Position numbers and translations under genes: made by a program | NCBI GenBank assembly: GCA_030272155.1 | Contig: CP126205.1 | Location: 670,501 to 734,500 of the forward strand | Reading direction: 5' to 3' | Length of the DNA stretch: 64,000 nucleotides | Origin: Tetradesmus obliquus | Taxonomy: Eukaryota; Chlorophyta; Chlorophyceae; Sphaeropleales; Scenedesmaceae | The notes under the pieces: model-generated | Told to the model about the DNA's origin: nothing | Seen by the model: the letters and a program-made list of their open reading frames with translations, nothing else | Databases searched by the model: none | Shown here: positions 1-64,000 of the stretch, in pieces | Layout of the letters: the number at the start of each line of letters is the position of its first letter | Numbering within the stretch: position 1 is the first letter of the stretch

Positions 1-850
1 AGCACTTGGTGGCTCAGCCCCTAGGCTTGGCAAGATCTCAGATAGCTGCAACAGCAGCAGCTGCCTGCAGGCTACTGGGCAGCAGTTGATTTCGAGAGTT
101 TCTCAGGTGCCGCAGCAACCTGCAGGTCAGCAGCCAGCACCATGCGCTGCAACAGGCAGCAGTTGTTTTTGGCAGTTGAAGCGCTGCAGCAGCGCCTGCA
201 TGTGGCTCACATGTAGCCTGGGCGCTGCAGGTCAGCAGCCAGCACCAGGCGCAGCAACCTGCAGCAGTTGACATTTGGCAGTTGAAGCGCTGCAGCAGCG
301 CCGGCATGTGGTTACATGTATAGCCTAGGCGCTGCAGGTCAGCAGCCAGCACCAGGTGCTGCAACAGGCAGCAGTTGTTGTTGGCAGTTGAAGCGCTGCA
401 GCAGCGGCTGCATGTGGCTCACATGCAGCGTGGGCGCTGCAGGTCAGCAGCCAGCACCAGGCGCTGCATCAGGCAGCACTTGGCGGCCGATGCAAGAGCG
501 GCAATGGCCTGGGCACTGCAGCAGCAGAGCCGGCATGTGCGTACGGATCGAATGCTGTTGTAATCGTTATGTTACGTTACATTGATTGGTTGGATGCACA
601 CCATGCGGGCAATGCTGCAAGAAAAGCGACATGGCAGGCATTGTTTTCCGTGTGGCTGCTGCCAAAGGCAGTGACTGCTTGGTGACTGGGCCACTATTTA
701 CACCAAGTATGGGCTGTACATGATCTCTAATGAGCGTCAGGGGCCTAAGCAGGACTCACCGGCAGCAGCGTTGGTGGCTTGATCAGACTCATCAATGATT
801 GCTGCGTCAGATTGGGCTGGGCTGGCGCGCAGTGCCAGCAGGGTTGCCAT
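1..850 (-). CDS. Partial gene, possible secreted protein, 3' part outside window
   Basis: On the minus strand an ATG at 850 opens a frame coding MATLLALRASPAQSDA, preceded in frame by a Leu-rich stretch. It looks like a signal peptide and ends at a consensus donor (GTGAGT) just below 760. Further left (about 440-520) the minus strand codes a helical Ala/Leu segment ending CLMQRLVLAADLQ. Three further decayed copies of that segment follow at 333, 226 and 121, the last with a proper CAG|GT donor. I infer a two-or-more-exon gene leaving the window at its left edge. The phase between the two exons does not join cleanly with the acceptor I can see, so an exon or a different acceptor is missing from the model. 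No family recognised. Confidence 0.3.
121..545. repeat. Tandem repeat, four copies of 105-107 bp
   Basis: The block TGCAGGTCAGCAGCCAGCAC recurs at about 121, 226, 333 and 438, with the intervening sequence also conserved (GCAGTTGAAGCGCTGCAGCAG in each). Copies are diverged by substitutions and small indels. Read on the minus strand they resemble the exon-tail echoes seen in other genes here, as the end of an exon coding LVLAADLQ. Confidence 0.75.
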
Positions 851-1189
851 CAACAGCAGCAGGGTGGGGTTCAGATTGTTCCATTCACGCTCACCGTCAA
901 AAGTGGGGGCTTTTTTCCGACACGGACAGTGGTGCATGCACCTTGTTGGCACATTGTGTTGTCTGTCCGACAGCAAGTGCGGCCAGGAGCGCGGTTTTGT
1001 TGCTTAACATGTTGAGGGTGCAGGCTGCAGTGTTGTCTCATCCTTACATTCGACTCAAGTGAATCTTAGCGATGAAGCCGTCGGCGCTTCCCTGAAACGG
1101 AAGGAAGCGGGGCCACGTTGTCGCATGCCATTTGAACTCACTGCACACGCACCACTTGAAAGAGACTAGACAGCAATGAGTGTGAATCC

Positions 1190-1834
1190 TGTTTATGTGT
1201 CTGCCATGCTTCTGTGGTGCAGCTGCAGCTGGATGCAGGAGCAGCAGTGGAAGCAGTCACAACAGGCGGCCGAACGCCATTGCATGATGCAGCCATTGGA
1301 GGCAATGCTTCTGTGATTGAACTGCTGCTGGATGCAGGCGCGGCAGTTGCAGCAGCAGATGCAGCAGGCGTGACAGCACTGCACTATGCAGCCTTAAACG
1401 CCTGTGCTGATGTGGTGCAATTGCTGCTGGATGCGGGAGCATCAGTGACAGCGACACGTGCAGGCGGCATCATACCCCTGCACTCGGCCCTGCAGAGGCG
1501 TCGCTTTGATGCCGCTGCCAGGCTGGTGAATGCCATGAAGCCTGCGCATGCAGATCTGGCCAAGGAGGCGCTGGCGCGGTTCCCACAAGATGTGCAGGGA
1601 GATGTGCACATGGCGCTTGCAGGATGGGTTGCAACCATGCAGGCGCAGGCGCAGCAGCAGCAGGAGCAGCTGGACAGGGACAGGCAGCAGGTTGCTGCGG
1701 AGCGCACGGCAGCCCAGGAGCTGCTGGTTGCTGCATGCCTGGGGATGAGCAGGATGCAGGCCGCTGCTGAGCCTGATGATGCTGATGAGTACTTCTCTGT
1801 TGATTCTTGCGGCTTCTCTGACGGTGATGAGTAG
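1190..1834 (+). CDS. Ankyrin-repeat protein, 5' end unresolved
   Basis: The frame open to TAG at 1832-1834 codes about 205 residues. The first hundred hold three ankyrin repeats: a partial one ending VVQLQLDAGAAV, then TPLHDAAIGGNASVIELLLDAGA and TALHYAALNACADVVQLLLDAGA type units, then a fourth degenerate unit (IIPLHSALQRRRFDAAARLV). A coiled-coil Gln-rich stretch (QAQAQQQQEQLDRDRQQ) and an acidic tail ending SDGDE follow. There is no ATG at the 5' end and the frame is closed at 1157, so the start must lie in an upstream exon. A T-rich tract with CAG at about 1222 could be the acceptor, but ankyrin-like coding seems to begin a few codons earlier. The gene could be a 5'-truncated fragment. 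Ankyrin repeats mediate protein-protein contacts; the partner is unknown. Confidence 0.6.
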   Translation, partial: CLCVCHASVVQLQLDAGAAVEAVTTGGRTPLHDAAIGGNASVIELLLDAGAAVAAADAAGVTALHYAALNACADVVQLLLDAGASVTATRAGGIIPLHSALQRRRFDAAARLVNAMKPAHADLAKEALARFPQDVQGDVHMALAGWVATMQAQAQQQQEQLDRDRQQVAAERTAAQELLVAACLGMSRMQAAAEPDDADEYFSVDSCGFSDGDE

Positions 1835-3045
1835 GTGATTCGTGATGCCATCACTGCGGCCTCCCGAAATCAGAACGTGGAGGCTCTTGATCGAAGTGCT
1901 TGCTCCATTGCTGTGTTTAGTTTGTGTTGTAGTACAGGTTTGGGCCGCTGAGCGTGATATAAAGACGCATCAGTGTCATTCTGCAGCTGCAAGAGTTTCG
2001 GCTGACGGCACAGCTGTTTCTTGAAAGTGGTGATGATGCATGGCCCCTGGATATTGCTGACCAAGCATGTCCAATGCATGTCCAATGTTGCTTTTGTGGT
2101 GCCGCTGTGATAACGAGTTGACTGGAAAGAAATCTCCAAAATACATATACTCGGGCATTGGCACAGCAGCGACAGTGGATCGTGTTGACGCATGTGATGA
2201 CCTTGAAGGCACATGAACAGCCCCACTTGGAGTGCCAGGAGACTTTGGCGGGGGTCTTCTGGCTCAGCATTGCTTGAAGTGCGCAGCTGTGCATGACCAG
2301 CGTCATCCGGGATCCTGGCTTTGTTTGAAATTCGTCATTTTACATGTTTGCAGTGTTGAGCCTCAACTGCGTTGCGTCATGCAGGAGTGCTGCAAGACAT
2401 TGCCAAGCTTGTGCTTGTACACTGTCTTAATCTAACCTCCAGCTGATTCCAAGTATCCAGCATTGTTTCAGGCACGAACCATGTCGCAAGGTCTTGCTTA
2501 TGATGGGCAGCAGGGCCTGCACTGCAGTGCAGGCAGCTGCCTGTGCGAGTAGGGACGTTGACACCTGAGTTGGTGAAGATGTCAAGGCAGGTTCAGCATG
2601 TCGTCCAGCCAATGTATAAACAAACTTCATTAATTCGGCGTACCGTACGGGTCACGAGCAACGGCAACGCGCTCACCAGGTGGGTTGCTACAGCACGTCA
2701 TTTTCAAAGCTGACGAGACAGGTCTATGCAAGTACCTGTGTGGGGATACGTACTGTGTTATCAGCCTGCGAACGTGCCTGCGAACGCGTAACACGAATAG
2801 CTCTGGTGCCTTGCTCGGTCGCGCCTTTACTGTGGCAGTGCAGCCTGTCAACCGTATGTCTAGGCAGGTTCTGATGCTTTCATTAGCGTGATATTTTTTG
2901 TTTTACAAACGTTGAGGATTCGATCGGAGCAGCAGGGGTGCGCTACGCTGAGCATGTTCAAATGCTGTAAGCCGCTCGCTTGCACCCAGACCCTGCCTCG
3001 TTGACGCGTCAACAATCCTTCGTAGGCACCTATCCCATTTTCAAC
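1835..3045. other. Intergenic, nothing recognised
   Basis: Short frames on both strands only, with no domain, tandem repeat or RNA gene that I can support. Confidence 0.5.
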
Positions 3046-6000
3046 ATGCCGCGCGGATCAGTAGCAGTTGATGATGACATAGCAGCAGCAGGCGGGCCGG
3101 CAGACCAGTTGAAAGATAAGCCCAGGTGGAGCCCAAGGCTTTGCTTGAAGCCATTGCTGCCTGCTATGAAGCAAAGCTGGTTCCCTACGCTCGCTGGCAA
3201 GCTGCAGCTAGCTGCAGATGTGAGGCAGCAGCTTGGCCTGCAGCTAGATGCAGCCTGGCAAGTTGCCACCTGCCAGCATGCAGACAAGGCAGCAGAGGTG
3301 TGGATAACACACCCAGCGCTGCAGACTCGCAGCTTCAAGTCACGAAGCAGCGTGGTAGCATTCCTGCAAGCGCTGCAGCAGCAGGGGCTGCCGCTGCCGG
3401 GCGTGCTGGAGGCTGTTCCCGGAGATGTGCTTGCATTCGACATCTACACCAGCAGCCCATTTGCAGCTGCAGAGCATGCTGCCGCAGACTCTGCAGAGGC
3501 CCCAGCAGCTGCAGCAGCAGCAGCAGCAGTAGCAGACGCACCAGACAGCCCTGCTGCTGCCATGCGGCACTCGCTGCGGCAGCAGCAGCGTGCGGAGCGG
3601 CAAATTGAGCAGGCTGTCAAGCAGCCGCAGCAGCAGGAGCAGCAGCCGCAGGAGCAGCCGGACCAGCAGCAGCAGCAGAAGCGCAAGAGGTCGCAGCTGC
3701 TGGTAGCTGCTGCTGTAGGCCGTGCTAGGGGCGGCCCAGCAGCAGCAGCAGCAGCTGGGCAGCTTGATCTCGACAGCCCACCGCAGGCCAAGCGCATGCG
3801 CGGCGATGCAGCAGCAGCAACTAACCAGGCAACCGCTATTTCTATCAGTGGCATCCAGCAGCTGCAGCTGGTGCTGCCAGACGGCCGCCGGCCCTGCAAT
3901 AAAACCCTGGAGCAGCTCCACAAGCAGGTTTCACTGCAGCTGCCAAACGTGCAGCTAGACAGCGATTGGGTGGCTTTCCCAGCCTCACACATACACCCCC
4001 GGCAAGACATGTGCATCTTGCACCCCAGCTTCCCCCAAGGCTGCTTCCGCTCTGCAAGGGCAGTCGGGGTGTACCTGTCAGCACTCAAGCCGCGTGTGCG
4101 CAGCTTAGCAGCTGACCTGATCGTGCCGGGCCTGGCGGCTACAGCGCAGCAGCAGCAGCAACCCACGCCGGCGCAGGCAGCAGCATTAGCCACGCAGGTG
4201 GACAGGGCACTGGCAGTAGTGGGGCGCAGCTACACTGCCCTCTCAGCAGCAGCAGCAGCCTCATTCGAGCAGCAGCGCGCAAAGCTTGCAAGGGCAGCAG
4301 CAAAAGGCAGGCCAGGGCAGCAGCAGCAGCGGCTGCTGCCGCCGCTGCCCCCGCAGCAGCAGCAGCAGCAGCAGCAGCGCAAGCCTGGCAGGCCTAGCAG
4401 CAGTGCTGGCAGCAGCTCTGGACCTGCTGCTGCTGCTACCGCTGCTGCTACTGCTGCAGATACTGCTGCTGCAGCTGCAGCAGCCGCCGCCGGTGTAGGT
4501 GCCACATCGTGGCCTGCAGGCATGGACAAGCAGCTTGCAGACGGCCGCAGGCCGTGTGCTGCATCGCTTGCAGGAGTGATGAAAACAGTGGAGAAGAAGC
4601 AGCCGGGCTGGCAGCTAGATGGGCTGTGGCTTGTGTATGCAGCACGGGAGACAGCCCCCAAGCTAGACACCTGGCTGAAGCACCCTAGCCTGCCTGCTGG
4701 CTACTTCAGATCAGTGCGGGGCATGCTGATCTATCTGGATGCGCTGATTGCTGCAGTGGGGAAGTTGGGCAAGGATGTTCCAGTGCCTGGCCTGATCAAG
4801 CAGCAGCAGCAGCCGGCAGCAGCAGCAGGGGTGAGGCCAGCGCGGCAGATTGCAGCAGCAATCTTAGAGGCGCTCAGGGCAGCTGGTGGCGGCTTTGTCT
4901 GGAGAGGCCCTGGCAGCAGCATCAGGCAGGCAGAAGCAACAAAGCACCGGCTGCCTAGAGATGATGATGATGATGCTGCGCCTGTCCTGAACACTGCTGG
5001 CGCTGCTGGCAACGGCAGCAGCAGCGGCGGCGGCAGGGGCGCGGGGTACGGCGCAGGCTATGGGCTAGGCTCAGGGTATGGTGACATGGACTGCCTGCCA
5101 GCTGGGCAGCAGTTAGATGTGACAGTGTGGCGTCACCCGCCGATTGACCGGGAGTATGAGCCGCCGCCAAAGGGCTGCGCAGTACTGGTGCTGGGCATGG
5201 TGTTTGCGAGCGCTGCTGCTGCTGCTGCCGCGCACGCGGGCATGGCGCACCACCGCGACCGGGCCCGGCTCATGCAGCTGCGTGCCGGGTTACACTACCG
5301 CCCGCACAGCTTTGATCGGGACAACACCGAAACCTGTGGCCACCAGGGTCTGCATGTTCAGGGGAACTTCAACAGCACGCGGGGAGCCAGGGATGTCACT
5401 TTGAAGTTCCCGGGTGTGAAGTTCGGCGCGATCTTCTGCGACTACTTCCGCATGCCCACGGGTTACGCCTGCGAGGTGTACAAGCCGCAGCTGTTCACGC
5501 AGTTTGTGCCGGAGCTGGTGCGGAGGGGCGCCGTGAGCCTGGGCGTGCCCGTGTACGTGCCTAACAACCCGGTGCTGCTGAAGAGCCTGGCGGCGGCAGG
5601 TGCGCGTTTTGCTACTGTGGTTTACTGAGGTTTAGCTGGATGTATGCGGTTTTGGTGCTGCCTGCTATGTGTGGATGTGCCAAATAACCCGCTGCTGCTC
5701 AAGCGCCTCGCGGCAGCAGGTAGGATTGGTTGTGACATGAGCAAGCCGCAGCTGTTCATGCAGTTTGTGCCGGAGCTGGTGCGGCGCGGCGCCGTGGGCT
5801 TGGGTGTGCCGGTCTATGTGCCCAACAACCCCGTGCTATTGAAGAGCCTGGCAGCTGCAGGTGCGCGGCTGTGCTGCACTGATCCTGGTGTTTCCTTGCT
5901 GTGGGATTGTGGTTGCTTTTGTGCCTGTGCGTGGGTGCCTGTGTATGTGCCACAAAACCAAGTGCTGCTGAAGAGCCTGGCGGCAGCAGGTGAGGCCAGT

Positions 6001-7648
6001 GTTGGAAAATGGTGCTGGGAATGTGATTACTGGGAGAGTTTGGACGTTTGCTGCCTGTTGGTGCTCAACAACCCGGTGCTGCTCAAGAGCCTGGCGGCAG
6101 CAGGTGGGTGACTGTGCTGCACAGACAAATTTTGTTGTGTTTAGCGTTGGTGTGAGCCTGGGCGTGCCTGTGTATGTGCCCAACAACCCGGTGCCGTTGA
6201 AGAGCCTGGCGGCAGCAGGTGAGGACGGTGTTGATGAATAGTGCTGGGAATGTGGATTACTGGGAGGATTTGGATTTGCTGCCTGTTGAGTATGTGTCCA
6301 ACAACCCGGTGCTGCTGAAGAGCCTGACGGCAGCAGGTACGCGGCCTCGCTGACTACATGACACTTGACTCCTCTTACTGGGCAGCAGTGAGGCTGGCAA
6401 GTGCGTGTCGGTGGTATGTTGCTGGGTGGTGCTGGGGCAGCAGCAGTTGGTGATTGGTGTGCCTGCAGTGCTGCGCAAGAGCCGGCGAGTGCAACCCACT
6501 GGCAAGGCCACGGAGCTGGCCCAGGCTGCCTCGTCACTGTGCACCATTCACATATGCACTCATGTTCTTGCAAGCACCATTGCCAAAGTACAGCGAGATC
6601 ACTGCGGCGCTGGGCCAGCTCTGCTCACAATCTCTCTCCTGCGCAAGCCTGACTCCTGCTGCAACTGTGCCATACTTTATACACTTGCAGGCGCCTTTGC
6701 TGAGTATGGCGAGATCACCGAGTCCCCTGGCAGTGCCAGCCGCTGTTCAAAGCCACGCTGTGCATTCCTGACACCCACTGCACTAGTTTTTGTCTTCTTC
6801 TTCTCCACTTGCAGGCGCCTTTGCTGAGTACGGCGAGATCAACTTGGTGCCCGGTGAGTGCCACCCGCTGTTCAAGGCCACGGAGCTGGCCCAGGCTGAC
6901 AAATCACCGCGCATCACTCTTACAACCACTGATGCTTTGCAGGCACCATTGCAGCGTACGGCAAAATCACCGCAGTGCTGTGCAAGCTCCACCTCACTCG
7001 TCCTGTTGTGCATAACCGACACACTGCACTGTGTTGCCTTCACCTGCCTGTACCTGCAGGCGCGTTTGCGGAGTACGGCGAGATCACTGCAGTGCCGGGC
7101 GAGTGTCACCCGCTGCTCTGTGCATACCTGACACCCACTGCAACGCCTGCATTTCAACCTTCATCTGCAGGCGCCTTTGCTGAGTACGGCGAGATCACCT
7201 TGGTGCCCGGTGAGTGCCACCCGCTGTTCAAGGCCACGGAGCTGGCCCAGGCTGACAAATCACCGCGCATCACTCTTACAACCACTGATGCTTTGCAGGC
7301 ACCATTGCAGCCTACGGCAAAATCACCGCAGTGCCGTGCAAGCTCCACTGCACTCGTCCTGTTGTGCATACCCGACACACTGCACTGTGTTGCCTTCACC
7401 TGCCTGTACCTGCAGGCGCGTTTGCGGAGTACGGCGAGATCACTGCAGTCCCCGGGGAGTGTCACCCGCTGTTCAAAGCCACGGAGCTGGCCCAGGCCGC
7501 AGGCGAGCTGCAGGGCGGCTACAGCAACGCCAGCGAGGCGCGGCAGCTGCCCGAGGGCTCCGAGTTTGTGGTGCTGCGCTGCTTCTGCGATGCACCTGCA
7601 GCAGGCGGGAGGGCCGACAAGCCGCAGCAGCAGGCGGCGCAGCAGTGA
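3046..7648 (+). CDS. Large protein with three MBD-like repeats and a conserved C-terminal domain
   Basis: Two-exon model: 3046-5599 and 7416-7648 (TGA), phase-1 intron, about 929 residues. The reading frame is open upstream of the ATG at 3046, but no earlier in-frame ATG exists. Three tandem domains of about 90 residues lie near residues 33-131, 277-363 and 495-585. Each has a Trp-containing core, then HP.LP.GYFRS and a helix like V..YL.AL. The FRS..ELxxYL-like ending is reminiscent of methyl-CpG-binding folds, but this is only a resemblance. Poly-Gln/Ala linkers and a basic KRKR patch separate them. The C-terminal part (about residue 690 on) contains FCDYFRMPTGY, FVPELVRRG and VYVPNNPVLLKSL. 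It continues in the last exon as AFAEYGEITAVPGE, GGYSNASEARQLPEGSEFVV and a Gln-rich tail. This part looks like an alpha/beta enzyme or binding domain I cannot name. Nuclear location is likely from composition. Some intron copies could be alternative exons. Confidence 0.7.
5676..6340 (+). repeat. Six tail echoes of exon 1 of the 3046-7648 gene
   Basis: Copies of the segment coding VPVYVPNNPVLLKSLAAAG recur, each ending in GGCAGCAG or similar followed by GT. Donor-like GT dinucleotides lie at 5720, 5861, 5990, 6104, 6219 and 6337, against the real donor at 5600. The second copy is longer and also repeats PQLF.QFVPELVRRGAV. Copies carry substitutions and truncations. Confidence 0.9.
6473..7415 (+). 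repeat. About eight head echoes of the last exon of the 3046-7648 gene
   Basis: Copies of the sequence coding AFAEYGEIT.VPGECHPLFKATELAQA recur, each usually preceded by TTGCAG or CTGCAG. Starts are near 6480 (degenerate), 6572, 6690, 6812, 6942, 7059, 7169 and 7298, before the real exon at 7416. The blocks 6812-7080 and 7169-7437 are nearly identical over their length, a 357-bp higher-order duplication. Confidence 0.88.
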
Positions 7649-7667
7649 GCAGCAGTAAGCAGCCCCT

Positions 7668-7705
<38 letters not shown>

Positions 7706-7904
7706 AGGGCTTGTGATGCCCAGCGTCCGCCTTCAGCAGGAGTCAGCAGCAACAGTGTCTGCTTGCAGCTTGCGCACTGTGTGCCTGTCGAGCACTGCAG
7801 CCATGAGGTAGACAGCAAACACAGTCTAGCTTGCTGCAGCATTGGGCAGCAGCTGGAACCCTGCTTCCTGCCTCGCCATGGCGATTACATGCAAGCACCA
7901 CCAG

Positions 7905-8573
7905 CAGGCAGCGGGCGAGCTGCAGGGCGGCTACAGCAACGCCAGCGAGGCACGGCAGCTGCCCGAGGGCTCCGAGTTTGTGGTGCTGCGCTGCTTCTGC
8001 GATGCGCCCGCGGCGGGCGGGAGGGCAGACAAGCCGCTGCAGCAGTCCGTGCAGCAGTGAGCAGCAGCTGCCGCTGCTGCTTCTGTGCTCCTACTGCTGC
8101 TGGGAGCGGTTGTGGTTGCGCAGCGGAGTGTCTGTTGACAGCTATGCAGCAGCTAATAGCACGGCTGGTGCTTTGGAGTGCTGCAGCGTGATGTAGCCAG
8201 CATTCTTGAGTGTTTTAGTTGTGCGCTGAAGCCATGGGCGCTAGGTGCCCGAGGGCTTTGTGTTTGTGGCGGTGCGCTGCTTGTGTTATGCGGCCGCAGC
8301 AGGCAGGCGGGCGGACAAGCCGCAACAGCAGGTGGTGCAGCAGTGAGCAGCAAGTCTGCTGCTAGGCAAGCAGTAGTTGCCTGTCAACGCTGAGCAGCAG
8401 CTAGTAGCAGAGTTGGTGCTTGGGAGTGCCAGCCAATGAGTTCTGATCGTGATGCAGCTGTGGGTGGCAGCTGCCTGAGGGCCCTGAGTTTGTGGCGTTG
8501 CGCTGCTTCTGAAATGCACCCACCGTCGGGGGCAGGGCGGACAAGCCGCAGCAGCAGCGTGTGAGCAGTGAGC
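7905..8573 (+). repeat. Three terminal echoes of the last exon, each ending in a stop
   Basis: Copies of the exon end coding RQLPEGSEFVVLRCFC and the Gln-rich tail lie at 7905-8060 (almost intact, TGA), 8239-8346 (TGA) and 8463-8573 (TGA). The later copies are increasingly diverged. They sit in the 3' flank of the gene that stops at 7648. Confidence 0.85.
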
Positions 8574-9554
8574 ACTACTGCTGCGGCTGCTACTGCTGCT
8601 GCTGGAAGAGGCCTGGGATTGTAATGGGCGAATCCTTGAGGACTGTACAGTTACATCCAAAGGGCGGCTTGCTGCTGTTTCAAACGTTCTGTTTGGCAGC
8701 AGCTGAGAGCACTGTTTGCTGCTCAGCGCTTGCGTGGTGTTCAATGGATTGCAGATGCAGCCCTTGGTACCTAGCAAGCAATCAGCTTTGTCTATGAAGA
8801 AGGAACTTGACCGCTCCTGGGATGCTCGTTTGGACAACCTCAGTTGAAGCGCAACTTATGCACGTAGGCTATGTGCCCTGAAGCAAAGCTGGACCAAGAG
8901 TCGCCCACCTTTTTGTACAAACATGTCCGGCAGCTATGGGCAGCAGCTACCGCTCTGCTGCTGTTGCTGCCAGGCAGCGCCGCTGGGATCGGTAGCAGGC
9001 GCCCAAGGTGGTACATACGCAGCCTCTTATATGCAAGCAGAGCATTGGGGCTCTGGGTGTGTGACATCTGTGTCTAATTATAATGTATTTGAAACTGAGC
9101 CCCGTCTCTTGCCTCACCGTTTGCTGAATCGCCGTTGCAAGCTTAACTGAATTGAAACTCAAAGCATGGTCTGTTCTTGACACTAGCTGCATTCTCTAGG
9201 TTCAGGTCCGGGTCGCTGAGACGCGAGAATTGTCTTCAAACTTCAAAGTGACTTCGGAAGTCACTCTGAACCTCTGACTGAGTGCTATTGGCACTACTGC
9301 ACGGCCCTGGTGAACTGCGTGTATGAATGCAGCAATACATTTACAATTCCAATCCTCAGCATGCACACCCGGCGCACCGGTTGACCGGTCACTAGGGACT
9401 CCCTAGTAGGGAGCCCGCACCAGCTCATCATTGGCAGCAGCCGCAGCTGCAACGAAAGTATGGATACCCATATATTCATCTGCATCGAATTATGCTGATT
9501 CATGCTTGCTCCAGATCGCGGCTGTAGACAAGTCAGCCCCTCAGGGCCTGATTT
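8574..9554. other. Intergenic, nothing recognised
   Basis: No gene, RNA or repeat supported. A few short frames only. Confidence 0.5.
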
Positions 9555-10261
9555 TGACGGGATGAAGCTGTTACCAAGCAGTGCCGGTGACGGCTGGTAA
9601 CGGTAACGCATGGCGGCGGCAGCAGCCGGTAACGGGCGGTAACGGTAATGGGTGCAGCGGCTGGCACGACCGGTAACGGCTGGTAACCAGCGGCGGCGGC
9701 GGTGGGCGGCACGTATGGCAGCTGCCGCTAGCGGCGTCATGGTATATGCAATGACATTTGCCCAACCTGTAACACCGACATGCCTTCAACGTGGCTGCCT
9801 GCAGTTACAACTGGCGCGAGGCCCGCTCAATGAGCTTTGGCTGTCATCATAGTGCGCCATGTTCTTGTCATAGAGCAAACATGTTTCTGCCCCTGGTTGC
9901 TGAACCGAACATGTGCCAGTGTTATCGTGGTGTTAGCGGGACTGACTGCAAATTCCGCACCCCTGTCAGTTAGGGGTAAGAAAGCTCAGCGGGGGGTGCA
10001 GGGGGGGCGCCGACAGCCCCCCCCCTTGTGGGGTCTGGGGCGCAGCCCCAGAAGCTGGCGAGACTTCAATGTTTGCAGAGCCCAATTCCACTGCATTTGC
10101 AAGCAAATCAGCAGTTTAATCAGTCAAAGAGGGGGCAGCCGCCGCCGGCCGGCAGCCGCACAACAGCCAGCGCTGGTAGCGGCTGGTCACGGGTTTTGGG
10201 GCCACCGCGGCAACCGGTAACGGGCGGTAACGGTAACGGTGGTAACAGCTTCTTCCTGTCA
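9555..10261. mobile_element. Non-autonomous DNA transposon (MITE-like) with TIRs and TSD
   Basis: The ends are inverted copies of each other over 21 bp with two mismatches. Both contain GAAGCTGTTACC, at 9564-9575 and, inverted, at 10241-10252. The sequence TGATTT directly abuts both outer ends (9549-9554 and 10262-10267), fitting a 6-bp target-site duplication. Subterminal regions on both sides are dense in GGTAACGG/GGTAACGGC motifs (9586-9690 and 10212-10245), as expected of transposase-binding sites. A G/C-rich hairpin-forming stretch (about 9990-10055) lies inside. No transposase frame is present, so it would depend on an autonomous partner. The superfamily is undecided: the TSD length does not fit hAT (8), Mutator (9), PIF (3) or Tc1 (TA). 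Confidence 0.75.
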
Positions 10262-11152
10262 TGATTTGTTATGCATTTGTTGGCGTCCTTGTCTTTGACA
10301 CAGCGCTCGGCTGCCATGCCAACGCCACAAATATATCGTTTCAGATCGTGCTATATGCGTAGAACGTCTTTGGTTGGAATGGTCATTACGCTTGCTCGGC
10401 AGGGTCCGACACTCGCTCATCATTAAGCAGGCAAGAACCTAATGCTTAATTATTGCAGGATCCAGTAGCAAAACGCTGCTTATTTGGCACATGTATGGTT
10501 GCAGGCAGCACGACTTGCGGCTTTCGCGGACGCTTTTCACGCCCAAACGAACAGCAGTGAGCGGTAACACATTCATCGAAGAAGGCAGTTATGGAGATAG
10601 ACTGGTTCACCACGCCTTGATACAAGGTGGGTGCGTCCGAATTCGAACATGAAACGCCTGCTGCTTGCTGCAGCAAGCCCGGGCAGCTGCCCGAGGGCCC
10701 CCAATGCATGCCAGACAGCTGACTCAGCTGTATCCCATACAGTTGCTTAGGTAAATGAAATTTATCTTATCGATACAGTTGCTTAGGTAAAGGAAAAGTC
10801 TGTAAGGGAAATTTCATGAGGACCTGCTGCTGACACTGCAGTGACAGTACTGTCAGTTGAGCAAGGCATGCTGACCATATATGCATCATAACGATCTCAA
10901 AGCGCTGCAATGTTCGCAACTCGGCTACGGCACCCTTGGCATAGCCTGCTGCCTTACCTGCAGGTGAAGGGTTTCCAACATCTTAAGATGTTGACGGTGC
11001 CAGCAGTGTCAGTGCTATACAGCACATATATGCGGCGGTGAAACGAATGTCTGTCCTCATGCAACTGTGCTGCCGCCTTTCTGCCTTGCAGGTACCTAAA
11101 CGTCAACATGAACTGCAGCGCAGGTACGCGCAGCGCCTCTCGCCTGGCCTGA
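10262..11152. other. Intergenic; short direct repeat
   Basis: ACAGTTGCTTAGGTAAA occurs twice, near 10739 and 10775. A piece like GCAGCTGCCCGAGGGC near 10685 matches the last exon of the gene at 3046-7648 and may be a stray fragment. No gene supported. Confidence 0.45.
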
Positions 11153-14100
11153 ATGATCGCCGCTGTTGTGTGGCTGATGGCGGCCGTCGCCACAACCGCC
11201 TCTGCTTCGAGTGCAAGCCTATGCAGCAGCATGGCGGACGTGAAATCTGGAGCCGGCCACAACTGCGCTGTGTGGAGCGATGGCACTGCACGCTGCTGGG
11301 GTGGCAACGCTAACGGCCAGCTGGGTAATGGCGCCAACACTGCCAGCACTGCGCTCGTGGTGGTGCAGGGCCTGTCAGGCCTGAACATGGGCAGCATTGC
11401 CGCTGGAAATAGTCACACATGCGCTGTCTTGAGCGATGGCTCTGCCCGTTGTTGGGGCTTAAACAATGACGGCCAGCTGGGTACCGGCAACACAGCTTCC
11501 AGCAATGTGCCCGTGGTGGTGTCAGGCTTGAGCGGTGTGCGCGGCATTGCCACAGGAGCAGCACACACATGTGCAGTCCTCAACAACGGCAGCGCATGCT
11601 GCTGGGGCAAAGGTAATGCGGGACAGTTGGGTGATGACACCCTTGTCAACAGCAATTTACCAGTGGTGGTGTCGGGCTTGAGCAGCGTGGCCAGCATTGC
11701 CTCTGGAGCTAACCACGCATGCGCAGTTTTGTCAATGGGCACCGTACACTGCTGGGGCTTCAACAATTACGCCCAGCTCGGTAACACTGCAGGCCTCTTC
11801 AGCAAAGTGCCTAAAGAGGTGGCAGGCCTGAGCAATGTAGTCAGCATTGCAGCTGGGGCTGATCACATGTGTGCTCGTTTGAGCGATGGCACTGCACGCT
11901 GCTGGGGATCCAACGCTTATGGGCAACTTGGCAACCCGGTCAGCGGGCGTAGCAGCGTGCCTGTGGCTGTGTCAGGCTTGAGTGATGTGCGCAGCATTGC
12001 GTCTGGCGCCTACCACAACTGTGCGGTGTTACAGGACTACACTGCACGCTGCTGGGGGCGTAACAACCAAGGGCAGTTGGGTGGCACTGGCGGTGACAGC
12101 AACGTACCTTTGGAGGTGGCAGGCTTGATCGGCTTGAGCAGCGTGGTCAGCATTGCTGGTGGGTTTACCCACACATGCGCAGCTCTGCAAGATGGCACTG
12201 CACGCTGCTGGGGATTCAATGACGTGGGTCAGCTTGGTGGCGACTCTATCAAGATACCATGCCGTGAGTGTGTGCCAGGCGGCACGCTATCTGCTCACGA
12301 AAAAATGTGGCAAAGAATGCAGCAGTGTTCAGCATCATTCATGCAGAGGGATCGGGCCAGATTGCCCGGTGTTCATAAGAAGCTACAGCATCAAACTGGC
12401 ACTGAATGTTTCAAATCTTGTGCTGCTGTGTCGCTGGTAAACTGACTCTTGCGCCTCTGTCTGTGCAGAGGCAGCGTGCACCGATCAGCCCAGCACCACC
12501 ACCCCCGCCATGCCCCTCAACTCTGCCTGGGCCTGCCCTGGCAATGCGCCCGGCAGCAAGTGCAGCGCACAGTGCAACCCCGGCTACACTGCCCGGACCC
12601 TCACCAGCTGGGCTTCTACTTGCAGTGCTGGCGCTTGGAGCACACCGGCTGCCGAAGGGACTGATGCCATGCTGGACTGCAAACAGCACAGTGAGCTCTG
12701 CATCAACAGACAGCCACAGAAGCTCATACTGTTCAAGTTGGTTGAGCACCTCACCAGTATCCTCGCTGTTGGGCAAATGCTGCTGCTGATGCTGATGAAA
12801 TAAATCTGCCCAAGTACCCCAGACAAGCTGTGACCCTCTGCTGCTGCTGCTGCTTTTGCTGCTGCAGCTGCGACTGAGTGCTCTGGCACCCCAAGTACTG
12901 CCGACATGCCGGCTGGCGCTGCTTTCTCATGCAGCAGTGGTTCAAATGGAGCCAAGTGCAGTGCTTACTGCAGTGTCAACTTCACTGCATCAGCATCGTC
13001 ATCTTGGGTGTCAGCATGCATTGCTGGCAGCTGGAGTGCACCAGCCCCTGAGACTGGCGATGGCAGGCTGACCTGCCTTGCAAGTGAGCTCAGCAAACAC
13101 TTTTGGTTGCTGCTACACATGCAAGTGAATTGAACAGAGAAGCTTGTAGATCTCAAGAGCCTACCTCTGCATGCATGGCATGCTTTGCCTATGCCTTGCT
13201 GCCTGCACTGCTGCATGCTTTGCTGCAGGCTGCTCTGGCAACCCGATGTTCAACCCGGCCCTAGGAGTGTTCTCATGTGCGCTATTCACACCCAGTGGCG
13301 GCAATTGCAACGCCACATGCCTGTATGGCACCGTGCCGGGCCTGGCTGCTCCTGTTGCCACATGCACTGATGGAGTTTGGAACGTAACAGATGGAGTGTG
13401 TGCGAATGCACCAGTTGTGCCAAATTTCGTGACGTCATCAAGCAACTGGACCTGGTCCTCACCAGCAGCTGCAGCGCTGATGTGACAGACGCATTACTGC
13501 ATGCATTGCTGGCAGATCTGCAAGCGCTGCTGGAAAAGACTAACAGCACAGGGGTGATGTCAGTGGCTCAGGCGTCGTGTTCAGTCGATGTGGTGAGTCC
13601 CCTCTGCCTCGGCACCCTGGTCAGCAATACTGTGAAACTGCCGCCTTTTGGCATATCCAAGCAAGCGCCTACCCTGCAGTGTCTTATGCATGCATTTCCG
13701 CTGCATGCTGGTAGTCGTTGTTCAATGCAATCAATGTAGCGCGGCCTCAAGGCGCCACCACTAGCCACCTGACCCAGATGACATGTGCTGTTGGTGCTTT
13801 GCAGCCGCTCAGCAGGCTGCAGGTGGAAATCACCCCAACTGAGGAAGTGACAGCGAAGCGCAGGCGCACTGCAGCACGCAGCTTTGTGCGTCCTGCTGGC
13901 ACTGGAACCTTGGACAAGATTTGCACACTGATCTTGACTTCTGGATTGGCGCAAGCCATGCCCACCGTCATGAAAGGCAAGTGCTGCTGTGCAAGTGCTC
14001 CAACAGCAACAGCAGCAGACGTCTGGTCTGAACAAAATCAATCGTTGCAATTGATGCTCAAATGAACATGTGTTGCCTGGGCTGGTGCCACCGCAGATGC

Positions 14101-15837
14101 AGCAGATGCTGATGCACCTAAGTACGTGACACAGCGGCAGGCTGATAGGCCCTGCTCTCAACTGGCGCTGACGTGTTTGCTGCTGCTGCACTCACCCTGC
14201 AGACCTTCACCAAGCAGGCGTTGAGTGCCCTGAGTCAGGTAAATCAGAATCCTGAAAGTTGAGCGTCGGGCATCCCGCACATCCAGTATGCTGGCTGCGG
14301 CTGCTTTGAATTGTGTGCGGGCGCGCATGCGGCGTGCATGCGGATGCGCGTGGCGTGTGCAAGTGTTCATCTTTCTTCATGCAAAGTGTTACGTGTGCAT
14401 CTGAGAGTTGATCAACCTGGCTTTCAGCAGTCATGGCCCCGTCATGCGCAACCATGATGCTCAGCAAACAGCTGTACACGCTTGACTCTGCCGCCATGTG
14501 CCTGCACATGCAGAGACCGCTGCAAGCTTGAGCAGCGCCGTTGTCAAGGAGGGCAGCATGTTTGGGGGTCGCTGTGTGCAGCAGGCCAGCAGGCCTACGC
14601 CCCTGAGGGTGAGTTGACTGCCTTGTGTTACATCTTGTGACTGAAAGATTGTGACGCCTGGCGTGAGACCAATTTGCTCAATGATGAGATGCTGCCAGCC
14701 TGATGGTTTGGATGTGCGCTGCATCTGCACACGGTTGCCGCAAAAGGCATATGCACGTGCCTGTATCGCTTTATTCGTCTCCTGCGCAGGTCCATGCTAC
14801 GTGTGCCCTCCCTGGCAGTACAACCCAGTGGCAGGCGGCATATGCCGCAACTGCACCACCCGCAACACGGAGCCAAACCCCTCCCAGACTGGTGCTCATG
14901 CATGCCTGGCTACAAGGCAGCTAATACCACAGCTCGCGTGCTGGAGAAGTGTGTGCTGGCCAACTTGGTATGCCCGCCTGGCACAGACTACGATGCATAC
15001 GGAACATCATGTGTTTCGAGTCAACCTCCGGTGGTTGAGCAAGTCACGGATGATGGGTTCAGTGTGGTGGCTGGGCGTTGGGCTGTCCTTGATGTGCTTA
15101 AAAATGATAAGGCTGCAGCGGGCTCGTTGAGCTAGCTTCCCAGGTCACAGCTGGCAGCGCAGTGGTGTCAGAAGGCCTTATCCACTACTTGCCAAAGGCA
15201 GGGGCGATTGGAACTGACAGCTTCAACTACACATATGTTGTGAAGGGCGCAGCAAAGAGCACTGCAGTGGTCACTGTGAACATCACAGCTGGCAGCTGCA
15301 GTGCCAACATGTGCGGGCTCAACAGGACAGCGGGGGATTGCGATGCAGCCACAGGCCGCTGCAAATGTCCCCCTGGGTCAAGGCTAACGGCCATGTTTGC
15401 AGTAAATCCATCTGCGGTGTCTAGAAACGTCACTCCTGAGGTGAGGGTGGCACTGTGCAGATACATGGCGAAAACTATGACCTGAGCATTCTTTCTTTGA
15501 TAATTGCAAAATGGTAGCTGCAGGTCCCATTTGAATGCTTTAGTATTCTCAAAGGCACCTGATGATTGACAGACATGGGTCCATTTTCAGCAACAAATGT
15601 CTGCCTGCTATAATCACATGCGGCCGCAGGTGCCTGCTTGCCGCTACCAGTTCACGCCAACAGGCACCTTCAAGCTGTCAGGCATGGCGGCAGCCGTCGG
15701 CCAGCTTGTGAATGTGACTTTCATGCTGGCATCACTCAGCGACACGCAGGCTGCAGCAGCTGCCTGCATCACCCTGGATGCTGCTGCTCCTCTTGTTGGT
15801 GTCGGCAACTACCCCAACTGTGCAGCCAGCGCTGTAT

Positions 15838-15877
<40 letters not shown>

Positions 15878-16079
15878 TGAATCTTCAGCTGTGGTGCTGC
15901 CAAGGCTCGTCAACATGGTGAGGCCAACGTGTGTTAACGGCGAGTATTTTGTGGCAGTTAAAGTTCCAACCATCTTCAGGTCCAAGAGATGCTTCAACAT
16001 TGGCGTGCAGCTTGCTGATGGTACTATCAAACGGGCCATAGTAGTGGTTGCTGCCACCAAAGCAGCTGCGCGGCCCTGA
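11153..16079 (+). CDS. Secreted RCC1-like / sushi-like / cadherin-like multidomain protein, probably decaying
   Basis: Exon 1 (11153-12263) starts with a signal peptide (MIAAVVWLMAAVATTASA) and codes seven RCC1/BLIP-II type repeats of about 50 residues, each with H.CAVL.DG.ARCWG and GQLG. Exons 12469-12690, 12868-13083 and 13229-about 13592 are phase-1 modules with sushi-like cysteines (CSAQC, CSAYC, CNATC). Later exons near 13805-13980, 14160-14233 and 14514-14610 are less certain. From 14792 come a cysteine-rich GCC2/GCC3-like segment (CPPWQYNPVAGG, CMPGYKAANTT), then a cadherin-like Ig domain (VLDVLKND ... GTDSFNYTYVV). The last exon (about 15629-16079, TGA) has a beta-rich domain. The reading frame slips by one base near 14890 and 15125, and probably near 13430. 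The gene is therefore either a pseudogene or carries assembly indels. An extracellular or cell-wall role is inferred from domains. Unlike its neighbours it shows no clear exon echoes. Confidence 0.65.
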
Positions 16080-19000
16080 CACATCTCACTGCGCACATGC
16101 ATATATGTGGCTGACATGCTGTTTGTTGCTGTGTGAAGTTTAATAGCTTGGTGGAGGCAACACATCGCAACCAGACTATTTTGCGCGGAAATGCACCGGC
16201 GTCCATGCCTTTCTTTTGTCGGTTTGCTGCTGATTGCTGATGCAACCACGCACCATGTTCAGAAAGTGGCCGTCACACCTTGATTGGGATGTTCAGGCTG
16301 CTATCTGTTTATCATACGTACAATGGTGGCGTTGAATCGTGTTTCGAAAAGCTTGTGGCTGTCTGCTTGCTTGCTTGAGGTCGAGGCTCTGTCTGAATGC
16401 AATCAATGTATTCTCTGGCAGCCAGATGCTGTGGCAGCGGTTTGGTTTGTATCCTGTTCATATATCGTGGTTGTTCTGCTAATCTGTGTATAGTTGAGGC
16501 TGCTGCTTCGGTGCGCACCTATCAAGCTACACACTGTGTGTGTTTGGAGTCTGTGCAGCAACTGCAGCTTGACGCGTGGACGCCCTCTTGCAATTGCTGC
16601 CGCTGCCGCCGTGGTGGCGATTCACCACACACACTATACTTCTTGATTTGAAACCATTGTTCTGACATCAGGGAGTCTGTTGCTGCAACGATAGCCGCTT
16701 CTGAGTATCATAGCGCTTTAGCTCAGCAGATCCCTATATCACCTGCGCCACTGGGGCAAGTCTGATGAACTAGTGTGGCACATGCAGTGTTGCACACCCT
16801 TGTGAAGTGATCATCAGGTTTTGGAAAACGTGTTGCTCCTGCATCTGTAGATCCTCTTGCTCTGTGTGGTTCTTTCAGGTCAGCATGTGGCCACGTTACA
16901 TGCATCAGTCAACATATCCGCCGTCTTCTTTGGGCAATGCTTTCACACCAGGGTGAAGTTCAGTTTATGGCCTGGCCAGAGGCATTGCAGACGCAACGCA
17001 TCATCGCCACGTTTCCTGCGAGCAGCCAGGCAAGTTCATCTGCGGCCTCTTGCTGTTATTCAGCATCGGCATGATGTTCTGGTACTGGCACTACCAAGCT
17101 CACATGTTATGCAGTGCTGGGTCATGTCAGTTGCCCTGTGAGAGCATGCTCTCTGCGCAGCCCGGGTAGTGCCTCATGCTGAACTGGCTTACACATTATG
17201 GTGATGTGGCGTTGATAGATTCGCCATGACAGTTGAAAAGTGTCTTTGCGTACGATTTGCGGTATCGGGACAGCGCTATTCGCTCATGCACAACAGCTGC
17301 TTATGGTTGTAAGTGACAAGTACACTGTGTAGCACATGTGTACTGTACACATCAGAAGCAGGCACGCTTGCTCAAGCATGTGCCCTTCCATGCGTAACTA
17401 AAGATATATAAGGATATGCCTGACGGGCCTGTGAGTTGTATCGCCAGCTGTTATTATACATCGTGTATAATACTGCTGGTTATGCTCAGCAGTGAGGCTC
17501 ACCTTTGCTAGCTGGCAGCTCACACAACGGTTGCGGCACGTCCTCAGGGGTGTGTGCTGAGGGCGGACCAGAGCTTATGCTTGCGCGTGGTGCATTGCAC
17601 CCCTGTTTACACTCTACGTTGAGCAGACACATGTACATGCAACGCGATTACATGTGTGCCGTAGCAAGGTGGCGCGCCTTGCTTTGGCTAGTATTTGACT
17701 AGAATTGACTAAAGGGATGTGTGCTATAGATGTGGTGCTTTCTGTTGGATGATGCGGATGGCACGTCGGCTCTGATTTCCTTGCAGGATGTTTGATGTGC
17801 TAGAGTGTGTATTATGTTGTTCCTTCAGAGTTCAGATTCAAGGATAAGTGATGTGACCGCTGGTTATCACGTGCAGCAGTGCTTGTGCAGCTGGACAGTT
17901 CAGGGACGGCGACCATGGTGCTCAGCAGCAAGTGCACCCAGGTCTGGTTACAAGCAGCTGCTGCGGCAATGACATGCAGAGTCATGCAGCTGAGCGTTGT
18001 AACGCATGTGCCCAATGAGCGCCATATGCAGCAGTGCCGCTGCACCTGCGCAGGTGCAGAGAGCCGTTGCAGCGACTGCTTTTGCAGCAGCAGGGTGGTG
18101 CAGCTGTTGAAGCGGCGGGCTGCAGGCACAGGTTGCTTTACTGCCAAGCCTGTCTCATCAACATGCTGCCTGCAGTGCTCGAACGACCCTGAACGCATTA
18201 TGCAATGCGTGCCGGCGCCAATGCCAAAGCGCAGCATTGCCATTGCAGCTGCTGTAAGCAGCATTGGAGTTGCAAGCATGGATTTTGTATGACTGCTCGT
18301 AACCCCTGCAAGCCGGAGCGCACATCAATGTTTACACGCAACAAAAAATGACAGTAACGTAGCAACTGTCAAAAACAGCTGCAAGCAGCTGTGCATGCTG
18401 CCAAAGTGCATGTGCGGCGCTGGTGCCAGCGCAAGGTGCAGCCTACACAGTACACAGCAAACAGTGATAAAGTAATGCAGTTGCCACCATGCTTGTAGCA
18501 CGGCACAGCAACGGATAGCAAGACATACAACAGTACAGCTGGTGCACACCAATTGCAAGTGACCCGAATGTCTGCGGCGCAGCCCACGACTGTGGAAGCC
18601 TTGATGATCATGATACACAAGACAGTGTAAAACGCCAGCCATTGACCTGATTACTGAACACACGTAAATCTGTGTGTGATACTAGTGTGGCACTGTTGAG
18701 ATGCATTGACCGAAACAATAAGATATGAGCAAACTGAGCAGATCCTCGCACATCAATCAGCCGCTGCCCAGGGCAGCTGGCGCTGCAGTGCCTTGTGGGC
18801 TGCTGTTGTGAAATGGCAACAGCACTTGCTGTGACCGCATGACTGTCATGCACTGCCAAGTGTGCTTAGTGCAAACCGCAAAGCTGCCTCTGCCACAATG
18901 GTTCTTGCTTTTGCCAGTATGCCTGACCAAAGCTTTGTTGAAGAACAGCATACTTTCGCAGAAGCACGTACACTCGATGCAATCCCTCTCTTTCTCTCTC

Positions 19001-19350
19001 CACCTCCCTCGCTCTGCTTCTTCAACGGACATACAGGCACGGAATGGTTGTCAAATTTACAACCTTTCCAAAAATGCCGAAGGTCCTGGGATGCACTACA
19101 ATATTCAAATACGCATGTGCCGGCCAAGCTTTGCAAAACCCAGGCAGGCTGTATCTTTAGCCACAGGCCCGACACATGTTGGGAAGCAGCTAGGTTGTCA
19201 GCCGTTGCTGCTGTCCACGCACAATGTCCACGCACAATATCTTGCCAGCCAACAAGTCCCTGCAGTTGTCCTGATGCTGGTGCTGCAGCTGCTGCTGCTA
19301 TTGCTGCTGCTGCAGAACTTCCTGCTCAGCAGCAAGGGCTAGTGCATGCC
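16080..19350. other. Mostly empty intergenic region
   Basis: About 3.3 kb of lower-GC sequence without recognisable genes. It contains AT-rich stretches such as GATATATAAGG near 17404 and a palindromic TATTATACATCGTGTATAATA near 17451. One questionable frame at 17879-18292 is listed separately. Confidence 0.45.
17879..18292 (+). CDS. Questionable cysteine-rich frame, possible last exon
   Basis: An open frame of about 137 codons has no ATG at its start and ends TGA at 18292. It has clustered cysteines (CRCTCAGAESRCSDCFC, STCCLQCSNDPE) that could suit a secreted protein, and a CAG at about 17878 that could be an acceptor. The opposite strand is also open here with an ATG (18279 leftwards), so coding potential is ambiguous. 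No family recognised. Confidence 0.2.
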   Translation: MLVQLDSSGTATMVLSSKCTQVWLQAAAAAMTCRVMQLSVVTHVPNERHMQQCRCTCAGAESRCSDCFCSSRVVQLLKRRAAGTGCFTAKPVSSTCCLQCSNDPERIMQCVPAPMPKRSIAIAAAVSSIGVASMDFV

Positions 19351-19425
19351 CAGCTCAGTTGCTGCTGACGTTCATGACGGCCGCCTTGTTGGGCTGCCCT
19401 TGGGTAGGCTGTCCAGATCTCATGC
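19351..19425 (-). repeat. Terminal echo of the PR-family gene
   Basis: Minus-strand copy of the last-exon segment coding FLDSLAKGGPSK, diverged, ending in its own TGA just downstream of the real stop at 19469. Confidence 0.7.
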
Positions 19426-19468
19426 CTTCAACAGCAGTTTGCTACTCACTGTTGCAGCACAGCACAGC

Positions 19469-20587
19469 TCAATTGCTGGTGCCTTTCATGAAGGGGCACT
19501 TGCTGGGTCCTCCCTTTGCCAGGCTGTCTAGGAAGGGTGTGGGGTCGTAGAAAATCTCCAGCCGCTCCACCTGCAGCAGACATTTTGATTGGTGTGCGTT
19601 CAGCAGTGCAGTGCAATGTGCATTGTTTTATCCAGGGATATGGCGGGGCAGTGGATGCGGGTTATGGGCATGGGGTCGTAGAAGATCTCCAGACGCTCCA
19701 CCTGCATGTGGTGGTGAGTGTGCATTCAGCAGTGCAATGTGCATTGCGTTATCCATGGGTTATGACAAGGCAGTGGATGAGGGTTCATGGGCGTGGCGTT
19801 GTAAAAGATCATCTTGAAGTCCAACCGCTCCACCTGCAACATGTGCGCGGCAGAACGGTGCATATCTTGTTGTTATGCAGAGCGCAGCGGCGTAGTTACA
19901 GTTCTAATTGGTGATGTGGATGTGGGTAGAAGATCTCCAACTCCACCTGCAGCGAGCATTTGGTTGAAGTGCATTTAGCAGTGCGGCACAGTAGTCATGG
20001 TGAGTTACAACAATGTTATGACAATGTTATGTGGGAGTTTCATGCGGCGGCCGCATACGTTTCTACGTAGAAGATCTCAAGCCGCTGCACCTGCAGCAAA
20101 CAACTGACTGGTGTCCAGCAGTGAAGCGTGGCGTCCACAGATAACTTGGAACTGCACACGTCGCACAGGTCACTGACAACTCAACGCACTGCAGCAATGG
20201 CCACAAAGTACAACATTAAAGCAATCACCAGCAGGTTCTCTGTCACGCTGGCAATGGCCAATGGCCATACATCTCAGACTATGCATCATGCTGATGTCAT
20301 ACTCGGTGAGCTGTGCAGCACTTGGCATTTAGGCACACAGCCCACCTGCAGGTTCGCTGTCACACTGGCGATGGCGATGCCGTACATCTCACCCGTCACA
20401 CGTCACTGACATTTCAACATCTATTGCATCTGTGACCATGCCGCACATGTGTAAGGCGTAAGCAATCACCTGCAGGTTCTCTGTCACTGACGCGATGGCC
20501 ATGCCGTACATCTCAATGGTCTCGCCAGTGGGTTCGTGGCCAGCATACGCACCAGTGAACTGGCCCCAGTGACGCCACCTGGTGGCA

Positions 20588-20647
<60 letters not shown>

Positions 20648-22317
20648 CCAGCAGCAGCAGCAGCAACAGCGGCAGCAGCAGAATGGTGCGGTTTGGTGCA
20701 GCAGCTAGATGCACAGAGTGTGTACGGGGGGTTTACACAGATATCCGCCAGGAGGAGCGTCAAACATGCAGGGCATGCTGCAGTTGCCGTGCACACCACC
20801 TCGGCACACCAGCAGCACTGCCATGCAAACCAGCACGAGGGAAAGCTTCCGGTGCTGTTGTTATCCTAGCTGCCGCGCGTTGTTAGCAGCAGCTAGCACT
20901 CTTCAGTGCATCTCACTGCTGTCATCCCTGCTTTCCTGCTACATTGCTCTTACTAAAATGGGGACCTTGATCGGCCTCAACAAAACCTCCACGCACCGTG
21001 CGGGCGGCTCCCATCAGCAGCTGGCCCCTGCCCCCTCTTGCCTCACTGCCTCACTCACTTGAAGGTGACCTTGGGCGGCCCGGACAGCACCTCCGTGCAC
21101 TCCCAGGCGAAGCCACCGGGGAAGGCCTGGTGTGCACGTGGGGCCATGTGTAAACAGAGAACAACATGACAGCAGCAGCAGCAGCAGCAGCAGCGGCGGC
21201 AGAACGGCGAGCAGGAAGCGGTCGTTGGGACGTGTCAGATAGTTGGTAATCTGTGGCACAGGCATTTTAAGGCTGGCGAAGTTGCAGCACCAACAAGTGC
21301 ACTGCGGCAGCGGAATCAAGGCAGACGGCCGCATGTGTTGGCTGCACTGGCCCACTGTTGGCGCTTGCAGCAACCAGGCCAAACATTGCCAAGTTCTTGT
21401 GCACCTGCCATCATGCTGCGTCACAGCAGCAACTCACCTCCTTGAAGGCATCATGGCTGCCCTTAAATTCACAGTTGTGGCTGGTGTACGAAGCATCGGT
21501 GATGAGCATTGTCCAGCCACTACACCCTGAACACTTTTGGGCTGCTGAGCAGCCGAATCCCCCTCACCTCCTTGAAGGCATCATGGCTGCCCTCAAAATC
21601 AAAGTTTTGGCTTGTGTACGAAGCGTCGTTGATGAGCACGTTGTAGGAGCCGCGCTGGATGAGCTCGGCTGTGTCGATTGCGCTGCCGCCATTCTGGGAG
21701 TAGCGGAAGTCAGGGGTGAAGGTCTTGATGTACTCGGGGCGCGTCTGCAGGCATACATGCATGTGTGAGCGGGGCTCGGGAGGCAGCCGGTACATTTGCA
21801 ACTTGCTTGGGGCAGCACATCACACTGCCAGCCCGCCGCAGCACTGCTGAGCGCGTTCAGACCTGCTGTGTGCAACCGACACTTGACAAGTTGAAGTTAA
21901 TGCAGACAGAGCAGCTTTATAATGTGATAAAGTCATTTGTCTGGTTTTCGTTTTTCCTGCAAGCTGGCTCACCTTGTGGCTTATCTCCATCTCCAGCGTC
22001 TTCACAACAGACTCCACAACTGCTTCAAGGGAGCCAGCAACCCAGTTTTTAGTCTTTCCTGACAGGTAGGCCTGGTTGACCACAGTGTAGTCGGGCTTGC
22101 CATTGCGCCAAACGTGTTCTGGCTCGCCATCTAGGTACTTGCGCTCGGGAATGAATGGCTCTGCTGTCTCGACAGTAGCAACCTCTGCTGCTCTTAGGAT
22201 GCTGCCTCGCCTGCCATGCTGCGCTGTGCTGCTTGCGATGTTGCAGCGCAAAGACGTCGAAAGCTTGCAGGGTTGCCGGCTTTTCTGTGCAAGAAGGTTC
22301 GAGCTGTACAGAGCCAT
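19469..22317 (-). CDS. Pathogen-related (plant PR-like, SnoaL-fold) protein, plastid-targeted
   Basis: Five exons on the minus strand keep phase: 22317-21973, 21744-21568, 21126-21059, 20578-20470 and 19570-19469 (TGA), 266 residues. The first 40 or so residues are Ser/Arg/Ala-rich without acids, like a chloroplast transit peptide. The mature part follows plant pathogen-related proteins: EHVWRNGKPDYTVVNQAYL, KNWVAGSLEAVVESVVKTLE, MEISHK, FDFEGSHDAFKE, FPGGFAWECTEVLSGPPKVT, WRHWGQFTGAYAGHEPTGE and VERLEIFYDP. In land plants this family (known from barley) is a small SnoaL/NTF2-like protein of unclear biochemical function, often stress-induced. The match to that family rests on my recollection of its conserved segments. 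Introns 2 and 4 are filled with exon echoes. Its promoter side faces the septin 3' end, and both genes are on the minus strand. Confidence 0.85.
19668..20096 (-). repeat. Four head echoes of PR-gene exon 5
   Basis: Minus-strand copies of acceptor plus the segment coding VERLEIFYDP lie near 19668-19710, 19795-19840, 19925-19960 and 20060-20096. Each retains CTGCAG or GCAG before GTGGAG or a variant. They fill the 3' half of intron 4. Confidence 0.85.
20225..20400 (-). repeat. Two tail echoes of PR-gene exon 4
   Basis: Copies of the segment coding IEMYGMAIASVTENLQ, at about 20335-20400 and 20225-20300. The first ends CTGCAG|GTGGG. They fill the 5' half of intron 4. Confidence 0.85.
21437..21500 (-). 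repeat. Tail echo of PR-gene exon 2
   Basis: Copy of the exon end coding DASYTSQNFDFEGSHDAFKE, ending GAG|GTGAGT, about 130 bp downstream of the real donor. Confidence 0.85.
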
Positions 22318-23252
22318 TGGAATAAAGGTGCGATGACAGACGTACGAACACGCAGGAGTTTACTCTAGTGCTGCCTTTGAACCACGTGTGCTTTGAACAG
22401 CAGCTTGTTTCGCAGAGTTGCATTAACTTGAAGTCGAGAACCTCGTGGGATGGTTGGTGTGGGAGGAGAAGGTTGCTGGGGTAGGAGACACGCACACGTG
22501 CTTGTGGTCATAGCTGCCTCCCGTTGCGCTCCTTGCATTGGGCGCGCCAAGCATCAACCCAATCACTACTTCTTTGCGTTTGAAAATTAAAGGTTCATGT
22601 AGCACAACCATGGTGCATAAGCTGCGCATATTCAGCAGTAAGGAGAGCTAGCTGCAGTACACCTGGAACTTCAGTTCCTGCATGCAAGCGCAGGGCCTTT
22701 CTAATTTAGCAGGTACCTGCAACCAAACAGCATTATTGACGTAGTCGAGGCATGGATGATAGGCGTGGATTATTCGAGGCACATCTAGCACTCCACAGTA
22801 CAAGCCACATAAACTGCTGGCCCAGCGCTGCATGCAGCACCAAAGCAGGCGCCTGCTTTGCTGCATGCACAGCGTGCGCGGCCGTCCTACTCCAACTCTG
22901 CTATGTTGCAACACCAACAACATTGACTGGCTGTGCCTGTGCTGCTGGGCGCCGCCAGCACAGCTGACACTGCACTCCTCAGTCACACCACATGCGTCAG
23001 CGGCCGCGCTGCTGCTGCTGTTTGTCCTTGTCATTTGCCAGACATGCTGCCGGCTTGCCCTTCTCCAACACAACAGAATGTGTCACTGTTGAAGTTAACC
23101 CATGCATCAGCGGCCACACTGCTGCTCCTGCTGCTGCTACTGCTGCTGCTGCTGCTTGGCTCTTGCCAGCCAAGCTCCCAGCTGCGCCTGCAGTGCTTGC
23201 AGCCGCCAGTGCAGCCCACTGTGGCCCTCAAGTCCGCCAATCAGCCTTGGTG
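22318..23252. other. Intergenic between PR gene and septin 3' end
   Basis: Holds the putative PR-gene promoter (nearest the ATG at 22317) and, at about 23015-23240, two decayed terminal echoes of the septin last exon. No other gene supported. Confidence 0.5.
23015..23240 (-). repeat. Two terminal echoes of the septin last exon
   Basis: Minus-strand copies of the region coding KGKLAAWLAKDKQQQQ. The one at 23015-23090 reads GKPAACLANDKDKQQQQ and ends in a stop. The one at about 23115-23240 is more diverged. Confidence 0.65.
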
Positions 23253-23398
23253 TTAGCGGCTACGCTGCTGCTGCGACTGCTGCTGCTGCTGCTGCTTGTC
23301 CTTTGCCAGCCATGCAGCTAGCTTGCCCTTCTGCTGCCTGGAAGCACGAGCCTCCTCCAGCTCAGCCCTCAAGTGCTCGATCACACCTGACGCAGCCT

Positions 23399-23432
<34 letters not shown>

Positions 23433-24168
23433 GTAAGACAGTTGTTTGGCAGCACGAGCCTCCTCCAGCTCAGCCCTTAGGTGCTCAATCACACCAGAAG
23501 CAGCCTGTGGTACAACATAGCAAGGCCAAGCAGCACAGCAGCACAGCGCAGCACGGCTCAAGGCAGATGCTGTACTGTTACGTGCTTCACCATGCTCTGC
23601 CGTCATGTGCTCAATCAAGCCCGAGGCAGCCTGCAGCAGCAGCACAGCAGCATGAACATCACAGCACAGCAAAGCACCGCACATGACAGCTGTTGTGGAA
23701 GCTTGATCCACACCTTGCACGCCCACGCTCGGTGCCTCAATCATGCGCGACACAGCCAATACATGCCCTGACACCAGAAGTGAAGCCACCAACCTCAGCA
23801 GCCCGCACCTGACAGCAGCCTGCCTGCTGCCTCGCCTGCAGCTGCCCGGTCAGGCCCACTGCCTCACCACATGCAGCCTGCCAAGCTGCTTGAACAAACA
23901 TGCAAACCGTGCAACCCACAACCATCTGCCTCGCCCACCTGCAGCTGCCCCTTCAGGCTGTATGCCTGGCGGCCTGCAGCCTTTCCCTTGAGTTCCCTTC
24001 AACAAACATTGAAACTCTGCAACGTATGAACCATAAACAGTCTGCCTTACCTGCAGCTGCCCCCTCAGGCTGTCTGCCTCACGGCCTGCAGTCTTCACCT
24101 GCTGGTGCAGCTCCTGCTCCACTGCTGCGCTGCGTGCCAGCGCCTCACGCGCACGGCTCAGGTCTGCA

Positions 24169-24201
<33 letters not shown>

Positions 24202-25321
24202 GTTTCGGTGGGCTGCTGCACGCTGCACGCCAGCATCCGTGTTGTGCCTTGCAACTGGCCTGCAAGCCGAGCTTATCAGGGCTGCAGCCAGCGTACCCGC
24301 CTTTGTACAACCGCTGCCGCCTCGCACCACCTTGTGTAGCACAAGGAGTAGCAGCGTATTGTAGCTGACACGATCCACTTCTCGGCACCCGGTACAAATA
24401 TATCACCGGCAGTACAAGGCAAATAGAGGGCGTGGAGCCCAGGCGCGCCGCCCCTAGCCACACACGCCTTCCCCAGCCTTAACTTACCCAGGAGCTGCAG
24501 AGCTGCCTGGGTAGTCACTCACTCACTCACTCACTATCGCCTGCAGTGGCTCAGTGATACTCTAGCGTACAGTGCATCAGACGGCCAGGTCTAAGGTAGG
24601 AGGCGTGGAGGCACATGAGGTATCCTCATCGCCACACACATCCCCTTCCTTAATTTACGCGGGTGTTAAGTGTGAACACACCACGCGTAGCTCATTCATA
24701 CATTCATACGGCCAGGCCTGCATCCCCATTTGTCAGCGCCCTCATGGCCTCCTCGCTGGGCAGCTTATCCTGCAGCTTCAAGTCTTGGGCCCCAACGCAA
24801 AACACCCAACACCCTATCAAACCTGAACCCCAATCATTCAATGCAGCTGGGCCGCCCGCATCAACCCTGAACTCCGACCCCTCATTGCGCAGCGAGGCGG
24901 CTGATTGCACGCTGACAGGTGGAGCCCTCCATTTGTCAGTGTGCAATCAGCCTCCTTGCTGCGCAGCTTGTCCTGCACCGCAGCTGCTGATGATGATCAA
25001 GCGCCACAGTACACAACGCACAACAACAGCCATTCGGTGCTTCTGCAGCTTCCGCTGCTGCTGCCACACAGAGGTTCCCGTGTCAGCGTCCACTTTGCCT
25101 CCTTGCTGCCCAGCTTGTCCAGCAGCTCTACAGCTTGAACCATTAAGCAACATAAGACCCAAAACCCCCAAACCCTGCACCTTTACACTTCATGGCCCCA
25201 CCTGTCAGCGTCCGCTTGGCCTCCTCGCTGCGCAGCTTGTCTTGCAGCTCACTGGTGCCGCCACACGTGGAGCAGCACACCTGGGTATGCAGCAGTGGCA
25301 GCAGCAGCAGCGGCAGGAGCA

Positions 25322-25366
<45 letters not shown>

Positions 25367-27720
25367 GCAGCACAAACAGCAAGGTGTTGACTAGATGGCT
25401 TTGCAGCTGTCCTGCAGCTCACTGGTGCCGCCACACGTGGAGCAGCGCACCTGAAGGCAGGTGCGGCAGCGGCAGCAGCAGCAGGGGCATCAGCAGCAGA
25501 AACAGCAAGGGCTGGAGGTGTTGACTGGATGGCTTGACGGCTGTCCTGCAGCTCACTGGTGCTGCCACACATGGAGCAGCACACCTGGCAGCAGCAGGAG
25601 TGTGTAATGGCAGCGGCAGCAGCAGCAGCAGCAGCAGTGTGGCAGCTTGTTCAATGCCTGGCTACAAGCGAGTGAGCAGGCCAACCTGCAGGAAGCAGCT
25701 AAGAAATGTCTCAAGGACGTGAACGCTTCCTGCACCAAACACTGACGCAGTCCCAGCAAGCTGTTGTGGCTGTGTCCATGTTAATTTGTAGAAAGTAACA
25801 CAACATGACGGAACATCACGCGACAGCCTTGGACCCCACCTCATCCACCAGGGGCTGCAGTGATACACCGCCCAGCCACTGCCCAGGGGGCAACCCGAGG
25901 CCGCTTGCTGCACTGTTGAACAGCTTGTGAGCACGCCACCCAGCTCAGGTGACATTTACAGATGCAAAAGGGCTGCCAACAACCCCACAATTACCGCTTT
26001 CTGTATTGCGTGTGTCACAAAAGTAACAAGCTTGCCCCCCACCTCATCCACCAGGGGCTGCAGTGATACGCCGCCCAGTGACTGCCCAGGGGCCAGCCCG
26101 ATGCCATCGCAGCGGCCAGCACGCCGCAGCAGCGCCTCGTACTGATGCCTGAAGGTGAATGCACGGCGCCAGCTGTCCTGCAAACACGAAATTACACCCA
26201 CAGCATCCGACTTGAGTGCTGGTGTACTTGAATGTTATCATTCCTGATTAACTTGAGTCCAATGCCGTTGCACCGGCCAGCACGCCGCAGCAGAGCCTCG
26301 TACTGATGCCTGAAGGTAAAAGCGCGGCGCCAGCTGTCCTGCACAGCACGAGATTGGTGCAAGACATGTTGATTGTTTGGAATATGCGCCGCGGCAGAGC
26401 TTGCACTGCTACCTGAAGGCTTGTACGGCGCCAGCTGTGCTGCAAGCACAAAATCAGACCCGAAGTATCTGGGATGAGTGCTGGCACACTTGACGGGTCT
26501 CAACCTTGGTTATACTGAGCCTAACGCTGTCGCAACGGCACAAACACCGCTGTAGCGCCTCATGCTGCTGCCTGAACATGTACGCACAGCGCCAGCTGTC
26601 CTGCAAGTGGGGCAATCTGGGGGCAAGTCTGTCAGCCTGTATCTGCCAAAGGGTTCTTGAGCAGCACTCAGTGTCGGGTGAAGTCGCCCCAGCAAGTGAT
26701 ATACGCTGCCACTGCCACCCTTGCAAGACGGATGTGTTCATGCTGCCTTGCTTCCTCACCTGCAGCAGGTCATGCACCGCCAAATTCCTGTGCCTACACA
26801 GCAGCTGCTGCTGTCAGCGCTATCACATCGCCACCTGCAGCAGGTCATGGACCGCGAGGTTCCAGAGCAGCACTCACTGCTGCCCCTGCCAGCCATACAT
26901 GCTGCCCCTGTCACCCTTGCAAGCCGTTTGTGCTGATGCTGCCTTGCTTCCCCACCTGCAGTAGGTCGCGCGCTGCAACGTTCCTGTGCCCACACAGCAG
27001 CTGCCACAGTCCGCCATACATGTTGCCGCTCAGCGGTGACATGTCATTCCTGCCAGCCGCACTCCCACCTAGGCCCCTCACCTGCAGCAGGTCGTGCACC
27101 GCCAGGTTCCTGTGCCCACACAGCAGCTGCTTGAGGATGACCAGGTCACTGTGGCCCCTATGCAGGGGGAAGGCAGTGCCCCACCTGATGCAAGAGCAGC
27201 AGCAGGAACAGCAGCAGTCAGGGAGGCGGGAAACAAATTGTTTCAGACAAGCACCGAGCAAACTCCCCAGACTGCTAAAGCCCCAGCCCCCAAACCCTGG
27301 CCGGCATGGTGTGCCCTTGAATCCGTCAAACCTGGCTTGCAAACCACAGACGCCACCAGTACTGCCTCGAGAGCTGTCCCACCTCTCCTCCCTCCAGGCC
27401 TGGTTGCCCCGCCTGCTCAGCCGTCCGCCTAAGCCCCGGCCCCTAAAACCCCAACCCTTGCCAGTGTGCAAAACTGCACCTGTACTGCCTAAATGGTTGT
27501 TACACCTCCCCTCCCTCCAGGCCTGGCTGCCCTGCTGAACAGCAGCACCACCTGCCCGCTCAAGCTGCAACCCCTAAAACCCTACCCTGGGCCATCGTGC
27601 AAAAACCCACCTGTACTGCCTGAAAGGCTGTCCCACTTCTCCCCCCTCCAGACCTGGCTGCCCCACCTGCTGTGCTGTGAGCAGCTCCTGGCTGGCCACA
27701 ATGGCAAAGGGAGGCAGCCT

Positions 27721-27752
<32 letters not shown>

Positions 27753-29103
27753 TAGTCCCATGCAACAGCAGCAAGTGAACAGGAGTGTGCCTGCATCCAG
27801 CAGCTTGCTGGCAAAGGTTGTGGGACACTCCAGCGGTGAGCAGCTCCTGGCTGGCCACAATGGCAAAGGGGTCAGCCTGCAGCAGCAGCAGCAGCAGCAG
27901 CAGTTAGTCCCATCCGACAGGAGCAAGTGAACAAGAGTGTGCCTGCATCCAGCAGCTTGCTGGTGAAGGTTGTGGGACACTCTAGCGGTGAGCAGCTCCT
28001 GGCTGGCCATGATGGCAAAGGGAAGCAGCCTGCAGCAACAGCAGAAGCAGCAGCAGCAGCAGGACCCATGGATATTACTCAAGACAGCGAATCTGAGATT
28101 CTAAAGCGCACGAACGCATTGGGTGGAACTGACACACTGCAAACCCCCAGTGACACGCGTCATGCACACGGCCCAACTATTACCGCCCTTGCTGTGTGCT
28201 TCTGGACCCTTTTAAAAGCACAAATCACATATATAGATGTATATCAACCTTCTGGAACACATATGTGTGGTTTGAAGCGCAGCAACACACTGGGTGGGAT
28301 TGATAACGAAGCCGCTCACTGGACATAACACAAGTGACAAGCGTGATGCACACGGCCCAAATGGTACCACCCTTTGCTCTGTGCACCTGTGCCTTTTGAA
28401 AGCACAAACCACATATATAGATGTATATCAACCTTCTGGAACACATATGCGCGGTTTGAGGCGCAGCAACACACCGGGCGGGATTGATTAAGAAGGCGCT
28501 CACTGGACATAACACAAGTGACAAGCGTGATGCACACGGCCCAAATGGTACCACCCTTGCTGTGCGCTTCTGGACCTGTTAAAAGCACAAACCACATATA
28601 AAGATGAATATCAACCTTCTGGAACACATATGCGCGGTTTGAAGCGCAGCAACACACCGGGCAGGATCGATGAAGAAGGCGCTCACTGGACATAACACAA
28701 GTGACAATCGTGATGTACACGGCCCAAATGGTACCACCCTTGCTGTGCGCTTCTGGACCTTTTGAAAGCATAAACCACATCTATAGTCATATTGGTCGAT
28801 GGCTTTGATGCTATGGCTTGATGGGTAACATGATGATGAGTCTTATATCCTTTTGACATGTGCGGGATACACCCAGCAGATTAATAGTAGGAGTTAATGA
28901 ATCAGCAAATGATCCAGTGTAAGCAGCTACGAGCCGCGCCCACCATGGCCAGGTCATGCGGCCTGAACGTGGCATAACATGCTGCTGCTGATGCTGCTGC
29001 ACTCACCTGGAGCCGTCCGCGCCCACCATAGCCAGGTCCCGCTCCCTGAAGGAGTACGTCTCCAGACACAGCTCACGCGCAAGACCCACAGCCTCCGGGG
29101 GCT

Positions 29104-29195
<92 letters not shown>

Positions 29196-29271
29196 TTTCA
29201 TACAACCGCCGGAAGGAGTATGTCTCCAGGCACACAGCTCACGCGCGAGACCCACAGCCTCAGGGGGCTGC

Positions 29272-29310
<39 letters not shown>

Positions 29311-29938
29311 GGTTGTGGCAACAATCGTCAGACATGTGCAGGGGCTGATGCGCACCTGTTTTCAAGAAACAGCCGGCAAATTCAGCACGATGTCACATGC
29401 AACGGTGAGGGCAGCTTCCATGCTGTGGCAGGCTGCAGTAGCATTGGCACTGACGTTCCAGTATGCAGCTTTGCCGCCCTCACCTGCTGCTTGCCCCCAT
29501 CAACAGCTACAACAGCAGCAGCGCCTGCCTGCTGCTGTGACAGCAGCTTGGCCCGCAGCTGCTGAATGTCACCCTCCCCCAGCTGGGCACTGCCGATAGG
29601 CCGAGACACCATGCCACCACCACCAGCAGCACTGCTGCTGCCGTTGCTGCCGCCGCTGCCCTTGCTGCTGCTGTTGTGCTGGGTCGTGGTGGGTGCATTG
29701 TTGCTGTTGCTGCTGCCGCTGCCAGCCGTAGGTGGATATGTAGCAGCAGCACTGCTGCTGCCAGGTGTGCCAGCAGCAGCACCGGCAGCAGCAGTGGCAG
29801 TAGCAGCAAAAGGAGTGGGCCTGCTGCTGCTGGGCTTGGCACCAGAAGCAAGTGCAGCAGCAGCTGCTGCAGCCACTGACGGGGCCCCTGCCCTGTCAGT
29901 CCTGGCAATGATGTTGGCTGTCTGGCCACTTGTTGTGC

Positions 29939-29971
<33 letters not shown>

Positions 29972-30571
29972 GTGGTTCTTGAGCTGCAGATGCAGATGCA
30001 GCACGCTGAGCAGGCGTGGAAGGCGCAGGGGTAGAGCCAGCCCTGCTGCTGCTGCTGCCGTTGATGGCTTCACCTCCTGGGCTGCTTTTGCGCGGTGGGC
30101 TGCTGCTGCTGCTGCTGCTGCCGTGGTGGATAACCTGCATGGCAGAGCAAGCAAGCTTCAGTCTGCAGCAGAACCATCAGACAAATGTGAAAAGGGTTGC
30201 AAGAGTGATCTGCAGCAGCTCCTGCCGCAAGTCTGCCAGCTGCTGATGTGTGCCGTTGTCAGCCTTGGTGATGACAAGGGACACATGCCATAACAAAGTA
30301 ACAGAATAACAACTGTCATATTGTCATTTCACCTGCAGCAGCTCCTGTCTGAAGTCTGCCAGCTCCTGGTCTGTGAGGGTGTCATCCTTGGCAATGACAA
30401 GGGACACATGTTGCAATTGCTTATACAAACTAACAACTGAAATGTTGTCATTTCACCTGCAGCAGCTCCTGCCTGAAGTCAGCCAGCTCCTGGTCTGTGA
30501 AGGTGTCAGCCTTGGCTATGACGGGGATGACTGCAACCAGCTTGCTGATGGCCGCCATCATGATCCTGATG

Positions 30572-30606
<35 letters not shown>

Positions 30607-30639
30607 GCGGCAGCAGCAGCAGCAGCAGCGGCGGCAGCG

Positions 30640-30670
<31 letters not shown>

Positions 30671-32930
30671 CGGCGGCCGCGGCGGCGGCGGCAGCACGTG
30701 TGCAAAACCACATTGCATGCAGCAGCAGTGACGGCATAGCTTCTTCCCAACATCTGGTGGTTTGCTTGTTCTGGGCATACTTGTTGTTAATCCTTTGCTG
30801 GCAGCCACACGTGTGGCCACACATTTGCCACAAAAAGCACAGCAGCATCCCGTGCAGCGCTGGCTCACCAGTCGATGGGCTTGGCGCGGTGTGGCGGCAC
30901 GAAGTAGAGGCACACAGTGATGCCGTGCCGCATCATGGTGCCAGGCACAGCGCAGTGCTCTGCAGATGGAGGGAGGTTAGAGAGGCAGTGGAGAGGGGAA
31001 GCAGAGGAACAGCAGCCAGGAAACGCTATGCTCAGTGTCTAATGCGGCAGTTGTGCATTCGGCGGTGCAGTTCAGCTGCATGGCACATTGAAGCCTCGGG
31101 ACATACGATGCAAGACAGAGCACTACATGCAGTAGCCCCAAAAGGGACCAGCAGCGTAGCAGCACAATATGCCTTGACAAGACAGCAGCCACAGACCCTG
31201 GCAGAGCCCTAGGGCCAGGCCTACTAGTTCAAATGTGTACAGCCCAAAACCCCAAAACCCCAAGACCCCACCTGTCTGCCCCGCCCTGTTCTCCCTGTAG
31301 TCCCTCTGGCGCTGCTTCAGCAGGAAGTGCACCACAGTCTTCAGGCTGTTCACCTGGCGGGGCATAAACAGGAAACAAAACTCCTTATTCTTTACTTATG
31401 TGACAGATACACAGCAGCAAAGTAGTATCTTTCAAGTCGCAGAAATGGAGCAGACGTCTGTGCTGCACCAGGTGCTGGTGCTGCTGCCTTGCCTCCCTCC
31501 TGCATGCATTTGGCCATGAGCACTGCGGGTGCAACTAGGCATGCATTACATGCCATCATGCATTCCTGCGTGTGACGTGACTGCAAGACAGCATCCATAC
31601 ATGCGGGCAGCATGTGCTGAGCTCAGAGCCACCAGCACAGCAGCAGCAGCAGGCGCCTCCTCACCAGGTTGATGTCATCACCCCAGCCAGGCATGTCCTG
31701 CAGCAGCAGCAGCAGCAGCAGCAGCGGCAGCAGCAGCAGCAGCAGGTGACAGATGAGCTGCTGGACATATGTCCTGCAAGGCTGTGCCTGCTACCACCGC
31801 CACTGGTAAAACCACCGGCCGATGCGAAGCATGCTGCACAGCCCAACAGTGATGGCATCAACAACAAAGCATTAGCGGTGCACCGGACCCACCTGGAAGG
31901 AGAAGTGCATCTCCAAGTTGCTGGTTGCATCCCTGATGGGTGCCAGCTGAATGCGCAGCGAGTCTGGGTCGGCCCGGAATGCTGAAAGGCTGGTCTTGGC
32001 GCCGGCGGTGGCAGCGCTGAACCCCGACCCGCAGCGCTGCACCAGCCAGGAGCCGATCAGGTTGCGGATGCACGTCTGCGTGTGCAGAGAGCCGGAGGGT
32101 GCAGTAACGTAATAGGCAGCACGCATCAGGTGGATGTTTGGTGGGGGCAGTGAAGCAGGCACTGGCGTCGAAGCTGATGCAGAATGCATGTGTGGCCAGT
32201 ACGAGGATCATTGTGGTCCCACATGCAAGGTAGGTCAGAAGGCAGTGCCCAGCGTTGCCCTAACACACAAACCAAACACTCGATCTGAGACAGAACCCTG
32301 AAACCTGCTCACCGTCTTGCCCAGGCCGCTCTCGCCGTACAGCATGATGTTGACATAAGTGGGGTAGGCCAGGCTGACCATGCTGAGGGAGCCCTGAGCG
32401 ATCTGCCTGTCCCAGAACTGCGGGTCTGCTGGTGCTGGCGAATGTGGCACCTGCTGCTGCTGCTGCTGCTGGTGAGAGATCCAGCCAGCTGGCGGTGCTG
32501 CATTGTCCAGATCATTGCCGCTGCTGTCATTGTCCCTGCTGTTGCTGCTGCTGCTGCTGCTGCCATGGTTGAAGTTGGTGGGAGCCATTTGAATAGCTGG
32601 AGCTGGACTGATGCTGGGGCTAGGGTTGTGCATGCTGGCAGCCCTGTTTAGGGAGCTGGCGTTTGCTGCACTGCTGCCAGCAGCAGCAACAGCAGCAGCA
32701 GCGGCGTCTGGCGTGCCGGGTAGTGTAGGGGTAACAGGTGCTGCAGCAGATGCTTTGGGCTGTTGCTGATCGTCCAAGGTATTCCTGGAGCGTGATGAGC
32801 CCACTGAAACAGCTGCAGGTGCTGTTGGCAGCATGTCTTGTGCTTGCTGCTGCTGCTGCTGCTGCTGCTGCTGGGCAGGTATGCAGTGGCGTCTCAGCGC
32901 TTCGATAGAAGGAGGCTTGATCGGCCCCAT
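23253..32930 (-). CDS. Septin GTPase with long low-complexity insertions
   Basis: Minus-strand exons that keep phase: 32930-32313, 32075-31893, 31697-31665, 31353-31272, 30959-30869, 30565-30457, 30134-29484, 29101-29007, 27718-27611, 27184-27082 and 26177-26043. After one unresolved exon near 25690-25760 come 25280-25202, 24163-24052 and 23396-23253 (TAA); about 850 residues. Septin landmarks in order: P-loop GESGLGKTTCIRNLI, G3 DMPGWGDDIN, CLYFVPPHRAKPIDW, VIPVIAKADTFTDQEL (G4), LPPFAIVASQELL, RQYRWG, HSDLVILKQLL, then a C-terminal coiled coil (ELQDKLRSEEAKR, VIEHLRAELEEAR). Septins polymerise into filaments at membranes and division sites; green algae are known to have them. Odd points: a 33-nt micro-exon carries G3; there is a 200-residue Gln/Ser-rich N-terminus; and a 217-residue low-complexity exon follows G4. 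Most introns are made of exon echoes. Confidence 0.9.
23440..23760 (-). repeat. Two or three head echoes of the septin last exon
   Basis: Copies of acceptor plus AASGVIEHLRAELEEARA at about 23440-23515 and 23570-23640, and a weaker one at 23695-23760. Confidence 0.85.
23805..23990 (-). repeat. Two tail echoes of the READSLRGQLQ exon (septin)
   Basis: Copies of the exon end coding GREADSLRGQLQ, at 23940-23985 (CTGCAG|GTGGG) and 23805-23875, more diverged. Confidence 0.8.
24735..25135 (-). repeat. Three tail echoes of the SELQDKLRSEEAKRTLTG exon (septin)
   Basis: Copies at about 25083-25135, 24942-24985 and 24735-24785, the last reading LQDKLPSEEAMRAL. Confidence 0.8.
25405..25595 (-). repeat. 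Two head echoes of the VCCSTCGGTSELQ exon (septin)
   Basis: Near-intact copies of acceptor plus CCSxCGSTSELQD at 25405-25452 and 25545-25592, separated by about 140 bp and interrupted by CAG runs. Confidence 0.85.
25832..26610 (-). repeat. Head and tail echoes of the DSWRRAFTFRHQYEALL exon (septin)
   Basis: The real exon is 26177-26043. Head copies lie at 26260-26345, 26400-26440 and 26530-26610 (reading DSWRCAYMFRQQHEALQR). One tail copy of SLGGVSLQPLVDE with donor lies at 25832-25885. Confidence 0.85.
26757..27015 (-). repeat. Three tail echoes of the HRNLAVHDLLQ exon (septin)
   Basis: Copies of the exon end at 26944-27010, 26830-26880 and 26757-26820. All end CTGCAG or CTGCTGCAG followed by GTGGGG, GTGGCG or GTGAGG. 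Confidence 0.85.
27355..28035 (-). repeat. Head and tail echoes of the PFAIVASQELL exon (septin)
   Basis: The real exon is 27718-27611. Head copies lie at 27985-28035 and 27816-27890 (PFAI.ASQELLTA). Tail copies of LEGGEVGQPFRQY lie at 27480-27545 and 27355-27420, one with an internal stop. Poly-CAG runs sit just before each acceptor copy. Confidence 0.88.
28105..28795. repeat. Tandem repeat, about four copies of 184-187 bp
   Basis: Units share CACATATATAGATGTATATC, GCGCAGCAACACAC, CACTGGACATAACACAAGTG and ATGCACACGGCCCAA. The first is the most diverged. The array lies inside septin intron 8 between the tail echo of exon 8 and the head echoes of exon 9. It has no relation to flanking exon sequence. 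Confidence 0.85.
28797..28839 (+). repeat. Dispersed about 45-bp motif, copy 1
   Basis: Core GGCTTGATGGGTAACATG followed by ATGATGA and preceded by TTGATGCTAT. The same motif occurs at 48447 and 49731, and inverted at 40331 and 55006. Confidence 0.8.
28925..29275 (-). repeat. Tail and head echoes of septin exon 8
   Basis: The real exon is 29101-29007. A tail copy coding FRPHDLAMVGA lies at 28925-28980. A head copy coding PPEAVGLARELC lies at 29204-29275, separated from the exon by a CAG run. Confidence 0.85.
29104..29195. repeat. (CAG)n microsatellite, about 30 units
   Basis: Almost pure CAG on the plus strand with two CAA interruptions. On the coding (minus) strand it is a CTG run directly abutting the septin exon 8 acceptor. 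Confidence 0.95.
30205..30412 (-). repeat. Two tail echoes of the AKADTFTDQEL exon (septin)
   Basis: Copies of the exon end coding KADTFTDQELADFRQELLQ at 30331-30412 and 30208-30290, spaced 123-124 bp from each other and from the real donor at 30456. The first ends CTGCAG|GTGAAA like the true exon. Confidence 0.88.
30571..30668. repeat. CAG/CGG triplet run
   Basis: About 98 bp of CAG interrupted by CGG. On the septin coding strand it is a CTG-rich tract immediately before the acceptor at 30566. Confidence 0.9.
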
Positions 32931-33224
32931 GTGCCTCTGCGTAGCTTAGCGGCCAAATATTCTTCGTGCTCTGAGTCGAACTGGCGAGTCCCTTGGCGGT
33001 AAGAGGAGGTGCCGGTTGCTGCCTTTTTAGCTGTCCGAGGAGCGGTTAGGCTGCAGCTGTCCGACGTCCCAGATCACCGCCTGGGAGCTTTAAGCAGTAC
33101 GCACAGATACTGCGTATATGTATGAAAGTCATAAATTAGCCAGCTTCTTGACGTTTCTGCAGCTTCATCAGCTGCGAACCACGCCGGGCGCCGGAAATGA
33201 CGGAAGCTCAATTTCAGCTTGAAG

Positions 33225-33515
33225 CTCGGCAGAACAGCAGGCTGGCTCATGTTGCAGCTTCAAGCAGAATTTCAGTATCTTCGCAGGCATATGCACGCAG
33301 GCATGTGCATGAAAGACGCATATATCATCCAGAATCCAACAGATGCTACCTGTGTGAAGGCCACGCGCGTTCTAGCAGAACAGCAGCTGCAGGCTGGCTC
33401 GTGTTGCGCCTTCAAGCAGAAATTAACTACCTTTGCAGGAAAATGCAGGAGAAACACAGGTATCACCAAAATCAACAGCTGCTACCTGTGTGAAGGCCAC
33501 ACGCGTTCTAGCATA
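33225..33515. repeat. Two-copy tandem repeat, about 136-146 bp
   Basis: GCTACCTGTGTGAAGGCCAC occurs near 33344 and 33480. The preceding GGCTGGCTC...CTTCAAGCAGA blocks near 33240 and 33395 also match. No link to a neighbouring exon was found. Confidence 0.75.
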
Positions 33516-34410
33516 AGACGTCTGTGATCATCCACACATGCGCAGTACATGTACTGCTTTGTCACACAGCAACTGCGACCATGAGACGCCACCGCATAGC
33601 TAAGGCGTCAGTGAGAGCTGTAGGGGGCCTGTGACGAGTGCCTTGCGGTCAATGCTGCATGCGGCATGCCAGCTGCCAGCAGTACTGCACTAGTGCAGCG
33701 GCAGCCTGCGACAGGCAGGGTGCGTTGCCAAGCACCTTCAGCACAATCTGTTTCACACGGACGTGCACCTGCAGACACCTGACGTTGCCGGAAAGCAAGG
33801 CAGCATTCCAGGAAGGGCTCGTGTGCGGACGTTACTGACCGGTCTTGAGCAGGCTGCACAGGCAAGCCGCACAGCCTCTTTGAGCCTGCAGGCTGCTGCT
33901 GCTGCTGCTGCCGCTGCTGCAGCACTGCACGTCAATTATAATTGATTGCTGATTGTAGTGAATGAAGCAGCTAGTAATCTTCACGTAAGCACTTAGCCAG
34001 TGGCAAGCAGCGTGGCAGTTGAGACTGTCTGACAGTGACTGTCAACTGCAGAGCAGATGAGCGAAGCATCACTGAATGTGCCCCCAACACATATGCAAAA
34101 AAGGACAGGTTCAAACATATACATACAGCACAGACACAGACATGGGAGCCATTGAACCACATCTAGGACTCTGCCTTGAGCATTACTCGAAGCCTGTACC
34201 TGAGGTGCAGGGCTGTGGAGCTGTACAACGTTATGGTGCTATCCCTTATATCGGCAGCTGATCGACGTTCTGCTGTTCATATGAGTTGAAAGCGTGTTTG
34301 TTTGGCACTTGCAGCTCACGATCCAAAGACTGCACAGGCACACCCGCTCTGCAAACCAACTGAAGCTCGTCTTCACGTATCGACGCTTCCACGTTACAAC
34401 CGTTCTTACC

Positions 34411-34418
34411 TATATAAA
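34411..34418 (+). promoter_or_regulatory. TATA-like box upstream of PSMA4
   Basis: TATATAAA lies 53 bp before the ATG at 34471, which would allow a short 5' leader. Position and sequence fit a core promoter element; nothing else confirms it. Confidence 0.4.
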
Positions 34419-34470
34419 GATCCATACATCTTAATACCGTTCGAATCGTTAACAGCAGCAGTCAGGCACC

Positions 34471-35285
34471 ATGGCTCGCAGATACGACAGCAGAACAACC
34501 ATCTTCAGCCCAGAGGGCCGCTTGTATCAAGTGGAGTATGCCATGGAGGCTATTTCGAACGCAGGAGCAGCCATCGGTATGCTATGCACCGATGGAGTGG
34601 TGCTGGTAGCAGAGAAGAAGATCACATCAAAGGTGCGGTGCACACCTGCTGCTGTACAGTAGGGCCCCACCTTGCTGGGGTGGCACAGCAATAGCCCTAT
34701 CATTTGTCTTTTGCTGTGATCCATTCGTTTACAAAAGCAGGTTTAGACGTTCAGCAGCATAACATGCACACCCCTCCTGCATGCATACGTTGGCGCATGC
34801 ACAGCCCCTTGTGCAACCTGGCATAAATAATGTCTTACAGCAGCAGCACAGACGGCTGTTATCAGGAAGCCAGCTAACATTACCAATAGGTGGTGTGTAA
34901 CAGCTGCCTTTATCCTCAGCACCAGCTTGCTCCGCGTTTGCAATGACATGCTGTTCCTTGCTGAACGATCGCAGTTGCTGGACACCAAGGCTGTGGGTGT
35001 GCGGCGTGAGAAGATGTACAAGCTGGACGACCACCTGGCCTGCGCAGTAGCAGGCATCACAGGTGCGCAGAAGCAGCAGCAGCAGCACATGGTTACGCAA
35101 CAAGCAGCACGATAAGTTGTACGCAGCAGCAGTAGCAGGCGTCACAAGTGCGCAGCAGCAGGCGCGCGTATTGGACGACCGCCTGGCAACAGCACTCTTT
35201 GTGCTCACCTCAGAGCACATATTGTGCTCAGTTGTAGGCATCACAGATGAGCAGCAGCAGCAGCAGGCGGCATCACAGGTGCTTC

Positions 35286-35320
<35 letters not shown>

Positions 35321-35734
35321 CGGCTCTGCAGCAGCCTGCAGCCAGTGGCGATACACAGCAGCTGCAGCTAACGTCGTCGTGCATCAGCTCGGTCTTGGGT
35401 TGTACGATGCAGCTGCTGCAGCATGCCATGCAGTGTGGCAGGGGAGACAGCATGACGTTGCTGCAGCTGCAGGCTGGGATACCGGGTGTGAGGCTGCGTG
35501 CGATGACTTGCCGCTTGTGTTACGGATCAGCAGCATGGGCAGGACTGGATGGTGCCAGGCAAATGCTTTGTGTCGAAAATATATTGTTGTCAGGCGCAGG
35601 TAGCAAGCAGAAACCAAGGAAGGCAGAGTATCTGCCGTCCACGGTTGGACAGACATTCAGTCATCCATGGCGCGCCTGTCCGGCTGTCAGGCAGTTGTTG
35701 TAAGAACGTGTGTTGTGTAAAGACATTCATCTGC

Positions 35735-35766
<32 letters not shown>

Positions 35767-38205
35767 TGCTGCTGCTGCTGCTGCCTGCTGCTGCTGCCTG
35801 CGGGTGCTCGCAGCCGACGCCAACATCCTGATGAACACGTGCCTCTCAACCCTGCCTGCTGCTGCTGCTGCTGCTCGCAGCCGACGCCAACATCCTGATC
35901 AACACGTGCCGCGCCACCGCGCAGCGCTACTACTTCGCCTACCAGGAGCCCATGCCCGTGGAGCAGCTGGTGCGCGCACTCTGCGACACCAAGCAGGTGA
36001 GGCGTGAGGCTGGTGTATGGTACACCATGATGCGTTTGCAACCGTTTGGGGTGAGTGCGTACTTCAAGCCGTGCCCGTGGAGCAGCTGGTGTGCGCGCTG
36101 TGCGACACCAAGCTGGAGCGCAAAGCCGCTGTGCAGTTGAATCACACTGGGGTTTCAGATAGCAGGCAACCCCAGCCAGCAGCTGGTGCCCGCACTCTGC
36201 TACACCAAGCAGGTGAGGCTGAAGGCTAGTGTTTTGTACACCATGATGCGTGTGCAACCGTTTGGGGTGTGTGCGTACATCAACTTGATGCTGAGCTGTG
36301 CCCGTGCAGCAGCTGGTGCGCGCGCTGTGTGACACCAGGCAGGTGAGCAATGCGGCTCTGCAGTTGCTTCACACCGGGTTTTCAGGTAGCAGGCAACCCC
36401 AGCCCGCAGCTGGTGCGCGCGCTGTGCGACACCAAGCAGGTGAGGCTCTGGCTGTGTTTTCCGTATGCCAATGCTGTTGTGGCTTGTGCTCTGTGTGGAA
36501 CGGAGTGGGCTGTGGAGCAGCGCTGAACAGCCAGCACCCCCTGCCTGCGTTGTGATGTACCCGCTACCTGCTGCACGCACGACAATCTCCTGACACCAGC
36601 GCTGCCTGTGCTGCTGCTGCTGCTGCTGCTGCTGCTGTACACAGGGCTACACGCAGTTTGGTGGCCAGCGTCCATTTGGAGTGTCACTGCTGTATGCGGG
36701 CTGGTGAGTGTTGCAGCAGCAGCTGCACTGCAACACAGCGCTGGTGTGCTTGCACACTTTGAAAACTCAAGCACTCTCTGTTACATGCATTTCCTGTGAC
36801 CTGGTGGGTTTTATATGTTGTCGTGTATGCGCCGCAGCTTCCAGCTGTACCAGCGCTCAACAGCAGCACGTGCTCAACAGCAGTAGACTGATTCAATCTG
36901 GCCCCAGCCATCCATGTGATGTATATGCGCTTGCTTCCAATGCGTATGCACTTGCTTCAAATGTATACCGCTTGCTTCCACCAGGGACGAGCACTACGGC
37001 TTCCAGCTGTACCAGAGCGACCCCTTTGTTTCTATGAAGTATGAACAGTCCATTCTGCCAGTCATCATCACTCCAAACAACCAGTTATCATTACTTTGTT
37101 ATGTTTGCAGGGACGAGCACTACGGCTTCCAGCTGTACCAGAGCGACCCCAGCGGCAACTACGGCGGCTGGAAGGCCGTGGCCATTGGCGGCGGCCACGC
37201 GGCTGCACAGAACCTGCTCAAGACCGAGTACAAGGAGGACACGCCGGTGGGTTGTTGGATAACTGGGCTTAGGGTTCTTTAAGGTTTTTTTTACATATGT
37301 TTAGGGCCGATCTGGGGTGGCAGGCGGTGGCCATTGGCGGTGGTTATGCGGCAGCGCAGAACCTGCTCAATGCCGAGGTACTGTACAACGAGGACACCCC
37401 GGTGGGTGCACCTGCTGTTGAAACTCATGCTGCAGGTGTCTGGCGGCATCCCTGCGCTTATCCAGGTGCTGTCCAAGTCTATGGACCTCATCTGTACTGT
37501 TTCAGTGCTGTCACACCTGTTCTCAGCAATCACCTGTCCATGTGGTATTATCTGCAGGTGTCGGGCGGCATCCCTGCGCTGATCAAGGTGCTGTCCAAGT
37601 CCATGGACAGCAGCCTCAGCTGTTACAGCCGCTGCTATAGTCTGCTTCTACACCTGCTCTTACAACTACTGCCGGCCGTTTGCTATCACAACATGCCTCG
37701 CAGGTGTCGGGCGGCATCCCTGCGCTGATCAAGGTGCTGTCCAAGTCCATGGACAGCAGCCTGACCAGTGACAAGGTGGAGCTGGCCACAGTCACGCGCG
37801 ATGCAGCAACCGGCAAGGTAGGGAGACGATATGCCTCTAAGTTCTCAACTGCTTTGCAATGTACGTGAAACATGCCGTGGCATGCTGCATGCTCTTTGGC
37901 TGTGGCAGGCGTGTGTGCAGCTGCGCGCAGCCTGACCAGTGACAAGGTGGAGCTGGCCATGGTCACACGTGATGCGGCAACTGTCAAGGTGGGTGCACAG
38001 CTTGGACTGCAAGTGCCTGTGCCGGGCAGCCCTTCGTCCTTTTGTCTCTTCGTTGCAACACGAGCTATTCTTGCTAGCAGGTTTGAAACTGCTGCTGCTG
38101 CTGCTGCCGCTGCCGCAGGTCATCTTCAAGGTGTACGAGTCTGCTGAGCTGCAGCCCTACCTGGACGCAGCCAACGCAGAGAAGGAGGCGGCGGCCAGCA
38201 GCTAG
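34471..38205 (+). CDS. PSMA4: 20S proteasome subunit alpha type-4
   Basis: Seven exons keep phase: 34471-34632, 34975-35062, 35881-35996, 36645-36703, 37111-37246, 37704-37817 and 38119-38205 (TAG). The product is about 253 residues, the usual length. It starts [20 protein letters not shown], the alpha-4 (plant PAC1, human PSMA4) signature with the proteasome alpha N-terminal motif. It continues [80 protein letters not shown] and [15 protein letters not shown]. It forms part of the outer alpha ring that gates the 20S core in cytosol and nucleus, and is not itself catalytic. All introns except the first and fourth hold clear echoes of flanking exon ends. The coding sequence itself is intact. 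Confidence 0.96.
35101..35285 (+). repeat. Three tail echoes of PSMA4 exon 2
   Basis: Degraded copies of [13 protein letters not shown], ending GGCGTCACAAG (35144), GGCATCACAG (about 35247) and GGCATCACAG|GTGC (35279). Confidence 0.8.
35806..35860 (+). repeat. Head echo of PSMA4 exon 3
   Basis: GCTCGCAG then CCGACGCCAACATCCTGATG ([10 protein letters not shown]), 68 bp before the real exon and followed by a CTG run. Confidence 0.88.
36066..36445 (+). repeat. Four tail echoes of PSMA4 exon 3
   Basis: Copies of the segment coding [14 protein letters not shown] at about 36070-36110, 36168-36211, 36298-36344 and 36395-36441. Three keep CAG|GTGAG. Confidence 0.92.
36838..37025 (+). repeat. Two head echoes of PSMA4 exon 5
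   Basis: Copies of acceptor plus (DEHYG)FQLYQ at 36838-36870 and 36987-37025. The second is identical to the true exon for about 40 nt. Confidence 0.88.
37311..37405 (+). repeat. Tail echo of PSMA4 exon 5
   Basis: Copy coding [20 protein letters not shown] and EDTP, ending CCG|GTGGGT like the real donor. Confidence 0.9.
37431..37625 (+). repeat. Two head echoes of PSMA4 exon 6
   Basis: Copies of CTGCAG plus [16 protein letters not shown] at 37431-37490 and 37553-37622. The second is almost identical to the real exon. Confidence 0.92.
37921..37992 (+). repeat. Tail echo of PSMA4 exon 6
   Basis: Copy coding [18 protein letters not shown] and ending AAG|GTGGGT. Confidence 0.9.
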
Positions 38206-38258
38206 ACTCGCTGCTGTGGGGCTGGAAGGCGCTGGCGCTGGCCGTGTGGTGCAATGGC

Positions 38259-38535
38259 GCGGCCCTACCTGGACGCAGCCAACGCAGAGAAGGAGGCGGC
38301 AGCCAGCAGCTAGATCACTTTTGTCGCGGGGTTCAACAGGCAGCTGGGGCTGTCCGTGGGGTGCAGTGGCGCAGCCTTTGTTGGACCAGCCCACTTCGGC
38401 AGGCAGCAGCTAAAATCACTGCTGTGGCGGCGCTGGAGGGCAGCTGGGGCTGGCGATACCCTACAATGCCGCTGCGTGGTCAGTTGTGTAGTACATAGCA
38501 GAGAGCCAGAGAAGGAGGCGGCAGCCAGCAGCTAA
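38259..38535 (+). repeat. Two terminal echoes of PSMA4 last exon with stop codons
   Basis: 38264-38313 repeats [16 protein letters not shown] then TAG. 38504-38535 repeats EKEAAASS then TAA. The intervening 3' flank is also duplicated. Confidence 0.92.
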
Positions 38536-39474
38536 GCTGCGACTTGTCCAGGGGCAGTTGGAAGAAAAGGAGCAGCTGACGCCGGCCATGCTGTACAATG
38601 CAGCTGCAGCTGGTCACTTGTGCAGTGCACGGCAGAGATGCAGAGAAGAGGGCGATGACTTTCAGCCACTGGTCTATGTCAGGCGTTCTATGCGCTTAGG
38701 GCGGATATAAAAGGACAAACTTATACTGCTCCTGTGCTGTGCAGTTTGTCCTGGATTAGATGGCGGCAGGCGGACACCATTGATGAATGCAATCGGCAAC
38801 TTTCTTTATATTGATGTGCCAGGCATAGTGCTGCTGCTGTTCCAAAAGCTGGCTGAGTATGCAGCAGGCAATAGCGACGCAGCGGAAGCTTAACAGCAAG
38901 GTGCGACTGATGGCACTGGTGCTGCTGCATGGTGCTGCTGCCAGAGCTCCCTTGATCTGCTCTACAGTCGGTTGCTGATCCATAGTTCCTGAATAAGGCG
39001 CTCAGTCACGCCTCGCCGCCAATGAAACATACACCTGGTTATACGCGACAGCCCATTTTCTTGGTCGCCAGCGTTCCGTTGACAGCGCACGCGGTTTGAA
39101 GTGGTTGACGAAACCTGTTCAGTTGTCACTCACCCATGCGTGCTTGCCGGGGCCGTACGTGATATGAAGGTGGCATACTCGAGCCATTTCTACTTTAAAC
39201 GTTATTCACATTGAAACACCTCGGACCCTTTTTGCAACGCGTCAACATGCAGGTGAGCTGGCTAGCCTGGGTCCTCACGACACGACGGTGCCACCACACT
39301 AGCATCAGCACCCCGCGTTCTTGTTTATCGTTCTTGGTTCTCTTTACCTTTCGCCTGTCATCGCCGGGATTCACTGCACCGTGGCTGCACTACTGCTCTG
39401 CTCCTGCTCTCTGCTCCTTGCTGCTGTTGCTGCCGCTGCGGTTGTACTCGCCTGCTTGCCATACAGCCTGAACA
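38536..39474. other. Intergenic; small frames only
   Basis: A TATA-like GATATAAAAGG lies at about 38703. A 36-codon frame (38783-38893, MNAIGNFLYIDVPGIVLLLF) and an overlapping antisense 75-codon ATG frame (38983 leftwards, MDQQPTVEQIKGALAAAPCS) are both present, and neither is recognisable. ATGCAG|GTGAGC at 39247 could be a tiny first exon of the LRR gene downstream. Confidence 0.35.
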
Positions 39475-40242
39475 CCCATCTGGCGTACCCTTCGCCCTGG
39501 CCCTCGCATTAGAGCATCCAGAAGCCAGCAGCCACCCCACAGTGCTGTGTGCAGCAGCCCGTGCCTGCAAGGCCTGGAGGGAGGCAGTGCGGCAGCGCAG
39601 CGCCTGCAACACAGCCATTGAGTTGGACCTGCACAGCAGCCTGCTGCAGCTGGGAAGCTTCACAGACTGGCTGCAGCAGCATGCTAGCTTAATGAGCCGC
39701 TGCCGAGCCAGATGGCAGCAATCCTGGATGCAATTGCAGCAAGCACGCAGCTGACTAGGCTGAGTCTTGCGGCACGGAGGTCGCGCAGCGGAGACGCGGA
39801 TGCAGTGCAGTCAGTCGCGGCGTGCAGCAAGCTGGTGGGCCTGATAATTTTGCGAGACCTCCGCATCTCGCCGGGTTCGAAGCTGGTACCTGGGGACGTC
39901 CGGGCGCTGACAGCGCTCACTGGCCTGACACGGCTCCGGCTATCAGGGCTGGGGCCGGCAGTGGATGATGCTGCTGCTATTGCGCTGCCCTGCAGCTTGA
40001 AACAGCTGCAGCACTTGGATCTAGGCCACTGCGAGCTAGGAAACATGGCGTGCTGTGCAGCCATTGGGCAGCTTGTGCAGCTCACAGAGCTTGTTTTGCA
40101 GGGATGTCTCGGCTTGACGCGGGCAGGCTTGCTGATGATGACGGGGCTGTCACGCTTGCAGCAGCTGCGTGTGGAAGGGAGCCGGCAGCTGCTGGTTGCG
40201 CATCTGCAGGAGTTCTGGGCAGCAGTGCGGCATAAACATTGA
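39475..40242 (+). pseudogene. F-box-like / leucine-rich-repeat gene with a frame break
   Basis: The first frame codes EHPEASSHPTVLCAAARACK followed by AWREAV, typical of the end of an F-box. The second frame (from MAAILDAI at 39712 to TGA at 40242) codes LRR units: LTRLSLAARR, LTRLRLSGLG, LQHLDLGHCEL, LTELVLQGC and LQQLRVEG. The two frames are offset by one register near 39690-39705, where no intron fits. The gene is therefore either frameshifted or carries an assembly indel. F-box/LRR proteins select substrates for SCF ubiquitin ligases, so the intact relative would probably act there. A start could be the ATGCAG mini-exon at 39247. Confidence 0.55.
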
Positions 40243-41415
40243 AGGGGTGGTTGGCAGCAAAGCAGTGCGGCTGCCTGGGAGGTTGACCTTGAGTGTCGCA
40301 GCTGCAGCAGCACCGGCGTGTTGGCAGCTGTCATTATCATCATGTTACCCATCAAGCCAGATCATCAACGCCATCGGTGTTGGCAGCCTTGTCAAGAGCT
40401 GCCGCAACACTGGTACGGTACCAGATGGAGGTCCAGCTTTAATCGTGGTTTTGGTGCTGATGGTCTGTGTGCCAACTGCGGTTCCTTGCCGTGACTCAAG
40501 TTCTTGCATCAATTGCATACAAGGCAGTCAAATTGATGTTGGATCCATAATGGAGTATGGGCCAGGCAGACTCTGCAAGTGCAGCGCTGACAGCCTGACC
40601 CAGCCTGGCAGGCCGCTCAGCTGCATACTACGCTAGTAGTGCATGTGTTGGGCCAGTTGCCTCAGACAGTGATGAACATGGGAATATCGGCAGTGTTCAA
40701 CATTGCGTTGGCAGGTGCTTGTAAGGACAGTTCCTGCAAGCCACAGTGGCACCGTGACGGTGCTTTGGAGGGCGCCATCTAGCCATGTGAGTACGCATTA
40801 TACTGCATTATGCTTCACTGCAATGTCTTGCTACAATCCATAATACTGCAATGCCCGAAGTGCTTGCTGAGGGTAGGGGGCTGGTCGCAGGTGGTTGCAG
40901 CAGACCGGGCCGGGAGCACAGGTGCGCTGACAAACAGCAGCTCCACAGTAAACCACTATGCTCTTTCTTTTCTGTTGTTATTGTTTTCATGGCGCACAAG
41001 GCACAAAATGACCTCGGGCGAGGAAACTGACAGCGGATATGCAGGGCTTAGCAAAACACTCACAATGCATCATCAGCCTTCCTTGGCTGCATGCAATGCT
41101 GCAAAAAAGTAAGCCAATGTCAAGATCTGCTCGAATCAATCCGAGAGAGCAACTGATACACTGAAGTGTCTTGGCCCTCAGCGCCCTGAGAAGCTGGAAA
41201 TGGCATCTCTTGTTTCGTTCTGCAAGATTGCTAGGGTGATGAGTAAATGATGCTAGACCTGGAGCTAAGATGCGCGGGGGGAGCCTGGTTGCCTGTGAAA
41301 GGTGTCGCACTTGTTAATTTGGGCCTGGAAGTGGCGTTAAGGTAATTGATAAGGCGAGGACGGATGTATAGAATAGAACGGCATCATAGGCACTGACCAG
41401 CCACATTGTCAACAG
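40243..41415. other. Possible 5' exons of the Gln/Ala-rich gene
   Basis: Short stretches bounded by plausible splice sites occur, for example QLPQTVMNMGISAVFNIALA with donor near 40710 and GGWSQVVAADRAGSTG with donor near 40922. I could not chain them to a start codon. Confidence 0.3.
40331..40376 (-). repeat. Dispersed about 45-bp motif, copy 2 (inverted)
   Basis: ATCATGTTACCCATCAAGCC with flanking ATCATCAACGCCATCG. It shares the longest form of the motif with the copy at 55006. Confidence 0.8.
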
Positions 41416-44400
41416 GGGCTCTGATGGCAGTGTGTTGGGTGTTCACACCCTGTGCCAACTCGATGAGTTGGGGCAGCGCTTGCGCCTCGCATCAAGGTGA
41501 GTGTATTTTTGAGCCACACGGGTATTTATTGATGCCCGGCAACGGGGCAATAGTGGTAGGCAGCACGTGCACAGCAGCAGTGCCCAACCCCCTGGCAGTT
41601 GCACCTGCCCTACAACCAAACCCTGCAAGCACATGCTCACCTCGAACCGTGAAAACCGTAGATGCCCATATTCCTTGTATCGTTTTCTGCGTATGTTCGG
41701 AATCAGCAGTGAAGCTCTGCATGCGCTGCATGTGCAACAGAGCCATCACCTTTTTGAACACGTCCAGTAACAACCTCCAATCAGCAAAAACTCTAGCTAG
41801 CCCTAAGCCGTCCCTAGCCATAGACCTAGCCTTTGGAATTCCTTCCAATTGTGTTTCTACCAGCCAATGCCTTTCCTGCAAGCCATCACATGCCTTGCTC
41901 TCTCTCTATGTGCACCAGAAAGACAGCGCCTGAGTCCACTGTGCCTTGCCACTGTCCTGCAGGCCCCTGAGCCAATCTCAGCTGGTTGCAGTAGCCCCAG
42001 GCCAACGCGTCTGTGCAGAGCTGCCACGTCAGCAGCAGCCGGGTGCATGCAGCGGCTGCTGCAGCAGCAGCACCGGCAGCACTGCATGGCTCGATGTGAC
42101 CGTGCTGCAGAGCAAGGCTGACCCAGCCAGCGGTAAGTACAGCAATGGGAGCCTGGCTTTCATCACTGCTTGCTGTTGCAGGGTGCTGATTGTTTGTTGG
42201 GGTTGTGCAGCAGCAGCAGGACCAATTCAAGGCCATGGTGATGCACTATCCCTGTGCAGCGATCGCAATCCCTTGTGGTCGTTTTCAAATTAGGTTCAGT
42301 TCAAATCGCCTGCTTGAAAATACCCGCGGTTCAACCATTCAAAGCCCTGGCTTGTGCCTGCTCGACAAGTGTAATCTGCCTGCTTGACAGTGCCTGCGGC
42401 CTGCTTGACAGTGCCTGCGGTAATGTTCTTGGCTTATGCGTGTCCCTGCTGTACAGGTGACCTGCAGCTGCTGGTGCAGCCAGACCCCCCAAGCAGCAGC
42501 CCTGTGCAGCTCACCGTGCAGCAGCAGCAGCAGTCTGCCATTACGGGCACGGTTCTTACTCCTGCAGCAGTCAACATGCCTGGTCCTGGAGGCAGCAGCG
42601 GCAGCAGCAGCAGCGGGGTGTGCAATGTGCGCGCGATACAGCAGGGCAACCTTGCTGCGGAGCCTGCAATGCAGCTGGTGCTGGCGCAGGCGGGCACATT
42701 GCAGCAGGTGCGTGAGGCAGGCAGATGGCACATGTTGCAGCTGCGCACTTGCAACTGTATGTAACTGTAGTGGCAATAACTAGCGCGCAGCTCCAACGAT
42801 GCGTAGCGCAGGCATTTGCATGTGCTTTTGTGTTTATGAGCCAGTGCGCAACTGCCCTGTAAGCTGCTCACTGCTATCATATGCTGCCTTGTACCCTGCA
42901 CTGCTGCTGCTGCCGCTGCTGCTGCAGGCTGCCCATTCGCGGCTGGAGCTGCTGCCGGCTGGCTGCTGCGCTGTTCCTACTGACAAGGCTGCTGCCTGTG
43001 GCTTACCCCAGGGCCTGGTGCAGCAGCAGCAGGGTGGTGGTGCTGACTTGTGGAGGTGCGCAGCTGTGCTAGCTGGATGGGTTGACTGGGGAGTGCTGGT
43101 GGGGTATCCTTGTTGTGTCACATGTTGTGTCGGTGTTGTTGAATTATGTGATGTGAGCGCTGCAGTCTTGGCAGGCAGGCTTTGCAAACAGTGATGTGTT
43201 TCAACAATGTGCCTCAACCAACCTGACAGCACCTTCACGGGCAGATACTATGAACACAACATCACTTGAAACACACCTGCATTACTCGTCCATCTGATCT
43301 GCAACTGGTCAGACAGCTGACACGCAAGGCGGTCACACTGGCCATGGTCAAACTTCTGTCTGTCAAACATGCCAACCTGCCTCGCTGCCTTGCTGCCAGG
43401 CTGCAGGTACTGTCTGCACCACCGCTTCTGCGGTCAGACTTCTGTTAGTCAAACCTCTGACGGTCAAACATGCTGACCTGCCTGGCTGCCTGGCTGCAGG
43501 TTCTGGCTGCGCCACCGCTTCTTCACTGCTGTAGGCTTCTAGCTGCGCGGTGTGGTCAAATGGGCCATGGTCAAACTGCTGACGGTCAAACATGCTGACC
43601 TTCCTGGCTGCCTGGCTGCAGGTACTGGCTGCGCCACCGCTTCTTCCCTGCTGTGGGCTTCAGGCTGGGTGACAGCCCCCAGCAAGCGCTGGCAGCACTG
43701 GCACAGCTGCAGGCAGCAGGCGAGGCTGCAGCAACCCTGCCTGCTGCTGCTGCTGCTGCTGCTGGCGGTAGCAGCCAGGCCCAACAGCAGCAGCAGCAGC
43801 AGCTTGCATCGCAGCAGTTTGGTGCTATGCAACAGGCAGCTGCGGGTATGATTGTGGGTGTGCAGCAGCCGCAACTACCGATCGCCTCCCCACAGCAGCA
43901 GCAGCAGCAGCTTGTGGTTGGCAGCAGCAGCAGTGCACCTGGCCACCTTGCAGTGCAGCCTGGGGCATCACTAGTGCAGGCTCCAGCTGACCTGGCACAT
44001 CCTGCAAGAGTCAGTGGCAGCAGTAGCACCCAGCCTCTTCCCAGCAGCAGCGCTGTGCCCAGCGCTGCTGTTGATGTAGCTGGTAGCAGTGCCCCTGCTG
44101 CTGCTGCCCCTTCTGCTGCTCAGGCTCAGCAGTTGGCACTTATGGCACACCTGCAGCAGTTGCTTGGCCAGCGGCAGCAGCAGCAGCAGCAGGCACAGCA
44201 GCAACTGCAGCTGCAACAGCAGCAGCAGCAGCATCCTCAGCAGCAACTGCAGCTGCAACAGCAGCAGCAGCAGCATCCCCAGCAGCAACTGCAGCAGCAG
44301 CAGCAGCAGTTGCAGCTGCCAGGGACTGTGCAGATTCAGGCACCTAGCCTACCGGCTGTGCCTTGGCAGCAGCAGCAGCAGCCGGCAGGCACTTTGTCGT

Positions 44401-44585
44401 CTGTGCAGGCAGCAGTGCAGCAGCAGCAGCAGGCGCAGCTGCCAGGGTTAGTCAAGCTGCAGCAACCCAACTTACTGTCTTCTCAGCAGCAGCAGCAGCA
44501 GCAGCAGCCCAACTTACTGTCTGCATCTCAGCAGCAGCAGCAGCAGCACCAGGTGGGCATCGCACTCTCAATGCAGGCAACAGTG

Positions 44586-44617
<32 letters not shown>

Positions 44618-44701
44618 AATGCCTCAGCCTCTTGGTTCCTTCTCTGCGCTGCTGTCATCAGTGCTGAATGACTCGCCGTCACCGCCACCCAAGCTGCAGC
44701 C

Positions 44702-44749
<48 letters not shown>

Positions 44750-45097
44750 TGCAGCTAGCCTTCAAGACAGGCTTGGCAGCAAGCGGCCTGCCACAAGCCT
44801 GGGCCCACCAGCAGCAGCACAAGTAGCAGCTCCTGGTGCTGCTGCTGCTGCCGCTGCTGCTGCCAAGCGGGTGAAGCTGGAGAATGCACCGGCAGCAGCA
44901 GCAACAGCAGGCAGTGACGTAGTAGACAGACGCAACCCTGCAGATCAGCAGAGGAACTCCTTGCAAGCGTCAGCTGCAGGACAGCAGCAGCTGCTGCAGC
45001 CGCAGCAGCATCCGGCACTACTGCTGCTGGGACAACAGCAGAGCCGTGCACTGCAGCTGCAGCTGGGTGCAGGCCTGCAGCTGCAGCTGCAACCTCC

Positions 45098-45129
<32 letters not shown>

Positions 45130-45257
45130 TTGCAAATCAGCAGCAGCAGCAGCAGATTGTGTCGCTCGCTCAGGCAGGGGTGCCACTATCGGTGCTCATT
45201 GCGCAGCAGCAGCAGTTGCTGGCACAGCTGCAGCGGCGGCAGCAGGCTGCAACACCT

Positions 45258-45289
<32 letters not shown>

Positions 45290-45574
45290 TGCTCACAGCT
45301 TTGTGCACAGCCTCCTGCCTCGGCAGCAGCAGCAGGCCAAGCGCACCTGTGTGACGCACAAGGCGCTCCACAAAGAAAAGCCACCCAAGAAACCAAAGGT
45401 CCCGAAGAGCAGCCAGCCCCCTGCAACATCTGCTGCTGCTGATAGACCGGCAGCAGCAGCACCTAAGGCTGCAGCAGCTGCTGCTGCTGCTGCTGCTGCT
45501 GCTGCACGGCCAGTGTCCACCAATCGCCGCAAGGCACAGCTGGGAAAGAGGACCAGCGCAAGCCGCTACAATGC

Positions 45575-45620
<46 letters not shown>

Positions 45621-45891
45621 GCCGCAGACACTGCCGAGCCAGAGACTGCAGCAGTGGCAGCAGCAGCGGCATCTGCAGCGCCGGCAGCAGTAGCAGCTGT
45701 GCCGGCAGATTTTGAGGCAGCAGGGATAGCAGCAGCTGCAGCAGCAGCGCTGCTGCCACCTGAGCCAGAGGATGCTGCTGCTGCTGCAGCAGCAGCAGCA
45801 GCACCACCACCAGCAGCAGCAGCAGGAGCAGTGAATGAGCCGGCCGGGATTCCAGCTGAGCCACAAGCAGCAATGGCGGTTGATGGCACTG

Positions 45892-45939
<48 letters not shown>

Positions 45940-46693
45940 TGGAAGCTTTCCGGGCGCCATCTGCGGACTACAGTATGCTTGGCGGATCAGAGCTGGAGCA
46001 GCAGCAGCAGCAGCAGCAGCCACCACAAGCTGTGTTGTCACTACCGACTGCTGCACCAAGCTCCGGTCAGTCACCAGAACCTGCGGTGCCAGCAGCAGCA
46101 GCAGCAGCTGGCAGCAGCGGCCTTGTGCTTATAGGTCTGAGTGGCACTGCAGTCATGCCTGACATGGCAGCAGCAGCAGATGCGCAGGCAGCAGGCCTTG
46201 CTGCTGCCGGTGGAGGTACAGGGTTCAAATCCCCGCGGCTGCAGCAGCTGCTGTGGCTGCGCGACTTTTTTGCCGGGCGGGGCATCTACCTGCAGCGGCT
46301 AGGACTGTCCATCAAGGAAAGCGGGACAGAGGAAGGTGGGTTACATGTTGCAGGGATGTGTAATGTGAAACAGCGCATAACCTCACATCACAGGACCGGC
46401 TGGCATGTAACCTATCATCAAGCTGCCCTCATCATTCCTTGCTTCGACAGTATGACACATCATGGCTTAGCACTGAAGCATGATCGACCTGAATGTCTGC
46501 TGTTCTGTTGCAACCTCTGCTAACCCCTGCTGCTGCTGCTGCTGCTGCTGCTGCAGGCATGTTCTTGGACGGCCACCCACTGCTGCTGCCAGGGCGGCTA
46601 GGCAGGCCCCGCTCAGAGGTGACGCGCCTCATCACAGCACTGCAGGCAGCAGCAGACAGGCTCGCAAAGAAGGTCAAAGCACACCCTGGAACA

Positions 46694-46731
<38 letters not shown>

Positions 46732-46998
46732 TGCTGCTGCTGAGCCTGCAGTAGCGGCAGCAGCAGCAGCAGCTGACGTGCCTGCAGCAGCTGCTGCAGA
46801 TGCACCTGCCCCAAGTGATGCCGGCAGTGCGCAGGATCAACAGCAGCAGCAGCAGCAGCAGCAGGCTAGTGCAGCAGCACCCAACCCCCACCTGCTGGCA
46901 GCAGCAACCGACATCGCTACAGCTGTGGAGCAATGCAGAAGGAAGCTGGGACTGGGGCCCTCGTCTACCGTTGCTGCTGCCGCCGCTGCTGCTGCCGC

Positions 46999-47034
<36 letters not shown>

Positions 47035-48100
47035 GCCAGAGGCCAGTGCAGGCAGTGGCAGCCTGAGTGCGTCAGCAGCTCCTGAGACAGCAGCAGCAGC
47101 AGCCACTGCCGGTACCGGTGGTGGTGGTGGTGCAAGTGGTGACGGCAGCGCCTCACACGCTATGCCTGCATCACCGAGCAAGAACAGCGCAGCCCAGGCA
47201 CATGTTGCCGAAGCAGCATTAGCAGCAGAAGCAGCAGCAGAAGCAGCAGCACCTGCCACTGCTGCAGCTGCGGCTGCAGGGGCTTCCTCAGAGCCAGCAG
47301 CAGCAGCAGCGCCGACTCCGTCGCCTAAGCCTGTGCCAGCTGCAGTGCGCAGCGGTCCTGTGGGTGTTGATGCATCCATCCTGGCAGAGCTCATGCAGCC
47401 CCGTCAGCAGCAGCAGCAGCAGGATGTGGGGCCATCCAACATGCTGTCTCCAGCAGCAGCAGCAGCAGCAGCTGACTTGGCAGCCCCTGGCAGCTCACAG
47501 GCGGCAGCGGCAGCAGCAGCAGCAGGCTCTGTAGCAGCACCACAACCAGCAGCAGCAGCAGCAGCAGCAGCAGGAGCAAGGGTGTCAGCACCCTATGCTG
47601 TGCCTGGGGTGCCTCTGGGCACCCTCATGCGGCCCCCAACTCAACATGCTGCACAATTTGTGGGAGCACCTGCTGCTGCTGCTGTTGGCTTTGCAGCACA
47701 GGCCCAGCCCCCTCCTCCAGCAGCAGCAGCAGCAGCAGCAACCTCGGCTGCACTGGTGCAGGCAGCTGCAATGCGTGCAATGCAGCTGCCCATCAGCACA
47801 CCAGCAGCAGCAGCAGCAGTTGCGCGCACGCTGCCGCGCCCTGCGCCAAGCATGCTGCTGCCACCAGGTATGCAGCAGCAGCTGCTGTTTGCGCCTCAGA
47901 TGCCGCACCTGCAAATGGCTGGTCTGCGTGCCTACCTGCCTGCTGCTACAGCTGCACTTGCGGCGCCAGCAGTGACGGCAGCAGCGCCAGCAGCAGCAGG
48001 AGCAGCAGCAGTGCCGCGTGGTGGGCCTGCTGCTGCGCTGTCTTTCATGTTAGGCCCTGGGGGCCCCCTGGTGCTGCTGCCAGGAGGGCCCGTGGCGCGG

Positions 48101-48132
<32 letters not shown>

Positions 48133-48217
48133 AGTGCCTGCGCTGCTGCCAGCTCAGCAGCAGCAGCAGCAGGGCGTGCCCCAGTCACAGCCGCCGCTGC
48201 AGTTCATGCCTCACTGA
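41416..48217 (+). CDS. Giant Gln/Ala-rich nuclear-type protein, 5' end uncertain
   Basis: Six exons keep phase: 41416-41496, 41963-42132, 42457-42707, 42928-43055, 43622-46335 and 46557-48217 (TGA), over 1,650 residues. The start codon is not found; earlier exons probably lie before 41416. Non-repetitive islands are few: GVHTLCQLDELGQRLRLASR, SQLVAVAPGQRVCAELPRQ, LWRYWLRHRFFPAVGFRLGD, a basic patch (KEKPPKKPKVPK), SPRLQQLLWLRDFFAGRGIY and EVTRLITALQAAADRLAKKV. The rest is alternating poly-Gln and poly-Ala with Pro. That composition and the basic patch suggest a transcription or chromatin co-factor, but no domain is recognised. Intron 4 carries two head echoes of exon 5, and the 3' flank carries one terminal echo. 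Confidence 0.7.
43405..43560 (+). repeat. Two head echoes of exon 5 of the Gln/Ala-rich gene
   Basis: GGCTGCAG followed by copies of GTACTGGCTGCGCCACCGCT lie at about 43405 and 43500. The second extends further (HRFFTAVGF) and then ends in a stop. Each is followed by TCAAACxTGCTGACGGTCAAAC-type spacer repeats. Confidence 0.88.
45578..45937 (+). repeat. Coding (CAG)n runs
   Basis: Uninterrupted CAG runs of about 12 units (45578-45614) and about 14 units (45895-45937) within exon 5, translated as poly-Gln. Confidence 0.9.
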
Positions 48218-48218
48218 C

Positions 48219-48294
48219 CGCTCGCGCCGCGGCTGCACTGCTGCCAGCTCAGCAGCAGCAGTAGCAGCAGCAGCTGCGGTTCATGCCTCACTGA
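48219..48294 (+). repeat. Terminal echo of the Gln/Ala-rich gene
   Basis: Repeats the end of the last exon (CTGCCAGCTCAGCAGCAGCA ... CAGTTCATGCCTCACTGA, here CGGTTCATGCCTCACTGA) immediately after the true stop. Confidence 0.9.
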
Positions 48295-48426
48295 TTGCGA
48301 GCTGGAGGCAGGCCACTGGCAGGCGTTGTGATGCTCTGCCTACTGACCACCAGCAGCAGCAGCAGCAGCAGCAGCTGTGCTAGCAGGCAGGCACTGCAAG
48401 GCTCTGCACGTGATGCTACAGCCCAG

Positions 48427-48513
48427 ACAGCAGACAGTGTGGCTGCTTGATGCTATGGCTTGATGGGTAGCATGATGATGATGAGCCCACACAGCAGACA
48501 GTGTGGCTGCTTG
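48427..48513. repeat. 23-bp direct repeats flanking a dispersed motif copy
   Basis: ACAGCAGACAGTGTGGCTGC plus TTG occurs exactly at 48427-48449 and 48491-48513. Between them sits the motif copy 48447-48484 (TTGATGCTATGGCTTGATGG...). Confidence 0.85.
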
Positions 48514-49730
48514 GTGCAGCGCTGCAGTGCATGTGGTAGAGATTGCGGTGTTGTGTTTGAATCGCCCGTGTTTGTAGCGCTTGTGCTGGGTGTATTCAAC
48601 ATTCAAATTTGGAAGCAGACTCGGTTCTGGTTGTTGGGAGTGCAGATAGTCCTTTTGCGATAAGGTTGGGAGGACGACAGTCAAGCAGAGGTTTGTGGTT
48701 GTGCCGCTTGGCGTGTGCTGCAGTGGTTGCAGGTGGCAGTGCAGGCATGGCAGGGGACTGCACGGGCTGCAAGGCAGCTGTTGGTCAGAGCAGCAGCAGC
48801 AGCAGCAGCCTTTGGCAGGATATGGTGGCATCTAGGTGCTGTGAGGTGTGCACAGCGCTCTCTAGTTGGTTGCGTAACATGGGGCGTCACAGCTAGCCCA
48901 GTGCAGAGGTGTTGTTGAAGTTGCGTTCTGGTTGTGCTGAATTACTGCTAAACAGGATGTGATGGCTTCTTATGTCCTATCAGGTGTGAGCAGTGCCGCT
49001 CTGTGTGGTTGCGCAGCAGCGGTGTAGCCCTGTGCAGGGAAGCTGTTGCTATATCTGTTGGTCAACTTGGAGTTTGCAGAGTTGTTTTGGCATGTAAAGC
49101 AGATGGAAAAGGATTTGTGTTGATCACTGCTGAGCACGTTGCCTTCAGTTCTGGGTTGGTATCAGCTGGTGCTGTGGAGCTGACAGGGCTCATGTGTGAG
49201 GGTTTTAGGTTTCAGGGTTTGTTGTGCTGCTGCCGGTGGTGTTGCTGCAGGCTGCTGCTAGTGTTGTACAGCTGCGTTGTGCCTGCCATGTCATGGCACG
49301 GCGTGTCGTGCATTATTCGTTGAATAGAGTTAGAACGGACAGTTTCACAGGGAGGCATGCCTATTATTCCTGCATTGCTTGTGTAAAAGGGCGGGTTTGT
49401 ACGGCTGTGTGTTTGGTAGCGTGCTGCAGCCACACACCCACATGATGTATGAATATGCTGTCCTTAGGCAGGTCATAGCAGTTGACCCCTAGCTATGTGC
49501 TGACTGGAAGGATCGCGGATGAATCCGTAGTCCTCTGTGCTGTGGTTGCGCACCAGTGCTGGAACACATTTACAGTCGCTGCATGCACCTGCAGGGGCTT
49601 GGCTGCGTACAGCTGTTTCAGTTTGTGCAGAGTGCTGCTGTTGCCGGAGAAGCAGGAGCACATGCGTTTTGTGCAGAGTGTGCAGGTATCTAGTATATTC
49701 CGCCCCACCTCCTACCAGTGTACGTGATGA

Positions 49731-49752
49731 TTGATGGGTAACATGATGATGA
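49731..49752 (+). repeat. Dispersed motif, copy 4 (short)
   Basis: TTGATGGGTAACATGATGAT plus GA, only the core of the motif. Confidence 0.75.
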
Positions 49753-50315
49753 CCCCAGCTCCTGATGACTCCACCATCCCTTGAGACCCCTGAAGACCTT
49801 GATGTTTGTGCTGGCCTTTCTGCAGGGTGAAAGCAGCAGTACTGCCCCATGGGTCCCTGGTGGCAGTACTGCCTGGGGTTCATTGAATTCGTTGGTCATC
49901 GTGCTTGCGTAAATCAACCTCAGCAATAAGTTGCAAATCACAACCTGCGCGTTCAGCGTACCCTCAGCACGGCCAGTGCAGCAAGGCAGGACCAGCAGCA
50001 GCACGCAGATAACCTTGGTAGTGACAAGCGGAGTGACAGTGTCAGTAACTTCGCGTCGGGCAAGCCTACACAGGCATACGCTGCGCTATGGTTGTGATTT
50101 GTCGAAGCTGGATACCAACTAAACAGCGACAGCAGGTGCCGTTGCCTTTCCAGTTGTACCTCCTGTTGCTTTGGTGCTTGTGTCTCTGATTGTCTTGCGA
50201 TCTTATTTACAACGATAGTTTCAAAGGATATCAACTGTAAGAGCGAGTCAACAAGGGCCCCAGGGGCCCAGGCAGCCACTGGCAGTCAGTAGAAGGGTGG
50301 CAGACGCAAGTGATC

Positions 50316-53300
50316 ATGCAGAACATACAGGCTCAGGCGCAGCAGCTGGCCGAATCCATTGTACAAGCTACTGCTATCACCCACAATGTGGGATCGACAC
50401 CACAGCAGCGCGCCGAGGCGGTATCCTTCTTTGAGCAGGTGTGTGCACTGTGAACGAGTCTGTTGCGCAGCTTTACGTGTCTGCTCGCACCTCTTTCAAT
50501 CATTCAATCAATCCTTGATGTTTAACAACCGTTCTTAGCAGCTGCATCAGCCTCTCCGCTTGAGCTGGGCGCGCAACTGTGTTTGATTCCTGCTGGCTGT
50601 ACACACACCTTTCGTACGCTTGCGTGCTGTGATGCATCCGCTGCCGCAGCTGAAACATGGAGAGATTCACTCTACTGTATATGCGGCAGCAGTGCTCACG
50701 GGCAATGAGTATGCGCTGGAGGTGCAGATGTCAGCCTACACTCTGCTGCAGATCCTGGTGGGTGCTGTAGTCAGCAACTGCTCTTGCTGCACTATGCACC
50801 TGCTGATGAGGCCTTTTGCCTGTAACACCAGCAGCAGATGCATGCAGCCAACATGCTCGCTCTTCAGCAGCAGTTCTGCAAGTTTGAAGCATTGCAGCAG
50901 CCGAGACAGCATGCACGCACAGCACGCATTGCGATGGCAGCTGCTCCTGCGGCACTTTGCACCAGCATGTATGCCTTCTGATTCTTACACCAGCAACAGA
51001 TGCTTGAAGCCAACATGTTAGAAATTTGGCAGCAGTCCTGTATCTTCCATGCAGTGCAGCTCCTGAGACAGCATGCACGCACAGCATGCATTGCACGTGT
51101 GCCTGCACCCATGTTCACTCACACACCAGATTAGCACCAAATGTGGGTGAATGTTGCACTTCTGCCTGCTGCTGCAGGTGCGTAATCGCTGGGCTGAGCT
51201 GTCAGCAGATGAGCACCAGAAGATCACGCAGCTGGCGTACCAGCACATGAAGGATGGTGTGTGAAGCATGACGGTGGTGCACTGCTAGCAGCTGACTGAT
51301 ACTGCACCTTGTGCTAGATTTGCCGTTGCAGCAGCAGCCGCATGCTACCTGCGTCAGCAGCAACAGCAGCAGCAGCAGCAGCAGGTCTGACAAGGCATTG
51401 ACAAGCCGCACATGCGGTAGCTGTGAATGCATGACTTGAAAGGCACCCTGCCAGTTGCACCCGTTTCCTGCAAGCAACCATGACTGCCACCACTGCAATT
51501 GCTCCTGCTACATACATACATTGGCCCACAATTCACAATTCATGCTTGTGCCAGTACTGCGCCGTGTAAAAGCACACAATCCTCATCGTCCTGCATCTGT
51601 TTTCCTGCGCTGCAGTGGGCCACCTAGGGCAGCAAGCAGCATGGCCGCTCAAGTCAAAGTCAGCAATGCTGCTGGCAGCAGTTGCACGGCAGCAAGGCCC
51701 TGAGGCGTACAGTGCCCTACTGCCGCAGCTCATTGCATCAGCAGCAGAGGGCCCCATGCAGGCAGAGATCAGCTGCATGGTGCTGCAGTTTGTGAGTGAA
51801 GATCTGACGCAGTTTGAGGAGAGGGGCGGCGAGTGGAAGCGCAACTTTTTGTCGGCGCTGCTGACCTCAGTTGAGCAGGTGCTGCCCTTCATCGTGCGGC
51901 TGCTGCAGGTGAGATGCAGTTTGAATTGTGTTACTTTTTGTCTATTGTGTTACTTTGACTGAATGTGAGAAGGCCTGGCAGCAGTGGCTGGAGGGCTCCA
52001 TGCAGGCAGAGATCATCTGCATGGTGCTGCAGTTTGTGAGCGAGGACCTAACGCAGTTGAGGAGAGGGGCGGCGAGTGGAAGCGCAACTTCCTCTCGGCG
52101 TTGCTGACGTCAGTGGAGCAAGTGCTGCCCTTCATCGTGCGGCTGCTGCAGGTGAAACACTGTGTCATGTGTTACTTACAAGTGTTTTTTGACTGACATT
52201 AGGAAGCCTGGCAGCTGTCGGGCACATGCTGGCTGACGTCAGTGGAGCAGGTGCTGCCCTTCATCGTGCGGCTGCTGCAGGTGAGCTGCATTTTGCATTA
52301 TGTTACTTTCATTATGTCTATCGTGTTAGTTTGAATGAATGCAACTTTGACTGAATGCGAGAAGGCCTGGCAGCATTGGTCGGAGGCCCCATGCAGGCAC
52401 AGATCAGCTGCATGGTGCTGCAGTTTGTGAGTGAAGATCTAACGGAATTTGAGGAGAGGGGTGGCAAGTGGAAGCGCAACTTTCTGTCGGCGCTGCTGAC
52501 GTCAGTGGAGCAGGTGCTGCCCTTCATCGTGCGGCTGCTGCAGGTGAAAAAATCGTGTTATGCGTTAGTTATCAGTTTTACATTGACTGACATTAGAAAG
52601 CCTGGTCAGGCTTAGTAGCTGTCAGGCACATGCTGGCTGACGTCAGTGAAGCAGGTGCTGCCCTTCATCGTGCGGCTGCTGCAGGTGAGATGCATTTCAA
52701 ATCGTGTTACTTCCGTTGTGTCTATCTTGTTACTTTGAGTGAATGCAACTTAGACTGAATGCGAGAAGGCCTGGCAGCAGTGGTCGGAGGGCCCCATGCA
52801 GGCAGAGATCAGCTGCATGGTGCTGCAGTTTGTGAGCGAAGATCTAACGCAGTTTGAGGAGAGGGATGGCGAGTGGAAGCGCAACTTTCTGTCGGCGCTG
52901 CTGACTTCGGTGGAGCAGGTGCTGCCCTTCATCGTGCGACTCCTGCAGGTTAGAGAGTGTGTTATGTGTTTGTTATAGCGTTACTTTGACTGACATTAGA
53001 TAGCCTGGCAGCTGTCAGGCACATGCTGGCTGACGTCAGTGGAGCAGGTGCTGCCCTTCATTGTTCGGCTGCTGCAGGTGAGATGTGTTCTGCAGTCTGT
53101 TACAGGTGATGTGTCTGTTTTGCTACTTTAACTGAATGAGAGACGCCTGGCGGCGGTGGTCGGAGGGGCGCCATGCCAGCAGCAGGTGGCAGCTGAATGT
53201 GCAGCAGCAGCAGCTGGCAGTGCAAGGCAGGCACTGGATTTGAGGAGCCGCATGCTTGCAGACCAGTAGTATGGCAGTGCACACAGCAGCTGCTTGTCTT

Positions 53301-54827
53301 GCTGTCTGCGGTACATACAGGCAGCAGAACAAACAGCTGCTGGGTGCTATGCCCGTAGCTACGCATGGTAACACGCTGACGGCTGTCCTAGTAATGCAGG
53401 GGAGTGCTCGTGTACTGTATCTGCTGCCCAAGGTTTGTGTACGTCGCAGCCAAAAGCACTGTGTCCACTGCTCCTCCCACTTGTTTTTCTACCTATGCGT
53501 GCAGGAGAGCTTACAGGCAGGCAGCAGCGCCCTGCAGGTGGTCAGCCTTCATAGATCTCTCAAACTGCGGTCCTATATGTGATCACTGCTGCTGTTGCTG
53601 CTGCTGTTGTTGTGCTTGCAGGAAAGCTTCCAGGCCGGCAGCAGCTCTGCGCTGGTGGTCGGCAAACCTTCACAGACCTTTCAAAACCTTGGCCCTGTGT
53701 GTCACTGTTGCTGCTGCTGTTGTTGTGTTTGCAGGAAAGCTTCCAGGCCGGCAGCAGCTCTGCGCTGGTGGTCAGTTAACCTTCACACGCCTCTCAAATC
53801 TATGGACCTGTGTGTCACTGCTGCTGCTGCTGCTGTTGTGCTTGCAGGAGATCTTCCAGGCAGGCAGCGCCGCTCAGTTGGCAACCTTCATATGTATTAT
53901 AGAATATGTACTTCAAGTTTGTGCTGCCGTGCATGTCACCGGGGCTGTTGTGCTTGCAGGAGAGCTTTCAGGCGGGCAGCAGCGCAGCGCAGGCCGGCAA
54001 TGCAGAAGCAGCACGGCAGCACGCGGGCGTGGTGTCAGCAGCGCTGGGCGTTCTTGGCGGCTTTGTGGAATGGGTCCCAATGGGCCGGCTGTGTGGCGGC
54101 AGCGTTGTTGAAGCGTGCAGCTTCTTCCTGGGGGTGCATGACTTCAGGGACGCTGCACTGGCAGTCGTGAAGCAGGTGGGTGAACGCTGGATCAAGGCTC
54201 TGAGACGCTAGGTGTTGTCAGGCGCGCAGGGGCGTCTTGCTATGTCTTTTGGGGTGGCCGTAGCAGCAGGATGTTTGTGGTTTAGCGTGGGCACGCTTGG
54301 GCGGCTTTGTGGAATGGGCCCCAATGGGCCGGGTGTGTGGCGGCAGCGTTGTTGAAGCGTGCAGCTTCTTCCTGGGGGTGCATGACTTCAGGGACGCTGC
54401 GCTGGCGGTTGTGACGCAGGTGCGTTGGCGTTGGATCCAGTATCTTCTGTTTTACTGAGTTGCTAGGTGTTGTTGTGCGTGCAGGGGTGGTTTTGGTGTG
54501 TTGCGGAGTGGCGATAGCAGCAGGATGTATCAGCAGCGCTGGGCACGCTTGGGCGCTTTGTAAAATGGGCGCCGATGGGCCGTCTGTGTGGCGGCAGCGT
54601 GGTTGCAATGCGGAGGTGTATTCAGCACTCATTGCGCAAGTGTGCTATAGCCACGCTTCATTTGCTGAACTCGCCCTCGATGTGTTGGCTTTTGTTGCAG
54701 ATCGTTGGCCGCAAGCCAAACAAGGACCCTGGGGAGGTGGAGGCATACGCAGCAACCATGGCTAAAGTGGGAGATGCACTCACAGCAGCAGCGGCTGGCC
54801 TGCTGGCCACACCCAATGCACAGGTGC

Positions 54828-54867
<40 letters not shown>

Positions 54868-57800
54868 GCAGCAGCAGCAACAAGCAGCAGCAGCAGCAGC
54901 AAGCAGTAGCGGATGGGGCAAGGATAGTCTGCATGCTCAGATGCGCAGATGGTGCTGAATGTGTGCTACCCTGTAGTTGACCCTGTAGCTGCGCACAGCG
55001 CCACCTCATCATCATCGTCATGTTGCCCATCAAGCCACAGCATCAACGCCATCGGCCCAGCGCCACCTGTAGTCTAATCATGTTGGCTGTGCTGTGTTCT
55101 TTGTCACTGTCACCAGCTGAGTGCTGTTAACAGTAACAATGAACACAGCACGGCCAATACGATGGCCCTACATATATAGCTGCGTGACGTGCCGCTTGCC
55201 CTTCACTGTTGCTGCTTGCAGGAGTTGGGTGCTGAGGGTGAATGCTGGCGCCAGCATGTTGCAAGTGCACAGAAATGAATGCTGGATGCACCTCATTCAT
55301 ATGTCACCGCGCACCACACTGCCTGCTGCACCCCACTGCTTGCAGGGGGAGTTGGGTGCTGAGGGCGGCATCAACAGTATGACCGGCACTGCTCGAGTTA
55401 CTGTTCTGACAGCACGCCATGCTGCCCGCTGTACCAATGGGATGCTTTGCGACTTGCAGGAGGAGTTGGGTGCTGAGGGCGGCAGCGAGGAGTATGGCCG
55501 GCACTGCTTGCATCATCATTGCTGACAGCACGCCGTGCTGCCCGCTGTGTCACTGGCTGTGGTTTTGGGTCTGCAGGCGGATCTGGGTGCTGAGGGCGGC
55601 AGTGAGGAGTATGCGCGGCGCTTCCTGCATAACAACACTGCCTTCTTGATCATTGCTGCTGTATGTGTATGGTTGTTACAGGAGGAGCTTTGTGCTGAGG
55701 GCGGCAGCGAGGGGTATGTGCGGCACTGCCTGCATTACTGTTGCTTGCAACACGCCATGATGCACGATGTATCCAGACTTTGCCTGGCTTTTGTTGCTTG
55801 CAGGAGGAGTTGGGTGCTGAGGGCGGCAGCGAGGAGTATGGCCAGCGCTGCCTGCAGCATGTGGCGATGCTAATTGAAACCTTACGCTGCATTTTAAAAC
55901 CTACGCTGCTGCTTGTGGGTGCAGGAGGAGTTGGGTGCTGAGGGCGGCAGCGAGGAGTATGGCCGGCGCTTCTGCGGCGTGGTGGCCAGCTTTGCTGACG
56001 CGCACTGGCTGCAGATGAGCGGCGTGGCGCAGCAGCACCTGCTGCTGAGGCACGTGAGTGATTGGAAGCACCAAAATCAAGACATGAATTGCAGTTTAAT
56101 TGGCATACGGTCAAGGCAGCTGCATCACTTGCGGTTGGTGGAGCAGCTGTAGCAGCTGCGCTTTCCAGGCCCCTGCGTTTCCACCTATGCTGTTCCTGAT
56201 GGCTGTTGGTAGTGTTACGCCGCTGCTGAGGAAGCTTGTGACCTTGCAAGGTTGCAAGCGTCTCGAGCAATGGCTGGTCCTGCTGCAACAAACGTGTGAC
56301 GTGCGATATAAAACATGCTGCTGCAGATGCTGGAGTTCACGCGCCACCAGCACCTACCGCTGGCTACGGTGACCCTCTCATTCTGGGGCAGCCTGGTGCG
56401 TGAGGCAGGGGCCGTGCCAGGCCCTGCAAAGGCCTCCCCCATGCAGTCACCCAGGGGAGAAGGGTTGGGCCAGGCGGCTGCTGCTGCTGCTGGGAGTGGT
56501 GCTGGCGCTGCAGCAGCAGCAGTGGTTAAGAGCCAGCTCATTCCTCCAGAATGCTGCCAGGTGAGTGTTGTAGCGTGGGGTGCGCAGCAACAGGGGCAAG
56601 GGAAGGGTTGCTTTTTCATGCAATGTCAGTAACCGAAGGCTCAGCTTGCCAGGGGAGGCAGGGGCAGTGCCAGGGCCAGCAAAAGCGTCCCCCGTGCAGT
56701 TCCCCAGAGGAGAGGGCCAGTCAGCAGCTGCTGCTGCTGGGAGTGGCGCTGGCGCTGCAGCAGCAGCAGTGGATAAGAGCCAGCTCATTCCTCCAGAGTG
56801 CTGCCAGGTGCGTGTTGTAGGGTACGCAGTAAAAGGGGAAAGGCAGGGGTTGCATTTCCACACAATATCAGTAACCGCAGGCTCAGCTGGTCAAGGGAGA
56901 CGGGGGCAGTGCCGGGGCCTGCAAAAGCATCCCCTTATGCAGTCACTTAGAGAGGGCCAGGCTGCTGGGGGCCTGGTGCAGGGCCTGGCGGAGCAGCCTA
57001 TGTCACACCACAAATACACCCTCCAGCAGTCAGTACATGCATTCTGATGACATGTTGTGTCTGCCGCCTAGGGTTTTTCTACACCCCGCAGCTGCTGGTG
57101 CAGGACCTGGCGGAGCAGCTGCTGTGGCTGCCGGTGCGCTTCACCTGTGCCTGCTGTGCTGTACGTCTTTTTGACACAACTGCGTGTCTCTCGCTCTCCT
57201 TTTCTGCCCTGCAGCTGCTGGTGCAGGGCCTGGCCGAGCAGCTGGTGCGGCTGCCGGTGCGCTTTGACCCTGAGGGGGAGGTGCCGCTGTGGGCTGACAG
57301 CGCTGCAGACTACAAGGAAGCAGTGGGACAGTTCAGGAGCCAGGTGTGTACATTCGGGATAACACAGTTGTAGCGCGTATGATGCTCAACCAAGCGTGAT
57401 GTTCAACTGCAGAGTTGAGCTGCGCTGTGGGCGCCAATAGCAGCATAGTTCACGGTTTGCACTTTCGCATGGAGGCGCACTTTGACCCTGAGGGGGAGGT
57501 GCCGCTGTGGGCGGACAGCGCGGCAGACTATACAGAGGCTGTGGGGCAGTTCAGGAGCCAGGTGAGCAGTAGATGGATTTGTAAAGGCAATGCAGCAACA
57601 GAACATATCACGCTTGGTTGAGCGTGCAAGTGTTGGTAGATGTGTGAACAACAACACAGCGGACTACAAGGAGGCTGTGGGGCAGTTCAGGAGTCAGGCC
57701 GTGTTGTGCCTCCGCTGCACGTGCCCGGAGGACAATCACGTTGTCCGCGCTGTGGCTACATCCTGTAACACATCCATACTGCGTTGTGCTCCATGCTGCT

Positions 57801-58565
57801 TACCCCTGCAGGCCAAGCTGGTGGTGCGTGCTGCATCAAGGCACGTCTGTCGTGCTGCATTTGCATACGACCGTTGTGATGTGCCTCCGCTGCATGTCCC
57901 TGCAGGCCAAGCTGGTGGTGCGTGCTGCAGCAAAGCTCGCGCCAAGCCCTGTGCTGGGCTCAGTGGCAGCCTTCCTGCAAGCCGGTCTTCAAACCGCCGC
58001 CACCAGCAACAGCGCATTCACCACAGCAGCAGCAGGCGGGGATGCATCGCAGACGCTGCAGCAGCAGCGGGCACTGCAGCGGCAGCTGCAGCAGGGGCAC
58101 ATGGCACTGGAAGCAGATGTTATTTTGCTGGAGAGTGTGCTGCCGAGTTTGTGTGACGCGTCACTTGTTATAACAGCAGCAGGGCTCAAGGAGGGCTTGA
58201 CGGCGCTGCTGCAGCAGCTGATGGCGCAGCGCTACAGGGAGCCGCTGCTGGTGACGCTGGTGAGCTGCAAGCTGTCTTGTTTTGTTTGCATGTTGCTGGT
58301 GCCGCAGACAAGGCGCGCTTGGCTGCGTTTTGTGCTGCTTTTGTTTGGGGTCTGCTGCTTTTCTTTGGGGTCTGCTGCATATTAATGCACACACTCTGCA
58401 GCTTAGGGTACAGGGAGCCGCTGCTGGTGACGGTGCTGAGCTACAGGCTGTTAGGATGTTTGGGTCTGTCCTGCAATGCACAGACCGCATGTGGCCTGGC
58501 CTTCACAAAGCTGATCACTACACTTCGCGCACATGCATGCCTGCTGTCCTCAACATCAGCCGTGC

Positions 58566-58598
<33 letters not shown>

Positions 58599-59057
58599 GC
58601 TGCTGTAACAGCACGCGCGCGGCCTGGAATCCTTTTCCAAGCTCATCCCACTGGCTCCGGAGCTGCTGGTGCCGCTGCTGACCACCAGCTTCGAGTGCAT
58701 GGCTGCCGTGCCGCTGGAGCAGAGCGGGCAGCTGCCGCCGCCCGCAAAAGTGACGCTGCAGTGGAAAGAGGACGCCATGGCACGCCTTGCTATGGCAAAG
58801 GTGGGCGTCTGTTGCTTCGCTTTTGATTGTTGATTGGTGATATACTCTTCCCTACGGACCATGCCCCGCAAATTATTTGCAGGCTTGCGCCCCCCATGTG
58901 TTGCTGCGAGGCTTGATACTGTGGCGTGCACAACTTGTGCGGGTGGTGTTGGTTGCAGGAGGGCACAGGGCATGAAATTGTGAAGCTGCAGTGGAGTGTA
59001 AGTGTACTGTCAACGCATCTTGATTCGTCATGCATGGTTGCGCTTCTTGGCGTATAT

Positions 59058-59109
<52 letters not shown>

Positions 59110-61461
59110 AGGTGATGCTCAACGTGGCGAAGGAGGCGGTGGCTGCCTTCTTGCTACAACCATGGTGACGAGCAGTCCTTGCTACTGCTGCTGCTGCCGC
59201 AGGTGATGCTCAACGTGGCCAAGGAGGCGCCTGCTGCCTTCCTGCCGCACCTAGAGGCGCTGGCGGCGCGCGTGCAGCAGCTGTGGGACGCGGGGCAGCT
59301 GCGAGAGGGAGAGAAGGTAAGAGGGGGGCTTGGTGTTGATGTTGATTTCCAAAGTTGGGTCAGTTGGACATGTACCGGCTGTGCAGCAGGACATGTACCG
59401 GCTGTGCAGCAGCTGTGGGACGCGGGGCAGCTGCGGGAGGGAGACAAGGTGCGGGATGAAAACAGCTGCAGTTTGAGCCGATGGCTGTGTGAATGGTTGC
59501 TGCATGCATGCGCCAGTTGAGGCAGCAGCTGTGGGACGCCGGGCAGCTGCGCGAGGGAGAGAAGGTCAGGAGGCCAGCAACGGTGTACTGAACAGCATTC
59601 AGAGCATGCCATGTATGCTTGTGGGTGAAGTAGTGGGGGCGGCCACTGCAGGAGGGCGGAAAGGTGCAATGAACGGCTCAAGTTGCCTGCAGCAGCACAG
59701 CAGGCTGGGCCAGCATGCGTCTTGGGCAAAAGCAGGCTGCGCAGCAGCTGCTAAAAGTAACAGTGACATCCAATGCTTGCCTGACACGGCAAGACACAAT
59801 GCTGCCCGCACCTTCCCCAGCATATCTGGCAGACACATTGTCACAGCAATTCAAAATATCGCATGCGCTGTGCTGCCCTCAACCGCAGGTTGCGCTGCAC
59901 GAGGGCTTGATGGCTGCAGTCAGCGGCTGTGATGTGCAGCTGCAGCACCAGCTGCTGGATTGGCTCCTGCTGCACACATGCTGTCGCAACTAACTCAGCA
60001 GCGCTGTCTCCTCTGCTGCGTATTTACCGCAGGTTGCGCTGCATGAGGGCTTGATGGCTGCAGTCAGTGGCTGCGATGTGCAGCTGCAGCACCAGCTGCT
60101 GGACTGGCTGCTGCGCCCGGTGCATGCCAAGTGGAGCACTGAGGCCTGGCTAGGGCACCTGGCAGGTCCTGCAGAATTTGCCGCTGAATACATGCAGCAT
60201 GAGGTGCAGGGCACTGCAGTGGTGGTGGGCAGCAGGTGAGAGCTGATGTCTGCAGTATGAAATGTGTTGTTTTGTTACTTTCGGTTCAAACACACGCTGT
60301 GCATTGTGTGCCGCAGCTGCTTGTTGTGGCTTTGCCTAAACCTAGGTTCCTTTCTTGTAAGTGGTTTTCATTCTTCTGCCGTCGCTGTCTGCTGCTTTGC
60401 AGTCCGCAGCGCTGGTCGCTGCATCATGAGCTGCAGCTGTTTGAACGAGTGCTGCGGCGGACACCACCACCAGACAAGCAGGCAGCAGCAGCAGCAGACC
60501 CGCAGCAGCAGCAGCAGCAGCTACTACAGCAGCAACAGCAGCCGCAACAGCACCAACAACAGCAGCACCCCTTCACGCCTCACTTGGAATGGAGCCTGCT
60601 GCCTGTTGCAGCCATTACGCGCTGCTTGCATGGCATGTATACCCCTGATATACAGGTGCGCAGGGTGCTGCCTCCAGTTGCAAGCCTGCACGGGCTGCCA
60701 GCTGTCATCTTTGTGACTGTGCTGCGAATGTGCTGGTGATGTACACATGTTTGCTGCCGCCTTGCATGCTGCTCCTTTGTCAGGTTTTGACAACACCTTG
60801 CACATCTGTGAGTTGCCTGTCGTTTGCTGCCAATCCCAACAGCCGCCCACACTGCCTGCATGTACATGTGCCAATGTTACTGTTGCATCACTCACGCCAC
60901 TGCTGCTGCACCACCCTGCAGGCGCGGCTGTCGCCCATCGCTGCTGCGTCCGCCATGCACCTGGTGTAACAGGGTACTGCGCCTTGCTTGATGCTCAAAC
61001 TTCAACACCTCTGACACAGCCTGACATGCTTCTTGTTGCTGCTGTTCTGCGACTCTGCAGGCGCGGCTATCACCCATCGCTGCTGCCTTCACCATGGACC
61101 CGGTAGAAAGGGCGCTGCGAGTTGGCGGGGAGCGGGAAGTCGCCAAGAAGAGCGAAGAAGAGGCCGGCACCATCGCAGGTGAGCAGGAAGTATGGCGGGA
61201 AGTTTTGCATCATGAAGTATGGCGGGAAGTTTTGCGGGAGCTTGCAATCTCACCCGGAATCCAGTGCCCTGCCTAGGTCAGCAGTTCTGTGCAGCGTTCG
61301 AGATACAAACCTGGTGCCTACGCCCGACACACAGCCTGAGCAAGTGGGCAGCCGACGCATATGCTGCACACATAACAGCAGCTGTGTGTGCCATGTATGG
61401 TTGTGCTTGCTCTGCTTCCCTCCGGTTGACTGACGCTGCGCCCTGCTAAGCTGCCTCACTT

Positions 61462-61522
<61 letters not shown>

Positions 61523-62270
61523 ATCGCTCCTTCCATAGGTCACAACGTGCCTGCGCTGCGTTACTGGCTGCGCTCCATCCGCGAAGGGTGCTACATGATC
61601 GTGTCCTACGCAGCGCAGCACGTCGGCAGCACCCTCTGGTTCAACGCGCGCCTCAGCACCGCACTCCCGCAAGCCCTAGCCTCACACTTAGACGTTATGG
61701 AGGACCGGCATTTGCGGATCCTGCTGCGGCACGGCCTCACACCTCTCATGGTGCATTGCCCGGTGCAAGCCCGGCCGGCCTGGCTGCTGCCAATCCTGAG
61801 TGGAATGCTGCCGCTGATGCATGGGAGGCTCAGCAGTAGGTGGGGCCAGGTGGCAGCAGCAGCAGCGGCGGCGGCGGCTGGCGCCGGCGGCCAGCAGCAG
61901 CAGCAGCAGCAGCTATCGGACGAAGTGGTCGGTGAGACGCTGCTGCGAGAAGTAACAAGGGAGTATGTCAGCATGCTGGTTGAAGCGGTGCGGAAAGCAG
62001 GAGCTGCACCTGGCCTGCCTGGCAGCAGCAGCCACAGCGGCAGTGCAAACGGCAGCACGGCGGCTGGTGCTGCAGCAGCAGCAGCGATAGCAGGCGCACC
62101 ACAAGCAGCAGCAGCAGCAGCAGCAGCAGCTGGCCCGGCAGAGTCTGTTGTTGAGACGCTGTGGAGCTATGATGGGCAGGCGATGCAGGCGCTGATGGCG
62201 ACTGCTGTGGCGGGCATGTGCTGGCCTGATGCGCCCTCTGCTGGCAAATGCACCACCATATGCAGGTGAG

Positions 62271-62306
<36 letters not shown>

Positions 62307-62558
62307 AGTGTGCTGTGCTTGTATGTGATCTGCACTTATGCTTGGGGCTGCTGTGCTGCCATGCTTCGCTCTTCTGCTGCATATGTGTGGCATGTGCTCT
62401 GCATCTGGCAATCAGAAGGTCATGCCGTGATGCTTAATGTTCCACCTACTGGCAGCCGTGGCTTTGCTGCTGGCCTTACCGGAACTGTGCAATTGAACAA
62501 TTGCATCCAGTTGCCTCAAACACAAGGGGCTGTGGGCCTGGTGCGGACAAGTCCTTCT

Positions 62559-62594
<36 letters not shown>

Positions 62595-63991
62595 AGGTGT
62601 GTTGCCGCGCTGGCTGAGAGCAGCCACCCTGAGCTGGAGCTGCTCGTGCTGCCTGACATGCTGCGCAGCGCCATGCTGTCCATAGTGCAGGTGGGTTGCA
62701 AGACCTGCTTATGTTTTTGAATTGTTTGAAGGTTGCTAGGGGTGTGTTGGGCTGGATGGCTGCTGGTGCTGCCAGACATGCTGCGCAGCGCCGTGCTGTC
62801 CATAGCGCAGGTGCGTGAGGAAGTTGCTGTTTTGATGTGTGTTGGCAACAGCTGGTGGGTCAGCAGTATGCAGAGTTGCTGCTCCGCAGCGTGATGCTGT
62901 CAGCAGGGCAGGTGCAAGCGGAAAGGCGCTGAGTACGTAGATGCTGTCCTAGTCTGCGTTGTTGAAATGCATTTATTGCTTGAAGCATGCAGCGAGGGGC
63001 CGTGCTGGTGCTGCCTGACATGCTGCGCAGCGCCATGCTGTCCAAAGTGCAGGTGCGTGGGAATTTGTATCATGGTTACAGTGCTGTCATGGTGTGTTGG
63101 TCATGTAGCTGAGGCGAGCTGCTGGTGCTGCCCGCATGCTGCGCATCGCCAGCCATGCTGTCAATAGTGCAGGTAGGCGGGAAGGAGAGCTGACGCGACA
63201 CAGCGTCCTACGTCCGTGGTTTGTCGGGGTGTGTGTAGCATGCTGTGAAGTAGCCTGAAGAGAGATGCACCTGCAGTATCATAGTATGCATGTGTACTGC
63301 TTGTGCTTTGATACCTGTCTTGCTGCTGCTGCTGCTGCTTGCACATGCCTTGCTGCTACCCGCCAGGTGTCGTCCATCACGATTCAGCCTGAGGTGATGC
63401 ACCTGCTGCGGCAGCTGCTGGTGACCTGGCTGCCACGCAGTGAGCCCATGCGCCAGGTGCTGCTGGCGCTGCCACACGTCAACCCGCAGGTAAGGCTGCG
63501 ATTAAGTTTAGTGGGCTCCCAGCTGCTCTGACTCGTTTTAGGTGATGTGTGCACACAGCATGCACACAGCATGCACACAGCATGCACACAGCATGCACAC
63601 AGCATGCTCTGTGAACCGCATGCACGGCAGTGGGATGAAGCTGGTGTTGCAGCTGCATGTGCATGAACCTGTGGTGCAGCTGTGCCCCCAGCTGCACAGC
63701 CAACGTGCCGCTGCTGTGCACCACTAACGTGCCATCCCGCCTGTGTTTGTTCAACAGGTGCTGGCCTCTTTTCAGGAACAGCTGCTGGCCCAAAACAGCG
63801 AAAAGGACCAGCGCTCACTGATCAAGCAGCTGCTAGCAGAGGCAGGCGGGGAGCAGGCCCGCACAGTGCTAAGTGCCATCAGCAAGGTGCCAGTGGCAAA
63901 CGTAGCAGAGCCCAAGCCCAAGCAGCAGCAGCAGCGCAGCGAAGCGGATGAAGTGCGGTGGGACTGGTCTGAAGCTGGCATCGCGCTGTGA
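50316..63991 (+). CDS. XPO5: HASTY / exportin-5 nuclear export receptor
   Basis: Nineteen exons keep phase to TGA at 63991, about 1,280 residues: 50316-50438, 50650-50757, 51178-51256, 51616-51908, 53960-54175, 54701-54823, 55925-56053, 56327-56560, 57215-57343, 57906-58259, 58612-58800, 59203-59316, 60033-60235, 60403-60655, 61061-61178, 61539-62265, 62597-62690, 63367-63489 and 63758-63991. Order and wording match plant HASTY: VQMSAYTLLQ, VRNRWAELS, AAWPLKSKSAMLLAAVARQQ (Arabidopsis-like AWPLKSQSA), GPMQAEISCMVL, HAGVVSAALGVLGGFVEWVP, ACSFFLGVHDFR, LRYWLRSIREGCY, RHLRILLRHGLTPLMVHCP, MRQVLLALPHV and DEVRWDWSEAGIAL. Exportin-5/HASTY is a Ran-GTP-dependent karyopherin of HEAT repeats; it carries small-RNA precursors or proteins out of the nucleus. 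Poly-Gln/Ala inserts lie in the 60403 and 61539 exons. Most introns are echo-filled. Confidence 0.93.
51970..53080 (+). repeat. Six tail echoes of HASTY exon 4, alternating long and short
   Basis: Long copies (from GPMQAEISCMVLQFVSEDLT to the donor) lie at 51970-52151, 52363-52542 and 52765-52950. Short copies (LTSVEQVLPFIVRLLQ and donor) lie at 52200-52281, 52600-52686 and 53000-53078. Long-plus-short units recur every 390-405 bp. All end CTGCAG followed by GTGA or GTTA. Confidence 0.93.
53503..53885 (+). repeat. Four head echoes of HASTY exon 5
   Basis: Copies of TTGCAG or GTGCAG plus ESFQAGSSA start near 53505, 53621, 53734 and 53848, before the real exon at 53960. Spacing is 112-116 bp. 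Confidence 0.92.
54285..54615 (+). repeat. Two tail echoes of HASTY exon 5
   Basis: 54292-54420 repeats LGGFVEWAPMG through the donor (CAG|GTGCGT). 54530-54615 is a shorter, more diverged copy. Confidence 0.9.
55006..55054 (-). repeat. Dispersed about 45-bp motif, copy 5 (inverted)
   Basis: TCATGTTGCCCATCAAGCCA followed by CAGCATCAACGCCATCG, inside a HASTY intron. Confidence 0.8.
55219..55862 (+). repeat. Six head echoes of HASTY exon 7
   Basis: Acceptor plus EELGAEGGSEEYGRR-like copies start near 55222, 55347, 55460, 55578, 55684 and 55804, before the real exon at 55925. Spacing is 104-125 bp. Several copies remain open for tens of codons. Confidence 0.95.
56636..57150 (+). repeat. Echoes between HASTY exons 8 and 9
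   Basis: Tail copies of exon 8 (AGAVPGPAKAS...) lie at 56636-56808 (CAG|GTGCGT) and 56874-56960. Head copies of exon 9 (LLVQGLAEQL) lie at 56968-56998 and 57088-57150. Upstream copies come first and downstream copies second. Confidence 0.9.
57470..57845 (+). repeat. Echoes between HASTY exons 9 and 10
   Basis: Tail copies of FDPEGEVPLWADSAADY...FRSQ lie at 57478-57561 (CAG|GTGAGC) and 57655-57698. A head copy of AKLVVRAA with acceptor lies at 57805-57845, with a weak one at 57698-57730. Confidence 0.88.
58400..58445 (+). repeat. Tail echo of HASTY exon 10
   Basis: Repeats YREPLLVTL, where the donor GTGAGC has become CTGAGC. About 175 bp downstream of the true donor. Confidence 0.8.
59060..59165 (+). 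repeat. (CTG)n tract and head echo of HASTY exon 12
   Basis: A pure CTG run of about 16 units runs into CTGCAG and a copy of VMLNVAKEAVAAFL (59110-59165), 92 bp before the real exon start. Confidence 0.9.
59385..59570 (+). repeat. Two tail echoes of HASTY exon 12
   Basis: Copies of QQLWDAGQLREGE plus donor at 59400-59450 (AAG|GTGCGG) and 59520-59565 (AAG|GTCAGG). Confidence 0.92.
59889..59970 (+). repeat. Head echo of HASTY exon 13
   Basis: CCGCAG plus VALHEGLMAAVSGCDVQLQH, nearly identical to the exon starting at 60033. Confidence 0.93.
60918..60968 (+). repeat. Head echo of HASTY exon 15
   Basis: CTGCAG plus ARLSPIAAASAM, 140 bp before the real exon. Confidence 0.88.
61463..61520 (+). 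repeat. (CTG)n microsatellite before HASTY exon 16
   Basis: About 19 uninterrupted CTG units, 18 bp from the acceptor TTCCATAG at 61538. Confidence 0.95.
62755..63175 (+). repeat. Four tail echoes of HASTY exon 17
   Basis: Copies of LLVLPDMLRSAMLSIVQ with donor end near 62810, 62911, 63053 and 63173 (GTGCGT, GTGCAA, GTGCGT, GTAGGC). The real donor is at 62691. Confidence 0.93.
63551..63605. repeat. Five copies of an 11-bp unit
   Basis: GCACACAGCAT repeated five times without mismatch in the last HASTY intron. Confidence 0.95.
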
Positions 63992-64000
63992 AGCTCACAG

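Follow-up and report, generated by a model that had tools for sequence, protein, structure and literature searches.

Genes and Gene Models in the Window

The window, that is, the whole stretch of 64,000 nucleotides that was analyzed (G000:C15:670501-734500), is chromosomal DNA of Tetradesmus obliquus. The assembly used here holds 104.66 Mb in 17 contigs; an excerpt of a description of the T. obliquus genome gives 107.7 Mb, 15.7% coding sequence and a mean intron length of 462 bp (PMC5966456). The main counts were made on three genes of the window for which published proteins exist, namely a septin gene, PSMA4 and exportin-5/HASTY, which gave 31 introns and 62 exon-intron pairings.

23253-32381, minus strand: septin gene after annotation P0127, mapped exactly as 16 spliced segments, of which two are shorter than 30 nt
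34471-38205, plus strand: PSMA4 gene, exon concatenation 100% identical to A0A383WPX1
34471-34632, 34975-35062, 35881-35996, 36645-36703, 37111-37246, 37704-37817 and 38119-38205, plus strand: PSMA4 exons
50316-60239, plus strand: HASTY/exportin-5 gene after annotation P0121, mapped exactly as 15 spliced segments, of which one measures 12 nt

The seven PSMA4 exons were read by eye, and their concatenation reproduced the T. obliquus protein A0A383WPX1 at 253 of 253 residues. P0127 (OEZ86_009587) and P0121 (OEZ86_009590) also matched the window exactly when mapped as spliced segments. A simple gene finder (GHMM) trained on this DNA repeatedly called as exons the intronic copies of exon ends described below (hereafter echoes), and published protein models were therefore used for the main counts. 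Before counting, three mapped micro-exons of less than 30 nt were removed, together with the annotated HASTY exon 57475-57561, which is itself an echo and was hence tallied as one of the 61 copies.

Exon-End Copies in the Introns of Three Genes

The first-pass annotation had claimed that the introns of six genes repeat the ends of their own flanking exons. With low-complexity sequence masked and a score of at least 22, introns compared with their own exons gave 61 copies in the 62 pairings, against a single match in 400 sampled shuffled exon-intron pairings, which confirms the observation. With real exon coordinates it holds for PSMA4, septin and HASTY, three of the six genes named. Over the 31 introns, 35 copies derived from the upstream exon (tail copies) and 26 from the downstream exon (head copies); at least one copy was present in 21 of the 31 introns and on 30 of the 62 exon sides. 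The copies measured 25-175 nt and made up 3,840 of the 17,837 intron bases of the three genes.

Both types were tightly anchored at the splice junctions, as the exon sequence copied extended to within 12 nt of the exon 3' end in 33 of 35 tail copies and started at most 12 nt from the exon 5' end in all 26 head copies. The order announced for introns holding both types, with upstream-exon copies on the 5' side and downstream-exon copies on the 3' side, was found in 43 of 43 comparisons, with 0 violations, and the mean relative position in the intron was 0.33 for upstream-exon and 0.78 for downstream-exon copies. The splice sites were indeed carried along: GT was kept in 23 of the 27 tail copies (out of 35) that aligned through the junction, and AG in 16 of the 17 such head copies (out of 26). 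The copies and the two non-echo arrays were distributed as follows.

24724-25594, minus strand: copies of both types, head and tail, around septin exon 25202-25280
25823-28019, minus strand: copies of both types, head and tail, around the three septin exons 26043-26177, 27082-27184 and 27611-27718
28091-28786, strand not given: about 180-bp array wholly within a septin intron, non-echo, BLAST-level
30210-30522, minus strand: two tail copies of septin exon 30457-30565
35953-36479, plus strand: four copies of the exon-3 tail in PSMA4 intron 3, two spacer types alternating
36982-37024, plus strand: CAG followed by nt 1-40 of PSMA4 exon 5, a copy of 37108-37150 at 100% identity
37432-37486 and 37554-37616 (the latter 63 nt, 100%), plus strand: two copies of the PSMA4 exon-6 head
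37930-37993, plus strand: PSMA4 exon-6 tail copy with donor
38151-38654, plus strand: copies of the PSMA4 coding end, stop codon included, in the 3'UTR
50774-51094, strand not given: 163-bp array wholly within HASTY intron 2, non-echo, BLAST-level
51978-53077, plus strand: six tail copies of exon 51616-51908 in HASTY intron 4
53456-53993, plus strand: head copies of exon 53960-54175 in the 3' part of HASTY intron 4
55206-55986, plus strand: five head copies of HASTY exon 55925-56053
57475-57561, plus strand: tail copy of HASTY exon 57215-57343, annotated publicly as an exon, with repeated FDPEGEVPLWADSAADY.EAVGQFRSQ
59882-59970, plus strand: head copy of HASTY exon 60033-60239 (94%)

The flanks of the PSMA4 copy 36982-37024 are unrelated to those of its source, and the spacer between this copy and exon 5 had no other match genome-wide. 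The echo of the PSMA4 stop codon in the 3'UTR indicates that a splice site is not strictly required for copying. The HASTY repeat encoded by 57475-57561 was missing from all three relatives aligned, and this exon of P0121 may be either a model error or a true exonization.

Echoes in the Rest of the Window and of the Genome

Elsewhere in the window, the gene at 3046-7648, whose exon model is unconfirmed, contains strong local direct repeats at 5470-7500, and one array (43329-43667) adjoins the Gln/Ala-rich ORFs (43599-48217). The total of roughly one hundred copies first put forward for six genes is plausible; the count made here is 61, in three genes. The RCC1 block (11225-12244) and the ankyrin block (1149-1484) are protein-domain repeats, not echoes, and were set aside.

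The window is a repeat hot spot. Local direct repeats occupy 30% of its bases (RCC1 and ankyrin blocks included), compared with 10.5% in 66 family loci, centered on septin, kinase and proteasome exons, and 3.9% in random loci, a sample of six 10-kb loci. Direct and inverted local repeat pairs numbered 112 and 4 in the window, 161 and 0 in the family loci and 14 and 0 in the random loci; of the direct pairs of the window, 109 of 112 lay within 1.2 kb.

When the family exon cores were compared with their own 1.5-kb flanks, the 43 copies found downstream derived without exception from the 3' part of the exon, and the 11 found upstream from its 5' part. One match was inverted, and none of the 54 direct copies (seven of which lie at L057 and L063, inside the window) broke the polarity. 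Comparison with the flanks of other loci (307 matches, 4.7 per pairing) was an unclean control, because many loci are relatives or overlap. Cleaner controls were the shuffled pairings of the three genes described above and a comparison of 107 exon ends of 49 family loci and PSMA4, the 49 being what remained of the 66 after 15 without an anchored exon and the two loci inside the window (L057, L063) were left out. At a score of at least 25, this comparison gave 53 matches, of which 53 of 53 were anchored at the splice end, whereas five control sets, each of 107 pairings, averaged 0.4 matches; at a score of at least 16, there were 79 own matches, 20 of them unanchored, against 5.2 unanchored matches in the controls. 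L073 and L074 entered no statistic, and L012, the PSMA4 stop-codon copies and copies below 0.82 identity were excluded from several copy-level tests.

The polarity rule is general beyond the window, and the echo pattern was found on several other contigs. The frequency of echoes varies: among anchored family exons, arrays spanned 10 of 46 donors (acceptors: 7 of 49), whereas a BLAST search of the same kind placed them on 24 of 62 exon sides in PSMA4, septin and HASTY.

Anatomy of the Copies

Consecutive copies were spaced by 97-171 bp in 45 of 52 cases (hand count of the spacing list), and repeat periods were evenly spread modulo 3 (51/47/43). Copies took 34-87 nt of exon, within the 90 nt examined, and in HASTY intron 4 they take up to 175 nt. 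The tail copies of this intron alternate between a long form of about 160-175 nt and a short one of 53 nt in a repeat unit of about 404 bp, and such alternation of spacer types or copy lengths, present in some arrays, indicates that blocks of copies were duplicated again. The many stages of decay claimed at first sight were only partly borne out, since identity in the family sample peaks at 85-95% and is not even down to the detection limit.

In a plain duplicate of the junction, the intron beside the copied exon end would be expected to match almost as well as the exon part does. Over 49 master-copy pairs, the exon parts were on average 0.90 identical and the flanks 0.59, chance being about 0.49, and the two identities were uncorrelated (rho -0.13, p 0.34; copies within one array are non-independent, and copy-level p-values are indicative only). 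About half of the copies had intron flanks at chance similarity and exon parts as similar as those of whole-unit copies. Even among pairs with at least 95% exon identity, flanks were at chance (<0.60) in 7 of 12. Whole-unit copies also exist: those at L051 were 97-99% identical in the exon part and 100% in the nearest flank. Ungapped similarity falls off at about donor position +6 and acceptor position -4. Gapped alignment softens the cut-off at +6: 19 of 38 tails extended at least 20 nt into the intron, where about 3 of 38 would be expected from unrelated donors, and 19 of 38 ended within 15 nt. Head copies ran on into the intron in 5 of 12 cases, against about 3 of 12 for unrelated acceptors; the corresponding figures for the septin and HASTY genes were 11 of 22 among tails and 5 of 14 among heads. 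The term tandem, used in the first description of these introns, suits only about half of the copies, the rest sharing the exon end and splice site and not the adjoining intron.

In copies with unrelated flanks, donor positions +1 to +5 were like the master at 0.70-0.75, below the exon part. The sequence upstream of head copies was of acceptor grade (0.55, compared with -0.64 for CAGs within introns; n = 10 vs. 3312, p 0.0005). Within one array, 43% of spacer pairs were related. Two spacers searched genome-wide had no match outside their own array, and an introner or other mobile spacer was rejected on this basis (2 of 2 confined). A simple model of duplication followed by decay predicts neither the loss of flank similarity past the splice site, nor the acceptor-grade flanks of head copies, nor the peak at 85-95%.

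Decay of the Copies

When pooled, mismatches to the exon looked coding-like, with 0.070, 0.045 and 0.155 at codon positions 1, 2 and 3. Separation of private and shared differences gave another picture. Differences private to one copy were distributed 35/35/42 over the three positions (p 0.65) and included 3 stops, and those common to several copies were concentrated at third positions (13/5/40), with 2/0/6 common to all copies; single-copy cases, which cannot be polarized, gave 13/10/27. The shared third-position differences look like synonymous changes of the exon since copying. A diverged haplotype or homeologue was considered as a source because of this bias, and was dropped because the bias is equal with or without related flanks (2.5-2.9).

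Indels between copies and exon broke the frame in 17 of 18 cases, and coding constraint on the copies was rejected on these two grounds, the even private changes and the indels. In the family and PSMA4 set, GT was absent from 12 of 40 tail copies, and the donors of tail copies decay at about the same rate as the copied exon. The copies thus behave as dead sequence that decays neutrally, and are not alternative exons or decoys that have been kept: an in-frame copy under coding constraint, the mark of alternative-exon duplication, was not found. The function of decoy splice sites proposed in the first-pass annotation is, on the same figures, unsupported.

Excess of Copies at Splice Junctions

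Since exon interiors tolerate little, duplications could seem to prefer junctions through selection alone. We compared the data with a null of random duplications of about 130 bp of which only harmless ones survive, where 39-58% are junction-spanning, depending on intron length. In one version of the null, the "array-free" intron lengths were 12 values approximating measured percentiles, and two of the 52 spacings (61 and 67) were omitted, which left 50. By one BLAST method, 24 of 62 exon sides bore arrays, against two arrays outside echo arrays in the three genes (28091-28786 in septin and 50774-51094 in HASTY), which gives p 6.3e-5 against the 0.56 null; of 17 non-exon pairs, the other 13 lie inside echo arrays, by reading of coordinates. 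A sensitive aligner, applied after the echoes were blanked, found internal repeats in 7 of 31 introns (6 also holding echoes, 1 without), its control giving 0 of 60 intron pairs. With this aligner the comparison became 30 exon sides vs. 7 introns (p 0.0013), a weaker excess than by BLAST, and in the family sample it was 17 junction vs. 5 intronic arrays (p 0.046). The excess over the null implies either that junctions are favored or that junction copies are preserved longer.

Proposed Mechanism and Alternative Explanations

We read the location, polarity, direct orientation, spacing and neutral decay of the copies, with their excess over purely intronic arrays, as the product of recurrent local duplication across exon-intron borders, tolerated through use of the first donor or the last acceptor and followed by later block duplication and neutral decay; on balance we incline, by little, to this reading. 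A short piece of DNA straddling a border would be duplicated repeatedly in direct orientation, the copies usually falling 97-171 bp apart. After duplication across a donor, the first donor would presumably stay in use and the copy would turn into intron; after duplication across an acceptor, it is the last acceptor that would stay in use. Tail copies would thus accumulate downstream of the exon and head copies upstream, and the intron would grow with the protein unchanged. Blocks of copies would be duplicated again, and the copies would then decay neutrally. Local duplication at splice junctions, in direct orientation and with strict polarity, which lengthens introns, had been suggested from the start and is supported by our data. 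That the process is continuing, as was also suggested, is plausible and unproven, the youngest-looking cases being the L051 copies (97-99% exon identity) and the 43-nt PSMA4 copy (100%). As molecular cause we favor the repair of staggered-end breaks, a source of duplications on which comparable work exists for plants. According to an excerpt of PMC8355091, such repair, in cells of mouse and human, fills in overhangs and thereby gives rise to small tandem duplications in direct orientation, so that it could have produced the T. obliquus events; the duplications described there are short (<100 bp), and a link with splice junctions is not mentioned in that excerpt.

Two other explanations would add to recurrent border duplication rather than replace it, and our confidences in them consequently overlap with it. 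Old junction-spanning tandem arrays may have been kept similar by gene conversion, the exon acting as master and the intron parts drifting to saturation; this we regard as possible and rather less than probable. It would account for the decoupling of exon from flank identity, for differences that are mostly private and, when shared, mostly at third codon positions, for the failure of the four-gamete test by 22 of 42 informative-site pairs in eight alignments, for the greater similarity of closer copies (rho -0.36, p 0.0095), and for edges of similarity that match the limit of constraint, stop codon included. Also, the paralogous exons of L017 and L020 are 93-95% identical over 718 and 176 bp, with identical runs of more than 100 nt, and the introns beside them have no visible similarity. 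However, conversion must be assumed to act on islands of 45-90 bp, acceptor-grade sequence before head copies is unexpected after saturation, and partial conversion tracts were rejected as the overall mosaic signal along the copies is lacking (Fisher p 0.53; p<0.05 in 5 of 47 copies). Alternatively, an exon end with its splice-site core could be inserted into the neighboring intron by splice-site-limited copying, for example via an RNA or spliceosome-linked intermediate. The edges at about +6 and -4, the chance-level flanks of 7 of 12 highly identical pairs, the acceptor-grade sequence preceding head copies and the splice-end anchoring of all 53 strong matches speak for such copying, which is nevertheless unlikely: tails run at least 20 nt into the intron in 19 of 38 cases (about 3 expected) and in 11 of 22, the donor positions of copies with unrelated flanks are less master-like than the exon part, and the PSMA4 stop-codon echo has no splice site.

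Ordinary genome-wide tandem duplication in units of about 130 bp, filtered by purifying selection, would make junctions seem special simply because exon interiors are intolerant. Repeat coverage is indeed about level through the introns beside donors (about 14-23%) and drops inside exons, the null alone already gives a large junction-spanning share, and internal repeats occur in 7 of 31 introns with the sensitive aligner. Against it stand the excess of junction arrays by one BLAST method (24 vs. 2) and in the family sample (17 vs. 5), the coverage of only 3.9% at random loci and the unrelated flanks of half of the copies, and we give this explanation a low probability. Selection for a function of the copies, as decoy splice sites or as alternative exons, could be argued from the retention of GT and AG (23/27 and 16/17), from the copy annotated as an exon in HASTY and from the coding-like pooled mismatches, until private and shared differences are separated; it is very improbable, as private changes are neutral, nearly all indels break the frame, donors decay about like the remainder of the copy and the annotated copy is missing from three relatives. 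An assembly artefact is hardly credible, since most copies differ from their exon by 5-20% and the pattern recurs on several other contigs.

Comparison with Known Systems

Intron lengthening is usually explained by transposons, and introners, which add intron sequence in bulk, occur in algae too. In an excerpt of PMC9860276, introners are described as multi-copy elements, some families having target duplications of 3-9 bp, and the likeness to T. obliquus is the bulk addition of sequence. The two echo spacers searched are unlike introners, being without a match outside their own array. Intronic minisatellites are made of tandem units of about 100-180 bp; the T. obliquus units differ in being anchored at exon ends and strictly polarized.

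Intron gain by AGGT tandem duplication (PMC3443670, excerpt) resembles the present case in the local direct duplication of exon sequence with splice-site motifs. However, it makes a new intron from duplicated exon, whereas here multi-copy arrays lie beside exons. By deduction, the AGGT model implies downstream-exon sequence at the 5' end of the intron and an upstream-exon copy at its 3' end, and it was rejected because the opposite order was found in 43 of 43 comparisons. The nearest event that we found, in an excerpt of PMC4974935, is a tandem duplication in a potato RdRp gene that spans the acceptor and carries the AG with its polypyrimidine tract; another duplication, of 83 bp, lay within an intron of this gene. 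The local, direct orientation is common to both cases (in the window, 112 pairs are direct and 4 inverted). In potato, a single event created a new intron and added exonic sequence, whereas T. obliquus has dozens of copies that are normally silent. Thus, the statement of the first-pass annotation that no system of this form is described needs a limit, border-spanning tandem duplication being on record in that one potato event. Within open-licence papers of PubMed Central, we found neither a description of introns that consist in bulk of their own exon ends nor any report of exon-end copies in introns of Tetradesmus or Scenedesmus.

In some genes, then, a sizeable share of the intron consists of polarized exon-end copies, which constitute a direct record of duplication at junctions. 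If the junction bias is mechanistic, splicing or exon-border chromatin would be linked to mutation. One step further, and only as a speculative and rather unlikely proposal, a border-recognizing mutational process may copy the exon end and splice-site core repeatedly into the adjoining intron with a preferred spacing of about 130 bp. If this were true, introns would lengthen through the build-up of fossil copies of their own splice junctions, and the anchoring at splice sites would imply that splicing or transcription is linked to DNA duplication. Independently of the mechanism, the near-identical splice sites of echo introns offer a natural test of the choice made by the spliceosome. There is also a practical warning, as both a gene finder and one public T. 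obliquus gene model treated such copies as exons.

Donor-side and acceptor-side arrays

Among the family loci gathered genome-wide, arrays were found at comparable numbers of loci on the two sides of the intron (13 donor-side, 10 acceptor-side). Copy number, however, was higher in the donor-side arrays, which held 43 copies versus 11 on the acceptor side. Donor duplications could be better tolerated via first-come splicing.

The public HASTY/exportin-5 model of T. obliquus (P0121) counts as coding an echo of the preceding exon, at 57475-57561. In an alignment with three relatives (P0123-P0125), this segment was absent from all of them.

Kinase paralogues

The loci L017 and L020 are kinase paralogues located on contig C4, on opposite strands and separated by about 9 kb. 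Stretches of their exons showed 93-95% identity across 718 and 176 bp, including uninterrupted identical runs of more than 100 nt, whereas no similarity was visible in the introns adjoining these stretches, and an earlier exon reached only 77% identity. As judged from these sequence comparisons, the pattern looks like gene conversion limited to exons.

Other repeats in the window

Several further repeats were located:

45-503, 105-bp array of 3.4 copies, outside all predicted genes
1149-1484, ankyrin protein-domain repeats
11225-12244, RCC1 protein-domain repeats
38151-38654, stop-codon region of the proteasome alpha gene PSMA4, with repeat copies in the 3'UTR

Both protein-domain repeats imitate tandem duplication, and the GC3 of their ORFs (RCC1, 0.61; ankyrin, 0.56) was below that of the intron-rich genes (~0.8). 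The PSMA4 stop-codon copies were much more similar in their coding part than in their UTR part. CAG/CTG trinucleotide runs are numerous across the whole window, and some of them lie in the spacers between echoes.
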